A stretch of 64,000 nucleotides of DNA from Bactericera cockerelli (Eukaryota; Arthropoda; Insecta; Hemiptera; Triozidae). The stretch spans positions 48,081,783 through 48,145,782 of the forward strand of contig CM044958.1 in assembly GCA_024516035.1 (NCBI GenBank), read 5' to 3'. A program made the position numbers and the translations under genes. A model generated the notes under the pieces. It worked only from the letters and a program-made list of their open reading frames with translations, was not told where the DNA came from and made no database searches. Shown here in pieces: positions 1-64,000 of this stretch. Within the stretch, counting starts at the first letter, position 1, and every line of letters starts with the position of its first letter.

Positions 1-39
1 CAGACGAGGTTTAATGCTTTTGTAGGTTTTGAGAACGCG

Positions 40-285
40 AGATTAGCTCAGTGGTTAAACACTCGCTTGCCGTGCGGAAGGTCCCGGGTTCGATCCCCCG
101 TTCCGAAAAAAAATTGTATTCTTAATTTGGTTACAATTGTTTGTAAGGGATACCTTCCGGTGCGTTCGTGTTGACCCAGCATACTACGGGATGGGTACGC
201 TACAACACAGACCATAAGCGTCTACAGTAGCTCCTGTTTCATGGCTACGAAATAAAAACGGCTGTGAAACAATCATCTTAAAAAA
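40..285 (+). mobile_element. tRNA-derived SINE (CGGGTTCGA-type)
   Basis: tRNA-like head TTAGCTCAGTGGTTAAACAC ... GGTCCCGGGTTCGATCCC with A- and B-box-like parts, body ACAATTGTTTGTAAGGGATA and tail GTCTACAGTAGCTCCTG. Same family at 47405-47725 (+), 15925-16185 (-), 57115-57345 (-) and 61660-61945 (-). Confidence 0.8.
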
Positions 286-344
286 TAAAAAAAAAAAAAT
301 TGCTGAATTGTATATTGTACAATTCATACTAATCTTAATTACAA

Positions 345-560
345 CGATTTATTTATTTATTATTTTCTTTAAGCTTTATTAGGAGGACAAACATGCAACA
401 GTATAAAATTAAGAAAAGAAAGAAGAAAAAAGAACAAACAAATGACAAAATAAATAAGTAAAAAAGAAAAGAAAATAACAATAATGTCCTACCTAAAGGT
501 AAAGGGCGGGGTTATTGCCTATGGCAATCTCTTCCACCCAACCCTTTTTTATTAATCCCT
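345..560 (-). mobile_element. Retroposed 3'-tail repeat (GGTTGGGTGGAAGAG-type)
   Basis: Minus-strand start AAGGGTTGGGTGGAAGAGAT, TGCCATAGGCAATAACCCC, then an A/T-rich 3' part. The same core occurs at 6300-6507 (-), 7895-8075 (+), 17828-18025 (+), 32405-32605 (+), 46020-46165 (-) and 62212-62420 (-). A LINE 3' end is the likely source. Confidence 0.7.
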
Positions 561-582
561 GTCTCAAACCTATTTTTCACAG

Positions 583-775
583 ACTGGGCGGGGGTCAGGT
601 AGAGGTGCAGATTCACAACTGGTTCTACAAAGCCGTAGCTCACTGGCTGGACATTGCACTATACAAGGCTCTGCAGCGAGTAGAGAAAGCCATTGAGCTA
701 GACACACTGACTCCTGTAGACGCCAGCGTCAAATATAGTTCCTCTGCTGTGGATACGCTAGCTATATTCTATCAG
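583..775 (+). CDS. BAIAP3: BAIAP3-like exon 1 in window
   Basis: Open frame with HNWFYKAVAHWLDIALYK and ending VDTLAIFYQ, then donor CAG|GTGAGC. I chose the acceptor at 581-582 (tatttttcacag); a second AG at 597-598 is possible. The upstream flank is a retroposed repeat tail, so the start is the least certain part. The 3' third of the exon is the seed of the tandem array that follows. Confidence 0.75.
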
Positions 776-3700
776 GTGAGCTATAGTATGAATAGCTAAT
801 GCATATTGTGCCCTAATCTAATAAGCACTAGATAGAGACAGCCATTGAGCTAGACACACCGACTCCTGTAGACGCCAGCGTCAAATATAGTTCCTCTGCT
901 GTGGATACGCTAGCTATATTCTATCAGGTGAGCTATAGTATGAATAGCCAATGCATATTGTGCGAAAGCACTAGATAAAGAAAGCCATTGAGCTAGACAC
1001 ATTGACTCCTGTAGATGCCAGCGTCAAATATAGTTCATCTGCTGTGGATACGCTAGCTATATTCTATCAGGTGAGCTATAGTATGAATAGCTAATGCATA
1101 TTGTGCCCTAATCAGCTAATTAGCACTAGATAAAGAAAGCCATTGAGCTAGACACACTGACTCCTGTAGACTCCAGCGTCAAATATAGTTCCTCTGCTGT
1201 GGATATGCTAGCTATATATTCGATCAGGTGAGCTATACTATGAATAGCTAATGCATATTGTGCCCTAATCTAATAAGCACTAGATAGAGACAGCCATTGA
1301 GCTAGACACATTGATTCCTGTAGACGCCAGCGTCAAATATAGTTCCTTTGCTGTGGATACCCTAGCTATATTCTATCAGGTGAGTAATAGTATGAATATT
1401 CAATGGATATTGTGCTCTAATCTAATAAGCACTAGATAGAGAAAGCCATTGAGCTAGACACATTGCGACCTGTAGACTCGAGCGTCAAATATAGTTCCTC
1501 TGCTGGGGATACGCTAGCTATATTCTATCAGCTATAGTATGAATATTCAATGCATATTGTGCTATAAATAGAGAAAGGCCAGGTAGATTGACATCTGTGG
1601 GCTTCAGCACATACATGAAACATTGTTACCTATGTATATGGTAAACACACTCAAACTCTATAAATCCTCTTTTAGTCCGGTTTATGTGACAGCAGCCCCA
1701 AACCATTTTCCCACCGACCACGCCTGACTGACACATTGTACGCTCGTCAAGTAGCACTCGCCAGCAGGCCTATGTATATTAACACGAAACATAGTTTATA
1801 ATATTATGTATTTTGTTTTATCTACTTTTGTCTAGGTTCCGATGTAAATGCTTGATTTTTGAAGTCGAATTCATCTTGGATTTCAGATTAAAATCTTCTG
1901 GGAGCAGCTAGCATGGCCAGATGTCGAAGGCTGTTACACATTTGTCACCAAAATCATTGATGTAAGTTTCTCTTCACACATGCAGACTTTTGCAGAAAGA
2001 AAATCTGTTTTATAAGCACCAATGCTAAAACATAGTTTGTATGTTTTCTGTGGCTTTGGAAAGTCCATTTTGTGAAATAGGTACTTCAATACCTTCAATA
2101 CAACACTTCCGTCGATTTCTAGTTTAGCAATTATTAGAAATAAAATACTCGTAAAAAAGAAGGTTCGCAAAAATTCTATATTAATATCGGTGATAACAAT
2201 GACACCATGCACTGGTAGTCAAGTGGTTAAGACGCTGGTCTTGTAATCCAGTTAGCATAGGGATCTGTTGGTTCGAATGCCACCCAATGCATGAACTTTT
2301 CCTCATTAATTTTAGTTTGTGACCACATAAGGGTTGGGTGGTAGAAAATGCTTTAAGCATTATTATTATTAAACTTTTTTAATCAAGTTTTATTTACAAA
2401 ATAAAGTATATACAATTTTCAAGAAAAAAAGTTGATATTATTAAACAAAACTTGATCAAGGGCGGTGCTAATGCCTACGACATTCTCTTCCTGATCAAGG
2501 GCGGTGCTAATGCCTACGAAATTCTCTTCCAAGCATTAACCTCACCTGGTGGTTACCTTCCACTAAAGAGTATTATTATTATTTATATTGATACTTATAT
2601 TTAATATCCTTGATGGGCACTCTATTGCAGGACATGTGCAGATCCTGCATCCACTACGCAGACAGGATGAGCAGGAAGGTGGATAACGTCCAGGCCACCA
2701 TGTTCACCACCTTCCAGGTCACGCCCGAGGTAAGTTAACATTAGTGATTCTATTTATAACAATAAATCGCCTCTGACAACACAAAGAGGCGTAAACCACA
2801 AATTTTTGAAATCGGTTTTATTGCTGGGATTGAGTCTACTTGTGCTATATTTTGTTCTCACAAATAGACGTAATCCAATTATAATCCAAAAAAAGATACA
2901 ACAAAAATTGAAATCAGGCGTATCCCTCATTTTCTCTTTTCAGACAAATCAAATAGGCGTAAATCGATAGTCACAGTTAAATAATCAAATTTGGCAACAG
3001 AAAAAGCTCGTATGGTCATTCACGGGTACAGGGAAGTCATAATGTTCCTACCGTGAACAGAAAATTTATGCACAAGAAAACTCATTTTGGCTCTCCTGTA
3101 AAATTTCGAAAATGTTGTTTACGCCTCTTTGTGTTGTCAGAGGCGAAATATGGAAGTTGGTACACGGTAGAGGGTAGGTCACCGAGACCAGACCTAATCA
3201 TTTGCTATAGTTGTCATTCTGGCTATGTCAGTCACATCAGCTGTCATACACAATCAATCACCTCGGCTGAGTTGTGAAGAACGCCCTATACAAAAAAAGA
3301 GATGACAGTTTAAAAGTATTTTTTTTTTTTTTAATGTGTTTCTTTTTGTGTTATTATATCACAATTTTTAGTGGGTACCGAATCTTCTACCGAACCCCAT
3401 AAAAAAAGCTCATGTTCTCACGATGGTTGATCGCACATAGAAACATGTGTTTCAGAACGAGCCAGCTTTTCTCTTGAGTTTGGCTGGAGACCATCACTCC
3501 TCCCCAGCTGAAGCCAAGCTGGTTACAACAACAACAACAACATCAACAATGTCAGCATCCTTTTTTTTTCTCATTCCTATCCTATACTGCTTCTCTTATT
3601 TTCTTCTGTTTCTATTGTTGCTGACTACTAGTCAGCAACAAATGGTTGGATGGAAGAGCTCAAGCAATTTGAGAATCCTGCCATTAAAGCCTTAAAAAAA

Positions 3701-6700
3701 AAAAAAAAAAAAAAAAAAAACATTAAATGCTAGCAGTACACTCTTGCCAAGACAAGGCGAAGGCAGCCGAGCGCGAGAGTAGGTACTGTTAGCAAAAAAA
3801 AAGTTATGAGACCATAGATCGAGTCGTATTTTTCTTTCTAACCAAAAAAAAATTCCTGGTTAGGTTTCTTCCAAATATTTCCATTTTATTCCAAGGTCAT
3901 TCGTAAAAGAAAAATGCGTTTTGGTACTATTAAAGATAAACAATGGACTTAACCTATAAAAGAACTGGAAGCAAGAATTTTCTACTTCCACTTTGGTCAA
4001 CTTTGGAAGTGGAAATTTTTCCTCTTCCAAAAGAAAAATGACTTGCTTCCAGTTTGGTTCATTTTATTCCCGTTTGGTTAACTTTGGTTGGAAAGAAAAA
4101 AACGCTTGCATACGAGTCTGCAACCATTGGGACATTTTCATCTTTACTATTCAAGGTCTAAAACTTTACTGACCAAATTTCGTATTGTGCGCATGACACA
4201 TACTTTTTCTCTTCTCTCTTTTTATAATTTAATATTTCGTTACATAATTTCGTCACATAATTTCGTCACATAATTTCGTTACATAATTTTGGTTATGTGC
4301 CAGAGCAAAGACATGAAAATGTCAATAGGGCTTCGAAGTCTTCGTTTCCTCAATCATCCAGGATACTCGTTACGCCATCCCGTCGCATTCGGATCGCCCA
4401 CACTATCGTCAATGATTGAGAACACCTTCGTGTTGAGCGTCGATACGCGTCGCCCGGGCAACCGCGACGCGTTCCTGACGTACTTTCTCTTCTGACGCGT
4501 CGTCTGCGTCACGTTTCTCACTCTCGTGCGTCGTGGCCGCGTCACGTTGCTGCGTCTCACGTAGGAGCGACGCGTGCTGTTCAAGAGGACGGCGATGTAC
4601 TCGCTTCTTTCCTTCGCTTCGTTTTTCTGGAAAAGAAATGGACGAGTTTTATTATTTTACCAACAAAAAAAGTAATCATCTTAATATATAAATGTCAAAG
4701 TCACTGACTGACTGACTGATCATCGCTCTACAGCCCAAACCGTAATACCTGGCGAGCTGAAATTTTGAATCAACATTACTTGCATACTGAATACGTGCAA
4801 TAAGAAAGGATTTTGCAAAAGTCCAAACCGTTCCATAGATAGAGCCCTAAAACTGCACTTTTAGATCGTGGCGAAGCACGCACGGGTTAACTGCTAGTAT
4901 CATATAAAAAAGGTTAATTTGAGTATGTACCTGATTTGTAAGTTTACACCGAATAGAGGGTAAAACTTCCGTCGCGATATGACTTTTATTAAACATGTTC
5001 AATCAAGTTTTATTTACAAATGACATAGAATATATACGAGCATACATAGAAATTGAAATTAAAACAAAACTTGATCAAGGGCGGTGATAATGCCAAAGGC
5101 ATTCTCTTCCTATGCAGTTGAAAGCGACGTTAAACCCGGAATAATGTAAAAAAAACACTGAAGAAATATACGAAAAAAAAAAAAAAATTGTTTGTGTTAG
5201 TATTTGTGTTCATTACTTTCGTGATATCACGACTAACCAAACTTGCTTTACTACGCTGAAACAGGGGAAAACCCATTCCCTTGTTATACAGTGTGTCTGA
5301 CAAAAATACCGGGATGTTTTTTTTCTCTCGCTCTCTCGAAAAAGTATTAAACATACCTTGATGACGTTTCGCACATACTCATCGCTCGTCAGGTTCCAGT
5401 TATGAGGCAGCCCGTTGTGGTCCTCCAACAGGTGGAGCCGAAGATACCCGAAGTTCTTGCACTCCTTTTGGCACATGTGATCGGGACAGGTGATGGGCGT
5501 GGCTTTGTAGCGCTCGGCCAGCGTGTAGGTGGGGGCAAACCAATGGGGCGTGGTCATGTTCTCTACGGTGAGAAGATGGTCGTAGTATTTGTTCTCCTTT
5601 CTGAAATTTTGGGCAAAAAAAAAATTAACAAAAACTCAATAATGTTTATTTAAAAAAACACGGTTTTTTTTATATAATTATTATTAATATGTAAAACTAG
5701 CGGGCTGTCGCCCGCTTTGCGGGCCGAGGCATGGCCGTGAAAGCAAAAAATCCTTTTTCGCCAATGGCAGGTGTTGTAGTGGGAGTTTCGAAAAATCCCG
5801 TCTTATTGCACATCTAGACTATAAGACTAAGCTACGTACCAAATTTCAGCTCGCTAGGTATTACGGTTTGGGCTGTAGAGCGATGATCAGTCAGTCAGTC
5901 AGTCAGTGACTTTGACATTTATATATTAAGAAGATATTTATTCCATAAAATATATAAGACCTGTTTGACTGCTGGAGTAAAGGGACTTTTCAGTCTTACC
6001 TCGGCAGTATAAACAAGGTACATTCTATTCTATTCTATTGGTATCAATAGATCTAACATAGGTCAGTGTGAAAATTGGGGCTTCTCTTGTGGACTTCCAA
6101 CTTGTTTATTATAATCTCTTCTTCTTCTTCTTTCATTTTGCCTTTTCTGAAACCTTTTTGGCGTCGGCATTGTTTATCCTCTTCATCATGGTTGAAGTTG
6201 GTTGTTTCTGGCTCCTACTCCTAATTCCACACTTTACGACTGTAGACTTTGTCTTTTGGTCTAGTACCGTATCTTCCCTACTGTCGGCTAAGAAATGTTT
6301 TCACCTGTTATTTTTATTATTATTCAACACTTTCTTAGATATAAATGGACATGTGTACAGTATAAATAATTATTTTAACAATGAAAAAAATGGAAACAAT
6401 ATTATATACAATAAAAATTAAAAAAGAATAGAAAAATATATTGAAACTTATGTCCTAACTGAAGAGCGGGGTTATTGCCGATGGCAATCTCTTCCACCCA
6501 ACCCTTTATGTTTACTTACAAAAACTAAAAAACTTTATGTTATGTTTACTTACAAAAACTTCTTCTTGCATATCGGCAGTACAGGGGTGATAGTTTGCCG
6601 CCGACTTCAAAATGTCGCCACCCATCCGTGTTGCCCAGATCCAGCCCTAGTAGATCGTTAGGGTCCATCGTAGGCCCCGTATACACCAGCTCGTCATCGT

Positions 6701-9700
6701 TGGTGAACATTGTGAACTGTTTAATTTCAGACGATAGGAAAGGCATGTCCATTGGAAGCGTGGAGTAGCGGTCTAGATAGCTTGTCGTTTTGGATGGGAG
6801 GGTTGCCCTGTAAGAGATGAAAATTTTAAGTAACCGACCTCCGTGGCTCGGTGGTTAAGAGCATTGATTGCTGACCCGGATTTTGTGGGTTCGAAAAATG
6901 GCCGCAGTGGAAAATTCTAACAGAGTTTTCCGTTTTTGGAATGGCATGGCAAAGGGGCACAATTACCTTTAAAAAAAAATGTTCAAGCACCTGCATTTGA
7001 AGTAATGTTCTCCCGAACAGTTCCGAATGCATTTGTTTTAAAGCAAGAGGAAGGTTTTAGTGGTTAGTAGTGCTCTGTATTCAGCACAAATCTCACACTG
7101 TTCATCATGATCTCGCATCATGATCAGAAAAAAGTAGTTCTGTTGGATGAGCACACCAAAATTTGTGTACCTAATTGTAACATCACTTTTGAATGATGTC
7201 ACAATTACTTGATTAATAATAAGACTCTTTACTTTACATCAAAGTAATAAATCTCCGCCCAAGATTGTCCCTTGCAATGCAGAGGGGCAATGCAACCTCA
7301 ATATTAGGAACCCTCCAGTTCATAAAGAAGTTGGCAGGAGTTTTGGTGTAGTAAATTAATAGAATATTAAGCTTATGTAACCTACATAAATTACAATGCG
7401 TTTAAAACGAGCGTGATTTTTGCCTATGGCAATCTCTGCCTTCAGAAAGACAAGTTGAGAAAGAACAAGAAGAAAAACTTACCAATGTATAATATCGCCT
7501 TATTTATACTGCCCGATTAGGACTATTAAAGTCCCATTATTCCAGCAGTAAGCCCAAGACATATTATTAAGTGGTAAAAATCCCAAATGGGATGATAACT
7601 TGTCATGTCCGGCCGGGTTTCGAACCCACGACCTCTGGAATCTCTGGATTCACAGAGTGCCGTATAGGTATAATTACTTAAATCTATCTATCTATCTTTT
7701 ATTAGATTAAAGTGGTGCATGTCAACATCTATGGTCATACACACCACATAAGTACTTAAATAGAGCTTTATTTAGACTGTCAGAGCAAGACAGGTAGTCC
7801 CAATTATGCAAAAAGGCTAAGAAAGCACCCCTTTATTTATTTGAGTATATGTTGGCCACTTTCCCATGGCTTCACTATTCACCCAAAGGGTTGGGTGGAA
7901 GAGATTGCCATAGGCAATAACCCCGCCTTTTAGTTAGGACATATGTATATATTTTATTTATTTTTTTTCTTGTTCATATTATTAATACTGTCAATTTTAT
8001 ATTTAATTTTTACCATTGTTTGTCTTTATATAATTATGTTCTGCTAATAAAGAGTTTCTAAATAAATAAATAACAGTATCAGAAATGAAGAGTGTTCTTC
8101 ACATACCTAATGTGACTTGGCTACAATTTCCAAAGATGAACTGCTCGTTGTGAAAAAGAGTCAGAGAAAGGACTCAACCCCGCCTTATTAAAGTTCTTTA
8201 AGTATGATAGATCATCATCCATCTCCAATCTAACAACAACTGCCAGATAAGAGTTCTTTCTCTGCCTGTTGTTGTTGTTGTAGCCAGCTTGGCTACAGCT
8301 GGAGGGGGGAGTGATGGTCTCCAGCCAACTTTATTTCAGACTTACTTTTCTTTATAAGCCAATAAACCCTTAGGAAACTGCAAGCTAGCCTGGCTTGTTA
8401 GGGTTGGCTATTCTCTTCTCTGTTTATAGTCCTCTATCAAGACACTGTCTTTTCCTTATTAAACGTCCCCCATCCAGACTTTAACGTCCTCTAGCCACCC
8501 ATTCTCTGCCTTATCGATGAGCACAGTAAGCAAATTGTACTCACGCCATTCGATTGGGATAGAGGTAATCATTCGGATTCATGGTAGGACAATCCTCTGT
8601 GGTTCCGTTTGGCAAATTTTTGGCACGGTATGCGTCGATCATGTCTTGCAGAAACTTGGGCAGTGGTTGGTCCTGGGCATTGGACTTCAGGAGCAAAAGG
8701 AACACCGGTATGACAAGAGGTAGCCTCAATTCAAAAGTTCGGATGGACATTTTGCCACGATGCGGCGGCAGAGTTGATTAAAACAACAAACAAACAAACA
8801 AAATTTTTTTTTTACAAAAACGAACACAATACTTCCGATTTCTAATATTACAAATTTCTCGGGTTGTTGACAAAAAATGTATTGTTACATAATAATAAAA
8901 TACTACATTTTAATATTATAGACTGGTTGGAGTTCCACAAGTGAAGCACCAACTATCACACCGACCTCTATTAGATCTATTGTGACCAAAAAAATGTATC
9001 TGAGATGAAATTTGCAGCCACAGAATTCAGTGTATTGTTTGCGAATCCATTCTACACAGCACTATTACTGAGAACTTGGTAAAGTTGAGGTTAATGCTAT
9101 TGGAAAACGGAAAGAAAATACCAACTACATTAGTTGAAAAGCAATCTTCTTGAAAAAAGTAGTTAGGTATTATAGTGAAGGTCAACTTTTTTTTAACAAG
9201 GTTCAACATTGTTGTATAATTTTGCTTGTAAATTGAATATCTAACATATTATGTATTACCTATGCGCGTAGGCTCAAAGTTTCTAAAAAAAAATACAAAT
9301 TTATAATTTATGTTGTTCAGAATGATTTCTAACTTTTATTAAAATTTCTATGAATTAATTACTTAAACTCTGTTTTCGCACTCAAATGAAACGACTTCAA
9401 AAAACAATGAATACAAAGACACATTGACATTTTGTCTGTGGTTTTTGACATGTTCAATGAATTATTTGATAAATAAAGTATAAACAAACAAATCATTGGG
9501 AGCAGGCGCGTGTAAAAACTATGTGTCTTCGTCATTAGAAATAATGAGTAATCAAGCTCGCGGAAGGCGAGCGCTCGTCAAGTAGCGCCAGCCAACCGGC
9601 CTATATTAACACGAAACAGAGTTAATAAAATAATGTATTTTGTTTTATTGTTTTCGCCCACTTCGCGCTAACTTTTAGCAACTGTTATTTCATATTCATA

Positions 9701-12700
9701 TTTAGATGCGAAAATAGATTGTGTTTCACGAAAGCGCGAGGTTCCTACGTACAGCTAAAGTCGTTTTCTGGCCATACCGAATATCTTGAATTTCATGAAA
9801 ATATTTTTTTTTTTTTCTTCAGACCACTTTTCTGTCATGAGTATAGCAATGTGTGCGACATTTTTTGGATATCAACTAATCAGAGACCAGATGAAACACA
9901 ATTGTTTTAGTTGTGTACTAATTGGTCTTCTAGGTTTTCAAAAAAGTAACGGAATATTTATGACTGTTTCGTTGTACCCACCTACGTGAACTAAATTGTC
10001 AGCTCCGGGATTTAAACCTGGGATCTTCCGTAAGCAGGGATTTTAACACTGAGCTATACTTAACAAATTATTTTATTCAACCCACGTCAGTAGCTCAATC
10101 GATAAAGCGGCATACTCTTAGCTAGAAGTTGGTGGTTCAAATACCAAATCAAGCAAATATTTAGTAAGGCGTGTTTGAGTAATTGCGACAAGATGGTTGC
10201 ATTAACACTCGCAAATATCATAGTTTTTCAAAACTTTTGATAAACTTATCAATTTAACATTTTTACTTTTGAGTACCTACAGTCCTACATATGTAGATTA
10301 TATTTATATGTAGATATCGGGTGTTCGTCTTGATAAAATAAAATAAAAATCTCCATTTTTTTCTTCTGTTTTCAGTGATTTAAAAAAAAAAGTTAATTGT
10401 GCCCCGGGAACCGCCGCATTACTTCAGGGCACTTTACCTTTACATCCAAGCCATTCAGGAAATGGAAAAACTCGGTCAGCATTTTTTGCTCCGGCCGGGA
10501 TTCGAACCCACAACCTTCGGGTCATGAGCCACCGAAATCCGTTTTAAGTGAAGCTTTTAGGGCGAAATAAATAGACAACATCGATAACTTAAGTCATTGC
10601 CTAGCGTCGGTTTTCGTCATCTTACAGTGTACGCAATCTGTGCTGACTTCGCCCCACAGAGGTATTACAAAAACGTGTACTAATTTCGCCCTTAATTTTG
10701 TACTTCAGAGAAATTTTTAGGGCGGAATTAATAGACGTTTCTGTAATACCTCTGTGGCGCTAAGTCACAGATTGCGTACTGTGTAAAATAGGGAAAACCG
10801 ACACTTACCAACGACTTAAGTTATTGATGTTGTCTATTAATTCCGCCCTATTTTTTTTTAGTTTATTTAATAGTTTATTTATTTATTTTCTTTATAAAGA
10901 AACATTTATACAAAGGTACTTCTCCTAAGCTTTGAAGAGCTTCTAAGAGATCGAAAGAATTGTGTTCGTTTTTGTAAAAAAAAAAAAAAAAATATTTTTT
11001 TTCTCCTATTTCAATTTTTTTCATATTTCTGAACGCTTTCTCATTTGTCTCTTGTTCCCACAGTGGTGCTACGCGATGAACAACATCGACTACGTGCGAC
11101 ACTCCATCGAGCCCCTGGTGCAGGAGCTGGGAGTGGACCGCATTGTGCAGCGACTGGCGGAGTTCCGCAGCGACACCGCCAGCCAGCACTGTCAGCAGAC
11201 ACTGAAGCTAGTGGTGGATAACGCCAACGACACCGTGTCCAACAAGTTGCTTGATCTCATTCTGAACGCTATTAATAAGGTAGGTATAGTGTATTAAAAA
11301 AAAAAAAACAAAAAAAAAAAAACAAACAAAAAAAACAAAACAAAACAAACAAACAAAACAAATTCATGTGATGATGAAATCCTTTAGTTCTTTGTGTCTC
11401 ACCGCTAGAGAGAGCCACAGGATTGGCTAGAATTGACTGTTCCATATTACAACCCTGTTCCATATTACCACCTTCTCCCCTAATAAGCTATAGTGTGTTC
11501 AACAAGTTGCTTGATCTCATTCTGAACACTATTAATAAGGTACAGTGTGTTCAACAAGTTGCTTGATCTCATTCTGAACGCTATTATAATAAGGTATAGT
11601 GTGTTCAACAAGTTGCTTGATCTCATTCTGAACGCTATTAATAAGGTATAGTGTGTTCAACAAGTTGCTTGATCTCATTCTGAACGCTATTAATAAGGTA
11701 CAGTGTGTTCAACAAGTTGATTCAACAAAACAAATTCATGTGATGATGAAATCCTTTAGTTCTTTGTGTCTCACCGCTAGATAGAGCCACAGGATTGGCT
11801 AGAATCGACGGTTCCATATTACAACCCTATTCCATATTACCACCTTCTCCCCTAATAAGGTATAGTGTGTTCAACAAGTTGCTTGATCTCATTCTGAACG
11901 CTATTAATAAGGTACAGTGTGTCCAACAAGTTGCTTGGTCTCATTCTGAACGCTATTAATAAGGTACAGTGTGTCCAACAAGTTGCTTGATCTCATTCTG
12001 AACGCTATTAATAAGGTACAGTGTGTCCAACAAGTTGCTTGATCTCATTCTGAACGCTATCAATAAGGTACAGTGTGTTCAACAAGTTGCTTGATCTCAT
12101 TCTGAACGCTATTAATAAGGTACAGTGTGTTCAACAAGTTACACAGCCTCCGTGGCGTAATGGTTGTGACTACTGCCCGTAGTCCAGTGTTCCCGAGTTC
12201 AACTCCCGGCTGGGGCAGACTTTTCGAAGAAAATTCTGTTCCATCCAAACACGTGAGGCTGGCATTTCCGGCCCTACCCAGGCTGGGTGAGGTTAATGTG
12301 GGTAGCTGGTACGATTCCCAGCGAATGGAGGGTAAAAACCCCCGTCCTAATCCAGGACGTTAAATCAAATCGAATCGTTGGCGTTAGGAAGAGCATCCAG
12401 CCGTAAAAAAATGTGCTAAAAAAAATCAACCTCAACCATGAGGTTGAACAACGTCGACCCTGCTTGAGCAGGATAAGACAGAGTAAAAGAAGAAGTGTGT
12501 TCAACAAGTCGCTTGATCTCATTCTGAACGCTATTAATGAGGTATAGTATGTTCAACAAGTTGCTTGATCTCATTCTGAACGCTATTAATTAGGTATAGT
12601 GTGTTCAACAAGTTGATTCCACAAAACAAACTCTTGTGATGATGAAATCCTTTAGTTCTTTGTGTCTCACCGCTAGATAGAGCCACAGGATTGGCTAGAA

Positions 12701-15700
12701 TCGACTGTTCCATATTTACTTATTTATTATTACACGGGACCAGCCCAAGATACAAGTGACAATGTACAACAAATACGAGTAACAGTTTACAAATAAATAT
12801 TTTGAAATAAGGAGATATCAAAAATCAAAAATGATACAGTAAATATTACCACCTTCTGCCCTAATAAGGTATAGTGTGTTCAACAAGTTGCTTGATCTCA
12901 TTCTGAACGCTATTAATAAGGTATAGTGTGTCCAACAAGTTGCTTTATCTCATTCTGAACGCTATTAATAAGGTACAGTGTGTTCAACAAGTTGCTTGAT
13001 CTCATTCTGAACGCTATTAATAAGGTACAGTGTGTCCAACAAGTTGCTTGATCTCATTCTGAACGCTATTAATAAGGTATAGTGTGTTCAACAAGTTGCT
13101 TGATCTCATTCTGAACGCTATTAATAAGGTACAGTGTGTCCAACAAGTTGCTTGATCTCATTCTGAACGCTATTAATAAGGTATAGTGTGTTCAACATGT
13201 TGCGTGATCTCATTCTGAACTCTATTAGTTCACCTGGGAATCAACCATTTATCCTTTCACCTCTAGAAGTTGGCTGTGATACAAGAACTGCTCCTGGAAG
13301 GGATAGAGATTTGTTTTTTTTTTTTTTTTTTTTTTTTTTTTTCCACAAATTACGTAGTTCACCCATGCTTTGGGTAAATATTAAGGGAATAGAGTGACAT
13401 TAGCTCACCTGGGAATCAACAATTTAGCCTTTCACCTCTAGATGCTGCCTGTGATGCAAAAAATGCCCCTGAAAGAGATTTGTTTTTTTTTTCGTTTTCA
13501 ACAAATTAACGTAGTAAACTCATGCGTTGGGTAGGTAAATATTGAGGGAATAGACTGACTTTAGCAAAGGACGAATTGAAGACTTAAAATCTCTAACTGA
13601 CGAGGCTGAATCTTGGCATACCAATCTAAACTTGTAATAGACTTTACATAAAACAGCCAATACCCTTTTTTAGGATCCAGCTGTAATTATATCAATGTTT
13701 TCGTTTTTTTTATATACAATTTAACTTTGCTTTTGTCATTTCGAGTTATTTCAAATACTTTTTTACTGTCATCATTTCCTTATGTATAGCATGTACAATT
13801 TTGTTAAAATATAAAAATCCACACGATAAATAAAAGCTCAGCTGGGAATTACCTGTCTATCCCGAAAAGTACAAAAGTAGGTACTTAAGAGGAGGTGGAT
13901 GATATGAAAAAGTATGAAAATATGAATAAAAACAATTATTATTATTATTATCTGTCCCGGTAGCTCAGTGGTAAAGGCGGCACTCTGTGAATCCAGAGAT
14001 TCCAGAGGTCGCGGGTTCGAAACCCAGCCGGGACATGACAAGTTATCCTCCCATTTGGGATTTTTACCACATAATAATACGTCTTGGGCTTACTGCTGGA
14101 ATAATGGGACATAATAGTCCTAATCGGGCAGTATAAATAAGGCGATATTATTATTATTATTATTATCTTCTCACCTCCAGATGCTGCCTGTGATAGAGAA
14201 GCTACTCCTGGAAGGGATAGAGCTGGAGACGGACGCCCATAGTCTGGACAAGCTGATGAGCTACCTGGACGACTCCCTTCTCACCATGAGGAACCAGCTC
14301 AACCCAGACAACTTCCAGCGAGTTCTGAGCATCGTGTGGAACAGCGTGTCCTTCAAAGTCGAGAGCATAACGCTGTCTAGTTTAAATGTAAGTATTCGCT
14401 GTCTAGTTTAAATGTAAGTATTCGCTGTCTAGTTTAAATGTAAGTATTCGCTGTCTAGTTTAAATGTAAGTATTCGCTGTCTAGTTTAAATGTAAGTATT
14501 CGCTGTACTAGTTTAAATGTAAGTATTCGCTGTCTAGTTTAAATGTAAGTATTCGCTGTCTAGTTTAAATGTAAGTGTTCGCTGTCTAGTTTAAATGAAG
14601 TATTCGCTGTCTAGTTTAAATGTAAGTATTCGCTGTCTAGTTTAAATGTAAGTATTCGCTGTCTAGTTTAAATGTAAGTATTCGCAGTCTAGTTTTTAAA
14701 TCTTCCGTAATTTTCACATACATTTTTTTCTTACTTTCAGCTGAAAAAGCCGCACCAATTTTTCAAGCATCTACAATATTTTTTGTAACAAATTTTTAAA
14801 CATGTAGGTACTTTTTCTTACTTTCACCTGAAAAAGACGCCCAAATTTTTGAAGCACTTACTAAAAATCTTCGGGAATTTTCACATTCATTTCTGTCTCA
14901 CTTTCAGCTGAAAAAGCCGCCCTAACTTTTCAAGCACCTACAATATTTTTCGTTACAATTTATAAACATATACTTTTTCTTACTTTCAGCTGAAAAAGCC
15001 GCCCCAACTTTTCAAGCACCTACAATATTTTTCGTTACAATTTTTAAACATATAGGTACTTTGTCTCACTTTCAGCTGAAAAAGCCGCCCCAATTCTTCA
15101 AGCACTTACTAAAAATCTTCGGTAATTTTCACGTACATTTTTTGTCTCACTTTCAGCTGAAAAAGCGCCCCAACTTTTCAAGCACCTACAATATTTTTCG
15201 TTACAATTTTTAAACATACATTTTTGTCTCATTTTCAGCTGAAAAAACCGCCCCAATTTTTCAAGCACCTGCTGAAAATCTTCGACGTTCTCGTAGAGTT
15301 CTTCAACGAGTCGAACGAAGCGAGTCAGGAGTTCCGCCAGAGTCTAGAGCTCTACTCGCTCAGCACGGATGAGCTGACTCACCGCTACCATCTGCAGCAG
15401 CACCGTCGCATCGAGTCAGCAGAGGGGGGCGGGGCCAACTGTGGACAGCTGACGGTACGCGCGATGATCCTGAAGAACCAGGGACTGCTCAAGATTGAGA
15501 TCATGAACGCGCGGAACTTGAAGCCGGTGGATAGCGAAGGTGCGAGTCAAAATAACTGGGTTTATTTAATGCTCCATCTAAAAACTCATTTAAAACTAAA
15601 ATTGATGATTTTTGTTTTTTTAGAAGATTTTTTTATTAAAAAAAAAAAATGATATTATGATTAGAAGAAGAATATTATTTATTTTTTATACAAATAATAT

Positions 15701-18700
15701 TCATGCTGGCCACCGTAATATGGTGGGTTGCAAAAATCACAGCATAACAATCAGTTTTTTTAAAAAATGTTATAATTAATGCTCCATCTAAAAACTCATT
15801 AAAGATATTGTAACATAATATTACAAATAAACATTATTATTCTATTCTATTCTATTCTAAAACTCATTAAAAGCTAAAATTGATGATTTTTGTTTTTTTA
15901 GAAGATTTTTTTTTTTTTTTTTTCATGATGAGTATTTCACAGCCTTATTTATTTCGTACCCATGAAACGTTAGCTACAGTAGACGCTTGTGCTCTATGTA
16001 GGTGGTAGCTTGCCCTCCCGTAGTATACCTCACCACCGATGGGTAAGACTTGACACAATACTTTCCATTTTGGTGCTGGGTCAACACGAGCTATCACTTT
16101 CAAAATTGTAATCAAATTTTGAATTCCTACAAATATTTGTCGCCTCTGGGGTTCCATCAAATGCGGGACTTTTCGCAGGGTAAACGAGAATCTTATCCCA
16201 TTAAGCTTGCTGTGACCTCTTTTTAAAGCTAAAAAAAATCACAACCAGCGTCAATGGCACGTTGAATCCATCGGTTATCGTAAAATAGCCGAAGTTAAGC
16301 AACGACCAGCAAGGTGAAGACTTCGTGATACAAGCATTCCAGCCCAACCCAGATTTTAATGGACAGATTCAAATTCAAAAGTCATTGCTAAGCATCGGTT
16401 TTCCCTATCTTACACTGTACGTAATCTGTGACTTAGCGCCACAGAGGTATTACAAAAACGTCTATTAATTCCGCCACATTTGTTTAGGATTCAAATTTGG
16501 TTTTTTTAAATGTATTTTTTTTTTATCTAACGATGGTTTCATATTGCTTTCGCAGGCAGCTGTGATCCCTACGTGAAGATTAACTTCTTACCTGAGGACA
16601 AATTCCTGAACACCACCAAACCTAGAACCAAAGTCCAGAAGCACACTTTGTTCCCTCTGTTCGATGAGACTTTCCAAATGTAAGCATCTGTGCTCCGTTC
16701 TTTTTTGTAATTTATTTGCATCAATAAATAATTGTACATAATAGGTAACATTTGGCAGCCTCCGTGGCGTAATGGTTGTGACTACTGCCCGTAGTCTAGA
16801 GCTCCCGAGTTCAACTCCCGGCTGGGGCAGACTTTTCGAAGAAAATTCTGTTCCATCCAAACACGTGAGGCTGCCATTTCCGGCCCTACCCAGGCTGGGT
16901 GAGGTTAGATAGATAGATAGATAGATATGTTTTATTTGTAAAATTACCCTGACGAGTGTATACAATGGTCAGAAAGTTTACAATGGTCTTAAAAAAGAAA
17001 AAAAAAATACATAGATAAAAATTACAATATAAATGGACATCTTACATAGCAAAGAATGAGTAACTATAACAAATAATAAATACAATGCAATACTAGTCAA
17101 TATGAATGGAATCTAAAACAATATTAAGTTGTAAATGTTATTCTATCCAAGTCTTTCATGGTGTATGGAACTGCATCAATTATTGTGTTTGTGATTGTAT
17201 CCAAGAAAGCATTAAATTTAAGAATTCTAATATTAAGGCTAAGATTATTCCACCAATGGCTTCCTTTATATAAATGATTTTTTTCAAAAAATGATGTTCT
17301 ATGGTGTGGTATATGGATCAGTTAATGTGGGTAGCTGGTACGATTCCCAGCGAATGGAGGGTAAAACCCCCGTCCTCTTCTAGGACGTTAAATCAAATAG
17401 AATCGTTGGCGTTAGGAAGGGCATCCAGCCGTAAAAAATGTGCCAAAACTACTCAACTTTAACCATGAGGTTGAACAACGTCGACCCTGCTTGAGCGGGA
17501 TAAGACAGAGTAAAAGAAAAGAATAGGTAACATTTAATGCTGCTACCTATTATACCTGTCTGGTCTGGCTGGGGGACGTTAAACAGAGAACAGACTAGCC
17601 AACCCTTACAAGCCAGGCTAGCTTGCAGTTTCCTATGGATTTAATGGCTTCTAAAGAAAACTCCAAGTCCTCATGACGGTTGATCGCACATAGAAATATG
17701 TGGTTCAGGACAAGCCAACTTTGAAATAAAGTTGGCAGGAGACCATCACTCACCCCTCCAGCTGTAGCCAAGCTGGCTACAACAACAACAACAACAACAA
17801 TGCTGCTACCTCACAAAAAAAACCCAAAGTGTTGGGTGGAAGAGATTGCCATAGGCAATAACCCCGCCCTTTAGTTAGGACATTTATGTTTTCAAATATT
17901 TTCTATTCTTTTTCATTTTTATTGTATATATTGTTTTTTTGATTTTTCACTGTTAAAATTATTATTTATATGTACATAATGTCCTTTTGTATCTAATAAA
18001 GAATTATATAATAATAATAATAATTAAGGCGATATCGTCCTCTTGAAACAGACACTCTCATAATTCCCAAAACTCCGTTTAAACTGTCACACAACTCACT
18101 CTGATTGGTTGTAATAATAACACTCTTTAGTGGAAGGTAACCACCAGGCGAGGTTATTGCTCAAAGCATTTTCTATCACCAAACCCTCAGAGTCTCATTA
18201 TTATGTGGTCACAAATTCAAATGAATGAGGAAAATTTATGCACTAGCGCGTTAACCACTTGACTACCAATGCATGTAATTCCAACGAAAGAATCACGGTA
18301 AGCTCAATAAAAGATGTAAAAAAAATAATATTTTCATAGTGATAATTTGATAAAATAAGGATAAAAACTATACTGGATTTTTCAACTAGGTATAATAATT
18401 TTACTAATAAAGGCACCTAATAATTTTACTAATAAAGGCACCTAATAATTTTATTCAACTTAACTTTTTCATCCCCAGAGTCCTCACCAATGATCAGATG
18501 GACCTACAGGACTCTCTCCTGCATTTCGTAGTCAAGGATCAGGACTTTCTGGGCAAGAACGAGTTTGTAGGGAGAGCTTTCTATTTATGAAGAGGATCAA
18601 GATGGCGAAGGACACGGAAAAACTGGTAGATATGGAACAGATCCATATGAAACTTGGCAAGGCTGTGAGCGGAAACAGTGAGTATTTTATTTAATAAAAA

Positions 18701-20145
18701 AAAAGTTATCATATGCTTGGTACAATTGTTGAGAAGGAAAAAAGCTAGTAAAGTTAAAATTATCATATTTGTGTTGATCAATTTCGTGATTTGTTAAAAT
18801 TATCATATTTGTGTTGATCAATTTCGTGATTTGTTAAAGTAATCATATTTGTGTTAATCAATTTTGTAAATCAATTTCACAACTACTCAAACTCGCTTTA
18901 CTAAATCTACGCTGAAACCGGGACTTGAACCACCGACCTCCAGGTTACAAGTCCGCTGCCTTATCGATCAAGCTACAGAGGTCGGTTGAGTGTTTTATTT
19001 TATTTCTAATGTAATGTTAATGTATATTTATTATAGTTTTTTTTTTACAATTTTTGTGGCTCTCTCCCTAAGGAACACTTCTAAGGAGGAATACTTTATT
19101 TATTTTAAACGTCGCCCCCAACACTAATAATAATTCTCTTTAGTGGAAGGTAACCACCAGGCGAGGTTAATGCTCAACGCATTTTCTAGCACCTAACCCT
19201 CAGAGTCTCATTATTATGTGGTCACAAACTCAAATTAATGAGGAAAAATTGTAATGGTAGAAGGGGACAACGAAGTAAGTTTTAACGTCGCTTTCAAGTG
19301 CATGGTCATATCACGAGGGGGGCGTTTACCCTCCATTCTCTGGAAACTCACAAAACCAGCAACTCAAATTAACCTCACCCAGCCTGAGTGGGATCGAGAA
19401 TAGCCACCGTCATGAGGGTTCGACTTTGAATGGTCACCCATCCAAGTTCCAACATTTCTGGACGTTGTGTGTCTTCAGAGACTGTGGTCAAAATCCCGAA
19501 CGGGAAGCTAACTTGTCATGTCAAGGCTGGGTTTTGAACCTGCGACCTCTGAATTAACAGACGGACGGACGCCTTGACCACTGAGCTACCGGGACATATC
19601 TCTATGTATAAAACTCAAATCTGTGCGTATCTGATGGATGACTGGCTGACAATGTCCTCTTATGCCGGGTCCCACACTAAGCGAACATTGTTAGCTAACA
19701 ATGTTCGCAGTGTGGACCCGGCATTAGAAAATGTTTTTACGACTTGTTTGAAATAACATTGTTAGCTAACATGTTCGCTTAGTGTGAACCCGGCATTAGG
19801 AGTTGTCTGTTTACAATAGCACAGCCCAAACGGTAACAGATATTCAAATTTTCATGAGAGTTGACCCCCCTCCTAAACCACCGTCAAACTACCTAGAAAA
19901 TTATCAAAATTAAAATAACTATTACCATTTACAAGTACGACAGCAGCCACAGGAAGAAACCTTAACGGCGGCGAAAAAGTGCCGGGTTTAGCTCGTACTG
20001 TAGAAACTTCAAAAATAACCCATTTCTTTTTCCTCATCTCATTTCAGACTCGAAAATCTGGGACGTGATAGAACAGCGCTCTCTCTCGCTCAATGACAAG
20101 AAAGCCAAAGAGTTCATCAAGAGACAGAAGACGCGAATGGGTTGA
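583..20145 (+). CDS. BAIAP3: BAIAP3/Munc13-4-like (stac/unc-13-4 family) gene, 3' portion, nine exons
   Basis: Nine exons (583-775, 1887-1961, 2631-2729, 11064-11279, 14181-14387, 15239-15539, 16556-16679, 18479-18677, 20048-20145) join in frame, apart from one base missing in exon 8, to give about 500 residues ending in a stop at 20143-20145. The first exons form helical MUN-type sequence (HNWFYKAVAHWLDIAL). The middle exons resemble the second Munc13-homology region (LKKPPQFFKHLLKIFDVLVE). The last four form a C2 domain: GLLKIEIMNARNL, loop-1 aspartates in PVDSEGSCDPYVK, HTLFPLFDETFQ, and loop-3 VVKDQDFLGKNEF, so the calcium ligands appear kept. Family knowledge: these proteins prime dense-core or lysosome-related vesicles for SNARE-dependent fusion. 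The N-terminal C2 and the start of MUN lie outside the window. BAIAP3 versus UNC13D versus fly stac/unc-13-4B cannot be settled here. Confidence 0.85.
776..1560 (+). repeat. Tandem array of exon 1 tail plus 5' splice site (about 150-bp unit)
   Basis: Five further copies, beginning near 834, 979, 1130, 1290 and 1440, repeat the last ~95 bp of exon 1 (GCCATTGAGCTAGACACA... to TTCTATCAG) plus the donor GTGAGCTATAGTATGAATA and spacer. Copies differ by point changes and small gaps; the last lacks the donor GT. The intronic copies are donor-type decoys with no clear acceptor of their own. Confidence 0.9.
1887..1961 (+). CDS. BAIAP3: BAIAP3-like exon 2 in window
   Basis: Twenty-five codons, IKIFWEQLAWPDVEGCYTF..., between ttggatttcag and GTAAGT, both in phase 0. 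It continues FYQ of the previous exon directly. No tandem copies flank it. Confidence 0.8.
2205..2372 (+). mobile_element. tRNA-derived SINE (CACTGG-type)
   Basis: Head GCACTGGTAGTCAAGTGGTT ... TTGGTTCGAATGCCACC, body CCTCATTAATTTTAGTTTGT and GGTGGTAGAAAATGCTTT. Other copies: 18112-18276 (-), 19122-19255 (-), 25715-25800 (+, part), 37086-37290 (+), 44543-44820 (+), 48149-48356 (+), 48793-48998 (-), 62692-62900 (+). Confidence 0.85.
2370..2545 (-). mobile_element. Retroposed repeat AACTTGATCAAGGGCGGTG-type
   Basis: Contains ACTTGATCAAGGGCGGTGCT and AATGCCTACGA.ATTCTCTTCC, the latter duplicated at 2450-2530. Similar at 4988-5112 and 62938-63060 (inverse). Confidence 0.6.
2631..2729 (+). CDS. 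BAIAP3: BAIAP3-like exon 3 in window
   Basis: Thirty-three codons, DMCRSCIHYADRMSRK...FTTFQVTPE, bounded by ctctattgcag and GTAAGT in phase 0. It follows KIID of exon 2. The intron after it is the largest of this gene in the window (8.3 kb) and houses the nested minus-strand gene. Confidence 0.82.
2769..3145. mobile_element. Inverted-repeat DNA element
   Basis: Ends CGCCTCTGACAACACAAAGA GGCGTAAAC and its reverse complement at 3117-3145, about 29 bp, with AAAT on both flanks as a possible target duplication. No coding capacity. Confidence 0.8.
4350..4620. other. CpG-rich island with repeated GACGCGT
   Basis: Dense GACGCGT, CGTCGC and GTCACGTTG motifs in an AT-rich neighbourhood, with CAATCATC ... 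CAATGATTG at 4351-4420. Both strands are open for 68-76 codons but arginine-rich and repeat-driven, so I do not call a gene. Confidence 0.5.
4679..4897 (+). mobile_element. Small Helitron-like element
   Basis: TCTTAATATATAAATGTCAA to AACTGCTAG, containing (CTGA)n and CATCGCTCTACAGCCCAAAC. A second copy lies inverted at 5696-5932. Confidence 0.6.
5357..5600 (-). CDS. Nested gene exon 3
   Basis: KENKYYDHLLTVENMTTPHW, FAPTYTLAERYKATPITCPD, HMCQKECKNFGYLRLHLLED and NWNLTSDEYVRNVIK, with acceptor aaatttcag and donor AAG|GTATGT. Codon choice is GC-richer than the surroundings, as for a real exon. No following exon is visible to the left. Confidence 0.62.
5357..8750 (-). CDS. Nested secreted-protein gene, function unknown, three exons seen
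   Basis: Minus-strand exons 8750-8545, 6807-6554 and 5600-5357, all inside one intron of the BAIAP3-like gene. The protein starts MSIRTFELRLPLVIPVFLLL and KSNAQ, a classic signal peptide, so it should enter the secretory pathway. A short motif is repeated: CPTMNPNDYLYP in exon 1 and GPTMDPNDLLGL in exon 2. Exon 3 carries CPDHMCQKEC. Exons 1 and 2 join in frame (GTGAGT / cttacag). Exons 2 and 3 are one base out of phase (one leftover base each), which a missing T in the TTTTT run at the exon 2 end would repair. The end of the protein was not found. I do not recognise the family. Confidence 0.6.
5696..5932 (-). mobile_element. Small Helitron-like element, inverted copy
   Basis: On the minus strand it ends with hairpin GGCCCGCAAAGCGGGCGACA then GCCCGCTAGT, the stem plus CTAG/T typical of Helitron 3' ends. 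Shares the CATCGCTCTACAGCCCAAAC segment with 4679-4897. Confidence 0.65.
6554..6807 (-). CDS. Nested gene exon 2
   Basis: Minus-strand acceptor cttacag, then ATLPSKTTSYLDRYSTLPMD, MPFLSSEIKQFTMFTNDDEL, DLGNTDGWRHFEVGGKL and SPLYCRYARRSF, donor GTAAGT. Continuous open frame of about 84 codons, too long to be chance in this AT-rich setting. Confidence 0.65.
7497..7675 (-). mobile_element. GTCCCGGTAGCTCAG-type SINE, minus orientation
   Basis: TATTTATACTGCCCGATTAG ... GGGTTTCGAACCCACGACCT in reverse; head truncated. Confidence 0.8.
8545..8750 (-). CDS. Nested gene exon 1 (signal peptide)
   Basis: ATG at 8750-8748. Hydrophobic stretch LPLVIPVFLLLL followed by SNAQ gives a likely cleavage point, then DQPLPKFLQDMIDAYRAKN and NPNDYLYPNRM. 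Donor GC|GTGAGT on the minus strand. Confidence 0.68.
9545..9715 (+). repeat. Dispersed repeat (GAGCGCTCGTCAAGTAGCG)
   Basis: GCGAGCGCTCGTCAAGTAGC, CAACCGGCCTATATTAACAC, CACTTCGCGCTAACTTTTAG. Copies at 1738-1830 and 30178-30297. Confidence 0.7.
10559..10850. mobile_element. Two AGGGCG-family MITEs in inverted orientation
   Basis: 10559-10692 and 10719-10850 are opposite-orientation copies separated by 26 bp, giving a potential long hairpin. Both keep their inverted ends. Confidence 0.8.
11064..11279 (+). CDS. BAIAP3: BAIAP3-like exon 4 in window
   Basis: Seventy-two codons: WCYAMNNIDYVRHSIEPL, then DRIVQRLAEFRSDTASQ, ending LLDLILNAINK. Acceptor cttgttcccacag, donor AAG|GTAGGT, phase 0. The helical, acidic/hydrophobic pattern fits the MUN region. 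Its last ~45 bp seed the array that fills the next intron. Confidence 0.85.
11280..13225 (+). repeat. Tandem array of exon 4 tail plus 5' splice site (about 52-bp unit)
   Basis: About twenty copies of exon tail (TCCAACAAGTTGCTTGATCT... to ATTAATAAG) joined to donor GTACAGTGT or GTATAGTGT, from about 11497 to 13225. A higher-order unit carries TTCATGTGATGATGAAATCC and recurs near 11360, 11727 and 12625. A SINE (12145-12497) and another retroposed sequence (about 12712-12850) have landed inside. Poly-A/CAAA-rich DNA lies at 11296-11360. Confidence 0.9.
12145..12497 (+). mobile_element. tRNA-derived SINE (GCCTCCGTGGCG-type), full length
   Basis: AGCCTCCGTGGCGTAATGGT ... GAGTTCAACTCCCGGCTG head, long body TGTTCCATCCAAACACGTGA, GGTACGATTCCCAGCGAATG, tail AGACAGAGTAAAAGAAGAAG. 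Inserted in the exon 4 array. Other copies: 16757-17525 (+), 23363-23625 (-), 46615-46790 (+, 3' part), 46853-47180 (-), 54848-55080 (-); decayed at 34062-34205 (-) and 38130-38250 (+). Confidence 0.88.
13226..13560 (+). repeat. Two degenerate copies of the exon 5 acceptor and head, with poly-T
   Basis: At about 13254 and 13429 the text CCTTTCACCTCTAG followed by a decayed version of the exon 5 start (GAACTGCTCCTGGAAGGGAT; TGCTGCCTGTGATG) appears twice upstream of the true exon at 14181. A T-run lies at 13313-13342. No open frame survives. Confidence 0.75.
13561..13953. other. Intronic DNA with nothing recognisable
   Basis: AT-rich intron sequence between the decayed exon-head copies and a SINE. 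I see no exon, no inverted repeat and no conserved frame. Confidence 0.5.
13954..14168 (+). mobile_element. tRNA-derived SINE (GTCCCGGTAGCTCAG-type)
   Basis: GTCCCGGTAGCTCAGTGGTA ... GGTCGCGGGTTCGAAACCCA head, body ACGTCTTGGGCTTACTGCTG, tail GGCGATATTATTATTATTA. Other copies: 7497-7675 (-), 19490-19597 (-), 50450-50645 (-), 56455-56560 (+, 3' part), 63195-63402 (+), 63503-63570 (+, 3' part). Confidence 0.87.
14181..14387 (+). CDS. BAIAP3: BAIAP3-like exon 5 in window
   Basis: Sixty-nine codons, MLPVIEKLLLEGIELETD through MSYLDDSLLTMRNQLNPDNF to ITLSSLN, acceptor ctcacctccag, donor AAT|GTAAGT, phase 0. Resembles the start of the second Munc13-homology region. Its head is duplicated upstream and its tail downstream. 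Confidence 0.86.
14388..14700 (+). repeat. Tandem array of exon 5 tail plus 5' splice site (26-bp unit)
   Basis: About twelve near-perfect copies of CGCTGTCTAGTTTAAATGTA followed by AGTATT. Each contains the exon end AGTTTAAAT and an intact donor GTAAGT. The unit length is not a multiple of three. Confidence 0.95.
14727..15238 (+). repeat. Tandem array of 3' splice site plus exon 6 head (about 83-bp unit)
   Basis: Six copies of TTACTTTCAGCTGAAAAAGC and the following CCAA.TTTTCAAGCAC.TAC precede the real exon 6 acceptor, near 14736, 14823, 14905, 14985, 15072 and 15152. Most keep a polypyrimidine tract and AG. Between them recurs AATATTTTTCGTTACAATTT. Confidence 0.93.
15239..15539 (+). CDS. 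BAIAP3: BAIAP3-like exon 6 in window (MHD2 end and C2 start)
   Basis: One hundred codons plus one base. LKKPPQFFKHLLKIFDVL ends the MUN/MHD2 helices; after a linker, GQLTVRAMILKNQGLLKIEI and MNARNLKPVDSEG open the C2 domain. I took the last of seven tandem acceptors because only there does the whole exon follow. The donor GTGCGA is weaker than its neighbours. Confidence 0.87.
15540..15922. repeat. Intronic local repeats
   Basis: TGCTCCATCTAAAAACTCAT followed by AAATTGATGATTTTTG recurs three times in part (15570, 15779, 15859). A TTCTATTCTATTCTA microsatellite lies at 15839-15858. This array does not include a splice junction. Confidence 0.7.
15925..16185 (-). mobile_element. SINE, same family as 40-285, minus orientation
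   Basis: Reverse complement carries the CTACAGTAGACGCTTGTG tail and the GGGTCAACACGAG body. Confidence 0.7.
16556..16679 (+). CDS. BAIAP3: BAIAP3-like exon 7 in window (C2 core)
   Basis: Reads (G)SCDPYVKINFLPEDKFLNT then KPRTKVQKHTLFPLFDET, the core strands of a C2 domain with the second loop-1 aspartate. Acceptor tttcgcag, donor CAAAT|GTAAGC; phases 1 and 2 match the neighbours. Confidence 0.9.
16757..17525 (+). mobile_element. GCCTCCGTGGCG-type SINE split by a LINE tail
   Basis: Head 16757-16908 and tail 17321-17525 are contiguous in the intact copy at 12145; the sequence between is a separate insertion. Confidence 0.88.
16909..17320 (-). mobile_element. 3' end of a non-LTR retrotransposon inside a SINE
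   Basis: Left edge is (GATA)n, i.e. a (TATC)n tail on the minus strand. Minus-strand frame HHRTSFFEKNHLYKGSHWWN followed by NLSLNIRILKFNAF looks like the C-terminal end of a LINE reverse-transcriptase protein. Confidence 0.65.
17575..17805 (+). mobile_element. Retroposon with (CAA)n tail
   Basis: GTTAAACAGAGAACAGACTA ... GGTTGATCGCACATAGAAAT ... GTAGCCAAGCTGGCTACAAC then (AAC)n. Related copies at 3410-3550 (+), 8240-8490 (-) and 44455-44535 (+, part). Confidence 0.7.
17828..18025 (+). mobile_element. GGTTGGGTGGAAGAG-type retroposed tail
   Basis: GTTGGGTGGAAGAGATTGCC ... TCTAATAAAGAATTATATAA; AATAAA-like signal and repeat tail (AAT)n at its 3' end. Confidence 0.75.
18112..18276 (-). mobile_element. 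CACTGG-type SINE, minus orientation
   Basis: Reverse complement of the family: GTGGAAGGTAACCACCAGGC at the left and ACTTGACTACCAATGCATG at the right. Confidence 0.8.
18479..18677 (+). CDS. BAIAP3: BAIAP3-like exon 8 in window, one-base frame break
   Basis: VLTNDQMDLQDSLLHFVV, then KDQDFLGKNEFVGRAF, then an in-frame TGA. The frame resumes one base over as MKRIKMAKDTEKLVDMEQ to KAVSGN. One base missing near 18582-18585 (GCTTTCTATTT) explains both the stop and the required exit phase. The two calcium-loop aspartates (DQD) are present. Sequencing error or a true mutation are both possible. Confidence 0.83.
18770..18985 (-). mobile_element. tRNA-derived SINE (GACCTCTGTAGCTTG-type), minus orientation
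   Basis: CTACGCTGAAACCGGGACTT and CAAGTCCGCTGCCTTATCGA in reverse. The left part holds three direct repeats of AATTATCATATTTGTGTTGA. Other copies 21775-21890 (-), 23940-24118 (-), 30325-30465 (+). Confidence 0.75.
19602..19995 (+). mobile_element. Helitron-like element, interrupted by a MITE
   Basis: Starts TCTCTATGTATAAAACTCAA and ends AAAGTGCCGGGTTTAGCTCG, resembling the elements at 36929-37347 and ending near 48731. No inverted ends. Confidence 0.55.
19663..19795. mobile_element. PIF/Harbinger-type MITE (TTA target)
   Basis: Ends TGCCGGGTCCCACACTAAGC ... GCTTAGTGTGAACCCGGCA, flanked by TTA. The sub-motif AACATTGTTAGCTAACA is itself palindromic and present twice. It has inserted into a Helitron-like sequence. 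Confidence 0.8.
20048..20145 (+). CDS. BAIAP3: BAIAP3-like terminal exon
   Basis: Reads (N)SKIWDVIEQRSLSLNDKKAK then EFIKRQKTRMG and TGA. Acceptor ctcatttcag; phase agrees with exon 8 once its missing base is allowed. The basic C-terminal helix ends the protein just after the C2 domain, as in this family. Confidence 0.85.
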
Positions 20146-20948
20146 GAAACCTGCCACTCGAGATGAGACGAAAGCACCAAGACTTCCAGAAAAACACTCT
20201 CACTCTCATAATCCCCTAATCTCCCTTTCAACCGTCACACAACGCACTCTGGATTGGTTAAATTTAAACGAAATAACCGTTTCAACCGTCACATAACGCA
20301 CTCTGATTGGTCAATTTGAACGAAATAACCGTTTCAACTGTCACACAACGCACTCAAGCCACTATCACATCACAGCTGATATACATGCGCTGTGATTGGT
20401 TGAAATTCCCACCAGAGGGCGAGTTAAGGGCAAACAGTCTGAATTATGAAAAAGTTGTTAGATATGGCTTTTAGAAGTCAAATAAAAATGGCTTAGGATG
20501 GGTCCTCTGTATACAAAAAAGAATAATGAAAGACTTTTCATAATTCAGATCTAGAGTTCCTCTATGTAGTCACTGCGACAGATTTTTTATTTTATTAACT
20601 ATGACACGGAACTTCTTTGTTCATTTTATCTAAACCAGTAACTTCTTTTCATAAAGATAGTATTAGGTATCTTTTGAACTTTTGAAAAAAAATTCCATAC
20701 CTCCATGGAAACCGATGTCATAATCCAAACAATCTTTTAATGCTTGAGACTAATACAATAATTTATTTCTGTACAGACTAAGCTACTTATTTCAATAAAT
20801 TAGTTATTTATTTAAATAAATCAAATTGTAATTTTACAAATATATATTTTTTTTACATATCTACGAAACGTTGTTTCATTGTTCTTTTATTGCTTTTACT
20901 AAAAAATCGGGATCACAAGTTCGAGTCAGAACTTAGAGGGCAGAATTA
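20146..20948 (+). other. Probable 3' UTR of the BAIAP3-like gene
   Basis: Begins after the stop. Contains three local copies of AACCGTCACACAACGCACTC with ATTGGTTAAATTTAAACGAA (20230-20350), part of which also occurs at 18046-18110. AATAAA-type signals lie near 20480 and 20793-20822. The exact cleavage site cannot be seen. Confidence 0.4.
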
Positions 20949-21080
20949 GGGCGAAATTAATAGACAAATTCGATATCACAAGTCATTGCTAAGCGTAGGT
21001 TTTCCCTATCTTACACAGTGCGCAATTCGTGACTTAGCGCCACAGAGGTACTAGAAAAACGTCTATTAATTCCGCCCTAA
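20949..21080. mobile_element. MITE, AGGGCG family
   Basis: About 130 bp with inverted ends AGGGCGAAATTAATAGAC / GTCTATTAATTCCGCCCT and core GTCATTGCTAAGCGTAGG ... GACTTAGCGCCACAGAGG. Copies elsewhere: 10559-10692, 10719-10850, 16381-16477 (part), 35348-35420 (part). Confidence 0.85.
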
Positions 21081-22312
21081 AGCTACAAAGCCCGACTTAG
21101 ATAATACATGATCTGTACAGTTGTTGTCAAGGTGGAAGTTAAGGGATAGTGCCCACTAAGATTAACTAATCCTGTTTCATGATTCGGCTCTTAAACACAT
21201 CCACTGCCAATACTTGGTAGATTGTAGAGGAGGGAAAAAGCTAGTAAAGTTATCATATTTCGTCGCTTAAGAAGAGGTACCTCGTAAGTCCGAATTTTTC
21301 GATAATACGTTTTTGGTATCGTTGGAATCGGAAAAAAATATCGATTTTTTAAAATCGGTTTTATATGACCATTCAAATACAAAAAATGCCACAATAATCG
21401 ATTAAAGTTTACCTCGTAAATCGATATTTTTGTTTTGAAGAAAATTTCTGGTGAGACCTCGTATCTCCAATCAGTAAAATATGTGTATTTTGTAAAATAA
21501 ATCAGAGATACCAGGTACCTCTACAAAAAATGCACACATGCTTTTCTGAAAATTTACAAGAATCACTTGAGAGGTACCTCGTATGTCCGATATCTCGTAA
21601 AAATACAAGTTTTATCAAAAAAATAGTAATTTCAATCGATAAAACAGGTATATGTTTATGGTTAAACTGATTTTTTTTTTAAACCTGCCACAACTTATAA
21701 TCAGTTTTTACTGTCTCCTGAAAAGTTCAAAAATCGGACTTACGAGGTACCTCTTCTTAAGCGACGATTGTGGTATCACTTACTAGTCAAACTCGCTTTA
21801 CTAAATCTACGCTGAAACTGGTACTTGAACCACCAACCTCCAAGTTACAAGTCCGCTGCCTTATCAATATATCTACAGTGCTCGGTAAGTATAGGAGGAA
21901 TAAATAATTCATGTCTTGAGTGTGATCCGAACCACGAAACCATGGGCTAAATTGTTCTCAATTCAACCACATCTTCAAAACAACTTTAATATTTTTTTGG
22001 TTGTAGGATTTCTACCCACTAAAAACCAACCTTCTCAAAAGAGCTAACCACACTTGGAACCGAAAAATATCACTACTTCAAGAAAATTAAAACTTCAATG
22101 TTGATCGTCAAAAAACTTTATATTTTCTTAATCTTTTTCTTCACAAAATCATTTTTATATTCAACAAAATTCGATACTGATCCCGAAACTTTACTGTTCA
22201 ATTTCAAACTTCAATACTCAACCTATAACAACTTCAATACTCATACTGAAACAAAAATGTTTTTCATACGCAAAAATGAAAAAATACACAAAAGTACAAT
22301 TTTTAGGATTAA
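21081..22312. other. Intergenic repeats
   Basis: Apart from the inverted-repeat element at 21261-21769 and a SINE fragment at 21775-21890, this is AT-rich DNA with GTAGGATTTCTACCCACTAA (shared with 50225-50285). An 81-codon frame at 22098 is lysine/phenylalanine-rich low complexity and not called. Confidence 0.5.
21261..21769. mobile_element. Inverted-repeat element with GAGGTACCTCGTA motifs
   Basis: Ends CGTCGCTTAAGAAGAGGTAC CTCGTAAGTCCGA and its reverse complement (about 33 bp). Motif GAGGTACCTCGTA(T/A)GTCCGA also occurs internally near 21570. Inserted into a SINE-type repeat. Confidence 0.8.
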
Positions 22313-22412
22313 AAAAATACTCGTACTGAAAAAACTTCAATAGTCGTACTGAAACAATTTCAATACTCGTACTGAAACAACTTCAATACTTGTACTGGAA
22401 CAACTTCAATAC
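22313..22412 (-). repeat. 23-bp tandem repeat beginning at the candidate exon's 3' edge
   Basis: On the minus strand GTATTGAAGTTGTTTCAGTA plus CGA is repeated about four times directly after the open frame ends with ...GATGA. The copies share the -GA|GTATTG join, so the unit may span the junction. Confidence 0.7.
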
Positions 22413-22650
22413 TCATCCTCCAACAGCTCCCTGGTCGTTCCCAGACGTAACATTAAGAAGTGCAAAATAATGTACGGGGCCACCAAACCGGACACAACAT
22501 AGATGAAGAAGATGACGGAAAACTTGGTTTCTTCTTCGTGTCCACAGGCAAGATTTCGTACGTATACGCTGACTTCTTCAATGCGTTTGATGCAGTCGAG
22601 AAATTTCCGAACGGTTTCACCTTCAAAAGTCGACCAGAGTTTTTCAACAG
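22413..22650 (-). CDS. Candidate membrane-protein exon
   Basis: Minus-strand acceptor ttctccccaaattgcag leads into VEKLWSTFEGETVRKFLDCI, KRIEEVSVYVRNLACGHEEE, then hydrophobic FSVIFFIYVVSGLVAPYIIL and HFLMLRLGTTRELLEDE. The hydrophobic stretch could be a membrane span; a chemoreceptor-like protein is one possibility, but I do not recognise it. The frame is open upstream to about 22684. A GA|GTATTG donor would end it, exactly where a 23-bp tandem repeat begins. No other exon was found. Confidence 0.35.
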
Positions 22651-23029
22651 CTGCAATTTGGGGAGAAATCTGAATAAATGCATCATGTCGAAATATTCAA
22701 ATGTAGTGAAAAAAGTAAGGTACTCTGGTTTCCCTCGGGTGGGTTTTTAAAAAAGTGAGTATATGAACTAGGGCTGGTAAATCAGTATTGACAGACTGAA
22801 AAAAAAAATCGCTGGTAAATTATCAACAGTTCAAGATTGACCGCTGGTAAATTGTTAAAAGTTCTTGATAACAGCGGTGAGATAAGATATTGCACTAAAA
22901 TAATTGAAAAGAAGTTTCACAAAGTTTTAGAAAAGAAAATTGCGAACAAGTTGAACAAAATTTAAGACAGTAAGCAAAATAGTACAATTTATTCAACACA
23001 ACTTATTTGAGCCAGTCATACTTCAAACC

Positions 23030-23240
23030 TCAAGGGCTCTGACACAATGTTCAGAGAATGCTAGCCTGGTGGGATTTCTACCTCCTCTTATTTGACGGTG
23101 CCCTTGGCTCAATATCACTAGGATAATAATTCCGTGTCCGTGAGATAGGCATAGCTATATCACGGTGGTGAAAGGATTATATGGACACCCAGATCTAATA
23201 TCTAGGAAATTATTTGCTGCAACAAATAAGCCTTGCAATT
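23030..23240. repeat. Dispersed repeat, inverse copy at 40340-40440
   Basis: TTCCGTGTCCGTGAGATAGG and ATCACGGTGGTGAAAGGATT, then ATATGGACACCCA; the same text occurs inverted at 40368-40430. Confidence 0.7.
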
Positions 23241-23362
23241 CAACGAGGCAATGCTGCAAGCGTTTTGGGTTATTATCCCGAGGATGATGTTCTAAACAAT
23301 GTTTTTTTTTTTTTTTTTTTTTAATAAATAAGTGGACTTGTATTTAAAAAAATCTAGGCTCC

Positions 23363-23625
23363 TTTCATGTCCATTGATTCTATTCGGTTTTAACGTCCTG
23401 ATTAGATATGGATAGTCAGGACGGGGGTTTTACCCTCCATTCGCAGGGAATCGTACCAGCTACCCACATTAACCTCACCAAGCCTGGGTAGGGCCGTTTT
23501 TGTCAGCCCGACGTGCTTGGAGGGAACAGAATTTTCTTCAAAAAGTCTGCCCCAACTGTGTATGGAACTCAGGAACTCTGGACTACGGGCAGTAGTCACA
23601 ACCGTTCCGCCATAGAGGCTGGCAA
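23363..23625 (-). mobile_element. GCCTCCGTGGCG-type SINE, minus orientation
   Basis: GGGAATCGTACCAGCTACCC and GCAGTAGTCACAACCGTTCC in reverse; tail missing. Confidence 0.8.
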
Positions 23626-24765
23626 TAAATATCTCCATGACAACCATGGTCAATAAAATCATTCGGCGAGGTTTATTGACTCCCTCCATTTTTGTCTATT
23701 ACCAGGTGTGAGGAAAATTCTACCACCTGACCCTCAGAGTTAAGCAACGTCCAGCTAGGTTAGGACCTGGATGGGTGACCATGACCATTGAAATTTGAAC
23801 CCTCGTTATTTTAGCTATTACCGCCCCACTCTGACTGGGTGAGGTTGATTTCAGTAGCTGGTTTGTAAGTTTCCAGCGAATGGAGGGTGAAACTTCTGTC
23901 GTGATATGACCATGCAATTGAAAGCGACGTTTAAAAAAAAAAAAAAAATTAAGAAATATACCTACGAAAAAAAATATCATATTTATGTTAATCACTTTCG
24001 TGATATATCACAACTATTCAAACTCGCTTTACTAAATCTTCGCTGAAACCGGGACTCGAACCACTGACCTCCAAGCTACAAGTGCGCCGCCTCATCGCTC
24101 AAGCTATTGTGCTCGGTAAATATAGGAGGAAAAATTCATGCCTTGAGTAGGATTCGAACCACGGGCTAGATTGTTCACAATTCTACCACATCACCAACAT
24201 TCATGTTGTGGTTGACGTTTCATCACATGTCTGTTTCCAAGTTCAGGAAAGCCACCACCTCCATAGGGGCCGCCCACAGTGATGCTGGGTCAAGATCAGT
24301 GGCGTAGGAAGGGGGGGTTTGGGGAAACAACCCCCCCCCCCAAATTTTTCAAGAAACCCCTGCAAAATAAATACGATGAAATATACGTAGTCACTTCCGT
24401 CCTCAAACCCCCCCCCCCTAAATGTAGGTCCAGCTCGCCACTGGTCAAGATTTGCAGGTTTAGATTGACAGGTAAACATGTGGTGGACATTATGGTCCAT
24501 CAACGTCACAGTCACATTGACAACAAAGATTTGGTCACATACTGACTAACCATTAAATTCATCTGGGTTCATAAGAAAAATCTACCAAGCTTTGACAGTC
24601 GATGTTGTTGCAGCACTAGACTTGTAATGTAGACAATTTGGATCTAGAGCCGTATTATGAAACAGGATTAGTATTAGTAAATCCAAGTCGACCCTAGGAA
24701 TTTATCAGCTGACCGATAGGTATTTAAAACAAGATTTTCCGTCACAAAGGCTACAGCTCCTTTTT

Positions 24766-25412
24766 TACTTTCCTTATCATATAATAAGGAAAGTATTGTA
24801 TTCGTCGAAAATTTGACCTACCCAGTTTTTCACATTTCTGGACGAATCATAGCCTCAAGATACCAAAAAAGTTAGTTTCAGCCATTGGTCCGTGCGTCTG
24901 TCTGTGTGTGTGTGTGTGTGTGTGTCTGTGTGTGTGTGTGTGAACAGGATAACTCAAGAACGGTAAGAGCTAGAGACTTGAAATTTGGTATGCAAATTAG
25001 TTTTATACACCAGACGAACCACGAAACTTTTGGTTTTGATCGGCCGCAGAATGCGGCCGTAGGGCCGCAATTATTGGCCACAAGTGCTGGTTCTTTGAAT
25101 TGGTTTAAAGATCCAAAAAAAGTTAGACAACAACATTTTCTTAGGTTAAAAAAATAATAGGGGTCTCTTCTGATCAATTTTTTGACATCTTGAACTTTTT
25201 GGATCGCGGCCCCAATTTACCGGTATATTGGGGGGACCCGCTGTGACTAACTTTTTTATTATTTATCGTAGATGGGGATTGTGACATATCAAATCCAATG
25301 ATTTTGAGGTGCTGATTACGAATTTGACATTGATTTTTAGGTAAATGTTACCTTTGAGTCACCAGTGGCTTTTGGTCCTGTTCCCATTCCTAATATGATA
25401 AGGAAAGTCGTG
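24766..25412 (+). mobile_element. Dispersed ~650-bp repeat, copy 1
   Basis: Starts TACTTTCCTTATCATATAAT and ends near CTAATATGATAAGGAAAGTC. Contains a (TG)n tract (24903-24942). A diverged copy in inverse orientation is at 53432-54085. No open frame of note. Confidence 0.8.
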
Positions 25413-25429
25413 TGATGTTTACACCAGAT

Positions 25430-26560
25430 TTTTTACCACTCGACTACACGAGTATATCATCAGACCTAGTTTTAGCGCCGTATATTGAAACAGAATTAGT
25501 AAATCTAAGCCGACCGTTAGACTATCCACCACCAAGGCTGTCGACAGCTTCGTTACGCTAAATAGCTAATATACAGTTATAAAGCCCGGCTCAGATATGA
25601 TATCTACAGTTGTTATCAAGGTGAAAGTTAAGGGATAGTGTCCACTAAGATTAACTAATCCTGTTTCATAATTCGGTCCCTAGAGTCTAGTCTAGAGCAT
25701 GGATCATTTATTTGAGTTTGTGACCACATAACGAAACTCTGAGTGTTAGGTGGTAGGAAATGTTTTGAGTATATTTTACCTCGCCAGGTAATTAACTGTC
25801 ACTTAAGACTATTATTAACTAATAGATCAATAACTAATAACAATAGATCTAAATAGTAGTCGGTGTGATGATTGGGGCTTCACTTGTGAAACTCCAACCA
25901 GTCAATAATAATATGAATGGGTGAGTAGAAGAACCAGGAATGTCAAAAATCGACTTTTCAGGAAAGCAGAAATAAGATTTGTCTTATTTTTGCTTTCCTG
26001 ATGCTAATGAGTATAATAAAATTAAATTTTACATTCCTTGTTATTCGACAAGATTCTCACAACTAGGTACTAATACCGCTAGCAAAAGTGGTCAGTGATT
26101 TTGTTACATTCCTTGTTTAACATCAGATTTTTTTCCGCTTCCCCCACTTTAAAATCGAAAAAAAATATACTTTTAAGGGGTATTTCTCCTTCATATTCAC
26201 AGAGATGATAGAAAAGAGTACATTCATTCTTATTCTACGAAGAAAAAAAAAAATCGATTTTTGACATTCCTGGTTCTTCTACTCACCCATTCAATTATTA
26301 TTATAGAAATAAGTCGCCCAAAATAGTTTTCACTAAATAGGTATGTCTTTATTTACAAAGAGTTCAATTTTTTTTAATAAATTGAAAAGACAAGGGATCA
26401 TAACCGTATCAAAAAAACACATTCCATAAAGGAATGGTACAAACATTGGAGACAAATTGCTTTAAATCAGATGGTTCTCAGAAAAATAAAATAAATAAAA
26501 TATTATATTAAAGCTTTCACTCGCGCGACTTACATAATCGATTAAAAGGAAGAGAATGCC
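25430..26560. other. Intergenic, no gene seen
   Basis: Holds a SINE fragment (25715-25800), TTGGGGCTTCACTTGTGAAA (also 6077 and inverted at 8940), and an inverted pair GGGTGAGTAGAAGAACCAGG AATGTC (25919) / GACATTCCTGGTTCTTCTAC TCACCC (26263), marking a ~370-bp inverted-repeat element at 25918-26289. Confidence 0.55.
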
Positions 26561-26631
26561 GTATTGCCGTAGCACTGCCCTTGATCAAGTTTTGTTTTGT
26601 TATTTTAAATTTCTATGTATGTATATGTATA

Positions 26632-27316
26632 CAGGGTGGTCCAGAAAGTTTGCACCAAAATGATAGGGGTAATAAAAGAGTCCATTTCGAACAAAAATGT
26701 TCCCGGACATTTTCCTTTATTTTTTGTCGTTTTCAAAATGGCGGCCAAAACGTGTGTTTTTCAAATATGTGCGTTCAGAACGTTGACAGCCTAAATGAGC
26801 ATGATCATTAAAATATTGAACGGGTTAATTTAACCCAGATGGGGCTGACGTCCTTCCAGAAGGACGTCTTTCTGGAAGGACGTCAGCCCCATCTGGTGAA
26901 AGGTACTACATTGTTGATTTTTCTAATTAACTCAGCTTGTTGAGGTTAGTTGGCGACACCTTAAGCTCTTTGTTTTGAGTCCGAGTGATAAGTTAACAGC
27001 ACTTATTTTGATTCAGGACTCAATTTATATCACTCCAAAAAAATAAAACAAAAAATTTCACCGCGTTATCTGGGTTAACTTATTTTAATTAAAATTTTAT
27101 TTTCAATTCAAAAATACAATCCGTTTTTTTCTAGGTGGTACAGAAAAAAAAAAAAAAATCAAAAGCCAACCAAAGTCGGAATATTTGAAAAACACACGTT
27201 TGGCCGCCATTTTGAAAATGACAAAAAATAAAGGAAAATGTCCGGGAATATTTTTGTTGGAAATGGTCTCTTTTATTACCCCTATCATTTTGGTGCAAAC
27301 TTTCTGGACCACCCTG
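26632..27316. mobile_element. Long foldback element, TA target (mariner/Tc1-type)
   Basis: About 140-bp inverted repeats beginning CAGGGTGGTCCAGAAAGTTT GCACC, flanked by TA. Non-coding. A second palindromic element lies inside (about 26822-27085), with a near-perfect hairpin at 26838-26898 (CCAGATGGGGCTGACGTCCT...). Confidence 0.87.
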
Positions 27317-28650
27317 TATATTCTATGCCATTTTTAAATAAAACTTAATCGAACATGTTCAATAAAACCCAATGTATTTGTAACTTAAGCGAAAATTTCC
27401 TGTATGTTTATTACAGAAGTTCGTTCTATATTGAGCCATTTTAATTCAAACTACAGTAACAATTAATAGGACTTCGCAGAATCAAGATAAAGATTTGTTA
27501 ATACTCTTCATAGCCTAAAAGACTCTCCCCAGAACGATATCTGGTCCGGGCTCCTCTGATACACATACTGGATATTGAGCCAATTGTTTAATTTAAGGCC
27601 CAAAGTCTGATCAACACTAGCTAATAGTGCATTCGTTTACTGTCCAGCTATCAAATTTTAACGACCAAATAGAAGTTTCAAATTTAAAGGTTTTTTTCAC
27701 GCATGGTTAGCGCTGGATTAGCAAAAGGCCCTAAGAAAATAAGTGTCTATTATATTAATTTGTACTTCAAATTACGTTTGACAAAAAATGCATTATAATT
27801 TTCGGAATACCACCTAATCAATACTTCTCCCGTCAGTCTGACAACGTCTGATCTCGAGATATTTATAAAAATATAGTCGTCAAATTAACACAATGATTTT
27901 ATTTGATCACTGAAAAATTTGACGTGTAGACGTAATAGTCGTCATATTTACACAATGATTTTATTTGATCACTGAAAAATTTGACGTGTAGAATTAATTT
28001 TTTTTCTTCAAATAATCTTCTTAAATAAAAAATCTAGTCTAAATTCATAGAAATATAATTTCATCTTTTTCTGTACATGAAGTGACTCAATTCTTCCGCC
28101 ATTTCTGAGGAGAGCACGGGAAGTAGTAAGACCGGGAGATCCAACTCGGTGTAAACTTAAAAAAGTGGTGTGGTGTAGAGAAAAAATCTAACATATTTAT
28201 TTTCCCGTTTTTAGGGCGATTTTTCGTAAAATATTTTCTCGTAACTTAAAAAATAGGCTGAATAAGTATTTTAAAAAGCGTTAACTCCGGTTGGTCACAT
28301 GTTGTCATCATCTTCCACTGCAGGGTGGCGCATTGGTAGCAACGGAACATACGCTCAAATAATGTTCCTCACACACTGGAACAAACTAACCTTTTTAACA
28401 TTAAGGACCTTTCAACTTTAGACGATTTCCGGACACTAATAATTAAGTCCCCGTGATTTCTTGATCGGCACATCAAAGAAAACAATATTCTAGAAAGCTA
28501 GACGAAAATGTGACTTGATTCTACCAGTTTAAACTGGTTTTAGGTGCCAATCAATTCGAATGTTAGAAAATTTCTATACAACACACTACTCGCGGGTTTA
28601 CCTCATTATATATTTAAAAAAATCAATTGTAGATGTTTGTGATCTGTGTT
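27317..28650. other. Intergenic, no gene seen
   Basis: AT-rich. Two direct copies of AATGATTTTATTTGATCACT GAAAAATTTGACGTGTAGA (27891 and 27953). No conserved frame. Confidence 0.5.
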
Positions 28651-28719
28651 GTAACATGCCCATAACGTAGTATGGCTCCCTTCTGACGAACGAAGAGTGA
28701 CACAATACTTCCCAATTAA

Positions 28720-28995
28720 GTAGTCACCGTGGCAGAGTGAGTTAGCGCACTAGGCATTACACGCATGGTGACCTGTGTTCAATTCCCAGCGGGGTAGGAA
28801 TTTTTCTGCTCTGTACTTGGATGTTCGGGGTCCACTCATACCTCGTGAGGAAAAATGAGTAGTTCCTTGTATAAGTAACGACCAGTGGCGGCATTATCAG
28901 AGTAAAAAGAAATTCATGTAATGGAATTCGAAAAGTACAAGAGGCTCTTAGGAATCCTGCGCTACCCACAAAAATTATGAAGAGGCCTTGTGCTG
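28720..28995 (+). mobile_element. tRNA-derived SINE (CACCGTGGCAGAGTG-type)
   Basis: GTCACCGTGGCAGAGTGAGT, GTGTTCAATTCCCAGCGGGG, then GGTCCACTCATACCTCGTGA. Other copies 30935-31185 (+, head truncated) and 56575-56860 (-). Confidence 0.82.
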
Positions 28996-29291
28996 CATAC
29001 TGGCATACACATATATACTTCCCAATCAGGTGATGGGTCAACAAGTCAACATCAGCGCACCGGAAGGTATCCCTTACTAACAACTCAAGTACAAACTGAA
29101 GTGTTGCCTCGGGTTGCAAAGCAATGTTTCAGTGTTTCAGTCAGTGGAATTCCATCTCATTTGATTCTAAAGCAAGAGCGGAGCATGAAACACTGCGAAA
29201 CGCTTGGCAACATTGTGAGGCAGAATGTTGCACCCCGTGAGATTCCGGTCTGAACAGGCTGCAGATGGCATCACAATTCAAGTCAGTATTA

Positions 29292-29672
29292 AGGTCGATT
29301 CTAACACACCCGTGACGTGACAGTTCCGTGACCGGTAAGTGATTCTACCGGCCGTGAATTTCTATTCACACTGGTCAGTGCTCCAACCGCGCAGTGGCAG
29401 TGCACTTGCGTGAAAACACTGGTAAAAATTGTGAAAACACTGGTAAATGCGTAGTTGGTAAAATCAAAATCACCAGCCTTGAAAATCGAAAAATATCTTC
29501 CGTAAGTAATGTACCGGATCACGGTACGAGCACTGTTTGCACTGTCACGGTCACCTGCCGGGCGAGTTGGAATAGGGCCCTTCAAATTCCTACAAGAATC
29601 TGATTTTCCTCGCCGGAGGGATCACGTCACGGACGCGGCACTGTCACGTCACGGATGTGTATGAATCGACCT
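29292..29672. mobile_element. piggyBac-type MITE (TTAA target)
   Basis: Ends GGTCGATTCTAACACACCCG TGACGTGACAG and GTCACGTCACGGATGTGT..GAATCGACC, flanked on both sides by TTAA. GC-richer than surroundings; no intact coding frame. Confidence 0.8.
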
Positions 29673-30754
29673 TAAAGGTCCAAGTCTAAAAGTAAAAAGA
29701 GCGTACAAATATTATTTACAACGCAGTTGAGATTTTGATTGCCAATCTTCAGATTAGACACCGAGTCTAAAATTTCAGCCAAACCTGAAATAAAAATGAA
29801 CAAGTATCAGATACAGCTGAAGGAAACTAGCTAAAAAAAATTGACATCGGAGCAAAAAATATTTTTTTTTACAAAAACGCACACAATACTTCCGATTTCT
29901 AATATTAGAAATTTCTCGGAAGTAATACCACCTCTATTTTGACGGTAAGTTGGCGGCCACAACGAGGACCTAGGGACTGTACAGTACACCCTAGACCCTA
30001 TGGTACAGTGTGGTACCTACACTACACCCTAGACCCTGTGGTACCTACAGCTTGATATAACCGAATGTCGGGTCTCCCTTGGGTTCGCCCACTAATAAGA
30101 AGCAGGAGGCATAGTATAAATAAATACATTTTTTTAAACTATTACTTAAAAAAAAAAAAAAAAAAAAAAAAAAACGGGAGGCGAGCGCTCGTCAAGTAGC
30201 GCCAGCCAACCGGCCTATATTAACACGAAACAGAGTTTATATGTATTTTGTTTTCGCCCACTTCGCGCTAACTTTTAGCAATTTTTATTTCATATAACTG
30301 TTACTTTAAATATTTCAAGGTAGTCATCGACCTCAGTAGCTTGCTTGATAAGGCAGCGGACTCCTAACCTGGAGGTTGGTGGTTCGAGTCCCAATTTCGT
30401 TAAAAATTTGGCAGTATGGCTTTGAGTAGTTGAGAAATTAACACAAATATGATGACTTTTTTTTAAAGGTAGTCTATTTAACACATGTGGTTTTAGTGAC
30501 TGTGTGCCTTTTATCTTTTGCCTGTACTTTTTAACTTTGCCTTTTTTTTAAAGATATTTGGGGTTGGCATTGGTCAACCTGTTTCTCATGGTTGAGGTTG
30601 TTTGGTTCTGACACTTCAAATTACACGTTTTATGGCTCTCTTATGAGAATTTTTTTTCCAGTTTTCATGTATCCACCAGAGTTTTTCTTTGAGTTTTCTT
30701 ATATCCAGAGTTTTTCTTTGAGTTTTTTTTTATGTCCAAGTTTGCCTGATTTAC

Positions 30755-32820
<2,066 letters not shown>

Positions 32821-32986
32821 TCAAGGATAGGGTCAGTTTCATAAGAATATTTTCTAAGATCATAATGTGATTTTTCACCAATTAAATTGTAAGCAATTTT
32901 AATACATGACAACTTTTTTAATAATTATACTTTTATAATCTCATCAAAGCAGTCACCATAAGGACATGAGTTGGATGTAGGGATTT

Positions 32987-34037
32987 AGGGTGAAAATAAT
33001 AGACAAATTCTACATCACAAGTCATTGCTAAGCATCGGTTTTTTACTATCTTACACAGTACGAGGTTTGGCTATTAAGTTCGTAGACGCGAGCCGCTACG
33101 CAAAAGCTGCCCATGCTAGGAAGATATGATGAACATGTTCAGAAAGCTTCAAGTCTTGTGTTTTGATTGATAGCTGTCACATGCCTGTACTGTAATTAGT
33201 TCTGTTGTGATAGCCCGACGCGCAAGACACCTTTTTTAATTTTGCCGGAATTATGATTGATACAAACGTTGAGCAACGAGTGATTATTGAATTTTACGTA
33301 AAACTCGCTGGTAAAACTTTTTCTTTGTTAAAGATAGTGTACCAGGAGTCATGTTTGAAAAGATCAACGCTTTATAAGTGGTTTAACGGTTTCAAGGTGG
33401 TCAGGAAGATGTTGAGGACGATCCACGTCCTGGTCGCCCCAAAACCTCAAAAACTGACGAAAACATTGAAAAAATTGGTGTTATGATTCGTTCTGACCGT
33501 AGATTAACTCTAGGACTAATGGCTGATACACTTAAAATTAATAGATAATGTGTGAGACAAATTTTGCACGAAAATTTCAACATGACAAAAGTTTGCGCAA
33601 AAATGGTGCCATACGCCAGTCCACAGTGCTTTCTCCGTGAAGACGTTGCTGGCCAAGTACAACATCCCAGTGTTGGAACACCCTCCTTACTCACCCGACC
33701 TGGCCCCGTGCGACTTTTACTTATTCCCAAAAATCAAATTTACCCTGAAAGGTACCAGATTTGACAGCGTAAATGACGTTAAGAAAAAACCGGCAGAAGG
33801 TCTTGAAAGGCCTCACACAAAATGAGCTCCACCACTGTTTCGATCAATGGAAAATTTGCTTAGAACGTTGTAGGGATAGAGGAGGGGAGTACATTGAAGG
33901 GGATAACTACTAAAGTTGGGTAAGTTAAACACACATCGTTTTATGGAAAGAGTCTACGAACTTAATAGCCAAACCTCGTATGCAATCCATGACTTAGCGC
34001 CACAGGTATTACAAAAATTCTATCAATTACACCCTTA
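32987..34037. mobile_element. MITE (AGGGCGAAATTAATAGAC family) split by the mariner
   Basis: Left half 32987-33060 (AATAGACAAATTCTACATCA, GTCATTGCTAAGCATCGG) and right half 33979-34037 (CCATGACTTAGCGCCACAG, ending in ACACCCTTA) join into the same element as at 20949-21080. Confidence 0.85.
33061..33978 (+). mobile_element. Decayed mariner-like transposon
   Basis: Perfect ~27-bp terminal inverted repeats (CGAGGTTTGGCTATTAAGTT CGTAGAC) flanked by TA duplications. Transposase remnants in shifted frames: KRSTLYKWFNGF near 33357, DDPRPGRPKTS in another frame near 33414, and NIPVLEHPPYSPDLAPCDFY near 33661, the third-Asp region typical of mariner. Stops, a frame shift and an internal deletion make it inactive. 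It sits inside a MITE. Confidence 0.92.
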
Positions 34038-34204
34038 GTGGAAACTCCATTCAATATTGATTCTATTTGATTTTAACATCCTGATGTGAGATTTTCAGGA
34101 TGGCAATTTTACCCTCAATTGCTAGGAATCATATACAACTACCCACATTAACCTCCCCAGCCAAGTTGGGCTAGAAAAGCCAGTCTCACATGTTCTTTAC
34201 TTAG

Positions 34205-35600
34205 GAAGGAACAGAATTTATGATAGAAATTCTCAAACCTTATCAAACTCATGTACTCCCTATTTAACTGACCTCGTATCTTGATTTGTAAGGAGGCAAC
34301 TTGTAATCTGGAAGATCAGTGGTTCAAGTTCTAATTTTGGTTAAAAAAATAGCAGCATGAGTTTGATGGTACTGTGAATCACAACAGTGATTTACAAAAA
34401 TAATGATGAAAAAATACACTGCCCAATTAGGACTATGATGAGTCCCATTATTCAGCAGTAAGCCCAAGACCTTTTTACGTATATGTGAAATTGCCAAAAT
34501 GGGAGAAAAACTTTCATGTCCTTACTGGGTCCAAAACCAAGAGCTGTGGATTACCAGAGAACATATTCAAGTGGCCATGGTGCATGCAATTCCATCTAAT
34601 TAAAAGGTGGAAATTCATGTCTAGTCTTAGTACAGGTTTTTTTTTCTTAATGTGAGTTCAACATCTCTTTCAACTGACATGGTCATATCAGGTCCGGGTT
34701 TTACCTCTATTAGCTGGAAACTCACAAACCAGCTAATTAAATAAACCTCACCCAGCTGAGTGGGACTGCAAAGAGCCAGCATCAGAGGGTTTGACTTTGA
34801 ACTGTCACCATCTAAGTCTCAACCTCGCTTGGACGTTGCTTAACTTCAGTGAGTGAATGAGAACTGGTGTATTTAAAGTGCCATCGAAGCTGGCTAGTAC
34901 AAGATTTGCCGCTTAAGTTGTAATGTACCTATACTGCCCACTGCCTTGCTCTTGTTGATACTCACCTGAACTGTGATATAAGTGGATGGAATAGTGTGCT
35001 ACAACTTGAAGTCACTCTATAAATTATCTTCGTTCTTACTGTTAATGGGATAAACAGTTCAATTCCTCATAGGTACACAAAATAATTGACTACAATTAAA
35101 ACGAAATTATGTACCTACCAAAATTATGCCGATAGAAATTTTGAAAACTGCTGGTTGCCTGGATGCTGGATACTCTTTTGTTTATCAATAATGAAATGTT
35201 GCCAGATGACAAAATCACCACTATATTTTTGTTTGAATTTTTTCGATTCAGGAATAGGTACCTATGGTTATAAAATTTGTAAGCAGAAAATTTTTTTTAA
35301 AAAGGTAGATATTTTTTTTTTTATTTAGGCCGTGGAATTTAACAAATCAAAACTAAGTCAGGGTAAGTGACGATTTGCCCTACTTACCATACGCAATTCA
35401 TTAGCGCCACAGAGTGTGTACAAAGGCTCACGTATGTGGAATGGGAGTCAAAACAAAAAATAAAACAAAATTAATTTTTTATTCTTAATTTTGACACGAG
35501 AATTTTTCAGAAATGAAGGTGCTAACTCTGAAATACCAACCTCACGTTTTATTAGTTTAAGAGAGCCTCACGTGAACGTATCCTCTCTGACATAAAAATA
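34205..35600. other. Intergenic decayed SINEs
   Basis: Remnants of three SINE families (34270-34400, 34410-34560, 34650-34860) and a MITE fragment (35348-35420). No exon recognised, though an HP1 5' UTR exon could be here. Confidence 0.45.
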
Positions 35601-35619
35601 TAGTCGTTTTACCTTAATT

Positions 35620-36170
35620 ATTTTTTATTATCTTTATTTAAATTTAGATTCTAATTTAATATCCAATTATTTCGCAATACAACAACTTTTCCTATATTAT
35701 TTGAATTTTTTTACTAAAAAAATTAAGGGTAACTTCGAGAAACATAAATCTCTGGCAAACTTGAATATTTCGTGGGTTTCACCATCTCTAGGTGATCCAG
35801 GAAGAAAGACATCACATCTGCATCCAAAAGAGAACAAAGAATGAGGATAAACCTGGAATAAGGAATAGTTCGTAGTTGCCTTTTTTCAATCAATTTTGTG
35901 GCAGAAATTTGAAATAACAAGAAGTAAAACTTAGTACCCAGTCACTGCAAAAGACATCTCCTGTCGGAATCCGAAACTATCTTCATACCCCCCGAGTCTG
36001 TCATCGTTAAGTATTACTTGGCTAAAATCTGACTCATCTGCCTGTCCATTCCAGTTCATTTGACAGAACCGAATACATGGGGTAAAGTTTCCTTCTTTAG
36101 ACAGCCGGGTGCCCGACACTAGGTAATACCGGTATTCCTTCCTGGAATTGCTATTTACCTTATCAGTCAA
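35620..36170. repeat. Duplicated segment, copy A
   Basis: Shares AACTTCGAGA, GTGATCCAG, GACTCATCTGCC and CCGAAACTATCTT in the same order with 39290-39650. Diverged by many changes. Minus-strand frames of 65 and 79 codons are present but do not match between copies. Confidence 0.6.
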
Positions 36171-36171
36171 A

Positions 36172-36400
36172 CCCAGACAGCACAGTCAACTGGATGTATA
36201 CCATACTGTTAGGTGGAAAAAGTCTACTTGCCCACCTGGAAATCAGCTGGAGATTTCCACCTTCCACCTGACCTCCACCTGGAAATCAACTGGAAATGAA
36301 CTGGAAAGTAACCCAACTTTTAACTGGAAGTCAGTTGCCCAAAGTCAACTGGATTTGTTCCACTTATTTCCAGCTACTTGTAGCGCTCTCTAGTGGATGG
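36172..36400. repeat. Repeat rich in CAACTGG / CCACCTGGAAA
   Basis: Begins CCCAGACAGCACAGTCAACT and has many CTGGAAATCAACTGG variants. 38840-39111 is related and ends GTCAACTGCCGTGCTGTCTG GG, the inverse of this start, so CCCAGACAGCA may be a transposon end. Confidence 0.55.
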
Positions 36401-36928
36401 GTAGTAACTCACTACCACAATGTTGACATACCTATTTACCTATACTGTACATTATACTACATAATAATCAAATGCTACGCTCTTGGTTTTGAGGTTGTGG
36501 GTTCGAATCCCATTATATGCCTTTTTTTTCAAATAATAATAGTAATAAAAATACTAGAAACAAATGTATATTAGGCATAAATTCAATTTCAGTTATTTAA
36601 TTTAGAGGCCATGCATTCAAATCTCATGAAGAATATTTTTTTTGTATAAAAATAAAGTAATAAATTTTAAATAGGTTTTTTTAACACGTACACACACACA
36701 ATTTTGAGTATAATTTTTTTTTTATAGAAATTTGGAAAGAAAAAGAAAATAACTAATCTGTTTTAAACAACACAATTCAAATAAGACTCTTTAACATTAT
36801 TATATTTTTACAATAAGAGTGTTTATTATTAAAAAAAAATTGTCCCAAAAGTGTAAAATGCACTATCAAATTTCCATCATGTCACAAGACCTTGTACCAA
36901 TGTAAAGTATTTCCTAAGTAGGTATAAT

Positions 36929-37347
36929 CTCTATATATAAAACTCAAAGTTATGCATGTCTGGCTGACTATGTCCTCTTGGGGTTACAATACCAAACGGT
37001 ACTCTCACTGAGAGTTCACCCCCCCTAAGCCACCTTCAACATACTAGAAAATTATCAAAATTAAAATATCTAATACAATTTTCAAGTGCACTGGTAATCA
37101 AGTGGTTAATGCGCTAGTCAGATAATCAACCTAGCGTAGGGTTCCGTTGTTTCAATTTTTTCCTCATTATGGTTGTGACCACATAATAATAAGACTCTGA
37201 GGGTTAGGTGGTAGAAAATGCTTTGAGCATAACCTTTAACCTTACCTGGTGGTTACCTTCCAGTTAAAAGTGTTATTATTATTTTTATTGGGACACCGGC
37301 CATGAGAAAAAAACCTTAATGGTGACAAAATGCCAGGTTTTAGCTAG
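36929..37347 (+). mobile_element. Helitron-like element with nested SINE
   Basis: Starts TCTCTATATATAAAACTCAA, ends GGTTTTAGCTAG before T, with a GTGACAAAATGCC stretch near the end. A CACTGG-type SINE is inserted at 37086-37290. Start TC and end CTAG/T fit non-autonomous Helitrons. Confidence 0.6.
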
Positions 37348-38477
37348 TATAGAAATAAAAATAATGATATCCAATTATAAAATATGCTCATAACATGTAC
37401 ATAATCACAATAAAATAATAATACTATGTAAATTAAAATATATTTCTTTTGAGAAACCAAAAATAACAAAGAAATAAACTAATAGCCAGCAGAAAATGAA
37501 GATGGGGCATGGAATACACCAGTTTTCATGAAATTGCAAAAGTTAAGCAATGTCTAACGGGGTTGAACATGGATTAGTGAATGTTATTATGTATTTGTAA
37601 TCCTTCATGACAATTTATGTACTGCTGTGGCTAATTTAGAATTGCTGGGTTGTTTGCTTTGAGAATTATTACCAAAAAACATTGTTATACTTAAATTAAA
37701 ACAAAATTGACTAGTTAAGACTAGTGAAATTATAAAACACAATAGTGTGGAACACTTTTTTTAAATAGATATAAAATTAACTCAAAATTTAAGGGCCTTC
37801 ATAGTAATAAGGTGGTAGAGAGAGAGCACAATAGTTATTATTGTTATTATGAACAGTGCACAGTAAATTGGCCAATTAATTTTAAATCAAGTAATCAGGA
37901 AGCATGTCACAAAGTACCTAAACATCATTTTTTAGTGTGGCAGAACCACCTATCAGTGAAATATTCATTTTATAATAATATGTATTGTACATCTAAATAA
38001 AATCCACAGAGTGAAAAATTTCACTATCTAGCACTATGCATTCAGCTGTTTCTTTGCTTGAACCAGAACCTTTTTTTAGCCAACCTATGGTCAAGAGATC
38101 TTGAGCATAAAAAATTCTGTTTCCCTTAACACATGAGACTAGCATTCATGGTCCTACTTTGGCTTGGCTAGGCTAGGTGAGATTAATATGGGTAGCTGGT
38201 ATGATTCCAAGTGAACTGAAGGTGTTAATCCTACTGAAGGTCCAGGAACAGGAGAGTGCAGAAAGTTCGTTAGGGTCCAAGTGGATGTCTCTAGAAATGG
38301 ATGGTTATTGTCAGATGAAAAAGGTGATCCAGTTAAACTGCTTCTTGTCCTCTTTCTTCTGTCACGATTTAGATAAACTAAAGAACTATTTTTTGAAACA
38401 TCTTGAAAGCAAATTTGGAGTTCAGAAATGACAAAGTAAACACTATGATTGTCCTCTTTCTTCACAAAGACAAAGTA

Positions 38478-38835
38478 AAAAATGATATTTGTATTTAAAA
38501 ATGTTCAAAACTAAATAAAATACCTAATATTTAAAAGAATTATTAATTATTTAAAACAATTCACAATTTGTCACAAAAATATCACAATTTCTGAATTTCC
38601 TTCAACAAAGGACGAGTTTTATCTACGAGTAAACACTTCCAGTAGTTATAAAAAAGATCAAAACTAAATAAAATGATATTTGTATTTAAAAATGTTCAAA
38701 ACTAAATAAAATACCTAATATTTAAAAGAATTATTAATTATTTAAAACAATTTACAATCACCAATATCACAATTTCTGAAATTACGACAGATCAAAGATG
38801 GCGTCTTCAACAAAGGACGCGTTTTATGTAAACTG
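38478..38835. repeat. Direct duplication of about 190 bp
   Basis: AAAATGATATTTGTATTTAA, CTAATATTTAAAAGAATTAT and TTCAACAAAGGACG occur in the same order at 38478-38620 and 38669-38825. Confidence 0.8.
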
Positions 38836-39112
38836 GAAAAATATGGAACATTTCCAGCTGACTGGTCAACTGACTAAATTCTACTCATGTCCTAGCTGGA
38901 GAGAGTCGTTATATTTCCAGCTGACTGCCCAGGTGACTGAGTCTAGATGGATTTTTGTTGGAAATATCCAGGTGGCTGGTCAACTGATTTAATCCATGAT
39001 GGAAAAAATCCAGCTGTCGGGACAGTTGGAGGTCCAGTTGACTTTATACACCTGGATATTTCCACCTTAAATCCAGACTGGAAGTCAACTGCCGTGCTGT
39101 CTGGGAAGCCTC

Positions 39113-39190
39113 TCTGCAGGGTGGATACAGTGTGGACCAAAAAACGTTTATATCAACGGGTGTAAACGTTTTTTTGGTCCACCCTGTATA
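39113..39190. mobile_element. Short TIR hairpin (CAGGGTGG)
   Basis: GCAGGGTGGATACAGTGTGG, ACCAAAAAACGTTTA and the inverse TAAACGTTTTTTTGGTCCACC CTG form a long hairpin bounded by TA on the right; mariner/Tc1-type MITE. Confidence 0.65.
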
Positions 39191-39660
39191 GATAGTTATT
39201 ACTTTTTATTCTAAAATCTAGGATTTATTTCCAGAATTTAATTAAAATTTCGCATTACACAACTTACCACATTATTTAATTTATTTTTTTACCCTATCGT
39301 AAAAATAGGGTAAATTTCGAGACACAATTTTTTGGCAACACTGTTGAATATTCTGTTCGGGTTCGGCCATCTTCGTGATCCAGAGCAGACATCAAAACAA
39401 CATCAACAAGAGGAAAAATAGAAAACTGAAAAAGAAAAGTTGTGTAGGTGAATCATTTATAAATTATTGGGAGGAAATAGAAATAATAAAATAAAACATT
39501 TCGTACCCAGCGCAAAGGAGACTCCTGCGGATAGCCGAAACTATCTTGTACCCCCCATCATCTTTCAGCGGTAAGTATTTCCACCTTGGTCTATTCTGAC
39601 TCATCAACTCATCTGCCTTCCAGTTCAGTTGACACACCAAAACATGGTCCAAAACACTTT
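39190..39660. repeat. Duplicated segment, copy B
   Basis: Counterpart of 35620-36170: AATTTCGAGACACAA, TTGAATATTCTG, GTGATCCAGAGCAGACATC, GCCGAAACTATCTTGTACCC, CTTCCAGTTCAGTTGACAC. Confidence 0.6.
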
Positions 39661-40239
39661 CTAATCAATCAATTAATAACTAATTACTCCATGATAATTA
39701 ACTAATGATGGGTTCTTCACTTAACCTCAAAATCAGCGTTTCGCTCGAAATACGCTTACTTTTTGCAAATTCAGGGATTGGCAAGAATATAAACAAAATT
39801 GTGGCGGTAATTTAAAAAAAAACCTTCACTATGTGAAATTGAGGCGTATTTGGTGTTTGATCATTTGTCAAATAATTAAATATAAATAATCTTTACTCTA
39901 TAGAAATAAACAACGAATTTGATTATTCAACAGGGTTCAACAAACAACCATAAACATTATTTACGAAAAATTCTCTAGAATAATTCATTTTTAATTCTCA
40001 TTAAACTATCCCTTTTTCTCTTTTACCTTACTACAGTCATTGCTTCCCAGCTTCATTTTTTTTTTTTATATTTCTTCATCTGTTAACTTGCCGATGAGGG
40101 CGATGAGGTAAAGTGAAGTCGCTGAGATTAATGTTTTGAAGATCGCGCATGGCACTTGGTCTATTTTTGTGCATAAATTTAAAATTGTCGAAATCGAATT
40201 TTGTTTCAACGAAATTCGGATCGCCCTAAAAGATTATTG

Positions 40240-40660
40240 CTTTAAACCTGGCGGGACGCAGTCATATATATATTATATACGAATGTCAAGGAACCAAGGT
40301 CTGTCGTAATCTAGCTTGTGATCAATTGTATACTATGGACATGAAAGGAGCCTAGACATTGGATTTGGGCGTCCATATAATCCTCTCACCACCGTGATTT
40401 AGGTATCAATACCTATCTCACGGACACGGAATTATTATTATATAATTGTATACTATTTGTAAAATATTTTTTTTTGTAATTATTACTAAGTTACGCGCGC
40501 CCTAAAACTTTTTATATTCTTCTTGCAAATAATATTGAATGTTATAGATGGCGGCATGCAGTCATATCCGACACTGAAGGAACTAAGATTACGACAGACG
40601 ATTACAACAGACCTTTTGGTTCCTTCAATGTCGGATATGACTGCGTGCCGTTAGGTTATA
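40240..40660. repeat. Palindromic repeats with GCAGTCATAT
   Basis: GCAGTCATATCCGACACTGA AGGAACTAAG at 40557 and CCTTCAATGTCGGATATGAC TGCG at 40622 form a hairpin; a third copy of CGCAGTCATATA ... AAGGAACCAAG lies at 40257-40300. Confidence 0.65.
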
Positions 40661-41990
40661 ATCGAGTTATTTTGCCTTAAATTACAGGCCATTATATTTG
40701 CAACAATAATAAAAAAAGTTTTAGTGCGCGTGTTTTTCAATTTTTAAATCAATTTATTACAAAATTGATTTAAAAATTTGTATCATAAAAATAGAACGCA
40801 AATGACTTCTGCTAGTAGTGGGATTATATTTACTCTGCGAGAAAAAAAACATCTTAGTAAAAAAATCTTGTGACTGAGGTATGTATTATTAGTACCTCTT
40901 TGGTAACTTCAGCAATAAGAGTTAAAATATTTTGCCGTACCCTGTAGAAATTTCGATAAAAATTTCAAGACGTTGGTAGCTTCGGGTACATTAGCTTTTC
41001 TTGTTTTTATGCTTTCTGTTTATGTTCTTGAATTTTTAAATTTTGGCGCTTTTACTTTTTTGCTACCTTTGGCGTATTTCACAAAAAATACGCCAACTCC
41101 GTTTCGCGAGAGCAAAACTCTACTGGCGCTATCTTGAAGAATCCTTTGGAACTAACATTTTTCGAAAAACACGGTGTTTTTTTGTAAGTGAAGAACTCAG
41201 CATAAAGTTCTATATTTTTTGTCCAAACATTTTGTTTATGAAAAACTTAAAATCGGGTTGGAAAAACTTCATGATAGGATAGGAAATACCTCTGTTTACT
41301 TAAGTTTATCTGTTGTCATTATGAAGGTAATCAACAGGATAGAAAAACAGCACTTCACTATCCCTTGTGATCTTTATTTCCTGAAGTCAAGTCCTTGTTA
41401 AATTGTATATCAATAAAAAGGTATCACTCCTTTGATTTTATACAATTCCAACATTCATAATAACCAATACAATGGTAAGTAGCTGTAATATCCTTATTCC
41501 AACATTCCTCAGTGATGAGTCATATAGGTACTGAGACTAAAATCTGGGTCTTTTATAACTGACTCAGTTTCTCTAACATTACACCAGGTATTAGTCATAA
41601 AGTATGATTGCAAGTTGTTGGTTTCACTGTAAGATTTTTGTTGTTGTTGTTGTTGTTGAGTTACTCTATCCCTTCAAAACAAGTTTCTGAAGGACATAGC
41701 TGTGTCTCTTTTCATGTACTCTGAGTGTAATGGCATTTATGCTTCATTCTTACAAGAAAAATGAAAAATAAATAAGATATTCAAAGTTGAAGTAAGACAC
41801 TGGGTTATCTGTGTGATTCATAATCTAATTGCAAATATCAAAATAAGACCTTTAAATTGGATTTTTTTTTTACAGGAATGAAGATAAAACAAATTGACTG
41901 GTGTTTGGGGTCCTGTCAGGACAGTTTAAAGAGTAGTTATTTTTTCAGGATCTCTCTAAGCTATTATTATAAATGTCACATCTATTTATT
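40661..41990. other. Upstream of alpha-catenin coding exon 1
   Basis: No recognised coding sequence; a (TTG)n tract lies at 41637-41659. Because coding exon 1 has an acceptor at 41996-41997, an untranslated first exon and promoter must lie in or before this stretch, but I cannot place them. Confidence 0.45.
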
Positions 41991-41997
41991 TTTCCAG

Positions 41998-42315
41998 CCC
42001 TCAGATAAAATGATGCAAAGTCAAATGGATCACTTCGGTCCCATTTGCCGTCAAATGGGACCCTAAAAACTTGGAAAATCCGTACCATGTCAGTAGAAAA
42101 AACCCTAGAACCTTTGGTGTTACAAGTGACAACATTGGTCAACACAAAGGGTCCATCAAAAAAGAAAAAAGGCAGATCCAAAAGAGCCCATGTCCTTGTA
42201 GCAGCAGTAGAGAAAGCTACTGAGAACTTTATTGAGAGAGGAGAGCAAATTGCTTACGAAAATCCAGACATCAAACAGGAAATGTTGTCTGCTGTTGAGG
42301 AAGTGAGAAAGACAG
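41998..42315 (+). CDS. alpha-Cat: Alpha-catenin exon 1 (first coding), two single-base insertions
   Basis: After acceptor tttttccag, ATG at 42010 (or 42025, in frame) gives MDHFGPI. One extra base near 42044-42046 and another in the AAAA run at 42075-42078 must be dropped to pass through KWDPKNLE and reach IRTMSVEKTLEP. ATG 42087 is two bases out of register with the start, consistent with two insertions. The exon then reads cleanly through GPSKKKKGRSKRAHVLVAAV to AVEEVRKT, donor G|GTGAGA. Confidence 0.88.
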
Positions 42316-45300
42316 GTGAGATTATATTGTTTTTATTATATCAAGAAATTGTATTACGAAATTTAAAATTAATGCATCTTCATTTATTCTGCACAAAAAT
42401 TGCCTCCATCTATTAAGGAAGCAATTTTAGAGTACTTATCATTAGATCCTTAAATTTGTTGCAACTCTACAAGTAAAAAAAAAGCTGGGTACTGAACAGT
42501 GTGCCAGGCCACGTTATGACCAACACATTCATTTTAAATTTATGTATTCTATTTCATACAAAGCTAAATAATGATCTCATATCTCAGGTGATGCATGAGC
42601 TTAGCAGCTAGAGAATTTGCTGATGATCCCTGTTCATCTCTCAAACGTGGCAACATGGTGAGAGCTGCCCGTAATTTACTCTCTGCAGTCACAAGACTTC
42701 TCATCCTGGCTGATATGGTGGATGTGCATTTGCTCCTCAAATCGTTGAGAGTGGTGAGTTTTATTACTTCCAAGTAAATCTATCTATAGAAATCAGTAAT
42801 ATTTTTTTTATTTATTTTTTAAATAGTAGAGAATTTTTCACATTTAAAAACAAACTGTTCTCTTTTAATGCCTTTATAGTACTTGAATTTGGTTCATTGA
42901 GCTTCAGACACACTATTTGTTAAAGTTAATCATCAAGAAGTAGAATATTACAATATAAAAAGCTTCAAGGTAGAAGAAATTAAACAAATATGGGAAAGAA
43001 GTACATATTTATTTCTTTTCATTTCATTTTTGATTTATAGACCCAGATTAATTCAGCATGTATGACTCTTTATCCAGAGGTTGATTTTTTTCTTGTCTTT
43101 TTCACCAACATTAATAAGCTGAGTGAATACCACCTTGGTATTTTGGAAAATAATCAAAAAGAACAAATCTCCTGGCCTTGTTACAGATTTGTTGAAGTGC
43201 AGTCCATATTTAACCTATTGTCATACAATAAATAAATTAATTATCACCTGGCTAAGTCAAGTAGTAACCATGTTATCATGTTAACACATGCAACACTGTA
43301 TATTGTGGGACATTTGTAACTATACCCCATTGTGGAAAATGGAAATTTGTAGCTAAATTCAGTATACTTTACTTCCGAGAAATTTCTAATATTAGATATC
43401 GGAAGTATTGTGTTCGTTTTTGTAAAAAAAAATATTTTTTTGCTCCGATTTCAATTTTTATCATATTTCTGGACGTTTCATAACCGCCTGAGCAAATTTG
43501 GTTTTGTGTCCGTCTGTCTGTCTGTCTGTTAAAACTATTCCTTGTAACGCGCAAATCTCGGAAACTACTCGACCGATTTTGATGAAATTTTGCACACATC
43601 TAGGAGACATTCTGTAGATGGTCCCATTTTAAATTCATTGAATTCGTACTAGCGGCTCTGGGTGAAAGAGACCATGCGCCTGACCACCAACTTTTTACTT
43701 AAATGCTTATATCTCGTGAACGGTACACCCGATTTTGATGAATTTTTTTTATGTACATGCATATTATTGTTTTACACAGGCTTTTTATATTTTCTTTTTA
43801 ATTAATTATAATTTGACTCTTATATTTAAGAAAATCCGAAATTTTGGACAATAAAGTCAAAAAATAAGAACCACGACTTGCCGATACAGAATTTTTTGTA
43901 GAATCTAGAATGTAGAAAAATCGGTTTTCTATCATATAAAACAAACTTGAAGAAAATCGGTTCAGCCGTTTAGGAGATACAAGTAATTTAGTATAAAAAC
44001 TCAAAATTCGCACGTGTACTCAATGTGAAACAATCACGAGGAAGTATTGTGTCCATAATTGGCAGTGTTTTTCTTCTTGCAATCAGGTGGAGGATGACTT
44101 GGAAAAGGTAAAGAACGCCTCCAGCCAGGGAGAGCTACTCGACAACATCAAAGCGTTTGGTCGTAACGCCACAGAGCTCATGAATCAGGCAGCTAAGCGG
44201 CAGATGGAACTCAAAGATCCTCAGCTGAGAGATGATCTCGCTGCTGCTCGGGCGATTCTGAAGAAGCACTCAACTATGCTGCTGACAGCCTCAAAGGTAA
44301 ACAAAGGGAAATGTGTGTTAATACATATTAAAAATAATTATTAATATAAACTATCAAACCTGAGTATAACAGAAACCTGGGTGTAAGAGAACTGGGCAGA
44401 CCTGTAGTTTTCTCAATGGTTTAATTTTTTACAAAGAAAAAACTTGCAAGTTCTGAATATTAGAATATGTGGTTCAGAACGAGAGAAAGTTTGCTCAAGA
44501 CCAGAATTCCCCCAGCTGTAGCCACGCTGGTACACTAATATGCAAGTGCACTGGTAGTCAAGTGGTTATCGCGCTAGTCTGGTAATCCAGGTTCGAATCC
44601 CTTCCAGTGTATGAATTTTTCCTCATAAAATTGAGTTTCAATCAAACCGGTTTCGTACCGTCACGTCGTAACGTTACGACGCGTCGTAACGGGTCGATGA
44701 TTGAGTTTGTTACCACATAATAATAAGACTCTGAGGGTTAGGTGGTAGAAAATTCTTTGAGCATTAACCTCGCCTGGTGGTTACCTTCTACTAAAGAGTA
44801 TTATTATTTTTTTTAATAATGATAAGAAAGTAACCAGCAGGCATTAACCTCGCCTGGTGTTTACCTTCCACTAAAGAGTGTTATTATTGTAATTTAATTT
44901 ATTCAAAATCAACAAGTTGCAATTTTTTTGTAAGATCCCTCCATCCACCCGTGTTGAGCGATTGAAAGGGGGCACCTGCTGTCATTAGCCTCAATCCCCA
45001 ATATGTTGCAATTTTGATTTTTTTTAACGGGTCCTATTTTCTATAGTTTGTACGCTGGGACGGCTTCAAATTAGAGTATGTGTTCCAAATATGACAAAAA
45101 AAAAAAAAAAAAAAAAAAAAAATTGGTACAGGCGAGTACAAAAATATATTAATAATAGCATTATCTGTGCCCACCAGTGGGTCACGTTACAAGGGAAATT
45201 GAAAAAAAAAAAAAAAAAAAAAACGTGACCCACCGGTGGGCACGCCGTCTCATACGTGTTAAATATATATTAAAAAATAGTATTTTTTTTTTAAATAAAA

Positions 45301-46397
45301 ATAGTACTTTTTATTTCTAAATAACAATTCTATTCACTTTATAATATTTATTATGAAACAATTCTATTCACTGTTATAATATTTATAATGAAACAATTCT
45401 ATTCACTGTTCTAATATTTATTATAAACAATTCTATCACCGTTCTAATATTATGCAAACACTCTCTTGCCGCAGGTTTAATATGCCACCCCACTGGCCGC
45501 GGCATGGAGAACCGCGACTCTGCGAGGCAAGGTGAGAGACCGGACTCGGATGACGTGGTGAGGCCGGGCATCCATCAGTGACTCGGCCCAGGGCCGGGGG
45601 CCTGGCATCGCGGCCTCGAGCACCTGGAGTGCCCGGGATAGTGGCCGCAGCCTGGATTGACTTTGATGTGAGTATTAAGACTTTATGTGAGTATTAAGAC
45701 TTTGATGTGAGTATTAAGACTTTGATGTGAGTATTAAGACTTTGATGTGAGTATTAAGACTTTGATGTGAGTTTAAGACTTTGATGTGAGTATTAAGACT
45801 TTGATGTGAGTATTAAGACTTTGATGTGAGTATAAGACTTTGATGTGAGTATTAAGACTTTGATGTGAGTATAAAGACTTTGATGTGAGTATTAAGACTT
45901 TGATGTGAGTATTAAGACTTTGATGTGAGTATTAAGACTTTGATGTGAGTATTAAGACTTTGATGTGAGTATTAAGACTTTGATTTTGTATTAAGACTTT
46001 GATGTGAGTATTAAGACTTTGATTTATATATTATATAATCTATTAATAAAAAGGACATTATGTACATATAAATAATAATTTTAACAGTGAAAAATCAAAA
46101 AAACAATATATACAATAAAAATGAAAAAGAATAGAAAATATTTGAAAACATAAATGTCCTAACTGTGTGAGTATTAACAAAAAATTGATGTGAGTATTAA
46201 GACTTTGATGTGAGTATTAAGACTTTGATGTGAGTATTAAGACTTTGATGTGAGTATTAAGACTTTGATGTGAGTATTAAGACTTTGATGTGAGTATTAA
46301 GACTTTGATGTGAGTATTAAGACTTTGATGTGAGTATTAAGACTTTGATGTGAGTATTATTATTATGAGTATTTATTATACAAGTACGATTTCCAGC

Positions 46398-46431
<34 letters not shown>

Positions 46432-49400
46432 TATTATACAAGGTTTCCATAACAAGTTTATTGGTACTCTATTACAATGTAGATCTTAGAAAATAGATAA
46501 AAGATATAATAATTTTATTATAAATTACAGTAAATAGGTATAATTGGAAAAGAAAAAAGATCCATTGTACAAATATTAAGATAATACCTCTTCAATTGAG
46601 GATTTGAGTGCATTCCCTTGAGTGAGTAAAACCCCCGTCCTAATCCATGACGTTAAATCAAATAAAATCGTTGGCGTTAGGAAGTGCATCCAGCTGTAAA
46701 AAAATGTGCCAAAACCGACCAACCTCAACCATGAGGTTGGTCAACATTGACCCTGCTTGAGCGGGATAAGACAGAGTAAAAGAAGATTTACTATACAGTC
46801 GATATTTCTAACAGCTACAGTACAGACCACAAGCGTCTACAGTAGCTCCTGTTTCTTCTTCTTTTTCATATTTCACTTTGCATTTTACCAATCCTACCTG
46901 GGGTCGGCAGTGTTCAACCTCATGGTTGAGGTTTGTTGGTTGTGGCACAGTTTTACGGCTGGATACTCTTCCTAACGCCAACGATTCTATTTGATTTAAC
47001 GACCTGATTAGGACGGGGTTTTTACACTCCATTTTCTGGGAATCGTACCCACATGAACCTCACCCAGCCTGGGTAGGGTCGGAAATGCCCGCCTCACGTG
47101 TTCGGAGGGAACAGAATTTTCTGTGTGAAAAGTCTGCTCCAAACGGGAATCGAACTCAGGATCTCTAGACAGTAGCTTCTGGTTCATGGTTAGGAAATAT
47201 CGAAGTCCGTGAAACACTCATCTCTGTACATTTTTTTTTTGCAGACACACCTCTCCCATAGACAAAATCCTTTTACATAACACAACGTTAAATACAAATT
47301 GAACCAATGAATGTAGCCCGAAGTTTTTACTCGCCCTATACATCCACCGTTGAAAGAAAATTGAACTATTTAGTTAATGTTTTAACTAAATTTAACTATT
47401 TAAAGCGCACGAATAGCTCAGTGGTTAAGCATTTACTTGCCATGCGCAAGGTCCCGGGTTCGAACCCCCGCGCCGACAAAAAATTGTATTCAAAATTGGG
47501 TTACAGTTGTTTGTAGGGGATACCTTCCGCACTCGTGTTGACCCAGAACCTAAATGGGAAGTATTGTGTCAATTCTCGCCCATCAGGTATACTACGGAGG
47601 TAGTATACCTGAGGTATACTACGGGATGGGCAGGCTACAACACTGACTGCAAGCGTCTACAGTAGCTCCTGTTTCATGACTACGAAATAAAAAAGGCAGT
47701 GAGAAACACTCATCTTTAAAAAAAAATGTTCTCTGAAGTTTTTACTCATCCTATACTATAAATTCCTTCTGCTGTTGAATGAAACTTTAATTATTAATGA
47801 ATCAATGTACTCCTCAGTTCCGACGCACCCTATACTCTAACTGTTAAACGAAAATTTAATCAATCACCTAATGTTCTGCGAAGTTTTTACTCGCCCTATA
47901 CCTCAACCGATAGGAAACATCCTCTAATGCGATCTCCATAATCCGTCGCACTTCCTCCCTAACCCGATTGCCTAGCTATGAAACATCGATAGTCTCGATT
48001 CAGCGATCAGCACTCATTTAATTATATTTTCAATTCCATCTGTGCCTAGACGAATGAGTTTATAGCATTCCATACAAGAACTAAGGTTATTAGTACTACA
48101 TGTTATGTAAAAAAATCAACCTTAACGTAAACGTAACGTAAAAAAAACTGGTAGTCGAGTGGTTAACGCGCTAGTCTGGTAATCCAGGCAGCATAGGGAT
48201 CCGTTGGTTCGAATCCCACTCAATGCATGAATTTTTCCTCATTAATTTGAGCTTGTGACCACATAATAATAAGACTCTGAGGGTTAGGTGGTAGAAAATG
48301 CTTTGAGCATTAACCTCGCCTGGTGGTTACCTTCCACTTAAGAGTATTATTATTTTAAAATCTGAAATAAAATTGCAATTTTTGAAATTCGTGTTGAACT
48401 TTTCGCTGGCTGAAAGAACATATAATACATGGGAACTATCTTTTCCGTTATCTTACACTCTGCCGCGCTGTCTCTTTCTTTGTATAGGTCGTTCTTCACA
48501 TCTTGACCGAGGTGTTTGATATCATCAATATATTACCTTACTTTTTTAATCACTCTTACATACAATTCTATGGACAAAAAAAAAAAATAAAACTTCAGCA
48601 CTCATGAATACAGGTACTTGGCACATAATTCTGTAAATAAATTATGTGAATTCCCAGTATACATCAATGTATCTAGCCACTAGCCACGGGCAAAAACCCA
48701 ACGGTGACAAGGTGCCGGGTTATAGCTAGTAACTGGGTATTTCAATAAATCACAGTATCTATCAATGTCCAATTGTCCATATAACTATACTAATTATACT
48801 CTTCAGTGGAAGGTTACCACCAGGCGAGGTTAATGCTCAAGCATTATCTACCCCTAACTTTCAGAGTCTCATTATTATGAGGTCTCAAACTCAAATTAAT
48901 GAGGAAAAATTGTATGTACTGGGTGGAATGCGAACCTACGGATCCCTACGCTACCTGGCTTACCAGACTAGCGCGTTAACCACTCGACAACCAGTGTACT
49001 ATCATTATAGATTTATAACAGAAGGTAGACTACCTGCCTAAACCATCTGCATGGAGTAATTAGTGGGAGGTTAATTAATATTATCTTCTTGAAGTAATAT
49101 AAAAAATAATTACACAAGAGTGATTAGAGTTACCACTATTATAACATAGATTCGTCTTGTTATCCTTGTTGCAATAGTAGCTCGTAAAAAATATATTGTT
49201 TTTTATCAGTCTTTTCAGTTTTTTTTTTAATTTTTTTATATAATCTATTCTAGTGCTTCTATAATTTAATTTCATTAGATTATTTAATTATATCAATTAT
49301 TTATTTTTAATAGATTTTTTTCATAGTTAATTAATAATTTACACATTTTGTTCAAATCCAATGTATAATGGACCTTTTGAAATTTTATTTGTGCCACTCC

Positions 49401-52400
49401 AAGTTTTCCCTTGATTTTATCTAATCTTTAAGATTGCTCATAATAATAAAATGTTTAAACACTTATAACCAATTTCAGAATTGGTTATAAGTGTAAAAAA
49501 AATAAAAAATCAGAATTGTGCAATTTCTGTGATATTCTGACTTTGTAAATTCATTTCTAACTATCACTTTTTTTGGCATCAAATATCACTTATTAAATCA
49601 TTTAAAAATTGTCGAGACTTAATAAAAAATTAGTAATTTTCATTTTATTAATAATTTAAAAAATACTAATAACAATAATATTATATACTGTGGTTATATG
49701 GTATTTCTGCAGTGCATTTTTTCATTAATTTTTATGAAAGTTGCGCTATAAAGACAACTACTAGCTTTTATTTTTAAAAATAATTCGTTTCCTATATTTT
49801 TTTAGCTAAGTTACGCTATAAAGACAACTAGCTTTTCGTATAGTTTAGCTGTTATTTAAAATTATAATGCAAAAATAAAGTAATACTTTCTAGTCTAAAA
49901 TTTTTTGACCACCTAAAGTGGACCTAAAATGCCGTCCACAGAAGTGACCTATATCTATCGTTGTGTTGAGACCTACGACGTGGACTCACCTGATTCCATC
50001 AAAACCGAGGACACTTTCTATTAGGTAAAATAATGACAGTTGATTAAACCGAGGACACTTTCTATGAGGTAAAATAATGACAGGGGATTAAACTGAGGAC
50101 ACTTTCTATGAGGTAAAATAATGACAGGGGATTTTACATCTGAGAAATTTCTAATATTAGAAATCGGAAGTATTTTTTTTTGTTGAAGGCAGGAAAAAAT
50201 CTTTTAAAGACACCCAGGTCATCCTGACTTGGGGTGTGGGATTTCCACCCACTAAAAACCCACCTTCTCAAAGAGCTAACCGCACCTGGAACCGGTGTTA
50301 TAATTGGGTCTTCTCATTCAATTCTCCTTCTACCACCTCGTTAACAGTGTATTAAAATTTTATTGGGAGTATTTCAACTTATTGTAATGGCATACATCTG
50401 TCTTTGTATCACACTTGAAAAAAAAAACAAATAAATATAATAATATAACAATAGCGCCTTATTTATACTGCCCGATTAGGACTATTAGGTCCCATTTCCA
50501 GCAGTAAGCCCAAGACGTATTATTATATGGTAAAAATCCCAAATGGGAGGATAACTTGTCATGTCACGGCTGGGTTTCGAACCTGCGACCTCTGGAATCT
50601 TTGGATTCACAGAGTGTCGTCTTTACCACTGAGCTACCGGAACAGACGAGCTTGAGTGAACTTCCAATTAAGCCAGCTTCGCGTCGATGGCACGTTTTTG
50701 TTCTCGATTAAACGGCGCTTAACACGTTCGTTACGAACGGCCATATTGGATGTTTTGTGTTTTTCTTTGGACCGAAAACACACATGTGGCTTTATCAAAA
50801 TTTTAACGATGGACTGGACATCCATATATGGCCTTTTTTGTTAGGATAATGGTTATTTGTATGAACCCTGTATTGTAGAACAGATATATAGGATCGATAA
50901 TTTTGGTACCCAGGATGCATCAGCGACTTTACCGCCTGGTCCCTACGTAAAACTTGAAAAAATTGGCTTGGTAACGAATGTGTTAAACGGCGCTTAACAA
51001 GGCTAATGTAAATTTTTGTTTTCCAGGAGCGCATGGTGATGGACCCTCTAGTCTACAACGAGAGGGTTCGACCCTCCCTGGAGGAGAGACTCGAGAGTAT
51101 CATCAGTGGCGCAGCTCTCATGGCAGACTCCAACTGTACCAGGGACGACAGACGAGAGAGAATAGTGGCGGAGTGTAACGCCGTGAGACAGGCACTGCAG
51201 GATCTGCTGTCAGAATACATGGCCAATGTACGTTTATATAAAAAATCGATAAGTTTTTATGTGTAAAAAATTTTTTGTTTAAAAAAAAGTTTTGTTTTGT
51301 TTAAAAAAAAAATATTTATGAATATTAAAAACCTAAAAAAGTAGTGAACTAGAGAGAATAGTGGCGGAGTGTAACGCCGTGAGACAGGCACTGCAGGATC
51401 TGCTGTCAGAATACATGGCCAATGTGAGTTTATAAAAAAAAAATCGATAAGTTTTTATGTGTAAAAAATTTTTTGTTTAAAAAAAAGTTTTGTTTTTGTT
51501 TAAAAAAAAAAAATATATATGAATATTAAAAACCTAAAAAAGTAGTGAACTAGAGAGAATAGTGGCGGAGTGTAACGCAGTGAGACAGGCATTGCAGGAC
51601 CTGCTGTCAGAATATATGGCCAATGTGAGTTTATAAAAAAATTATGAGTTTTAGCGTTAGAAAAATAAAATATGAAAAAAACTAAAAATGTAGTGTACTA
51701 GAGAGAATAGTGGCGGAGTGTAATGCAGTGAGACAGGCATTGCAGGACCTGCTGTCAGAATACATGGCCAATGTGAGTTTATAAAAAAAATGATGAGTTT
51801 TTGTTAAAAAAAAAAAATAAAAAAAAAATATGAATATTAAAAACCTAAAAAAGTAGTGTACTAGAGAGAATAGTGGCGGAGTGTAATGCAATGAGACAGG
51901 CATTGCAGGATCTGCTGTCAGAATACATGGCCAATGTAATTTTATAAAAAAAAATGATAAGTTTATGTTTTTAAAAAAAAATATGAATATTAAAAACCTA
52001 AAAAAGTAGTGTACTAGAGAGAATAGTGGCGGAGTGTAACGCCGTGAGACAGGCATTGCAGGACCTGCTGTCAGAATACATGGCCAATGTACGTTTATAA
52101 AAAAATATCGATAAGTTTTTATGTGTAAAAAATTAAACATGAATATTAAAAAAACTAAAAAAGTAGTGTACTAGAGGAATTAGTGTCGGAGTATAATGCA
52201 ATGAGACAGGCACTGAAGGACCTGCTGTCAGAATACATGGCCAATGTAAGTTTATAAAAAAAATTGATAAGTTTTTTGTTTTAAAAAAAATATGAATATT
52301 AAAAATCTAAAAAAGTAGTGTACTAGAGAGAATAGTGGCGGAGTGTAACGCCGTGAGACAGGCACTGCAGGATCTACTGTCAGAATATATGGCCAATGTA

Positions 52401-52783
52401 AGTTTATAAAAAAATGATAAGTTTTTGTCAAAAAAAAAAATATGAATATTAAAAACCTAAAAAGTAGTGTACTAGAGAGAATAGTGGTGGAGTGTAATGC
52501 AATGAGACAGGCATTGCAGGACCTGCTGTCAGAATACATGGCCAATGTAAGTTTATAAAAAGAAATAATAGTTTTTGCATTAAAAAAATAAAATATGAAT
52601 ATTAAAAACCTAAAAAAGTAGTGTACTAGAGAGAATAGTGGCGGAGTGTTATGCAATGAGACAGGCATTGCAGGACCTCCTGTCAGAATACATGGCTAAT
52701 GTACGTTTATATAAAAAATCGATATTATTATTATTATTTAACTCTTTATTGGTCAACTACAACATTCAACAAAATAGGACATG

Positions 52784-52830
<47 letters not shown>

Positions 52831-55800
52831 GAATATGTAGTGAACCAAGGGGCGAGGTTAAAGCCTAAACACCGATAAGTTTTTATGTGTAAAAAATAAA
52901 ACATGAATATTAAAAAAACTAAAAAAATAGTGTACTAGAGAAATTAGTGGCGGAGTGTAACGCCGTCAGACAGGCATTTAGATGTTCCTACCATATCCTG
53001 TATTGATCTCGAAAATATAGGAGAATTACAAATAAGCTGTCACCTGTGATAATGTCATGAACTATTTTTTTCTAACAAGAATTATGCTTTACTTGTACAT
53101 CATTTCATTACAATGTTTCTAATAACAAGAAGATAATAAATATAAAATGAAGTACTTAAAATTTATCGAATAATATAATTATGATCATGCACTTATATTA
53201 TCACACTATTACTTATCAACTTCCCATCCTGTTCGAGAGACACTTACTTTTCATCTCATTATGTAATCATGGGGGACCTGATTCATCTCGCGAAATTCTG
53301 CAAATAATTCGCCAAGCGTTCATGTGAATCTCCTCTCGCGAATCACACAACTGAACTAATTGATTGGTTTTGCACCTGTTGGCTTTCCCTACGGTGTACG
53401 ATACAGCTGACTTACCTACAGAATGAGTACATCTTGAAAAAAATCTGGTGTAAACATCACACGACTTTCCTTATCTCCCAAAAAGGAGTCGAATTCCGCC
53501 ACGGGTGACTGAACGGTAACAGATAACTAAAAATCAATGCCAAATTCGTGATCAGCACTTCAAAATCATTTAATTTGATATGTCACAACCCCCATCTAGG
53601 ATGAATAATAAAAAAGTTAGTCCAATCGGGTCCCCTACAATACCGGTAAATTGGGGCCGGTTTCCAAAAAGTTAAAGATATCAAAAAAATGATCAGAGTG
53701 AACCCCTATTATTTTTTTAATCTGAGAAAATGTTGTTCTCTAACTTTTTTTGTATCTTTAACCAATTCAAAGAAGCGGTGCTTGCGGCCAATATTTGCGG
53801 CCCTGCGGCCGCAGAATGCGGCCGATTTCAACCAAAAGTTTCATGGTTCGTCTGGTGTATAAAATTAATTACCATACCAAATTTCAAGTCTCTAGCTCTT
53901 ACCGTTCTTGAGATATCCTGTTCACAGACACACAGACACACACACAGACAGACGCACGGACCAATGGCTGAAAACCACTTTTTTGGTATCCTGAGGCTAT
54001 GATTCGTCCAGAAATGTGAAAAGCTGGGTAGTACAAATTTTCGACGAATACAATACTTTCCTTATTATAGGATAAGGAAAGTAAAAATGAATAAATATGT
54101 ACAATAATGTGGTTTTTTTATATGTCTGTATGTGTCTAGCTGGGGGAATATAAAAAGGGAGTAGACCAGCAGTCTGGCTGGGGAACTATAAACAGGGAGT
54201 AGACCAGCATTGGCTAAAATTGGCTTGGTCGTGGGGGCCCTTGTCAATTATTAGCCTCCTTGTAAAGACAGTGGTAGAAGTGATGAGTCATTCCTCCACT
54301 GTCTGGCTATCATCGTTCACGATGATGCCACCATATGATGATGATTTTGTGATTTCAATAATATGGTTAAAGTATTGGTGGTTATCTTCTACCAAAGAGT
54401 ATTATTCATAAAATACAACAAAGTGCATTACTCGGCACAGCACACATAATGAGAAAAATAGGCATATAAGACCTCCTAAATTACCCACCGGATCTGAGGA
54501 ATTAGGTTAATTCTTGATCCAGATTGGATTGAACGGAGGTCATAATTGTACATACATTGCAGTTATAACTTTTCCTCTTCAATACTTTTCATAATAATAA
54601 TAATAATATTTCAGATGAGTATCAAGGAGCCCAGTGAAGGCTTGGAGAGGGCTATTGACCACATGTGTCGCAAGACCCGAGATCTGAGACGTCAGCTGAG
54701 GAAAGCAGTGGTGGATCACGTGTCCGACAGGTGAGCTATAATGTTTGTTTATTATTATTATCTGACCTGGGGCTCGTTTCATAAAAAAACTTTACATTTA
54801 ATAATAGTGGAAGGTAACCACCAGAAATAGAGAATTGTGACTAGTATTGATTCTATTTGATTTTAACGTTTTGACTTGAGGTAGGTAGTGAGGACGGGGG
54901 GGTTTTACCCTCCATTCGCAGGGAATCGTACCAACTACCCTCATCAACCTCTCCCAGCCTGGGTAGGGCTGGAAATGTCAGCCTCACGTATTTAGAAGGG
55001 ATAGAATTTTCTGCGAAAAATCGAACTGAGGATCTCTGGACTATGGGCATTGTCGTTACAACCATTACGCCACGAAGGCTAATACATATATTTAATTTTC
55101 AGAATTAAATACATCAAAGAGAGAGATGGCAATAGTGAGATCTGTTTCACTTAGATTAAGAGGAAGCAGATACAAGGCGAGAAGTTTTAACATGGAAGAT
55201 GGAGCAGGGGTGCCTTACCATGAAGTATAGAAAAACAAAAACTGAAACCATAGCAAACCTTTTCAAAGATGTTTTAATTATTGTTGAAAATAAATAAATA
55301 AATGTTTGTTACTCAAAGAGAGAGATATAACTTGCCAATGTTTCATTTCTGTTTCAGCTTCATGGAGACAGACATTCCCATCCTAGTTCTGATAGAGGCC
55401 GCCAGGAGTGGCAATGAGAAGGAGGTTGAGAAAGCAGCCGAAAACTTTGCTGATCACGCCAATAAGTTGGTCGAGGTAAGCTTTCAATTATTATAAGAAG
55501 TTACAAAAATGTAACTTATATTTATTTATTTTTTCACTGAAATCTGTGAAATGACATGTACGATATCTCCGGCCCTCTTCTGATTAAAAAATTCAAACTT
55601 GTCTTAAAATACTTTTAATGTCAACTACTTATTTTCTTCCTCTATACCAGGTGGCCAATCTAGCGTGCAGTATGTCTAGCAACGAGGATGGTGTGAAGAT
55701 GGTGCGCTACGCCGCCTCCAGTATAGCCACCCTGTATACTCAGGTCATAAACGCGGCCCGTATCCTGGCCGCTAGGCCTCGCTCCAAGGTGAGTCATCTA

Positions 55801-58800
55801 CTATACTGAGCCACCCTGTATACTCAGGTCATCTACTATAGCCACCCTGTATACTCAGGTCATAAACTCCAAGGTGAGTCATCTACTATAGCCACCCTGT
55901 ATACTCAGGTCATAAACTCCAAGGTGAATCATCTACTATACTGAGCCACCCTGTATACTCAGGTCATAAACTCCAAGGTGAGTCATCTACTATAGCCACC
56001 CTGTATACTCAGGTCATAAACTCCAAGGTGAGTCATCTACTATAGCCACCCTGTATACTCAGGTCCCGAATACTCTACTATTACAACCATGTATGTATGG
56101 TCAAATGGTTTGTAAAAAACTAATCGGTTGAAATCTTTTAATTTTCAGGTGTTGTCGATTTTTTTTTTTTTTTTTTTTTTTTTTTTGAACTTTTTTTTGA
56201 AACATATTAACAACTTAAGTTGTAGTTTTATTTATAATTTTTACAAGGAAATTATACATACATGGATACAAATTTACAAATATGGATGTTTTTTTTCTTT
56301 TTCTTTTCTCCTAGACTTTGTCTTTTCTAGTAGTGTATGATATGGTATCATCACCGGTAAATAATAATATTGAGATTCCATCGAGATAAACTTTACCTCT
56401 GAGCATGGACCAGTAGCGGTCTGTTCGACATCTATCAGAAGCTTATTATTATTGGTATTTAATCACATAGTAATACGTCTTGGGCTTACGGCTGGTAAAA
56501 TGGGACTTTGATAGTCCTAATCGGGCAGTATAAATAAGGCGATATTGTATGTGTATGTATGATTTTCTTTGTGGTGAAGCACAAGGCCTCTTCACAATTT
56601 TTGTGGGTAGCGCAGCATTACTAAGAGCCTCCTTTACATTTCGAATTATTCTATTACATTAATTTCTTTTTGCTCTGGTAATGCCGCCACTGGTCGTTAC
56701 TCATACAAGTAACTACTCATTTTTCCTCACGAGGTATGAGTGGACCCCGAACATCCAAGTACAGAGCAGAAAAAATCCTCCCCCGCTGGGAATCGAACCC
56801 AGGTCACAATGTGTGCAATGCCTAGCGCGCTAACTCGCTCTGCCACAGTGACTACTTATAAGGCGATATTGTTATTATTATTTTTTTTTTCAAGTTCTCA
56901 CTTCACCTCAAAAACCTTGTTTTTTGTGATAATTAATTTCTGAACGTTTCCGTGTGACCCACAGGTGGCCCAGGAGAACATGGATGTGTTCAAGGACGCG
57001 TGGGACACCCAGGTGCGAGTCCTGACCGAGGCTGTGGACGACATCACCACCATAGACGATTTCCTGGCCGTCTCAGGTAATTTTTTGTTGTGTTTGTTTT
57101 TTTTTATATTTTTATAAGATGAGTGTTTCACGGCCTTTTTTATTTTGTTTTTTTTTTTTATAGAAAACCCGATATCTTTTAAAATATTTCAGTTATTGCT
57201 ATTTTATAATTAATTAGGATTATAATTATAGTGTTAAAATTATGTTTAAAAAAAAAATCGTAGCCATGGAGACCCTTAAGATCTGTGTTGTAGCTCGCCC
57301 ATCCCGTAGTTTGCCTCCCCTCTGATGGTGGGCGAGAAGTCAATTTGACGGTTGAAATTGAATTTTGGGATTTTTTTTTTGGTTTTTGGGCAGTAGCGGT
57401 AGGGGACTAAACAGGGAGTAGACCAGCATTGGCTTGGTTCTGGGGGTCCTTGTCAATTATTAGCCTCCTTGTAAAGACAGTGGTAGAAGTGCTGAGTCAT
57501 TCCTCCACTGTCTGGCTACCATCGTTCACGATGAAGCCACCCTATGATGAGTGTGTTCCAGCCTTAACTAATAGGCAATCCTTTCTTCCCACAGAGAACC
57601 ACATCCTGGAAGATGTGAACTAAGAGGCAATCCTTTCTTCCCACAGAGAACCACATTCTAGAAGATGTAAACTAATAGGCAATCCTTTCTTCCCACAGAG
57701 AACCACATCCTGGAAGACGTGAACAAGTGTGTCCTGGCCCTACAGGAGGGCGACGCAGACATTCTGGACCGCACAGCGGGGGCCATTCGCGGCCGCAGTG
57801 CCAGAGTGGCCAATGTGGTGGCGGCCGAAATGGACAACTACGAGCCTGGAATCTACACGGAGCGCGTTCTGGAAGCTATCAAGGTGCTGAGAGAACAGGG
57901 TGAGTGTGATTAGATAACAAGGAGTGATTAGATAACAAGGGGTGGTTAGATAATGTGTTATAGACATGGACAGCTAGGAGCCTGGAATATACACGGAGCG
58001 CGTTCTCGAAGCTATCAAGGTGCTGAGAGAACAGGGTGAGTGTGATTAGATAACAAGGGGTGATTAGATAACAAGGGGTGGTTAGATAATGTGTTATAGA
58101 CATGGACAACTACGAGCCTGGAATCTACAAGGAGCGCGTTCTGGAAGCTATCAAGGTGCTAAGAGAACAGGGTGAGTGTGATTAGATAACAAGGGGTGAT
58201 TAGATAACGTGTTATAGAGATGGGCAGCTACGAGCCTGGAATTTACACGGAGCGCGTTCTGGAAGCTATCAAGGTGCTGAGAGAACAGGGTGAGTGTGAT
58301 TAGATAACAAGGGGTGATTAGATAACATATCATAGAAATGGACAACTACGAGCCTGGAATTTACACGGAGCGCGTTCTCGAAGCTATCAAGGTGCTGAGA
58401 GAACAGGGTGAGTGTGATTAGATAACAAGGGGTGATTAGATAACAAGGGGTGGTTAGATAATGTGTTATAGACATGGACAGCTAGGAGCCTGGAATCTAC
58501 ACGGAGCGCGTTCTGGAAGCTATCAAGGTGCTGAGAGAACAAGGTGAGTGTGATTAGATAACAAGGGGTGATTAGATAACGTGTTATAGAGATGGGCAGC
58601 TACGAGCCTGGAATTTACACGGAGCGCGTTCTGGAAGCTATCAAGGTGCTGAGAGAACAGGGTGAGTGTGATTAGATAACAAGGGGTGATTAGATAACAT
58701 ATCATAGAAATGGACAACTACGAGCCTGGAATTTACACGGAGCGCGTTCTCGAAGCTATCAAGGTGCTGAGAGAACAGGGTGAGTGTGATTAGATAACAA

Positions 58801-61800
58801 GGAGTGATTAGATAACGTGTTATAGAGATGGGCAGCTAGGAGCCTGGAATCTACACGGAGCGCGTTCTGGAAGCTATCAAGGTGCTGAGAGAACAGGGTG
58901 AGTGTGATTAGATAACAAGGGGTGATTAGATATGAAGATAAGATTAGATAACAAGGCGTGATTAGATAACAAGGAGTGATTAGATAACATGTCATAGAAA
59001 TGGACAGCTTGGAGCCTGGAATCTACACGAAGCGCGTTATTAACGTGCTGAAAAAACAAGGTGAGTGTGATTAGATAACAAGGGGTGATTGGATAACATT
59101 ATGTGATTAGAAAACGAGAAATGAACAACTATGATCCAGGGTGTTCTGACAGTTATCAAGGTTTTGAGAGAGCAAGACGTGTGTGGTTCGATAACAGAAC
59201 GTGATTAGATAATCAATATGTGATTAGATAACAATACGTGATTAGAATGATAACAAGGCAAGAGAATGGAGAAATCTGAGCCGTCTTATGATCTGCGAAC
59301 GGTTCCCTTACCAATTATCAATTTTCCCATATCTTCTTCTCTTTACAGTGATGCCAAATGTTGCCACCCAAAAACGTAGTGTTATTAAACCAATAATTCA
59401 ATCTCTTCTCTTTACAGTGATGCCAAACTTCGCCACCAGGGTAGAGGTGGCGGTGGACGCTCTGTCCACCAATCCACCCAAGGATGTGGACGAGAACGAG
59501 TTCATTGACGCCTCCCGTCTGGTGTATGACGGAGTCAGGGAGATTCGGCGAGCCGTTCTGATGAACCGGGTAAGTGAACGAGTGAGCTATTGAGTCGGTC
59601 TGATGAACCGGGTAAGTGAACGAGTGAGCTATTGAGTCGGTCTGATGAACCGGGTAAGTGAACGAGTGAGCTATTGAGTCGGTCTGATGAACCGGGTAAG
59701 TGAACGAGTGAGCTATTGAGTCGGTCTGATGAACCGGGTAAGTGAACGAGTGAGCTATTGAGTCGGTCTGATGAACCGGGTAAGTGAACGAGTGAGCTAT
59801 TGAGTCGGTCTGATGAACCGGGTAAGTGAACGAGTGAGCTATTGAGTCGGTCTGATGAACCGGGTAAGTGAACGAGTGAGCTATTGAGTCGGTCTGATGA
59901 ACCGGGTATGTGAACTAGTGAGTCATCCAGTCAATGAACTAGTGAGCTATTGAGTCGGTCTGATGAACCGGGTAAGTGAACGAGTGAGTGGTCTAGTTAA
60001 TAAACTAGTGAGCTATTGAGCCGTTCTCATGAACCGGGTAAGTGAACTAGTGAGCTATTGAGTCGGTCTGATGAACCGGGTATGTGAACTAGTGAGTCAT
60101 CCAGTCAATGAACTAGTGAGCTATTGAGTCGGTCTGATGAACCGGGTAAGTGAACGAGTGAGTGGTCTAGTTAATAAACTAGTGAACTATTGAGTCGGTC
60201 TGATGAACCGGGTAAGTGAACGAGTGAGCTATTGAGTTGGTCTGATGAACCGGGTAAGTGAACGAGTGAGCTATTGAGTCGGTCTGATGAACCGGGTAAG
60301 TGAACTAGTGAGTCATCCAGTTAATGAACTAGTGGGCTATTGAGCTGGTCTGATGAACCGGGTAAGTGAACGAGTGAGCTATTGAGTCGGTCTGATGAAC
60401 CGGGTAAGTGAACGAGTGAGTCGTCCAGTTAATGAACTAGTGAGCTATTGAGTCGGTCTGGTGAACCGGGTAAGTGAACGAGTGAGTCGTCCAGTTAATG
60501 AACTAGTGAGCTATTGAGTTGGTCTGGTGAACCGGGTAAGTCAACGAGTGAGTGGTCTAGTTAATGAACTAGTGAGCTATTGAGTTGGTCTGATGAACCG
60601 GTTGAGTGAACGAGTGAGTGGTCTAGTTAATGAACTAGTGAACTATTGAGTTGGTCTGGTGAACCGGGTAAGTCAACGAGTGAGTCGTTAGTGAGCTATT
60701 GAGTTGGTCTGATGAACCGGGTGAGTGAACGAGTGAGTGGTCTAGTTAATGAACTAGTGAGCTATTGAGTCGGTCTGATGAACCGGGTAAGTCAACGAGT
60801 GAGTCGTTAGTGAGCTATTGAGTTGGTCTGATGAACCGGGTGAGTGAACGAGTGAGTCGTCCAGTTAATGAACTAGTGAGCTATTGAGTTGGTCTGGTGA
60901 ACCGGGTAAGTCAACGAGTGAGTGGTCTAGTTAATGAACTAGTGAACTATTGAGTTGGTCTGGTGAACCGGGTAAGTCAACGAGTGAGTCGTTAGTGAGC
61001 TATTGAGTTGGTCTGATGAACCGGGTGAGTGAACGAGTGAGTCGTCCAGTTAATGAACTAGTGAGCTATTGAGTTGGTCTGGTGAACCGGGTAAGTCAAC
61101 GAGTGAGTCGTTAGTGAGCTATTGAGTTGGTCTGATGAACCGGGTGAGTGAACGAGTGAGTCGTCCAGTTAATGAACTAGTGAGCTATTGAGTTGGTTTG
61201 ATGAACCGGGTAAGTGAACGAGTGAGTCGTCCAGTTAATGAACTGGTGAGCTATTGAGTTGGTTTGATGAACCGGGTAAGTGAACGAGTGAGTGATCCAG
61301 TTGATGAACTAGGGAGCTATTGAGTCGGTCTGATGAATTGGGTGAGTGGAAGGAGTATTGAGTCCGTAACAGATATTATAGTGATTGATAAGTCACTGAG
61401 TGAGTTGATTGATGCATCACGTCTCGTATAATTGGAGATTTGACGAGCTCTTCTGATGAATCGGGTGAGTGAGTGAGCTATTGAGTCGTGAGCTAGGGTG
61501 AGTGAGTGAGCTATTGAGTCGTGAACTAGTGCGCGTGATTATTGAACATTTCCGTCTTGCATCATAAGTATGATGGAGTCAGAGATATTCGATGAGATGT
61601 TGCTATAAGTCGGGTGAATGAATGAGCTATACCTATTTTTAACTTTATTTTCTTTTAAGATGAGTGTACCACAGCCTTTTTTTATTTCGTGGCCAATAAG
61701 CAGAAGCTACTGTAAACGCTTTTGGTCTGTGTTGTAGCTTGCCCATCCCGTAGTATGCCTCCCCTCTGCTGTGCGTAAAGTGACACAATACTTCCCATTT

Positions 61801-64000
61801 ATAAGGTGCTGGGCTCAACACGTATCGACTACAAACAACCATAACTAAATTTAGAATTTTTTTTTTTTCGGGTTCGGGGATGGTACACGGGACCTTCCGC
61901 ATGGAAAGTGAGTGCTGAACCACTGAGCTGATCGTGCGCTGAACTGAACTGAACTGATTCGTTTCATTTCAGACGGATGAAGAGCTGGATCCCGAGGATA
62001 TTGAGCTGGACGAGCCGTACACAACTTCTGAGGCCACCGCCACCATCAGGACCAAAGAGCCAGGAGTAGATGAGTACCCGGACATCAGCGGCATTACTAC
62101 TGCCAGGGTGAGTACTGTGGTGTTACTACTGCTAGGGTGAGTACTGTGGTGTTACTACTGCCAGGGTGAGTACTGTGGTGTTACTACTGCCAGGGTGAGT
62201 ACTGTGGTGTTTTTTTTTTATTTTTTTTTTTTTTTAAAGCTTTATTAATTAGGAGGACAAACAGGCAACAGTATAAAATTAAGAAAAGAAAGAAAGAAAA
62301 AAAAAAAAAAAAAAAACAAACAAATGACAAAATAAATAAGTAAAAAAGAAAAGAAAATAACAATAATGTCCTACCTAAAGGGCGGGGTTATTGCAAGGGC
62401 AATCTCTTCCACCCAACCCTTACTACTGCTAGGGTAAGTACTGTGGTGATACTACTGCTAGGGTGAGTACTGTGGTGTTACTACTGCTAGGGTAGGTACT
62501 GTGGTGTTACTACTGCTAGGGTAAGTACTGTGGTGTTCCTACTGCTAGGGTAAGTACTAAGGTGTTAGAACTGCTAGGGTAAGTACTGTGGCATTACTAC
62601 TGCTAAAAAAAAAACTTTGATTGTTTCATGATTTCTGGTTGGTCTTCACAAGAAGAGATGCAGAAGATAAACAAACAAAAAATGATTGATGTGCACTGCT
62701 GGTCAAGTGGTTAACGCGCTAGTCTGGTAATCCAGGTAGCCTAGGAATCCGTTGGTTCGAATCCCACCGAGTGCAATTTATCCTCATTAATTTGAGTTTG
62801 TGACAACATAATAATAAGACTCTGAGGGTTAGGTGGTAGAAAATGCTTTGAGCATGAACCTCGCCTGGTGGTCACTTTCCACTAAAGAGTATTTTATTAT
62901 ATCAACACAAATATGACAACTTTTTTTCAAAATAGATCCAATTGATGAGAATGCCGAAGGCATTATCACCACCCTTGATCAGGCTTTGTTTATATTTATT
63001 TCTAACTTGTTACTATGTTCATTGTATATAAAAGATGTAAATAAAGCTTGATCCAAATGTTTATATAAAAAAAAAAAAAAAAATTGAGGACGTTGTTATA
63101 ATTGGGTCTTCTCATTGAATTCTCCTTCTACCACCTCGTTAACAGTGTATTTTAATTTTATTGGGTAGTTACCTTCCACCAAAGATTATTATCTGTCCCG
63201 GTAGCTCAGTGGTAAAGGCGGCACTCTGTGAATCCAGAGACTCCAGAGGTCGTGGGTTCGAAACCCAGCCGGGACATGACATGTTATCCTCCCATTTGGG
63301 ATTTTTACCACACATAATAATACGTCTTGGGCTTACTGCTGGAATAATGGGACTTTCATTGTCCTATTCGGGCAGTATAATAAGGCGATATTATTATTAT
63401 TATCATTAACAACCAGTGGGAGCATGACAAAACTGAAAACTTTTTTTTCAAGATGTGATAGAAGCTCTTAATAATGAAGTTTTGCCGACCAATATTTTAA
63501 TGGAATAATGGGACTTTAATTGTCCTATTCGGGCAGTATAATAAGGCGATATTATTATTATTATTATTATTTTGGAAAGGATCAATTTTAATGTGCCAAG
63601 ATTAAGTTCTAGACACACTTTGCCCTTTCGGTCCTCGCCTTCTAATTTAATACCCCTCAACAGGTTGATGAATTTGTGTAATATTTATCCTAATATGGAC
63701 TACTCACAAAGAATGGGGTGCTTTGTAGCAGATCTAAAAGATATTCTTTATGGATTATGATTTTCTTTATTTAAAAATGCTGTTATTTTTACTATTTTTA
63801 TTTTACTTTAGTCAATTATTATAAGTGTATTAATGATGTTATAGGTGGGAAACCACTGTTTTGTAATGCACTCTAAATAAAATAAATAAATTGAAATTAT
63901 TATTACTATGTTCACAGGAAGCGATGCGGAAGATGACGGAGGAGGACAAGCAGAAGATCGCCCAGCAGGTGGAGTTCTTCCGCAGTGAGAAGCTCAAGTT
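42010..64000 (+). CDS. alpha-Cat: Alpha-catenin gene, thirteen exons, runs off the right edge
   Basis: Exons match the vinculin-family adaptor alpha-catenin from its N-terminus to about residue 670. The beta-catenin-binding and dimerisation part is MSVEKTLEPLVLQVTTLVNT and GNMVRAARNLLSAVTRLLIL. The middle domain includes ERLESIISGAALMAD, TRDLRRQLRKAVVDHVSD and LVLIEAARSGNEKEV. Further on come VDDITTIDDFLAVSENHILE, DNYEPGIYTERVLEAIKV and EFIDASRLVYDGVREIRRAV. The actin-binding domain lies beyond 64000. Family knowledge: it links cadherin/beta-catenin to F-actin at adherens junctions. Exons 1, 2 and 4 carry frame breaks; exons 3 and 5-13 are clean. Most introns from exon 4 on contain junction-derived tandem arrays. 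Confidence 0.96.
42588..42753 (+). CDS. alpha-Cat: Alpha-catenin exon 2, one-base deletion
   Basis: GDA then a premature TGA; with one A restored at GCATGAGC the frame runs MSLAAREFADDPCSSLKRGN and MVRAARNLLSAVTRLLILAD to LLLKSLRV, donor GTG|GTGAGT. The rest of the exon is intact and highly conserved. Confidence 0.88.
43378..44055 (+). mobile_element. Dispersed repeat with GTCTGTCTGTC core
   Basis: From GAGAAATTTCTAATATTAGA through TTTGCTCCGATTTCAATTTT, (GTCT)n, and CGACCGATTTTGATGAAATT to AGGAAGTATTGTGTCC. End fragments recur near 8820, 10965, 29870 and 50150. It ends just upstream of alpha-catenin exon 3. Confidence 0.7.
44087..44296 (+). CDS. alpha-Cat: Alpha-catenin exon 3
   Basis: VEDDLEKVKNASSQGELLDN, IKAFGRNATELMNQAAKRQM, ELKDPQLRDDLAAARAILKK and HSTMLLTASK. 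Acceptor tgcaatcag, donor AAG|GTAAAC, phase 0 at both ends. No frame problem. Confidence 0.95.
44543..44890 (+). mobile_element. CACTGG-type SINE carrying an insertion, with partial second tail
   Basis: Head from GTGCACTGGTAGTCAAGTGG. A ~61-bp CpG-rich insertion sits at 44639-44699. The tail (CATTAACCTCGCCTGGTG) is repeated once at 44839-44890. Confidence 0.8.
44639..44699. mobile_element. Possible tiny hAT-type element
   Basis: CAATCAAACCGGTTTCGTAC ... CGTAACGGGTCGATGA, flanked by an 8-bp TTGAGTTT repeat that is present once in uninserted SINE copies. Core ACGTTACGACGCGTCGTAAC is palindromic. Confidence 0.55.
45475..45667 (+). pseudogene. alpha-Cat: Alpha-catenin exon 4, present but heavily frame-broken
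   Basis: Lies where the exon for VYVRHPE...NRD...SDVAQ...GELAAALDDFD is needed, between ttgccgcag and GTGAGT. Fragments are visible in different frames: HP near 45490, ENRD near 45512, SDDVV near 45547, and VAAA-IDFD at the end, with the exit phase fitting exon 5 (ERMVMDP). Several indels separate them. Much GC-richer than its flanks. Either a low-quality consensus patch or a true lesion. Confidence 0.7.
45668..46370 (+). repeat. Tandem array of exon 4 tail plus 5' splice site (20-bp unit)
   Basis: Over 25 copies of GACTTTGATGTGAGTATTAA, which is the end of exon 4 (DFD codons GACTTTGAT) plus donor GTGAGT. The 20-bp period is almost perfect. A retroposed tail (about 46020-46165, minus orientation) interrupts it, and a T-run of about 33 follows at 46397. 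Confidence 0.96.
46853..47180 (-). mobile_element. GCCTCCGTGGCG-type SINE, minus orientation
   Basis: Starts with the CTTCTTCTTTTTC tail complement and runs to GGGAATCGAACTCAGGATCT. A plus-strand 3' fragment of the same family precedes it at 46615-46790. Confidence 0.78.
47405..47725 (+). mobile_element. tRNA-derived SINE, same family as 40-285
   Basis: Head AATAGCTCAGTGGTTAAGCA ... GTCCCGGGTTCGAACCC, tail with CAAGCGTCTACAGTAGCTCC. A small internal duplication (GGTATACTACGG) is present. Confidence 0.8.
48149..48356 (+). mobile_element. CACTGG-type SINE
   Basis: Near full length: CTGGTAGTCGAGTGGTTAAC ... GGTTCGAATCCCACTC ... GGTTACCTTCCACTTAAGAG, ending in TATTATTATT. Confidence 0.85.
48793..48998 (-). 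mobile_element. CACTGG-type SINE, minus orientation
   Basis: Reverse of the family, from CTCTTCAGTGGAAGGTTACC to CCACTCGACAACCAGTG. Confidence 0.85.
49459..49494. repeat. Near-perfect 36-bp hairpin
   Basis: ACACTTATAACCAATT, TCAG loop, AATTGGTTATAAGTGT in an AT-rich intron of alpha-catenin. Most simply a MITE relic. Confidence 0.8.
49942..50024 (+). CDS. Candidate unassigned exon within alpha-catenin intron 4
   Basis: Between a good acceptor (gccgtccacag) and TATTAG|GTAAAA the frame VTYIYRCVETYDVDSPDSIK TEDTFY is open, ending in TAG at the junction; later copies read GAG there. The peptide is not known alpha-catenin sequence and I do not recognise it. Its 3' part is repeated downstream in the same exon-tail-plus-donor manner as the real exons. 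Confidence 0.3.
49985..50139 (+). repeat. Three tandem copies of the candidate exon's tail plus donor
   Basis: AACCGAGGACACTTTCTATG with AGGTAAAATAATGACAG occurs three times with a period near 50 bp. Each copy holds an AG|GTAAAA donor-like join. Confidence 0.85.
50450..50645 (-). mobile_element. GTCCCGGTAGCTCAG-type SINE, minus orientation
   Basis: Runs from GCGCCTTATTTATACTGCCC to CCACTGAGCTACCGGAACAG. Confidence 0.83.
51027..51227 (+). CDS. alpha-Cat: Alpha-catenin exon 5
   Basis: ERMVMDPLVYNERVRPSLEE, RLESIISGAALMADSNCTRD, DRRERIVAECNAVRQALQDL, LSEYMAN. Acceptor ttgttttccag, donor AAT|GTACGT, phase 0. Near-identical to insect and vertebrate alpha-catenins. Confidence 0.96.
51228..52985 (+). 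repeat. Tandem array of exon 5 tail plus 5' splice site (150-200-bp unit)
   Basis: About ten copies of GAGAGAATAGTGGCGGAGTG through CAGAATACATGGCCAAT and a donor (GTGAGT, GTAAGT or GTACGT), each followed by T-rich spacer and AATATTAAAAACCTAAAAAA. Copies begin near 51354, 51556, 51704, 51868, 52017, 52173, 52335, 52480, 52633 and 52940 (last partial). Exonic parts differ by C/T changes. A retroposed tail with a 41-base A-run sits at about 52730-52870. Confidence 0.95.
53432..54085 (-). mobile_element. Dispersed ~650-bp repeat, copy 2
   Basis: Inverse copy of 24766-25412, sharing ATCTGGTGTAAACATCACAC and CTTACCGTTCTTGAGATATCC, with a (CA)n-rich tract at 53934-53955. Lies in alpha-catenin intron 5. 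Confidence 0.8.
54615..54730 (+). CDS. alpha-Cat: Alpha-catenin exon 6
   Basis: MSIKEPSEGLERAIDHMCRK, TRDLRRQLRKAVVDHVSD plus AG. Acceptor aatatttcag, donor ACAG|GTGAGC, exit phase 2. Confidence 0.95.
54848..55080 (-). mobile_element. GCCTCCGTGGCG-type SINE, minus orientation
   Basis: ATTCGCAGGGAATCGTACCA through CATTACGCCACGAAGGCT, in alpha-catenin intron 6. Confidence 0.8.
55358..55475 (+). CDS. alpha-Cat: Alpha-catenin exon 7
   Basis: (S)FMETDIPILVLIEAARSGNE, KEVEKAAENFADHANKLVE. Acceptor ttctgtttcag, donor GAG|GTAAGC. Confidence 0.95.
55651..55788 (+). CDS. alpha-Cat: Alpha-catenin exon 8
   Basis: VANLACSMSSNEDGVKMVRY, AASSIATLYTQVINAARILA, ARPRSK. Acceptor cctctataccag, donor AAG|GTGAGT. 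Confidence 0.95.
55789..56070 (+). repeat. Tandem array of exon 8 tail plus 5' splice site (about 50-bp unit, internally deleted)
   Basis: About six copies of GCCACCCTGTATACTCAGGT, CATAAAC, then TCCAAG|GTGAGT. Relative to the exon, each copy lacks the ~31 bp between CATAAAC and TCCAAG (the codons around AARILAARPR). The first and last copies are shorter. Confidence 0.93.
56575..56860 (-). mobile_element. CACCGTGGCAGAGTG-type SINE, minus orientation
   Basis: CACAAGGCCTCTTCACAATT to GCTCTGCCACAGTGACTAC, in alpha-catenin intron 8. Confidence 0.82.
56965..57076 (+). CDS. alpha-Cat: Alpha-catenin exon 9
   Basis: VAQENMDVFKDAWDTQVRVL, TEAVDDITTIDDFLAVS plus G. Acceptor gtgacccacag, donor TCAG|GTAATT. 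Confidence 0.95.
57115..57345 (-). mobile_element. SINE fragment, same family as 40-285
   Basis: GATGAGTGTTTCACGGCC and TGTTGTAGCTCGCCCATCCC in minus orientation, head missing. Confidence 0.6.
57555..57698 (+). repeat. Two extra copies of the exon 10 3' splice site and head (about 50-60 bp)
   Basis: AATCCTTTCTTCCCACAGAG then AACCACAT.CT.GAAGATGT appears near 57578 and 57630 before the true acceptor at 57697-57698. The decoys end in AACTAA, giving a stop if used. Confidence 0.93.
57699..57899 (+). CDS. alpha-Cat: Alpha-catenin exon 10
   Basis: (E)NHILEDVNKCVLALQEGDAD, ILDRTAGAIRGRSARVANVV, AAEMDNYEPGIYTERVLEAI, KVLREQ plus G. I used the third of three tandem acceptors. Donor CAGG|GTGAGT. Confidence 0.95.
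57900..59100 (+). repeat. Tandem array of exon 10 tail plus 5' splice site (115-175-bp unit)
   Basis: Nine copies of GAGCCTGGAATCTACACGGA through GTGCTGAGAGAACAG and G|GTGAGTGTGATTAGATAA, with CCTGGAAT near 57981, 58117, 58235, 58353, 58489, 58607, 58725, 58841 and 59017. Between them lies a minor repeat GATTAGATAACAAGGGGT. Copies at 58235/58607 and 58353/58725 are near-identical pairs, implying later duplication of a two-unit block. Confidence 0.95.
59330..59417 (+). repeat. Extra copy of the exon 11 3' splice site and head
   Basis: CTTCTCTTTACAGTGATGCC then AAATGTTGCCACC at about 59338-59372 mirrors the true acceptor and head (CTTCTCTTTACAGTGATGCC, AAACTTCGCCACC) about 67 bp later. Confidence 0.92.
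59418..59569 (+). CDS. alpha-Cat: Alpha-catenin exon 11
   Basis: (V)MPNFATRVEVAVDALSTNPP, KDVDENEFIDASRLVYDGVR, EIRRAVLMNR. Donor CGG|GTAAGT. Acceptor is the second of two copies. Confidence 0.95.
59570..61345 (+). repeat. Tandem array of exon 11 tail plus 5' splice site (42-bp unit, longer variants)
   Basis: Roughly 35-40 copies of GGTCTGATGAACCGG|GTAAGTG..., where GATGAACCGG is the exon end (MNR codons), followed by AACGAGTGAGCTATTGAGTC. The first eight are perfect 42-mers. Later ones add GTCGTCCAGTTAATGAACTA to make longer units, and higher-order blocks recur (for example 60680-61140). Decayed copies continue to about 61620. Confidence 0.96.
61660..61945 (-). mobile_element. SINE, same family as 40-285, minus orientation
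   Basis: Tail AAGCAGAAGCTACTGTAAAC and head GGTTCGGGGATGGTACACGG in reverse; lies between the exon 11 array and alpha-catenin exon 12. Confidence 0.75.
61973..62107 (+). CDS. alpha-Cat: Alpha-catenin exon 12
   Basis: TDEELDPEDIELDEPYTTSE, ATATIRTKEPGVDEYPDISG, ITTAR. Acidic linker ahead of the actin-binding domain. Acceptor gtttcatttcag, donor AGG|GTGAGT. Confidence 0.94.
62108..62610 (+). repeat. Tandem array of exon 12 tail plus 5' splice site (29-bp unit)
   Basis: About ten copies of TTACTACTGCTAGG|GTGAGTACTGTGGTG (GTAAGT in later ones). Split by a retroposed tail in minus orientation at about 62212-62420, flanked by an A/T run. Confidence 0.95.
62692..62900 (+). mobile_element. CACTGG-type SINE
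   Basis: GTGCACTGCTGGTCAAGTGG ... TTGGTTCGAATCCCACC ... CTTTCCACTAAAGAGTAT. Confidence 0.85.
63195..63402 (+). mobile_element. GTCCCGGTAGCTCAG-type SINE
   Basis: Full-length plus-strand copy, GTCCCGGTAGCTCAGTGGTA to GGCGATATTATTATTATTA. Confidence 0.87.
63572..63905 (+). mobile_element. 3' end of a non-LTR retrotransposon
   Basis: Frame FNVPRLSSRHTLPFRSSPSN then LIPLNRLMNLCNIYPNMDYS and a stop at 63760 resembles the C-terminus of LINE ORF2 proteins; a short 3' UTR with AATAAA follows. Ends 13 bp before the exon 13 acceptor region. Confidence 0.6.
63918..64000 (+). CDS. alpha-Cat: Alpha-catenin exon 13 (cut by the window edge)
   Basis: EAMRKMTEEDKQKIAQQVEF, FRSEKLK, open at the right edge. 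Acceptor tatgttcacag. Confidence 0.95.

Follow-up and report, generated by a model that had tools for sequence, protein, structure and literature searches.

Tandem arrays built from exon-intron junctions in several genes of the psyllid Bactericera cockerelli

Why do so many tandem arrays in one genomic stretch lie on exon-intron borders? The window, which is the whole 64 kb of DNA analysed here, lies inside a psyllid genome of 565,017,811 bases (1032 contigs). Its left-hand gene is unc-13 4B/BAIAP3-like, and its right-hand gene is alpha-catenin, which extends past the window end. The top alpha-catenin match came from a psyllid, Cacopsylla melanoneura; the other psyllid among the matches listed was Diaphorina citri. 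A Pfam scan over the left gene in two of the three plus-strand frames gave no match above the cut-off. Arrays were detected with TRF, and exon edges were taken from spliced alignments to C. melanoneura proteins. Sixteen alpha-catenin introns were used, of which 12 rest on gapless alignment, one on an alignment with a three-residue gap, and three on placement by hand. The alpha-catenin exon 45475-45667 (encoding VYVRHPELAAAKENRDF...) contains many small indels, with further single-base shifts near 42063 and 42595; these are probably consensus errors of the assembly.

Twelve junctions in the window have repeat units composed of an exon edge, the splice site, and an intron edge (Table 1). Nine are donors (775, 11279, 14387, 45667, 51227, 55788, 57899, 59569, and 62107) and three are acceptors (15239, 57699, and 59418). 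A TRF array straddles nine of the 12. At donors 11279 and 55788, the array begins within the intron, yet the exon tail makes up its units, and acceptor 59418 has a single extra copy only. A 13th machine match, at acceptor 14181, was spurious on inspection. The first-pass annotation had counted at least 14 junction arrays (10 donor, four acceptor); the 12 above were confirmed and the remainder were not, and no gene was assignable to its two "candidate exons". The same feature is seen outside the window: at donor 64099 (with one copy) and at acceptor 68588, both immediately to its right, and in the flanking DNA on the left at one donor of unc-13.

Table 1. Arrays at splice junctions of the window and an exon whose tail seeds an array (window positions).
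Feature	Position	Strand	Basis
unc-13 4B/BAIAP3-like exon, tail seeds array	583..775	+	spliced alignment to P0241: acceptor 583, donor 775
Donor-side array, 152 bp x 5.9; unit ~95 exon + 57 intron bases	681..1562	+	TRF; junction comparison
Donor-side array set, 52-bp units = tail of exon ending 11279 + GT...; begins within intron	11481..13227 (11481-12140, 12494-12615, 12862-13227)	+	TRF; exon tail vs unit
Donor-side array, 26 bp x 12.5, donor 14387 (17 exon + 9 intron bases)	14371..14695	+	TRF; junction comparison
Acceptor-side array, ~82-bp units, acceptor 15239	14716..15284	+	TRF; junction comparison
Alpha-catenin donor-side array, 20 bp x 35, donor 45667 (GACTTTGAT/GTGAGTATTAA), hand-placed donor	45659..46359	+	TRF
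Donor-side array, 153-201-bp units, donor 51227; exon tail ~73 bases, copies readable in frame	51155..52724	+	tblastn copies; TRF
Donor-side array, 50 bp x 4.7; unit = internally deleted exon tail (donor 55788) + GTGA; begins within intron	55828..56065	+	TRF; exon tail vs unit
Acceptor-side array, 52 bp x 3.1, acceptor 57699 (26 intron + 26 exon bases)	57566..57724	+	TRF; junction comparison
Donor-side array, donor 57899, 118-bp units in higher-order repeats (236, 372 bp); ~70 exon bases	57827..58989	+	TRF; tblastn copies; genome search
Acceptor-side duplication, one extra copy, spacing 69 bp, acceptor 59418	59335..59437	+	junction comparison
Donor-side array, donor 59569, basic unit 42 bp, higher-order 66/108/304 bp	59550..61529	+	TRF; junction comparison
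Donor-side arrays, 29 bp x 4.1 and x 6.4, donor 62107	62094..62605	+	TRF; junction comparison

These arrays are local tandem duplications across a splice junction, in which part of the exon is copied together with the splice site and part of the intron. The copies are located towards the intron, and the functional exon keeps its position. The exon tail ending at 51227 recurs in ten further places and that ending at 57899 in nine (one partial copy in each case); 15 of these 19 copies retain 85-100% amino-acid identity, and some contain stop codons. Arrays occupy 31% of the examined intron bases in alpha-catenin and 18% in unc-13, and the unc-13 intron 2730-11060 has no TRF array with a period of at least 15. 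It had also been noted that HP1 and a nested gene lack arrays. In a coarse check of this statement, no array with a period of at least 15 was found in 30740-36200, and two short overlapping arrays were seen at 30646-30733. The idea that unit lengths are all 2 mod 3 was not borne out and looks like chance, other junction units being 22, 30, 36, 39, and 42 bp long. Separately, a 44-bp x 3 array at 50002-50133 in an alpha-catenin intron has GAG/GTAAAA in its unit; it may be the mark of an unannotated exon.

Since alpha-catenin and unc-13 had been chosen for their arrays in the first-pass annotation, we examined further genes. The intron set (n = 59) comprised 16 introns of alpha-catenin, 16 and 15 of two vinculin copies (A and B), and 12 of unc-13; the vinculin copies were taken as alpha-catenin-family matches before their sequence was inspected. 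Counting TRF arrays with a period of at least 15 and a score of at least 60 gave 56 arrays in the 59 introns, and 16 of them (12 donor, four acceptor) straddled a junction. Under a null model in which each array is seeded as one unit at a uniform position, 2.6 (smallest period) or 4.2 (largest period) straddles were expected, and 16 was reached in none of 200,000 simulations of either version. The proposal that arrays touch junctions beyond chance was thus upheld. In the vinculin copies, five of 27 arrays straddled a junction versus 1.08 expected; taken one by one under the stricter test (largest period), the copies gave weak results (P = 0.08 and 0.03). A probe test that counted additional occurrences of the central bases gave no separation of donors (15/59) or acceptors (6/59) from intron positions (10, 17, and 11 of 44) because arrays spread broadly over introns. 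Therefore, the seed-based test is the informative one.

The same pattern was found at myosin exons. We picked 39 exons from 77 myosin-head matches before their sequence was seen, mostly well-scoring matches without stops and inside the domain. With 77 exon ends in view, 12 of 25 arrays straddled a junction (nine donor, three acceptor), against 3.9 expected (P = 6e-5). L055/L056 and L057/L058 are near-duplicate gene copies, so the independent cases number approximately 10. The myosin counts omit the ambiguous loci L034 and L049 and the acceptor-side arrays of L050 and L062, which stop before the acceptor; a 40th locus, L048, which was picked for its repeat, was left out of the straddle counts, and the acceptor of L065 was placed by hand. 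With near-duplicate copies included, straddles numbered 22 at donors versus seven at acceptors.

TCP-1 exons (20 of 68 matches, picked unseen) showed no excess, one of seven arrays straddling a junction versus 0.6 expected; at two of these loci (L085 and L101), arrays adjoin junctions. Since the sampled TCP-1 exons (L082-L101) have few junction arrays, susceptibility may differ between genes. Three SNF transporter loci were fetched because the match list already showed repeated exon pieces, and they count as evidence of existence only: at two of them, exon heads form acceptor-side arrays, and at the third, GTGAG follows the repeated exon sequence. At L103 and L104, exon pieces repeat at spacings of 145 and ~101 bp, respectively; the L104 units may have both AG and GT inside and could be short exon copies. 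Overall, the results obtained support a duplication bias towards splice junctions that extends beyond the window and is not uniform over genes, and the low array cover of background DNA (figures given below) speaks for it as well. Junctions are favoured in the alpha-catenin/vinculin, unc-13, and myosin genes, and are not favoured in TCP-1.

The two vinculin copies (L014-L018 and L019-L023) lie ~1.8 Mb apart in opposite orientation, and where their pieces align, the similarity is mostly 83-98%. Several myosin genes likewise seem to have a second copy nearby. These pairs may be haplotigs or recent duplicates (alleles or paralogues). In near-duplicate copies, one junction can have different units. 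One vinculin donor has 70-bp units in copy A (flanks CTGCGGCAG and CTGCTGCAG) and 39-bp units in copy B (flanks GGGAAGGG and GGGAAGGG), and each copy carries the direct repeats of the other unduplicated. At a common vinculin donor, a 35-bp unit is present in 2.5 copies in copy A and 8.3 in copy B. Elsewhere, the acceptor of L051 is single (unit flanks CGTCTATTC...CGTCTGTTC), against about three 38-bp units in L039; L029 is single versus two 17-bp units in L049. The presence of single junctions beside arrays and of two different units at one donor indicates that the arrays arise repeatedly and turn over fast. As a separate observation, a 41-bp x 6.5 array directly upstream of an acceptor (L050:90-354) ends short of the exon and is single-copy in the near-duplicate L031.

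Short direct repeats at the unduplicated site were clear at the vinculin donor (8-9 bases) and weak at L051 and L029. The vinculin donor has a 9-base word shared across the junction, whereas array-free donors (n = 44) share at most eight bases; the shared word at L051 and L029 is an ordinary five bases.

The arrays consist of head-to-tail units in several copies, with copy numbers that differ between gene copies, and are minisatellites in this sense. They resemble minisatellites or VNTRs in introns in unit length (17-200 bp), copy number (2-35), the presence of higher-order units, and copy-number differences between gene copies. However, an ordinary minisatellite would not be expected to begin at a splice junction, whereas the unit here is an exon edge with its splice site and intron edge. 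Tandem exon duplication, as in mutually exclusive exons, likewise places exon sequence in tandem near its parent exon, and there a whole exon with both splice sites is duplicated. The measured units are not of this kind, with L104 as a possible exception; since the measured units contain one splice site and a partial exon, with stop codons in some copies, they are not spare exons. FLT3-type internal tandem duplications are said to use microhomology and can cross an exon-intron border, as here; they differ in being somatic, single events in one gene rather than a germline feature of many genes.

A further comparison is with intron gain by tandem duplication, in which duplication of an exonic AGGT segment creates a new intron, as described in Drosophila (PMC2891723). 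The likeness lies in the tandem duplication of DNA holding a splice or proto-splice site. However, a new intron is formed there, whereas here junctions that already exist are copied into one end of an intron, in many cases repeatedly, and across several genes. The suggested link to AGGT intron-gain models was not established: the copies make introns longer at a single end, and in the 59 introns no array runs from one intron end to the other.

We consider it about as probable as all other readings together that the arrays are junction-seeded minisatellites, formed by microhomology-mediated tandem duplication at junction-proximal breaks followed by expansion. As for the reason why junctions are preferred, we infer that DNA at the exon-intron border may break or stall unusually often, probably through transcription or splicing. 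Our first candidate for the source of the breakage is pausing of the polymerase at the 5' splice site; the first-pass annotation had suggested R-loops or slippage at the donor, which would be further candidates. Short direct repeats on either side would then mispair in repair so that the intervening DNA is duplicated, and the duplicated pair could grow by slippage or unequal exchange. Purifying selection would purge duplications that alter the exon, and its tolerance may be lower for acceptor copies than for donor ones. Transcription pausing at 5' splice sites would yield both a donor preference and the centring of the junction described below.

In deduplicated units of at least 60 bp (n = 10), the junction falls between 0.36 and 0.63 of the unit length (P ~1e-4 versus uniform and 9e-4 versus uniform 0.1-0.9), a post hoc result. 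Centring depends on the choice of unit: for units of at least 40 bp (n = 14), P was 0.02 or 0.22 under two nulls, and for all 27 deduplicated arrays with the automatic unit, KS P was 0.07. When the unit spacing was allowed as a multiple, the mean position was 0.41 (KS P = 0.05; 25 arrays, L048 included). We consider the automatic units of L055, L066, and L034 to be wrong or ambiguous; a hand calculation from better-matching TRF rows placed the junction at 0.60 in L055 and 0.74 in L066. The exon and intron shares of units are correlated (Spearman 0.60, automatic units), and measured units have an exon share of 4-115 bases at one junction. A stronger proposal is that splice junctions are germline hotspots and that the duplication process reads its position from the junction: breaks would occur at the RNA-defined border during transcription, repair would copy approximately equal lengths of exon and intron, and splicing would thereby mark the DNA heritably and drive intron growth. 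We regard this proposal as tentative.

About half as probable as the main reading, in our estimation, is an exon-biased duplication combined with a filter. Exonic DNA, being richer and more complex, would duplicate often; purely exonic events would be purged, and border-crossing events would survive as an intact exon remains. Such a process predicts exon-bearing arrays at both types of junction, and array cover is indeed high around myosin exons (25 arrays, 16.4% cover at 39 loci, 33.6 kb) and low elsewhere, with five arrays and 2.9% cover in 13 stretches at round-number positions (19.5 kb) and four arrays and 2.1% cover between the window genes (19.1 kb; 20200-30500 and 33000-41800, with the HP1 neighbourhood omitted). 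However, the junction would then fall anywhere in the unit, and it is mainly the near-middle junction of the long units, although a post hoc finding, that makes us disfavour this explanation. Moreover, exon GC did not differ between straddled and other junctions. The 12 straddled donors did not differ from the other 47 donors (which include 11279 and 55788) in exon GC, intron GC, site strength, or intron length, and the four straddled acceptors were like the other 55 in exon GC and intron GC. Therefore, the GC step, splice-site strength, and intron length were ruled out as predictors for donors, and no measured local feature predicts which junction is struck, a result that weighs against the main reading.

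Selection could also keep the arrays. Under such functional retention, the copied splice sites would bind U1 or splicing factors and either define the exon or shield long introns from premature polyadenylation. In 26 arrays, copied splice dinucleotides were altered in 1/202 cases versus 32/619 for the same dinucleotide elsewhere in the units (P = 0.0015), and in 20 donor arrays, bases -1, +1, and +2 were nearly invariant and +3 was variable. However, a permutation over 20 donor arrays gave only P = 0.04, and the first pass had revealed no difference for GT (11/187 altered versus 32/503 for the same dinucleotide elsewhere in units); AG was altered in 3/24 versus 3/92. Seven of the 11 altered GTs came from unc-13 donor 11279, at which we consider a gap to be misplaced, and all three altered AGs from L065 with its misplaced acceptor. 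For the 26-array count, donor 11279 and L034 were dropped, L065 was corrected, alignment settings were changed, and gapped cells were excluded. Changes in copies fell 22, 11, and 26 times on the three codon positions (third-position share P = 0.10). Retention does not predict acceptor copies, and arrays are gained and lost between gene copies that are nearly identical. We consider it improbable. The opposite suggestion in the first-pass annotation, that selection tolerates decoy splice sites only at junctions, found no support, as the copied dinucleotides are not eroded; their intactness does not point to selection against decoys and hints at retention weakly at best.

An ascertainment or assembly artefact is very improbable. 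The window was picked for its arrays, long-read assembly errors might have made or inflated copies, small indel errors do occur in the window assembly (the exon near 45475-45667), and some gene copies may be haplotigs. However, the pattern recurs at myosin exons picked unseen, copies differ from their array consensus by 2-3% per base and stand in higher-order repeats, and the 35-bp unit occurs in both vinculin copies with a different copy number.

A dispersed element or satellite inserting at splice sites can be dismissed almost entirely: introners and TE-derived introns are known in other eukaryotes (PMC9860276), and introners are likewise splice-site-bearing repeats in many genes, but they share one sequence among many genes, whereas units here vary by junction, contain the exon of their own gene, and, where tested, are private to their own junction. 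A 231-base stretch of the 57899 array had ten matches in the 565-Mb genome, all within its own array (the search skips very common words), and 11 window units matched only their own place in 364 kb of sequence; on these grounds, a dispersed element was rejected. A 38-bp unit (TGCTGGTCTACTCCCTGTTTATAGTCCCCCA...) was seen by eye at 54134-54209, where it lies on the opposite strand, at L046:158-232, and at 41686-41888 of the joined vinculin copy A. With three unrelated places, it appears by eye to be a dispersed minisatellite, unlike the junction arrays.

A literature search of open-licence papers found no account of minisatellites seeded at splice junctions, which counts as weak evidence only; intron gain by tandem duplication and introners are described (PMC2891723, PMC9860276). 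If the bias is true genome-wide, it would mean a mutational process aimed at splice sites, which DNA polymerases cannot recognise, and would tie transcription or splicing to local DNA breakage. It would explain part of intron growth and provide decoy splice sites in large numbers. Under the same condition, this psyllid would make it possible to follow, in a living system, how splice signals are duplicated; several intron-gain models take such duplications as their raw material.
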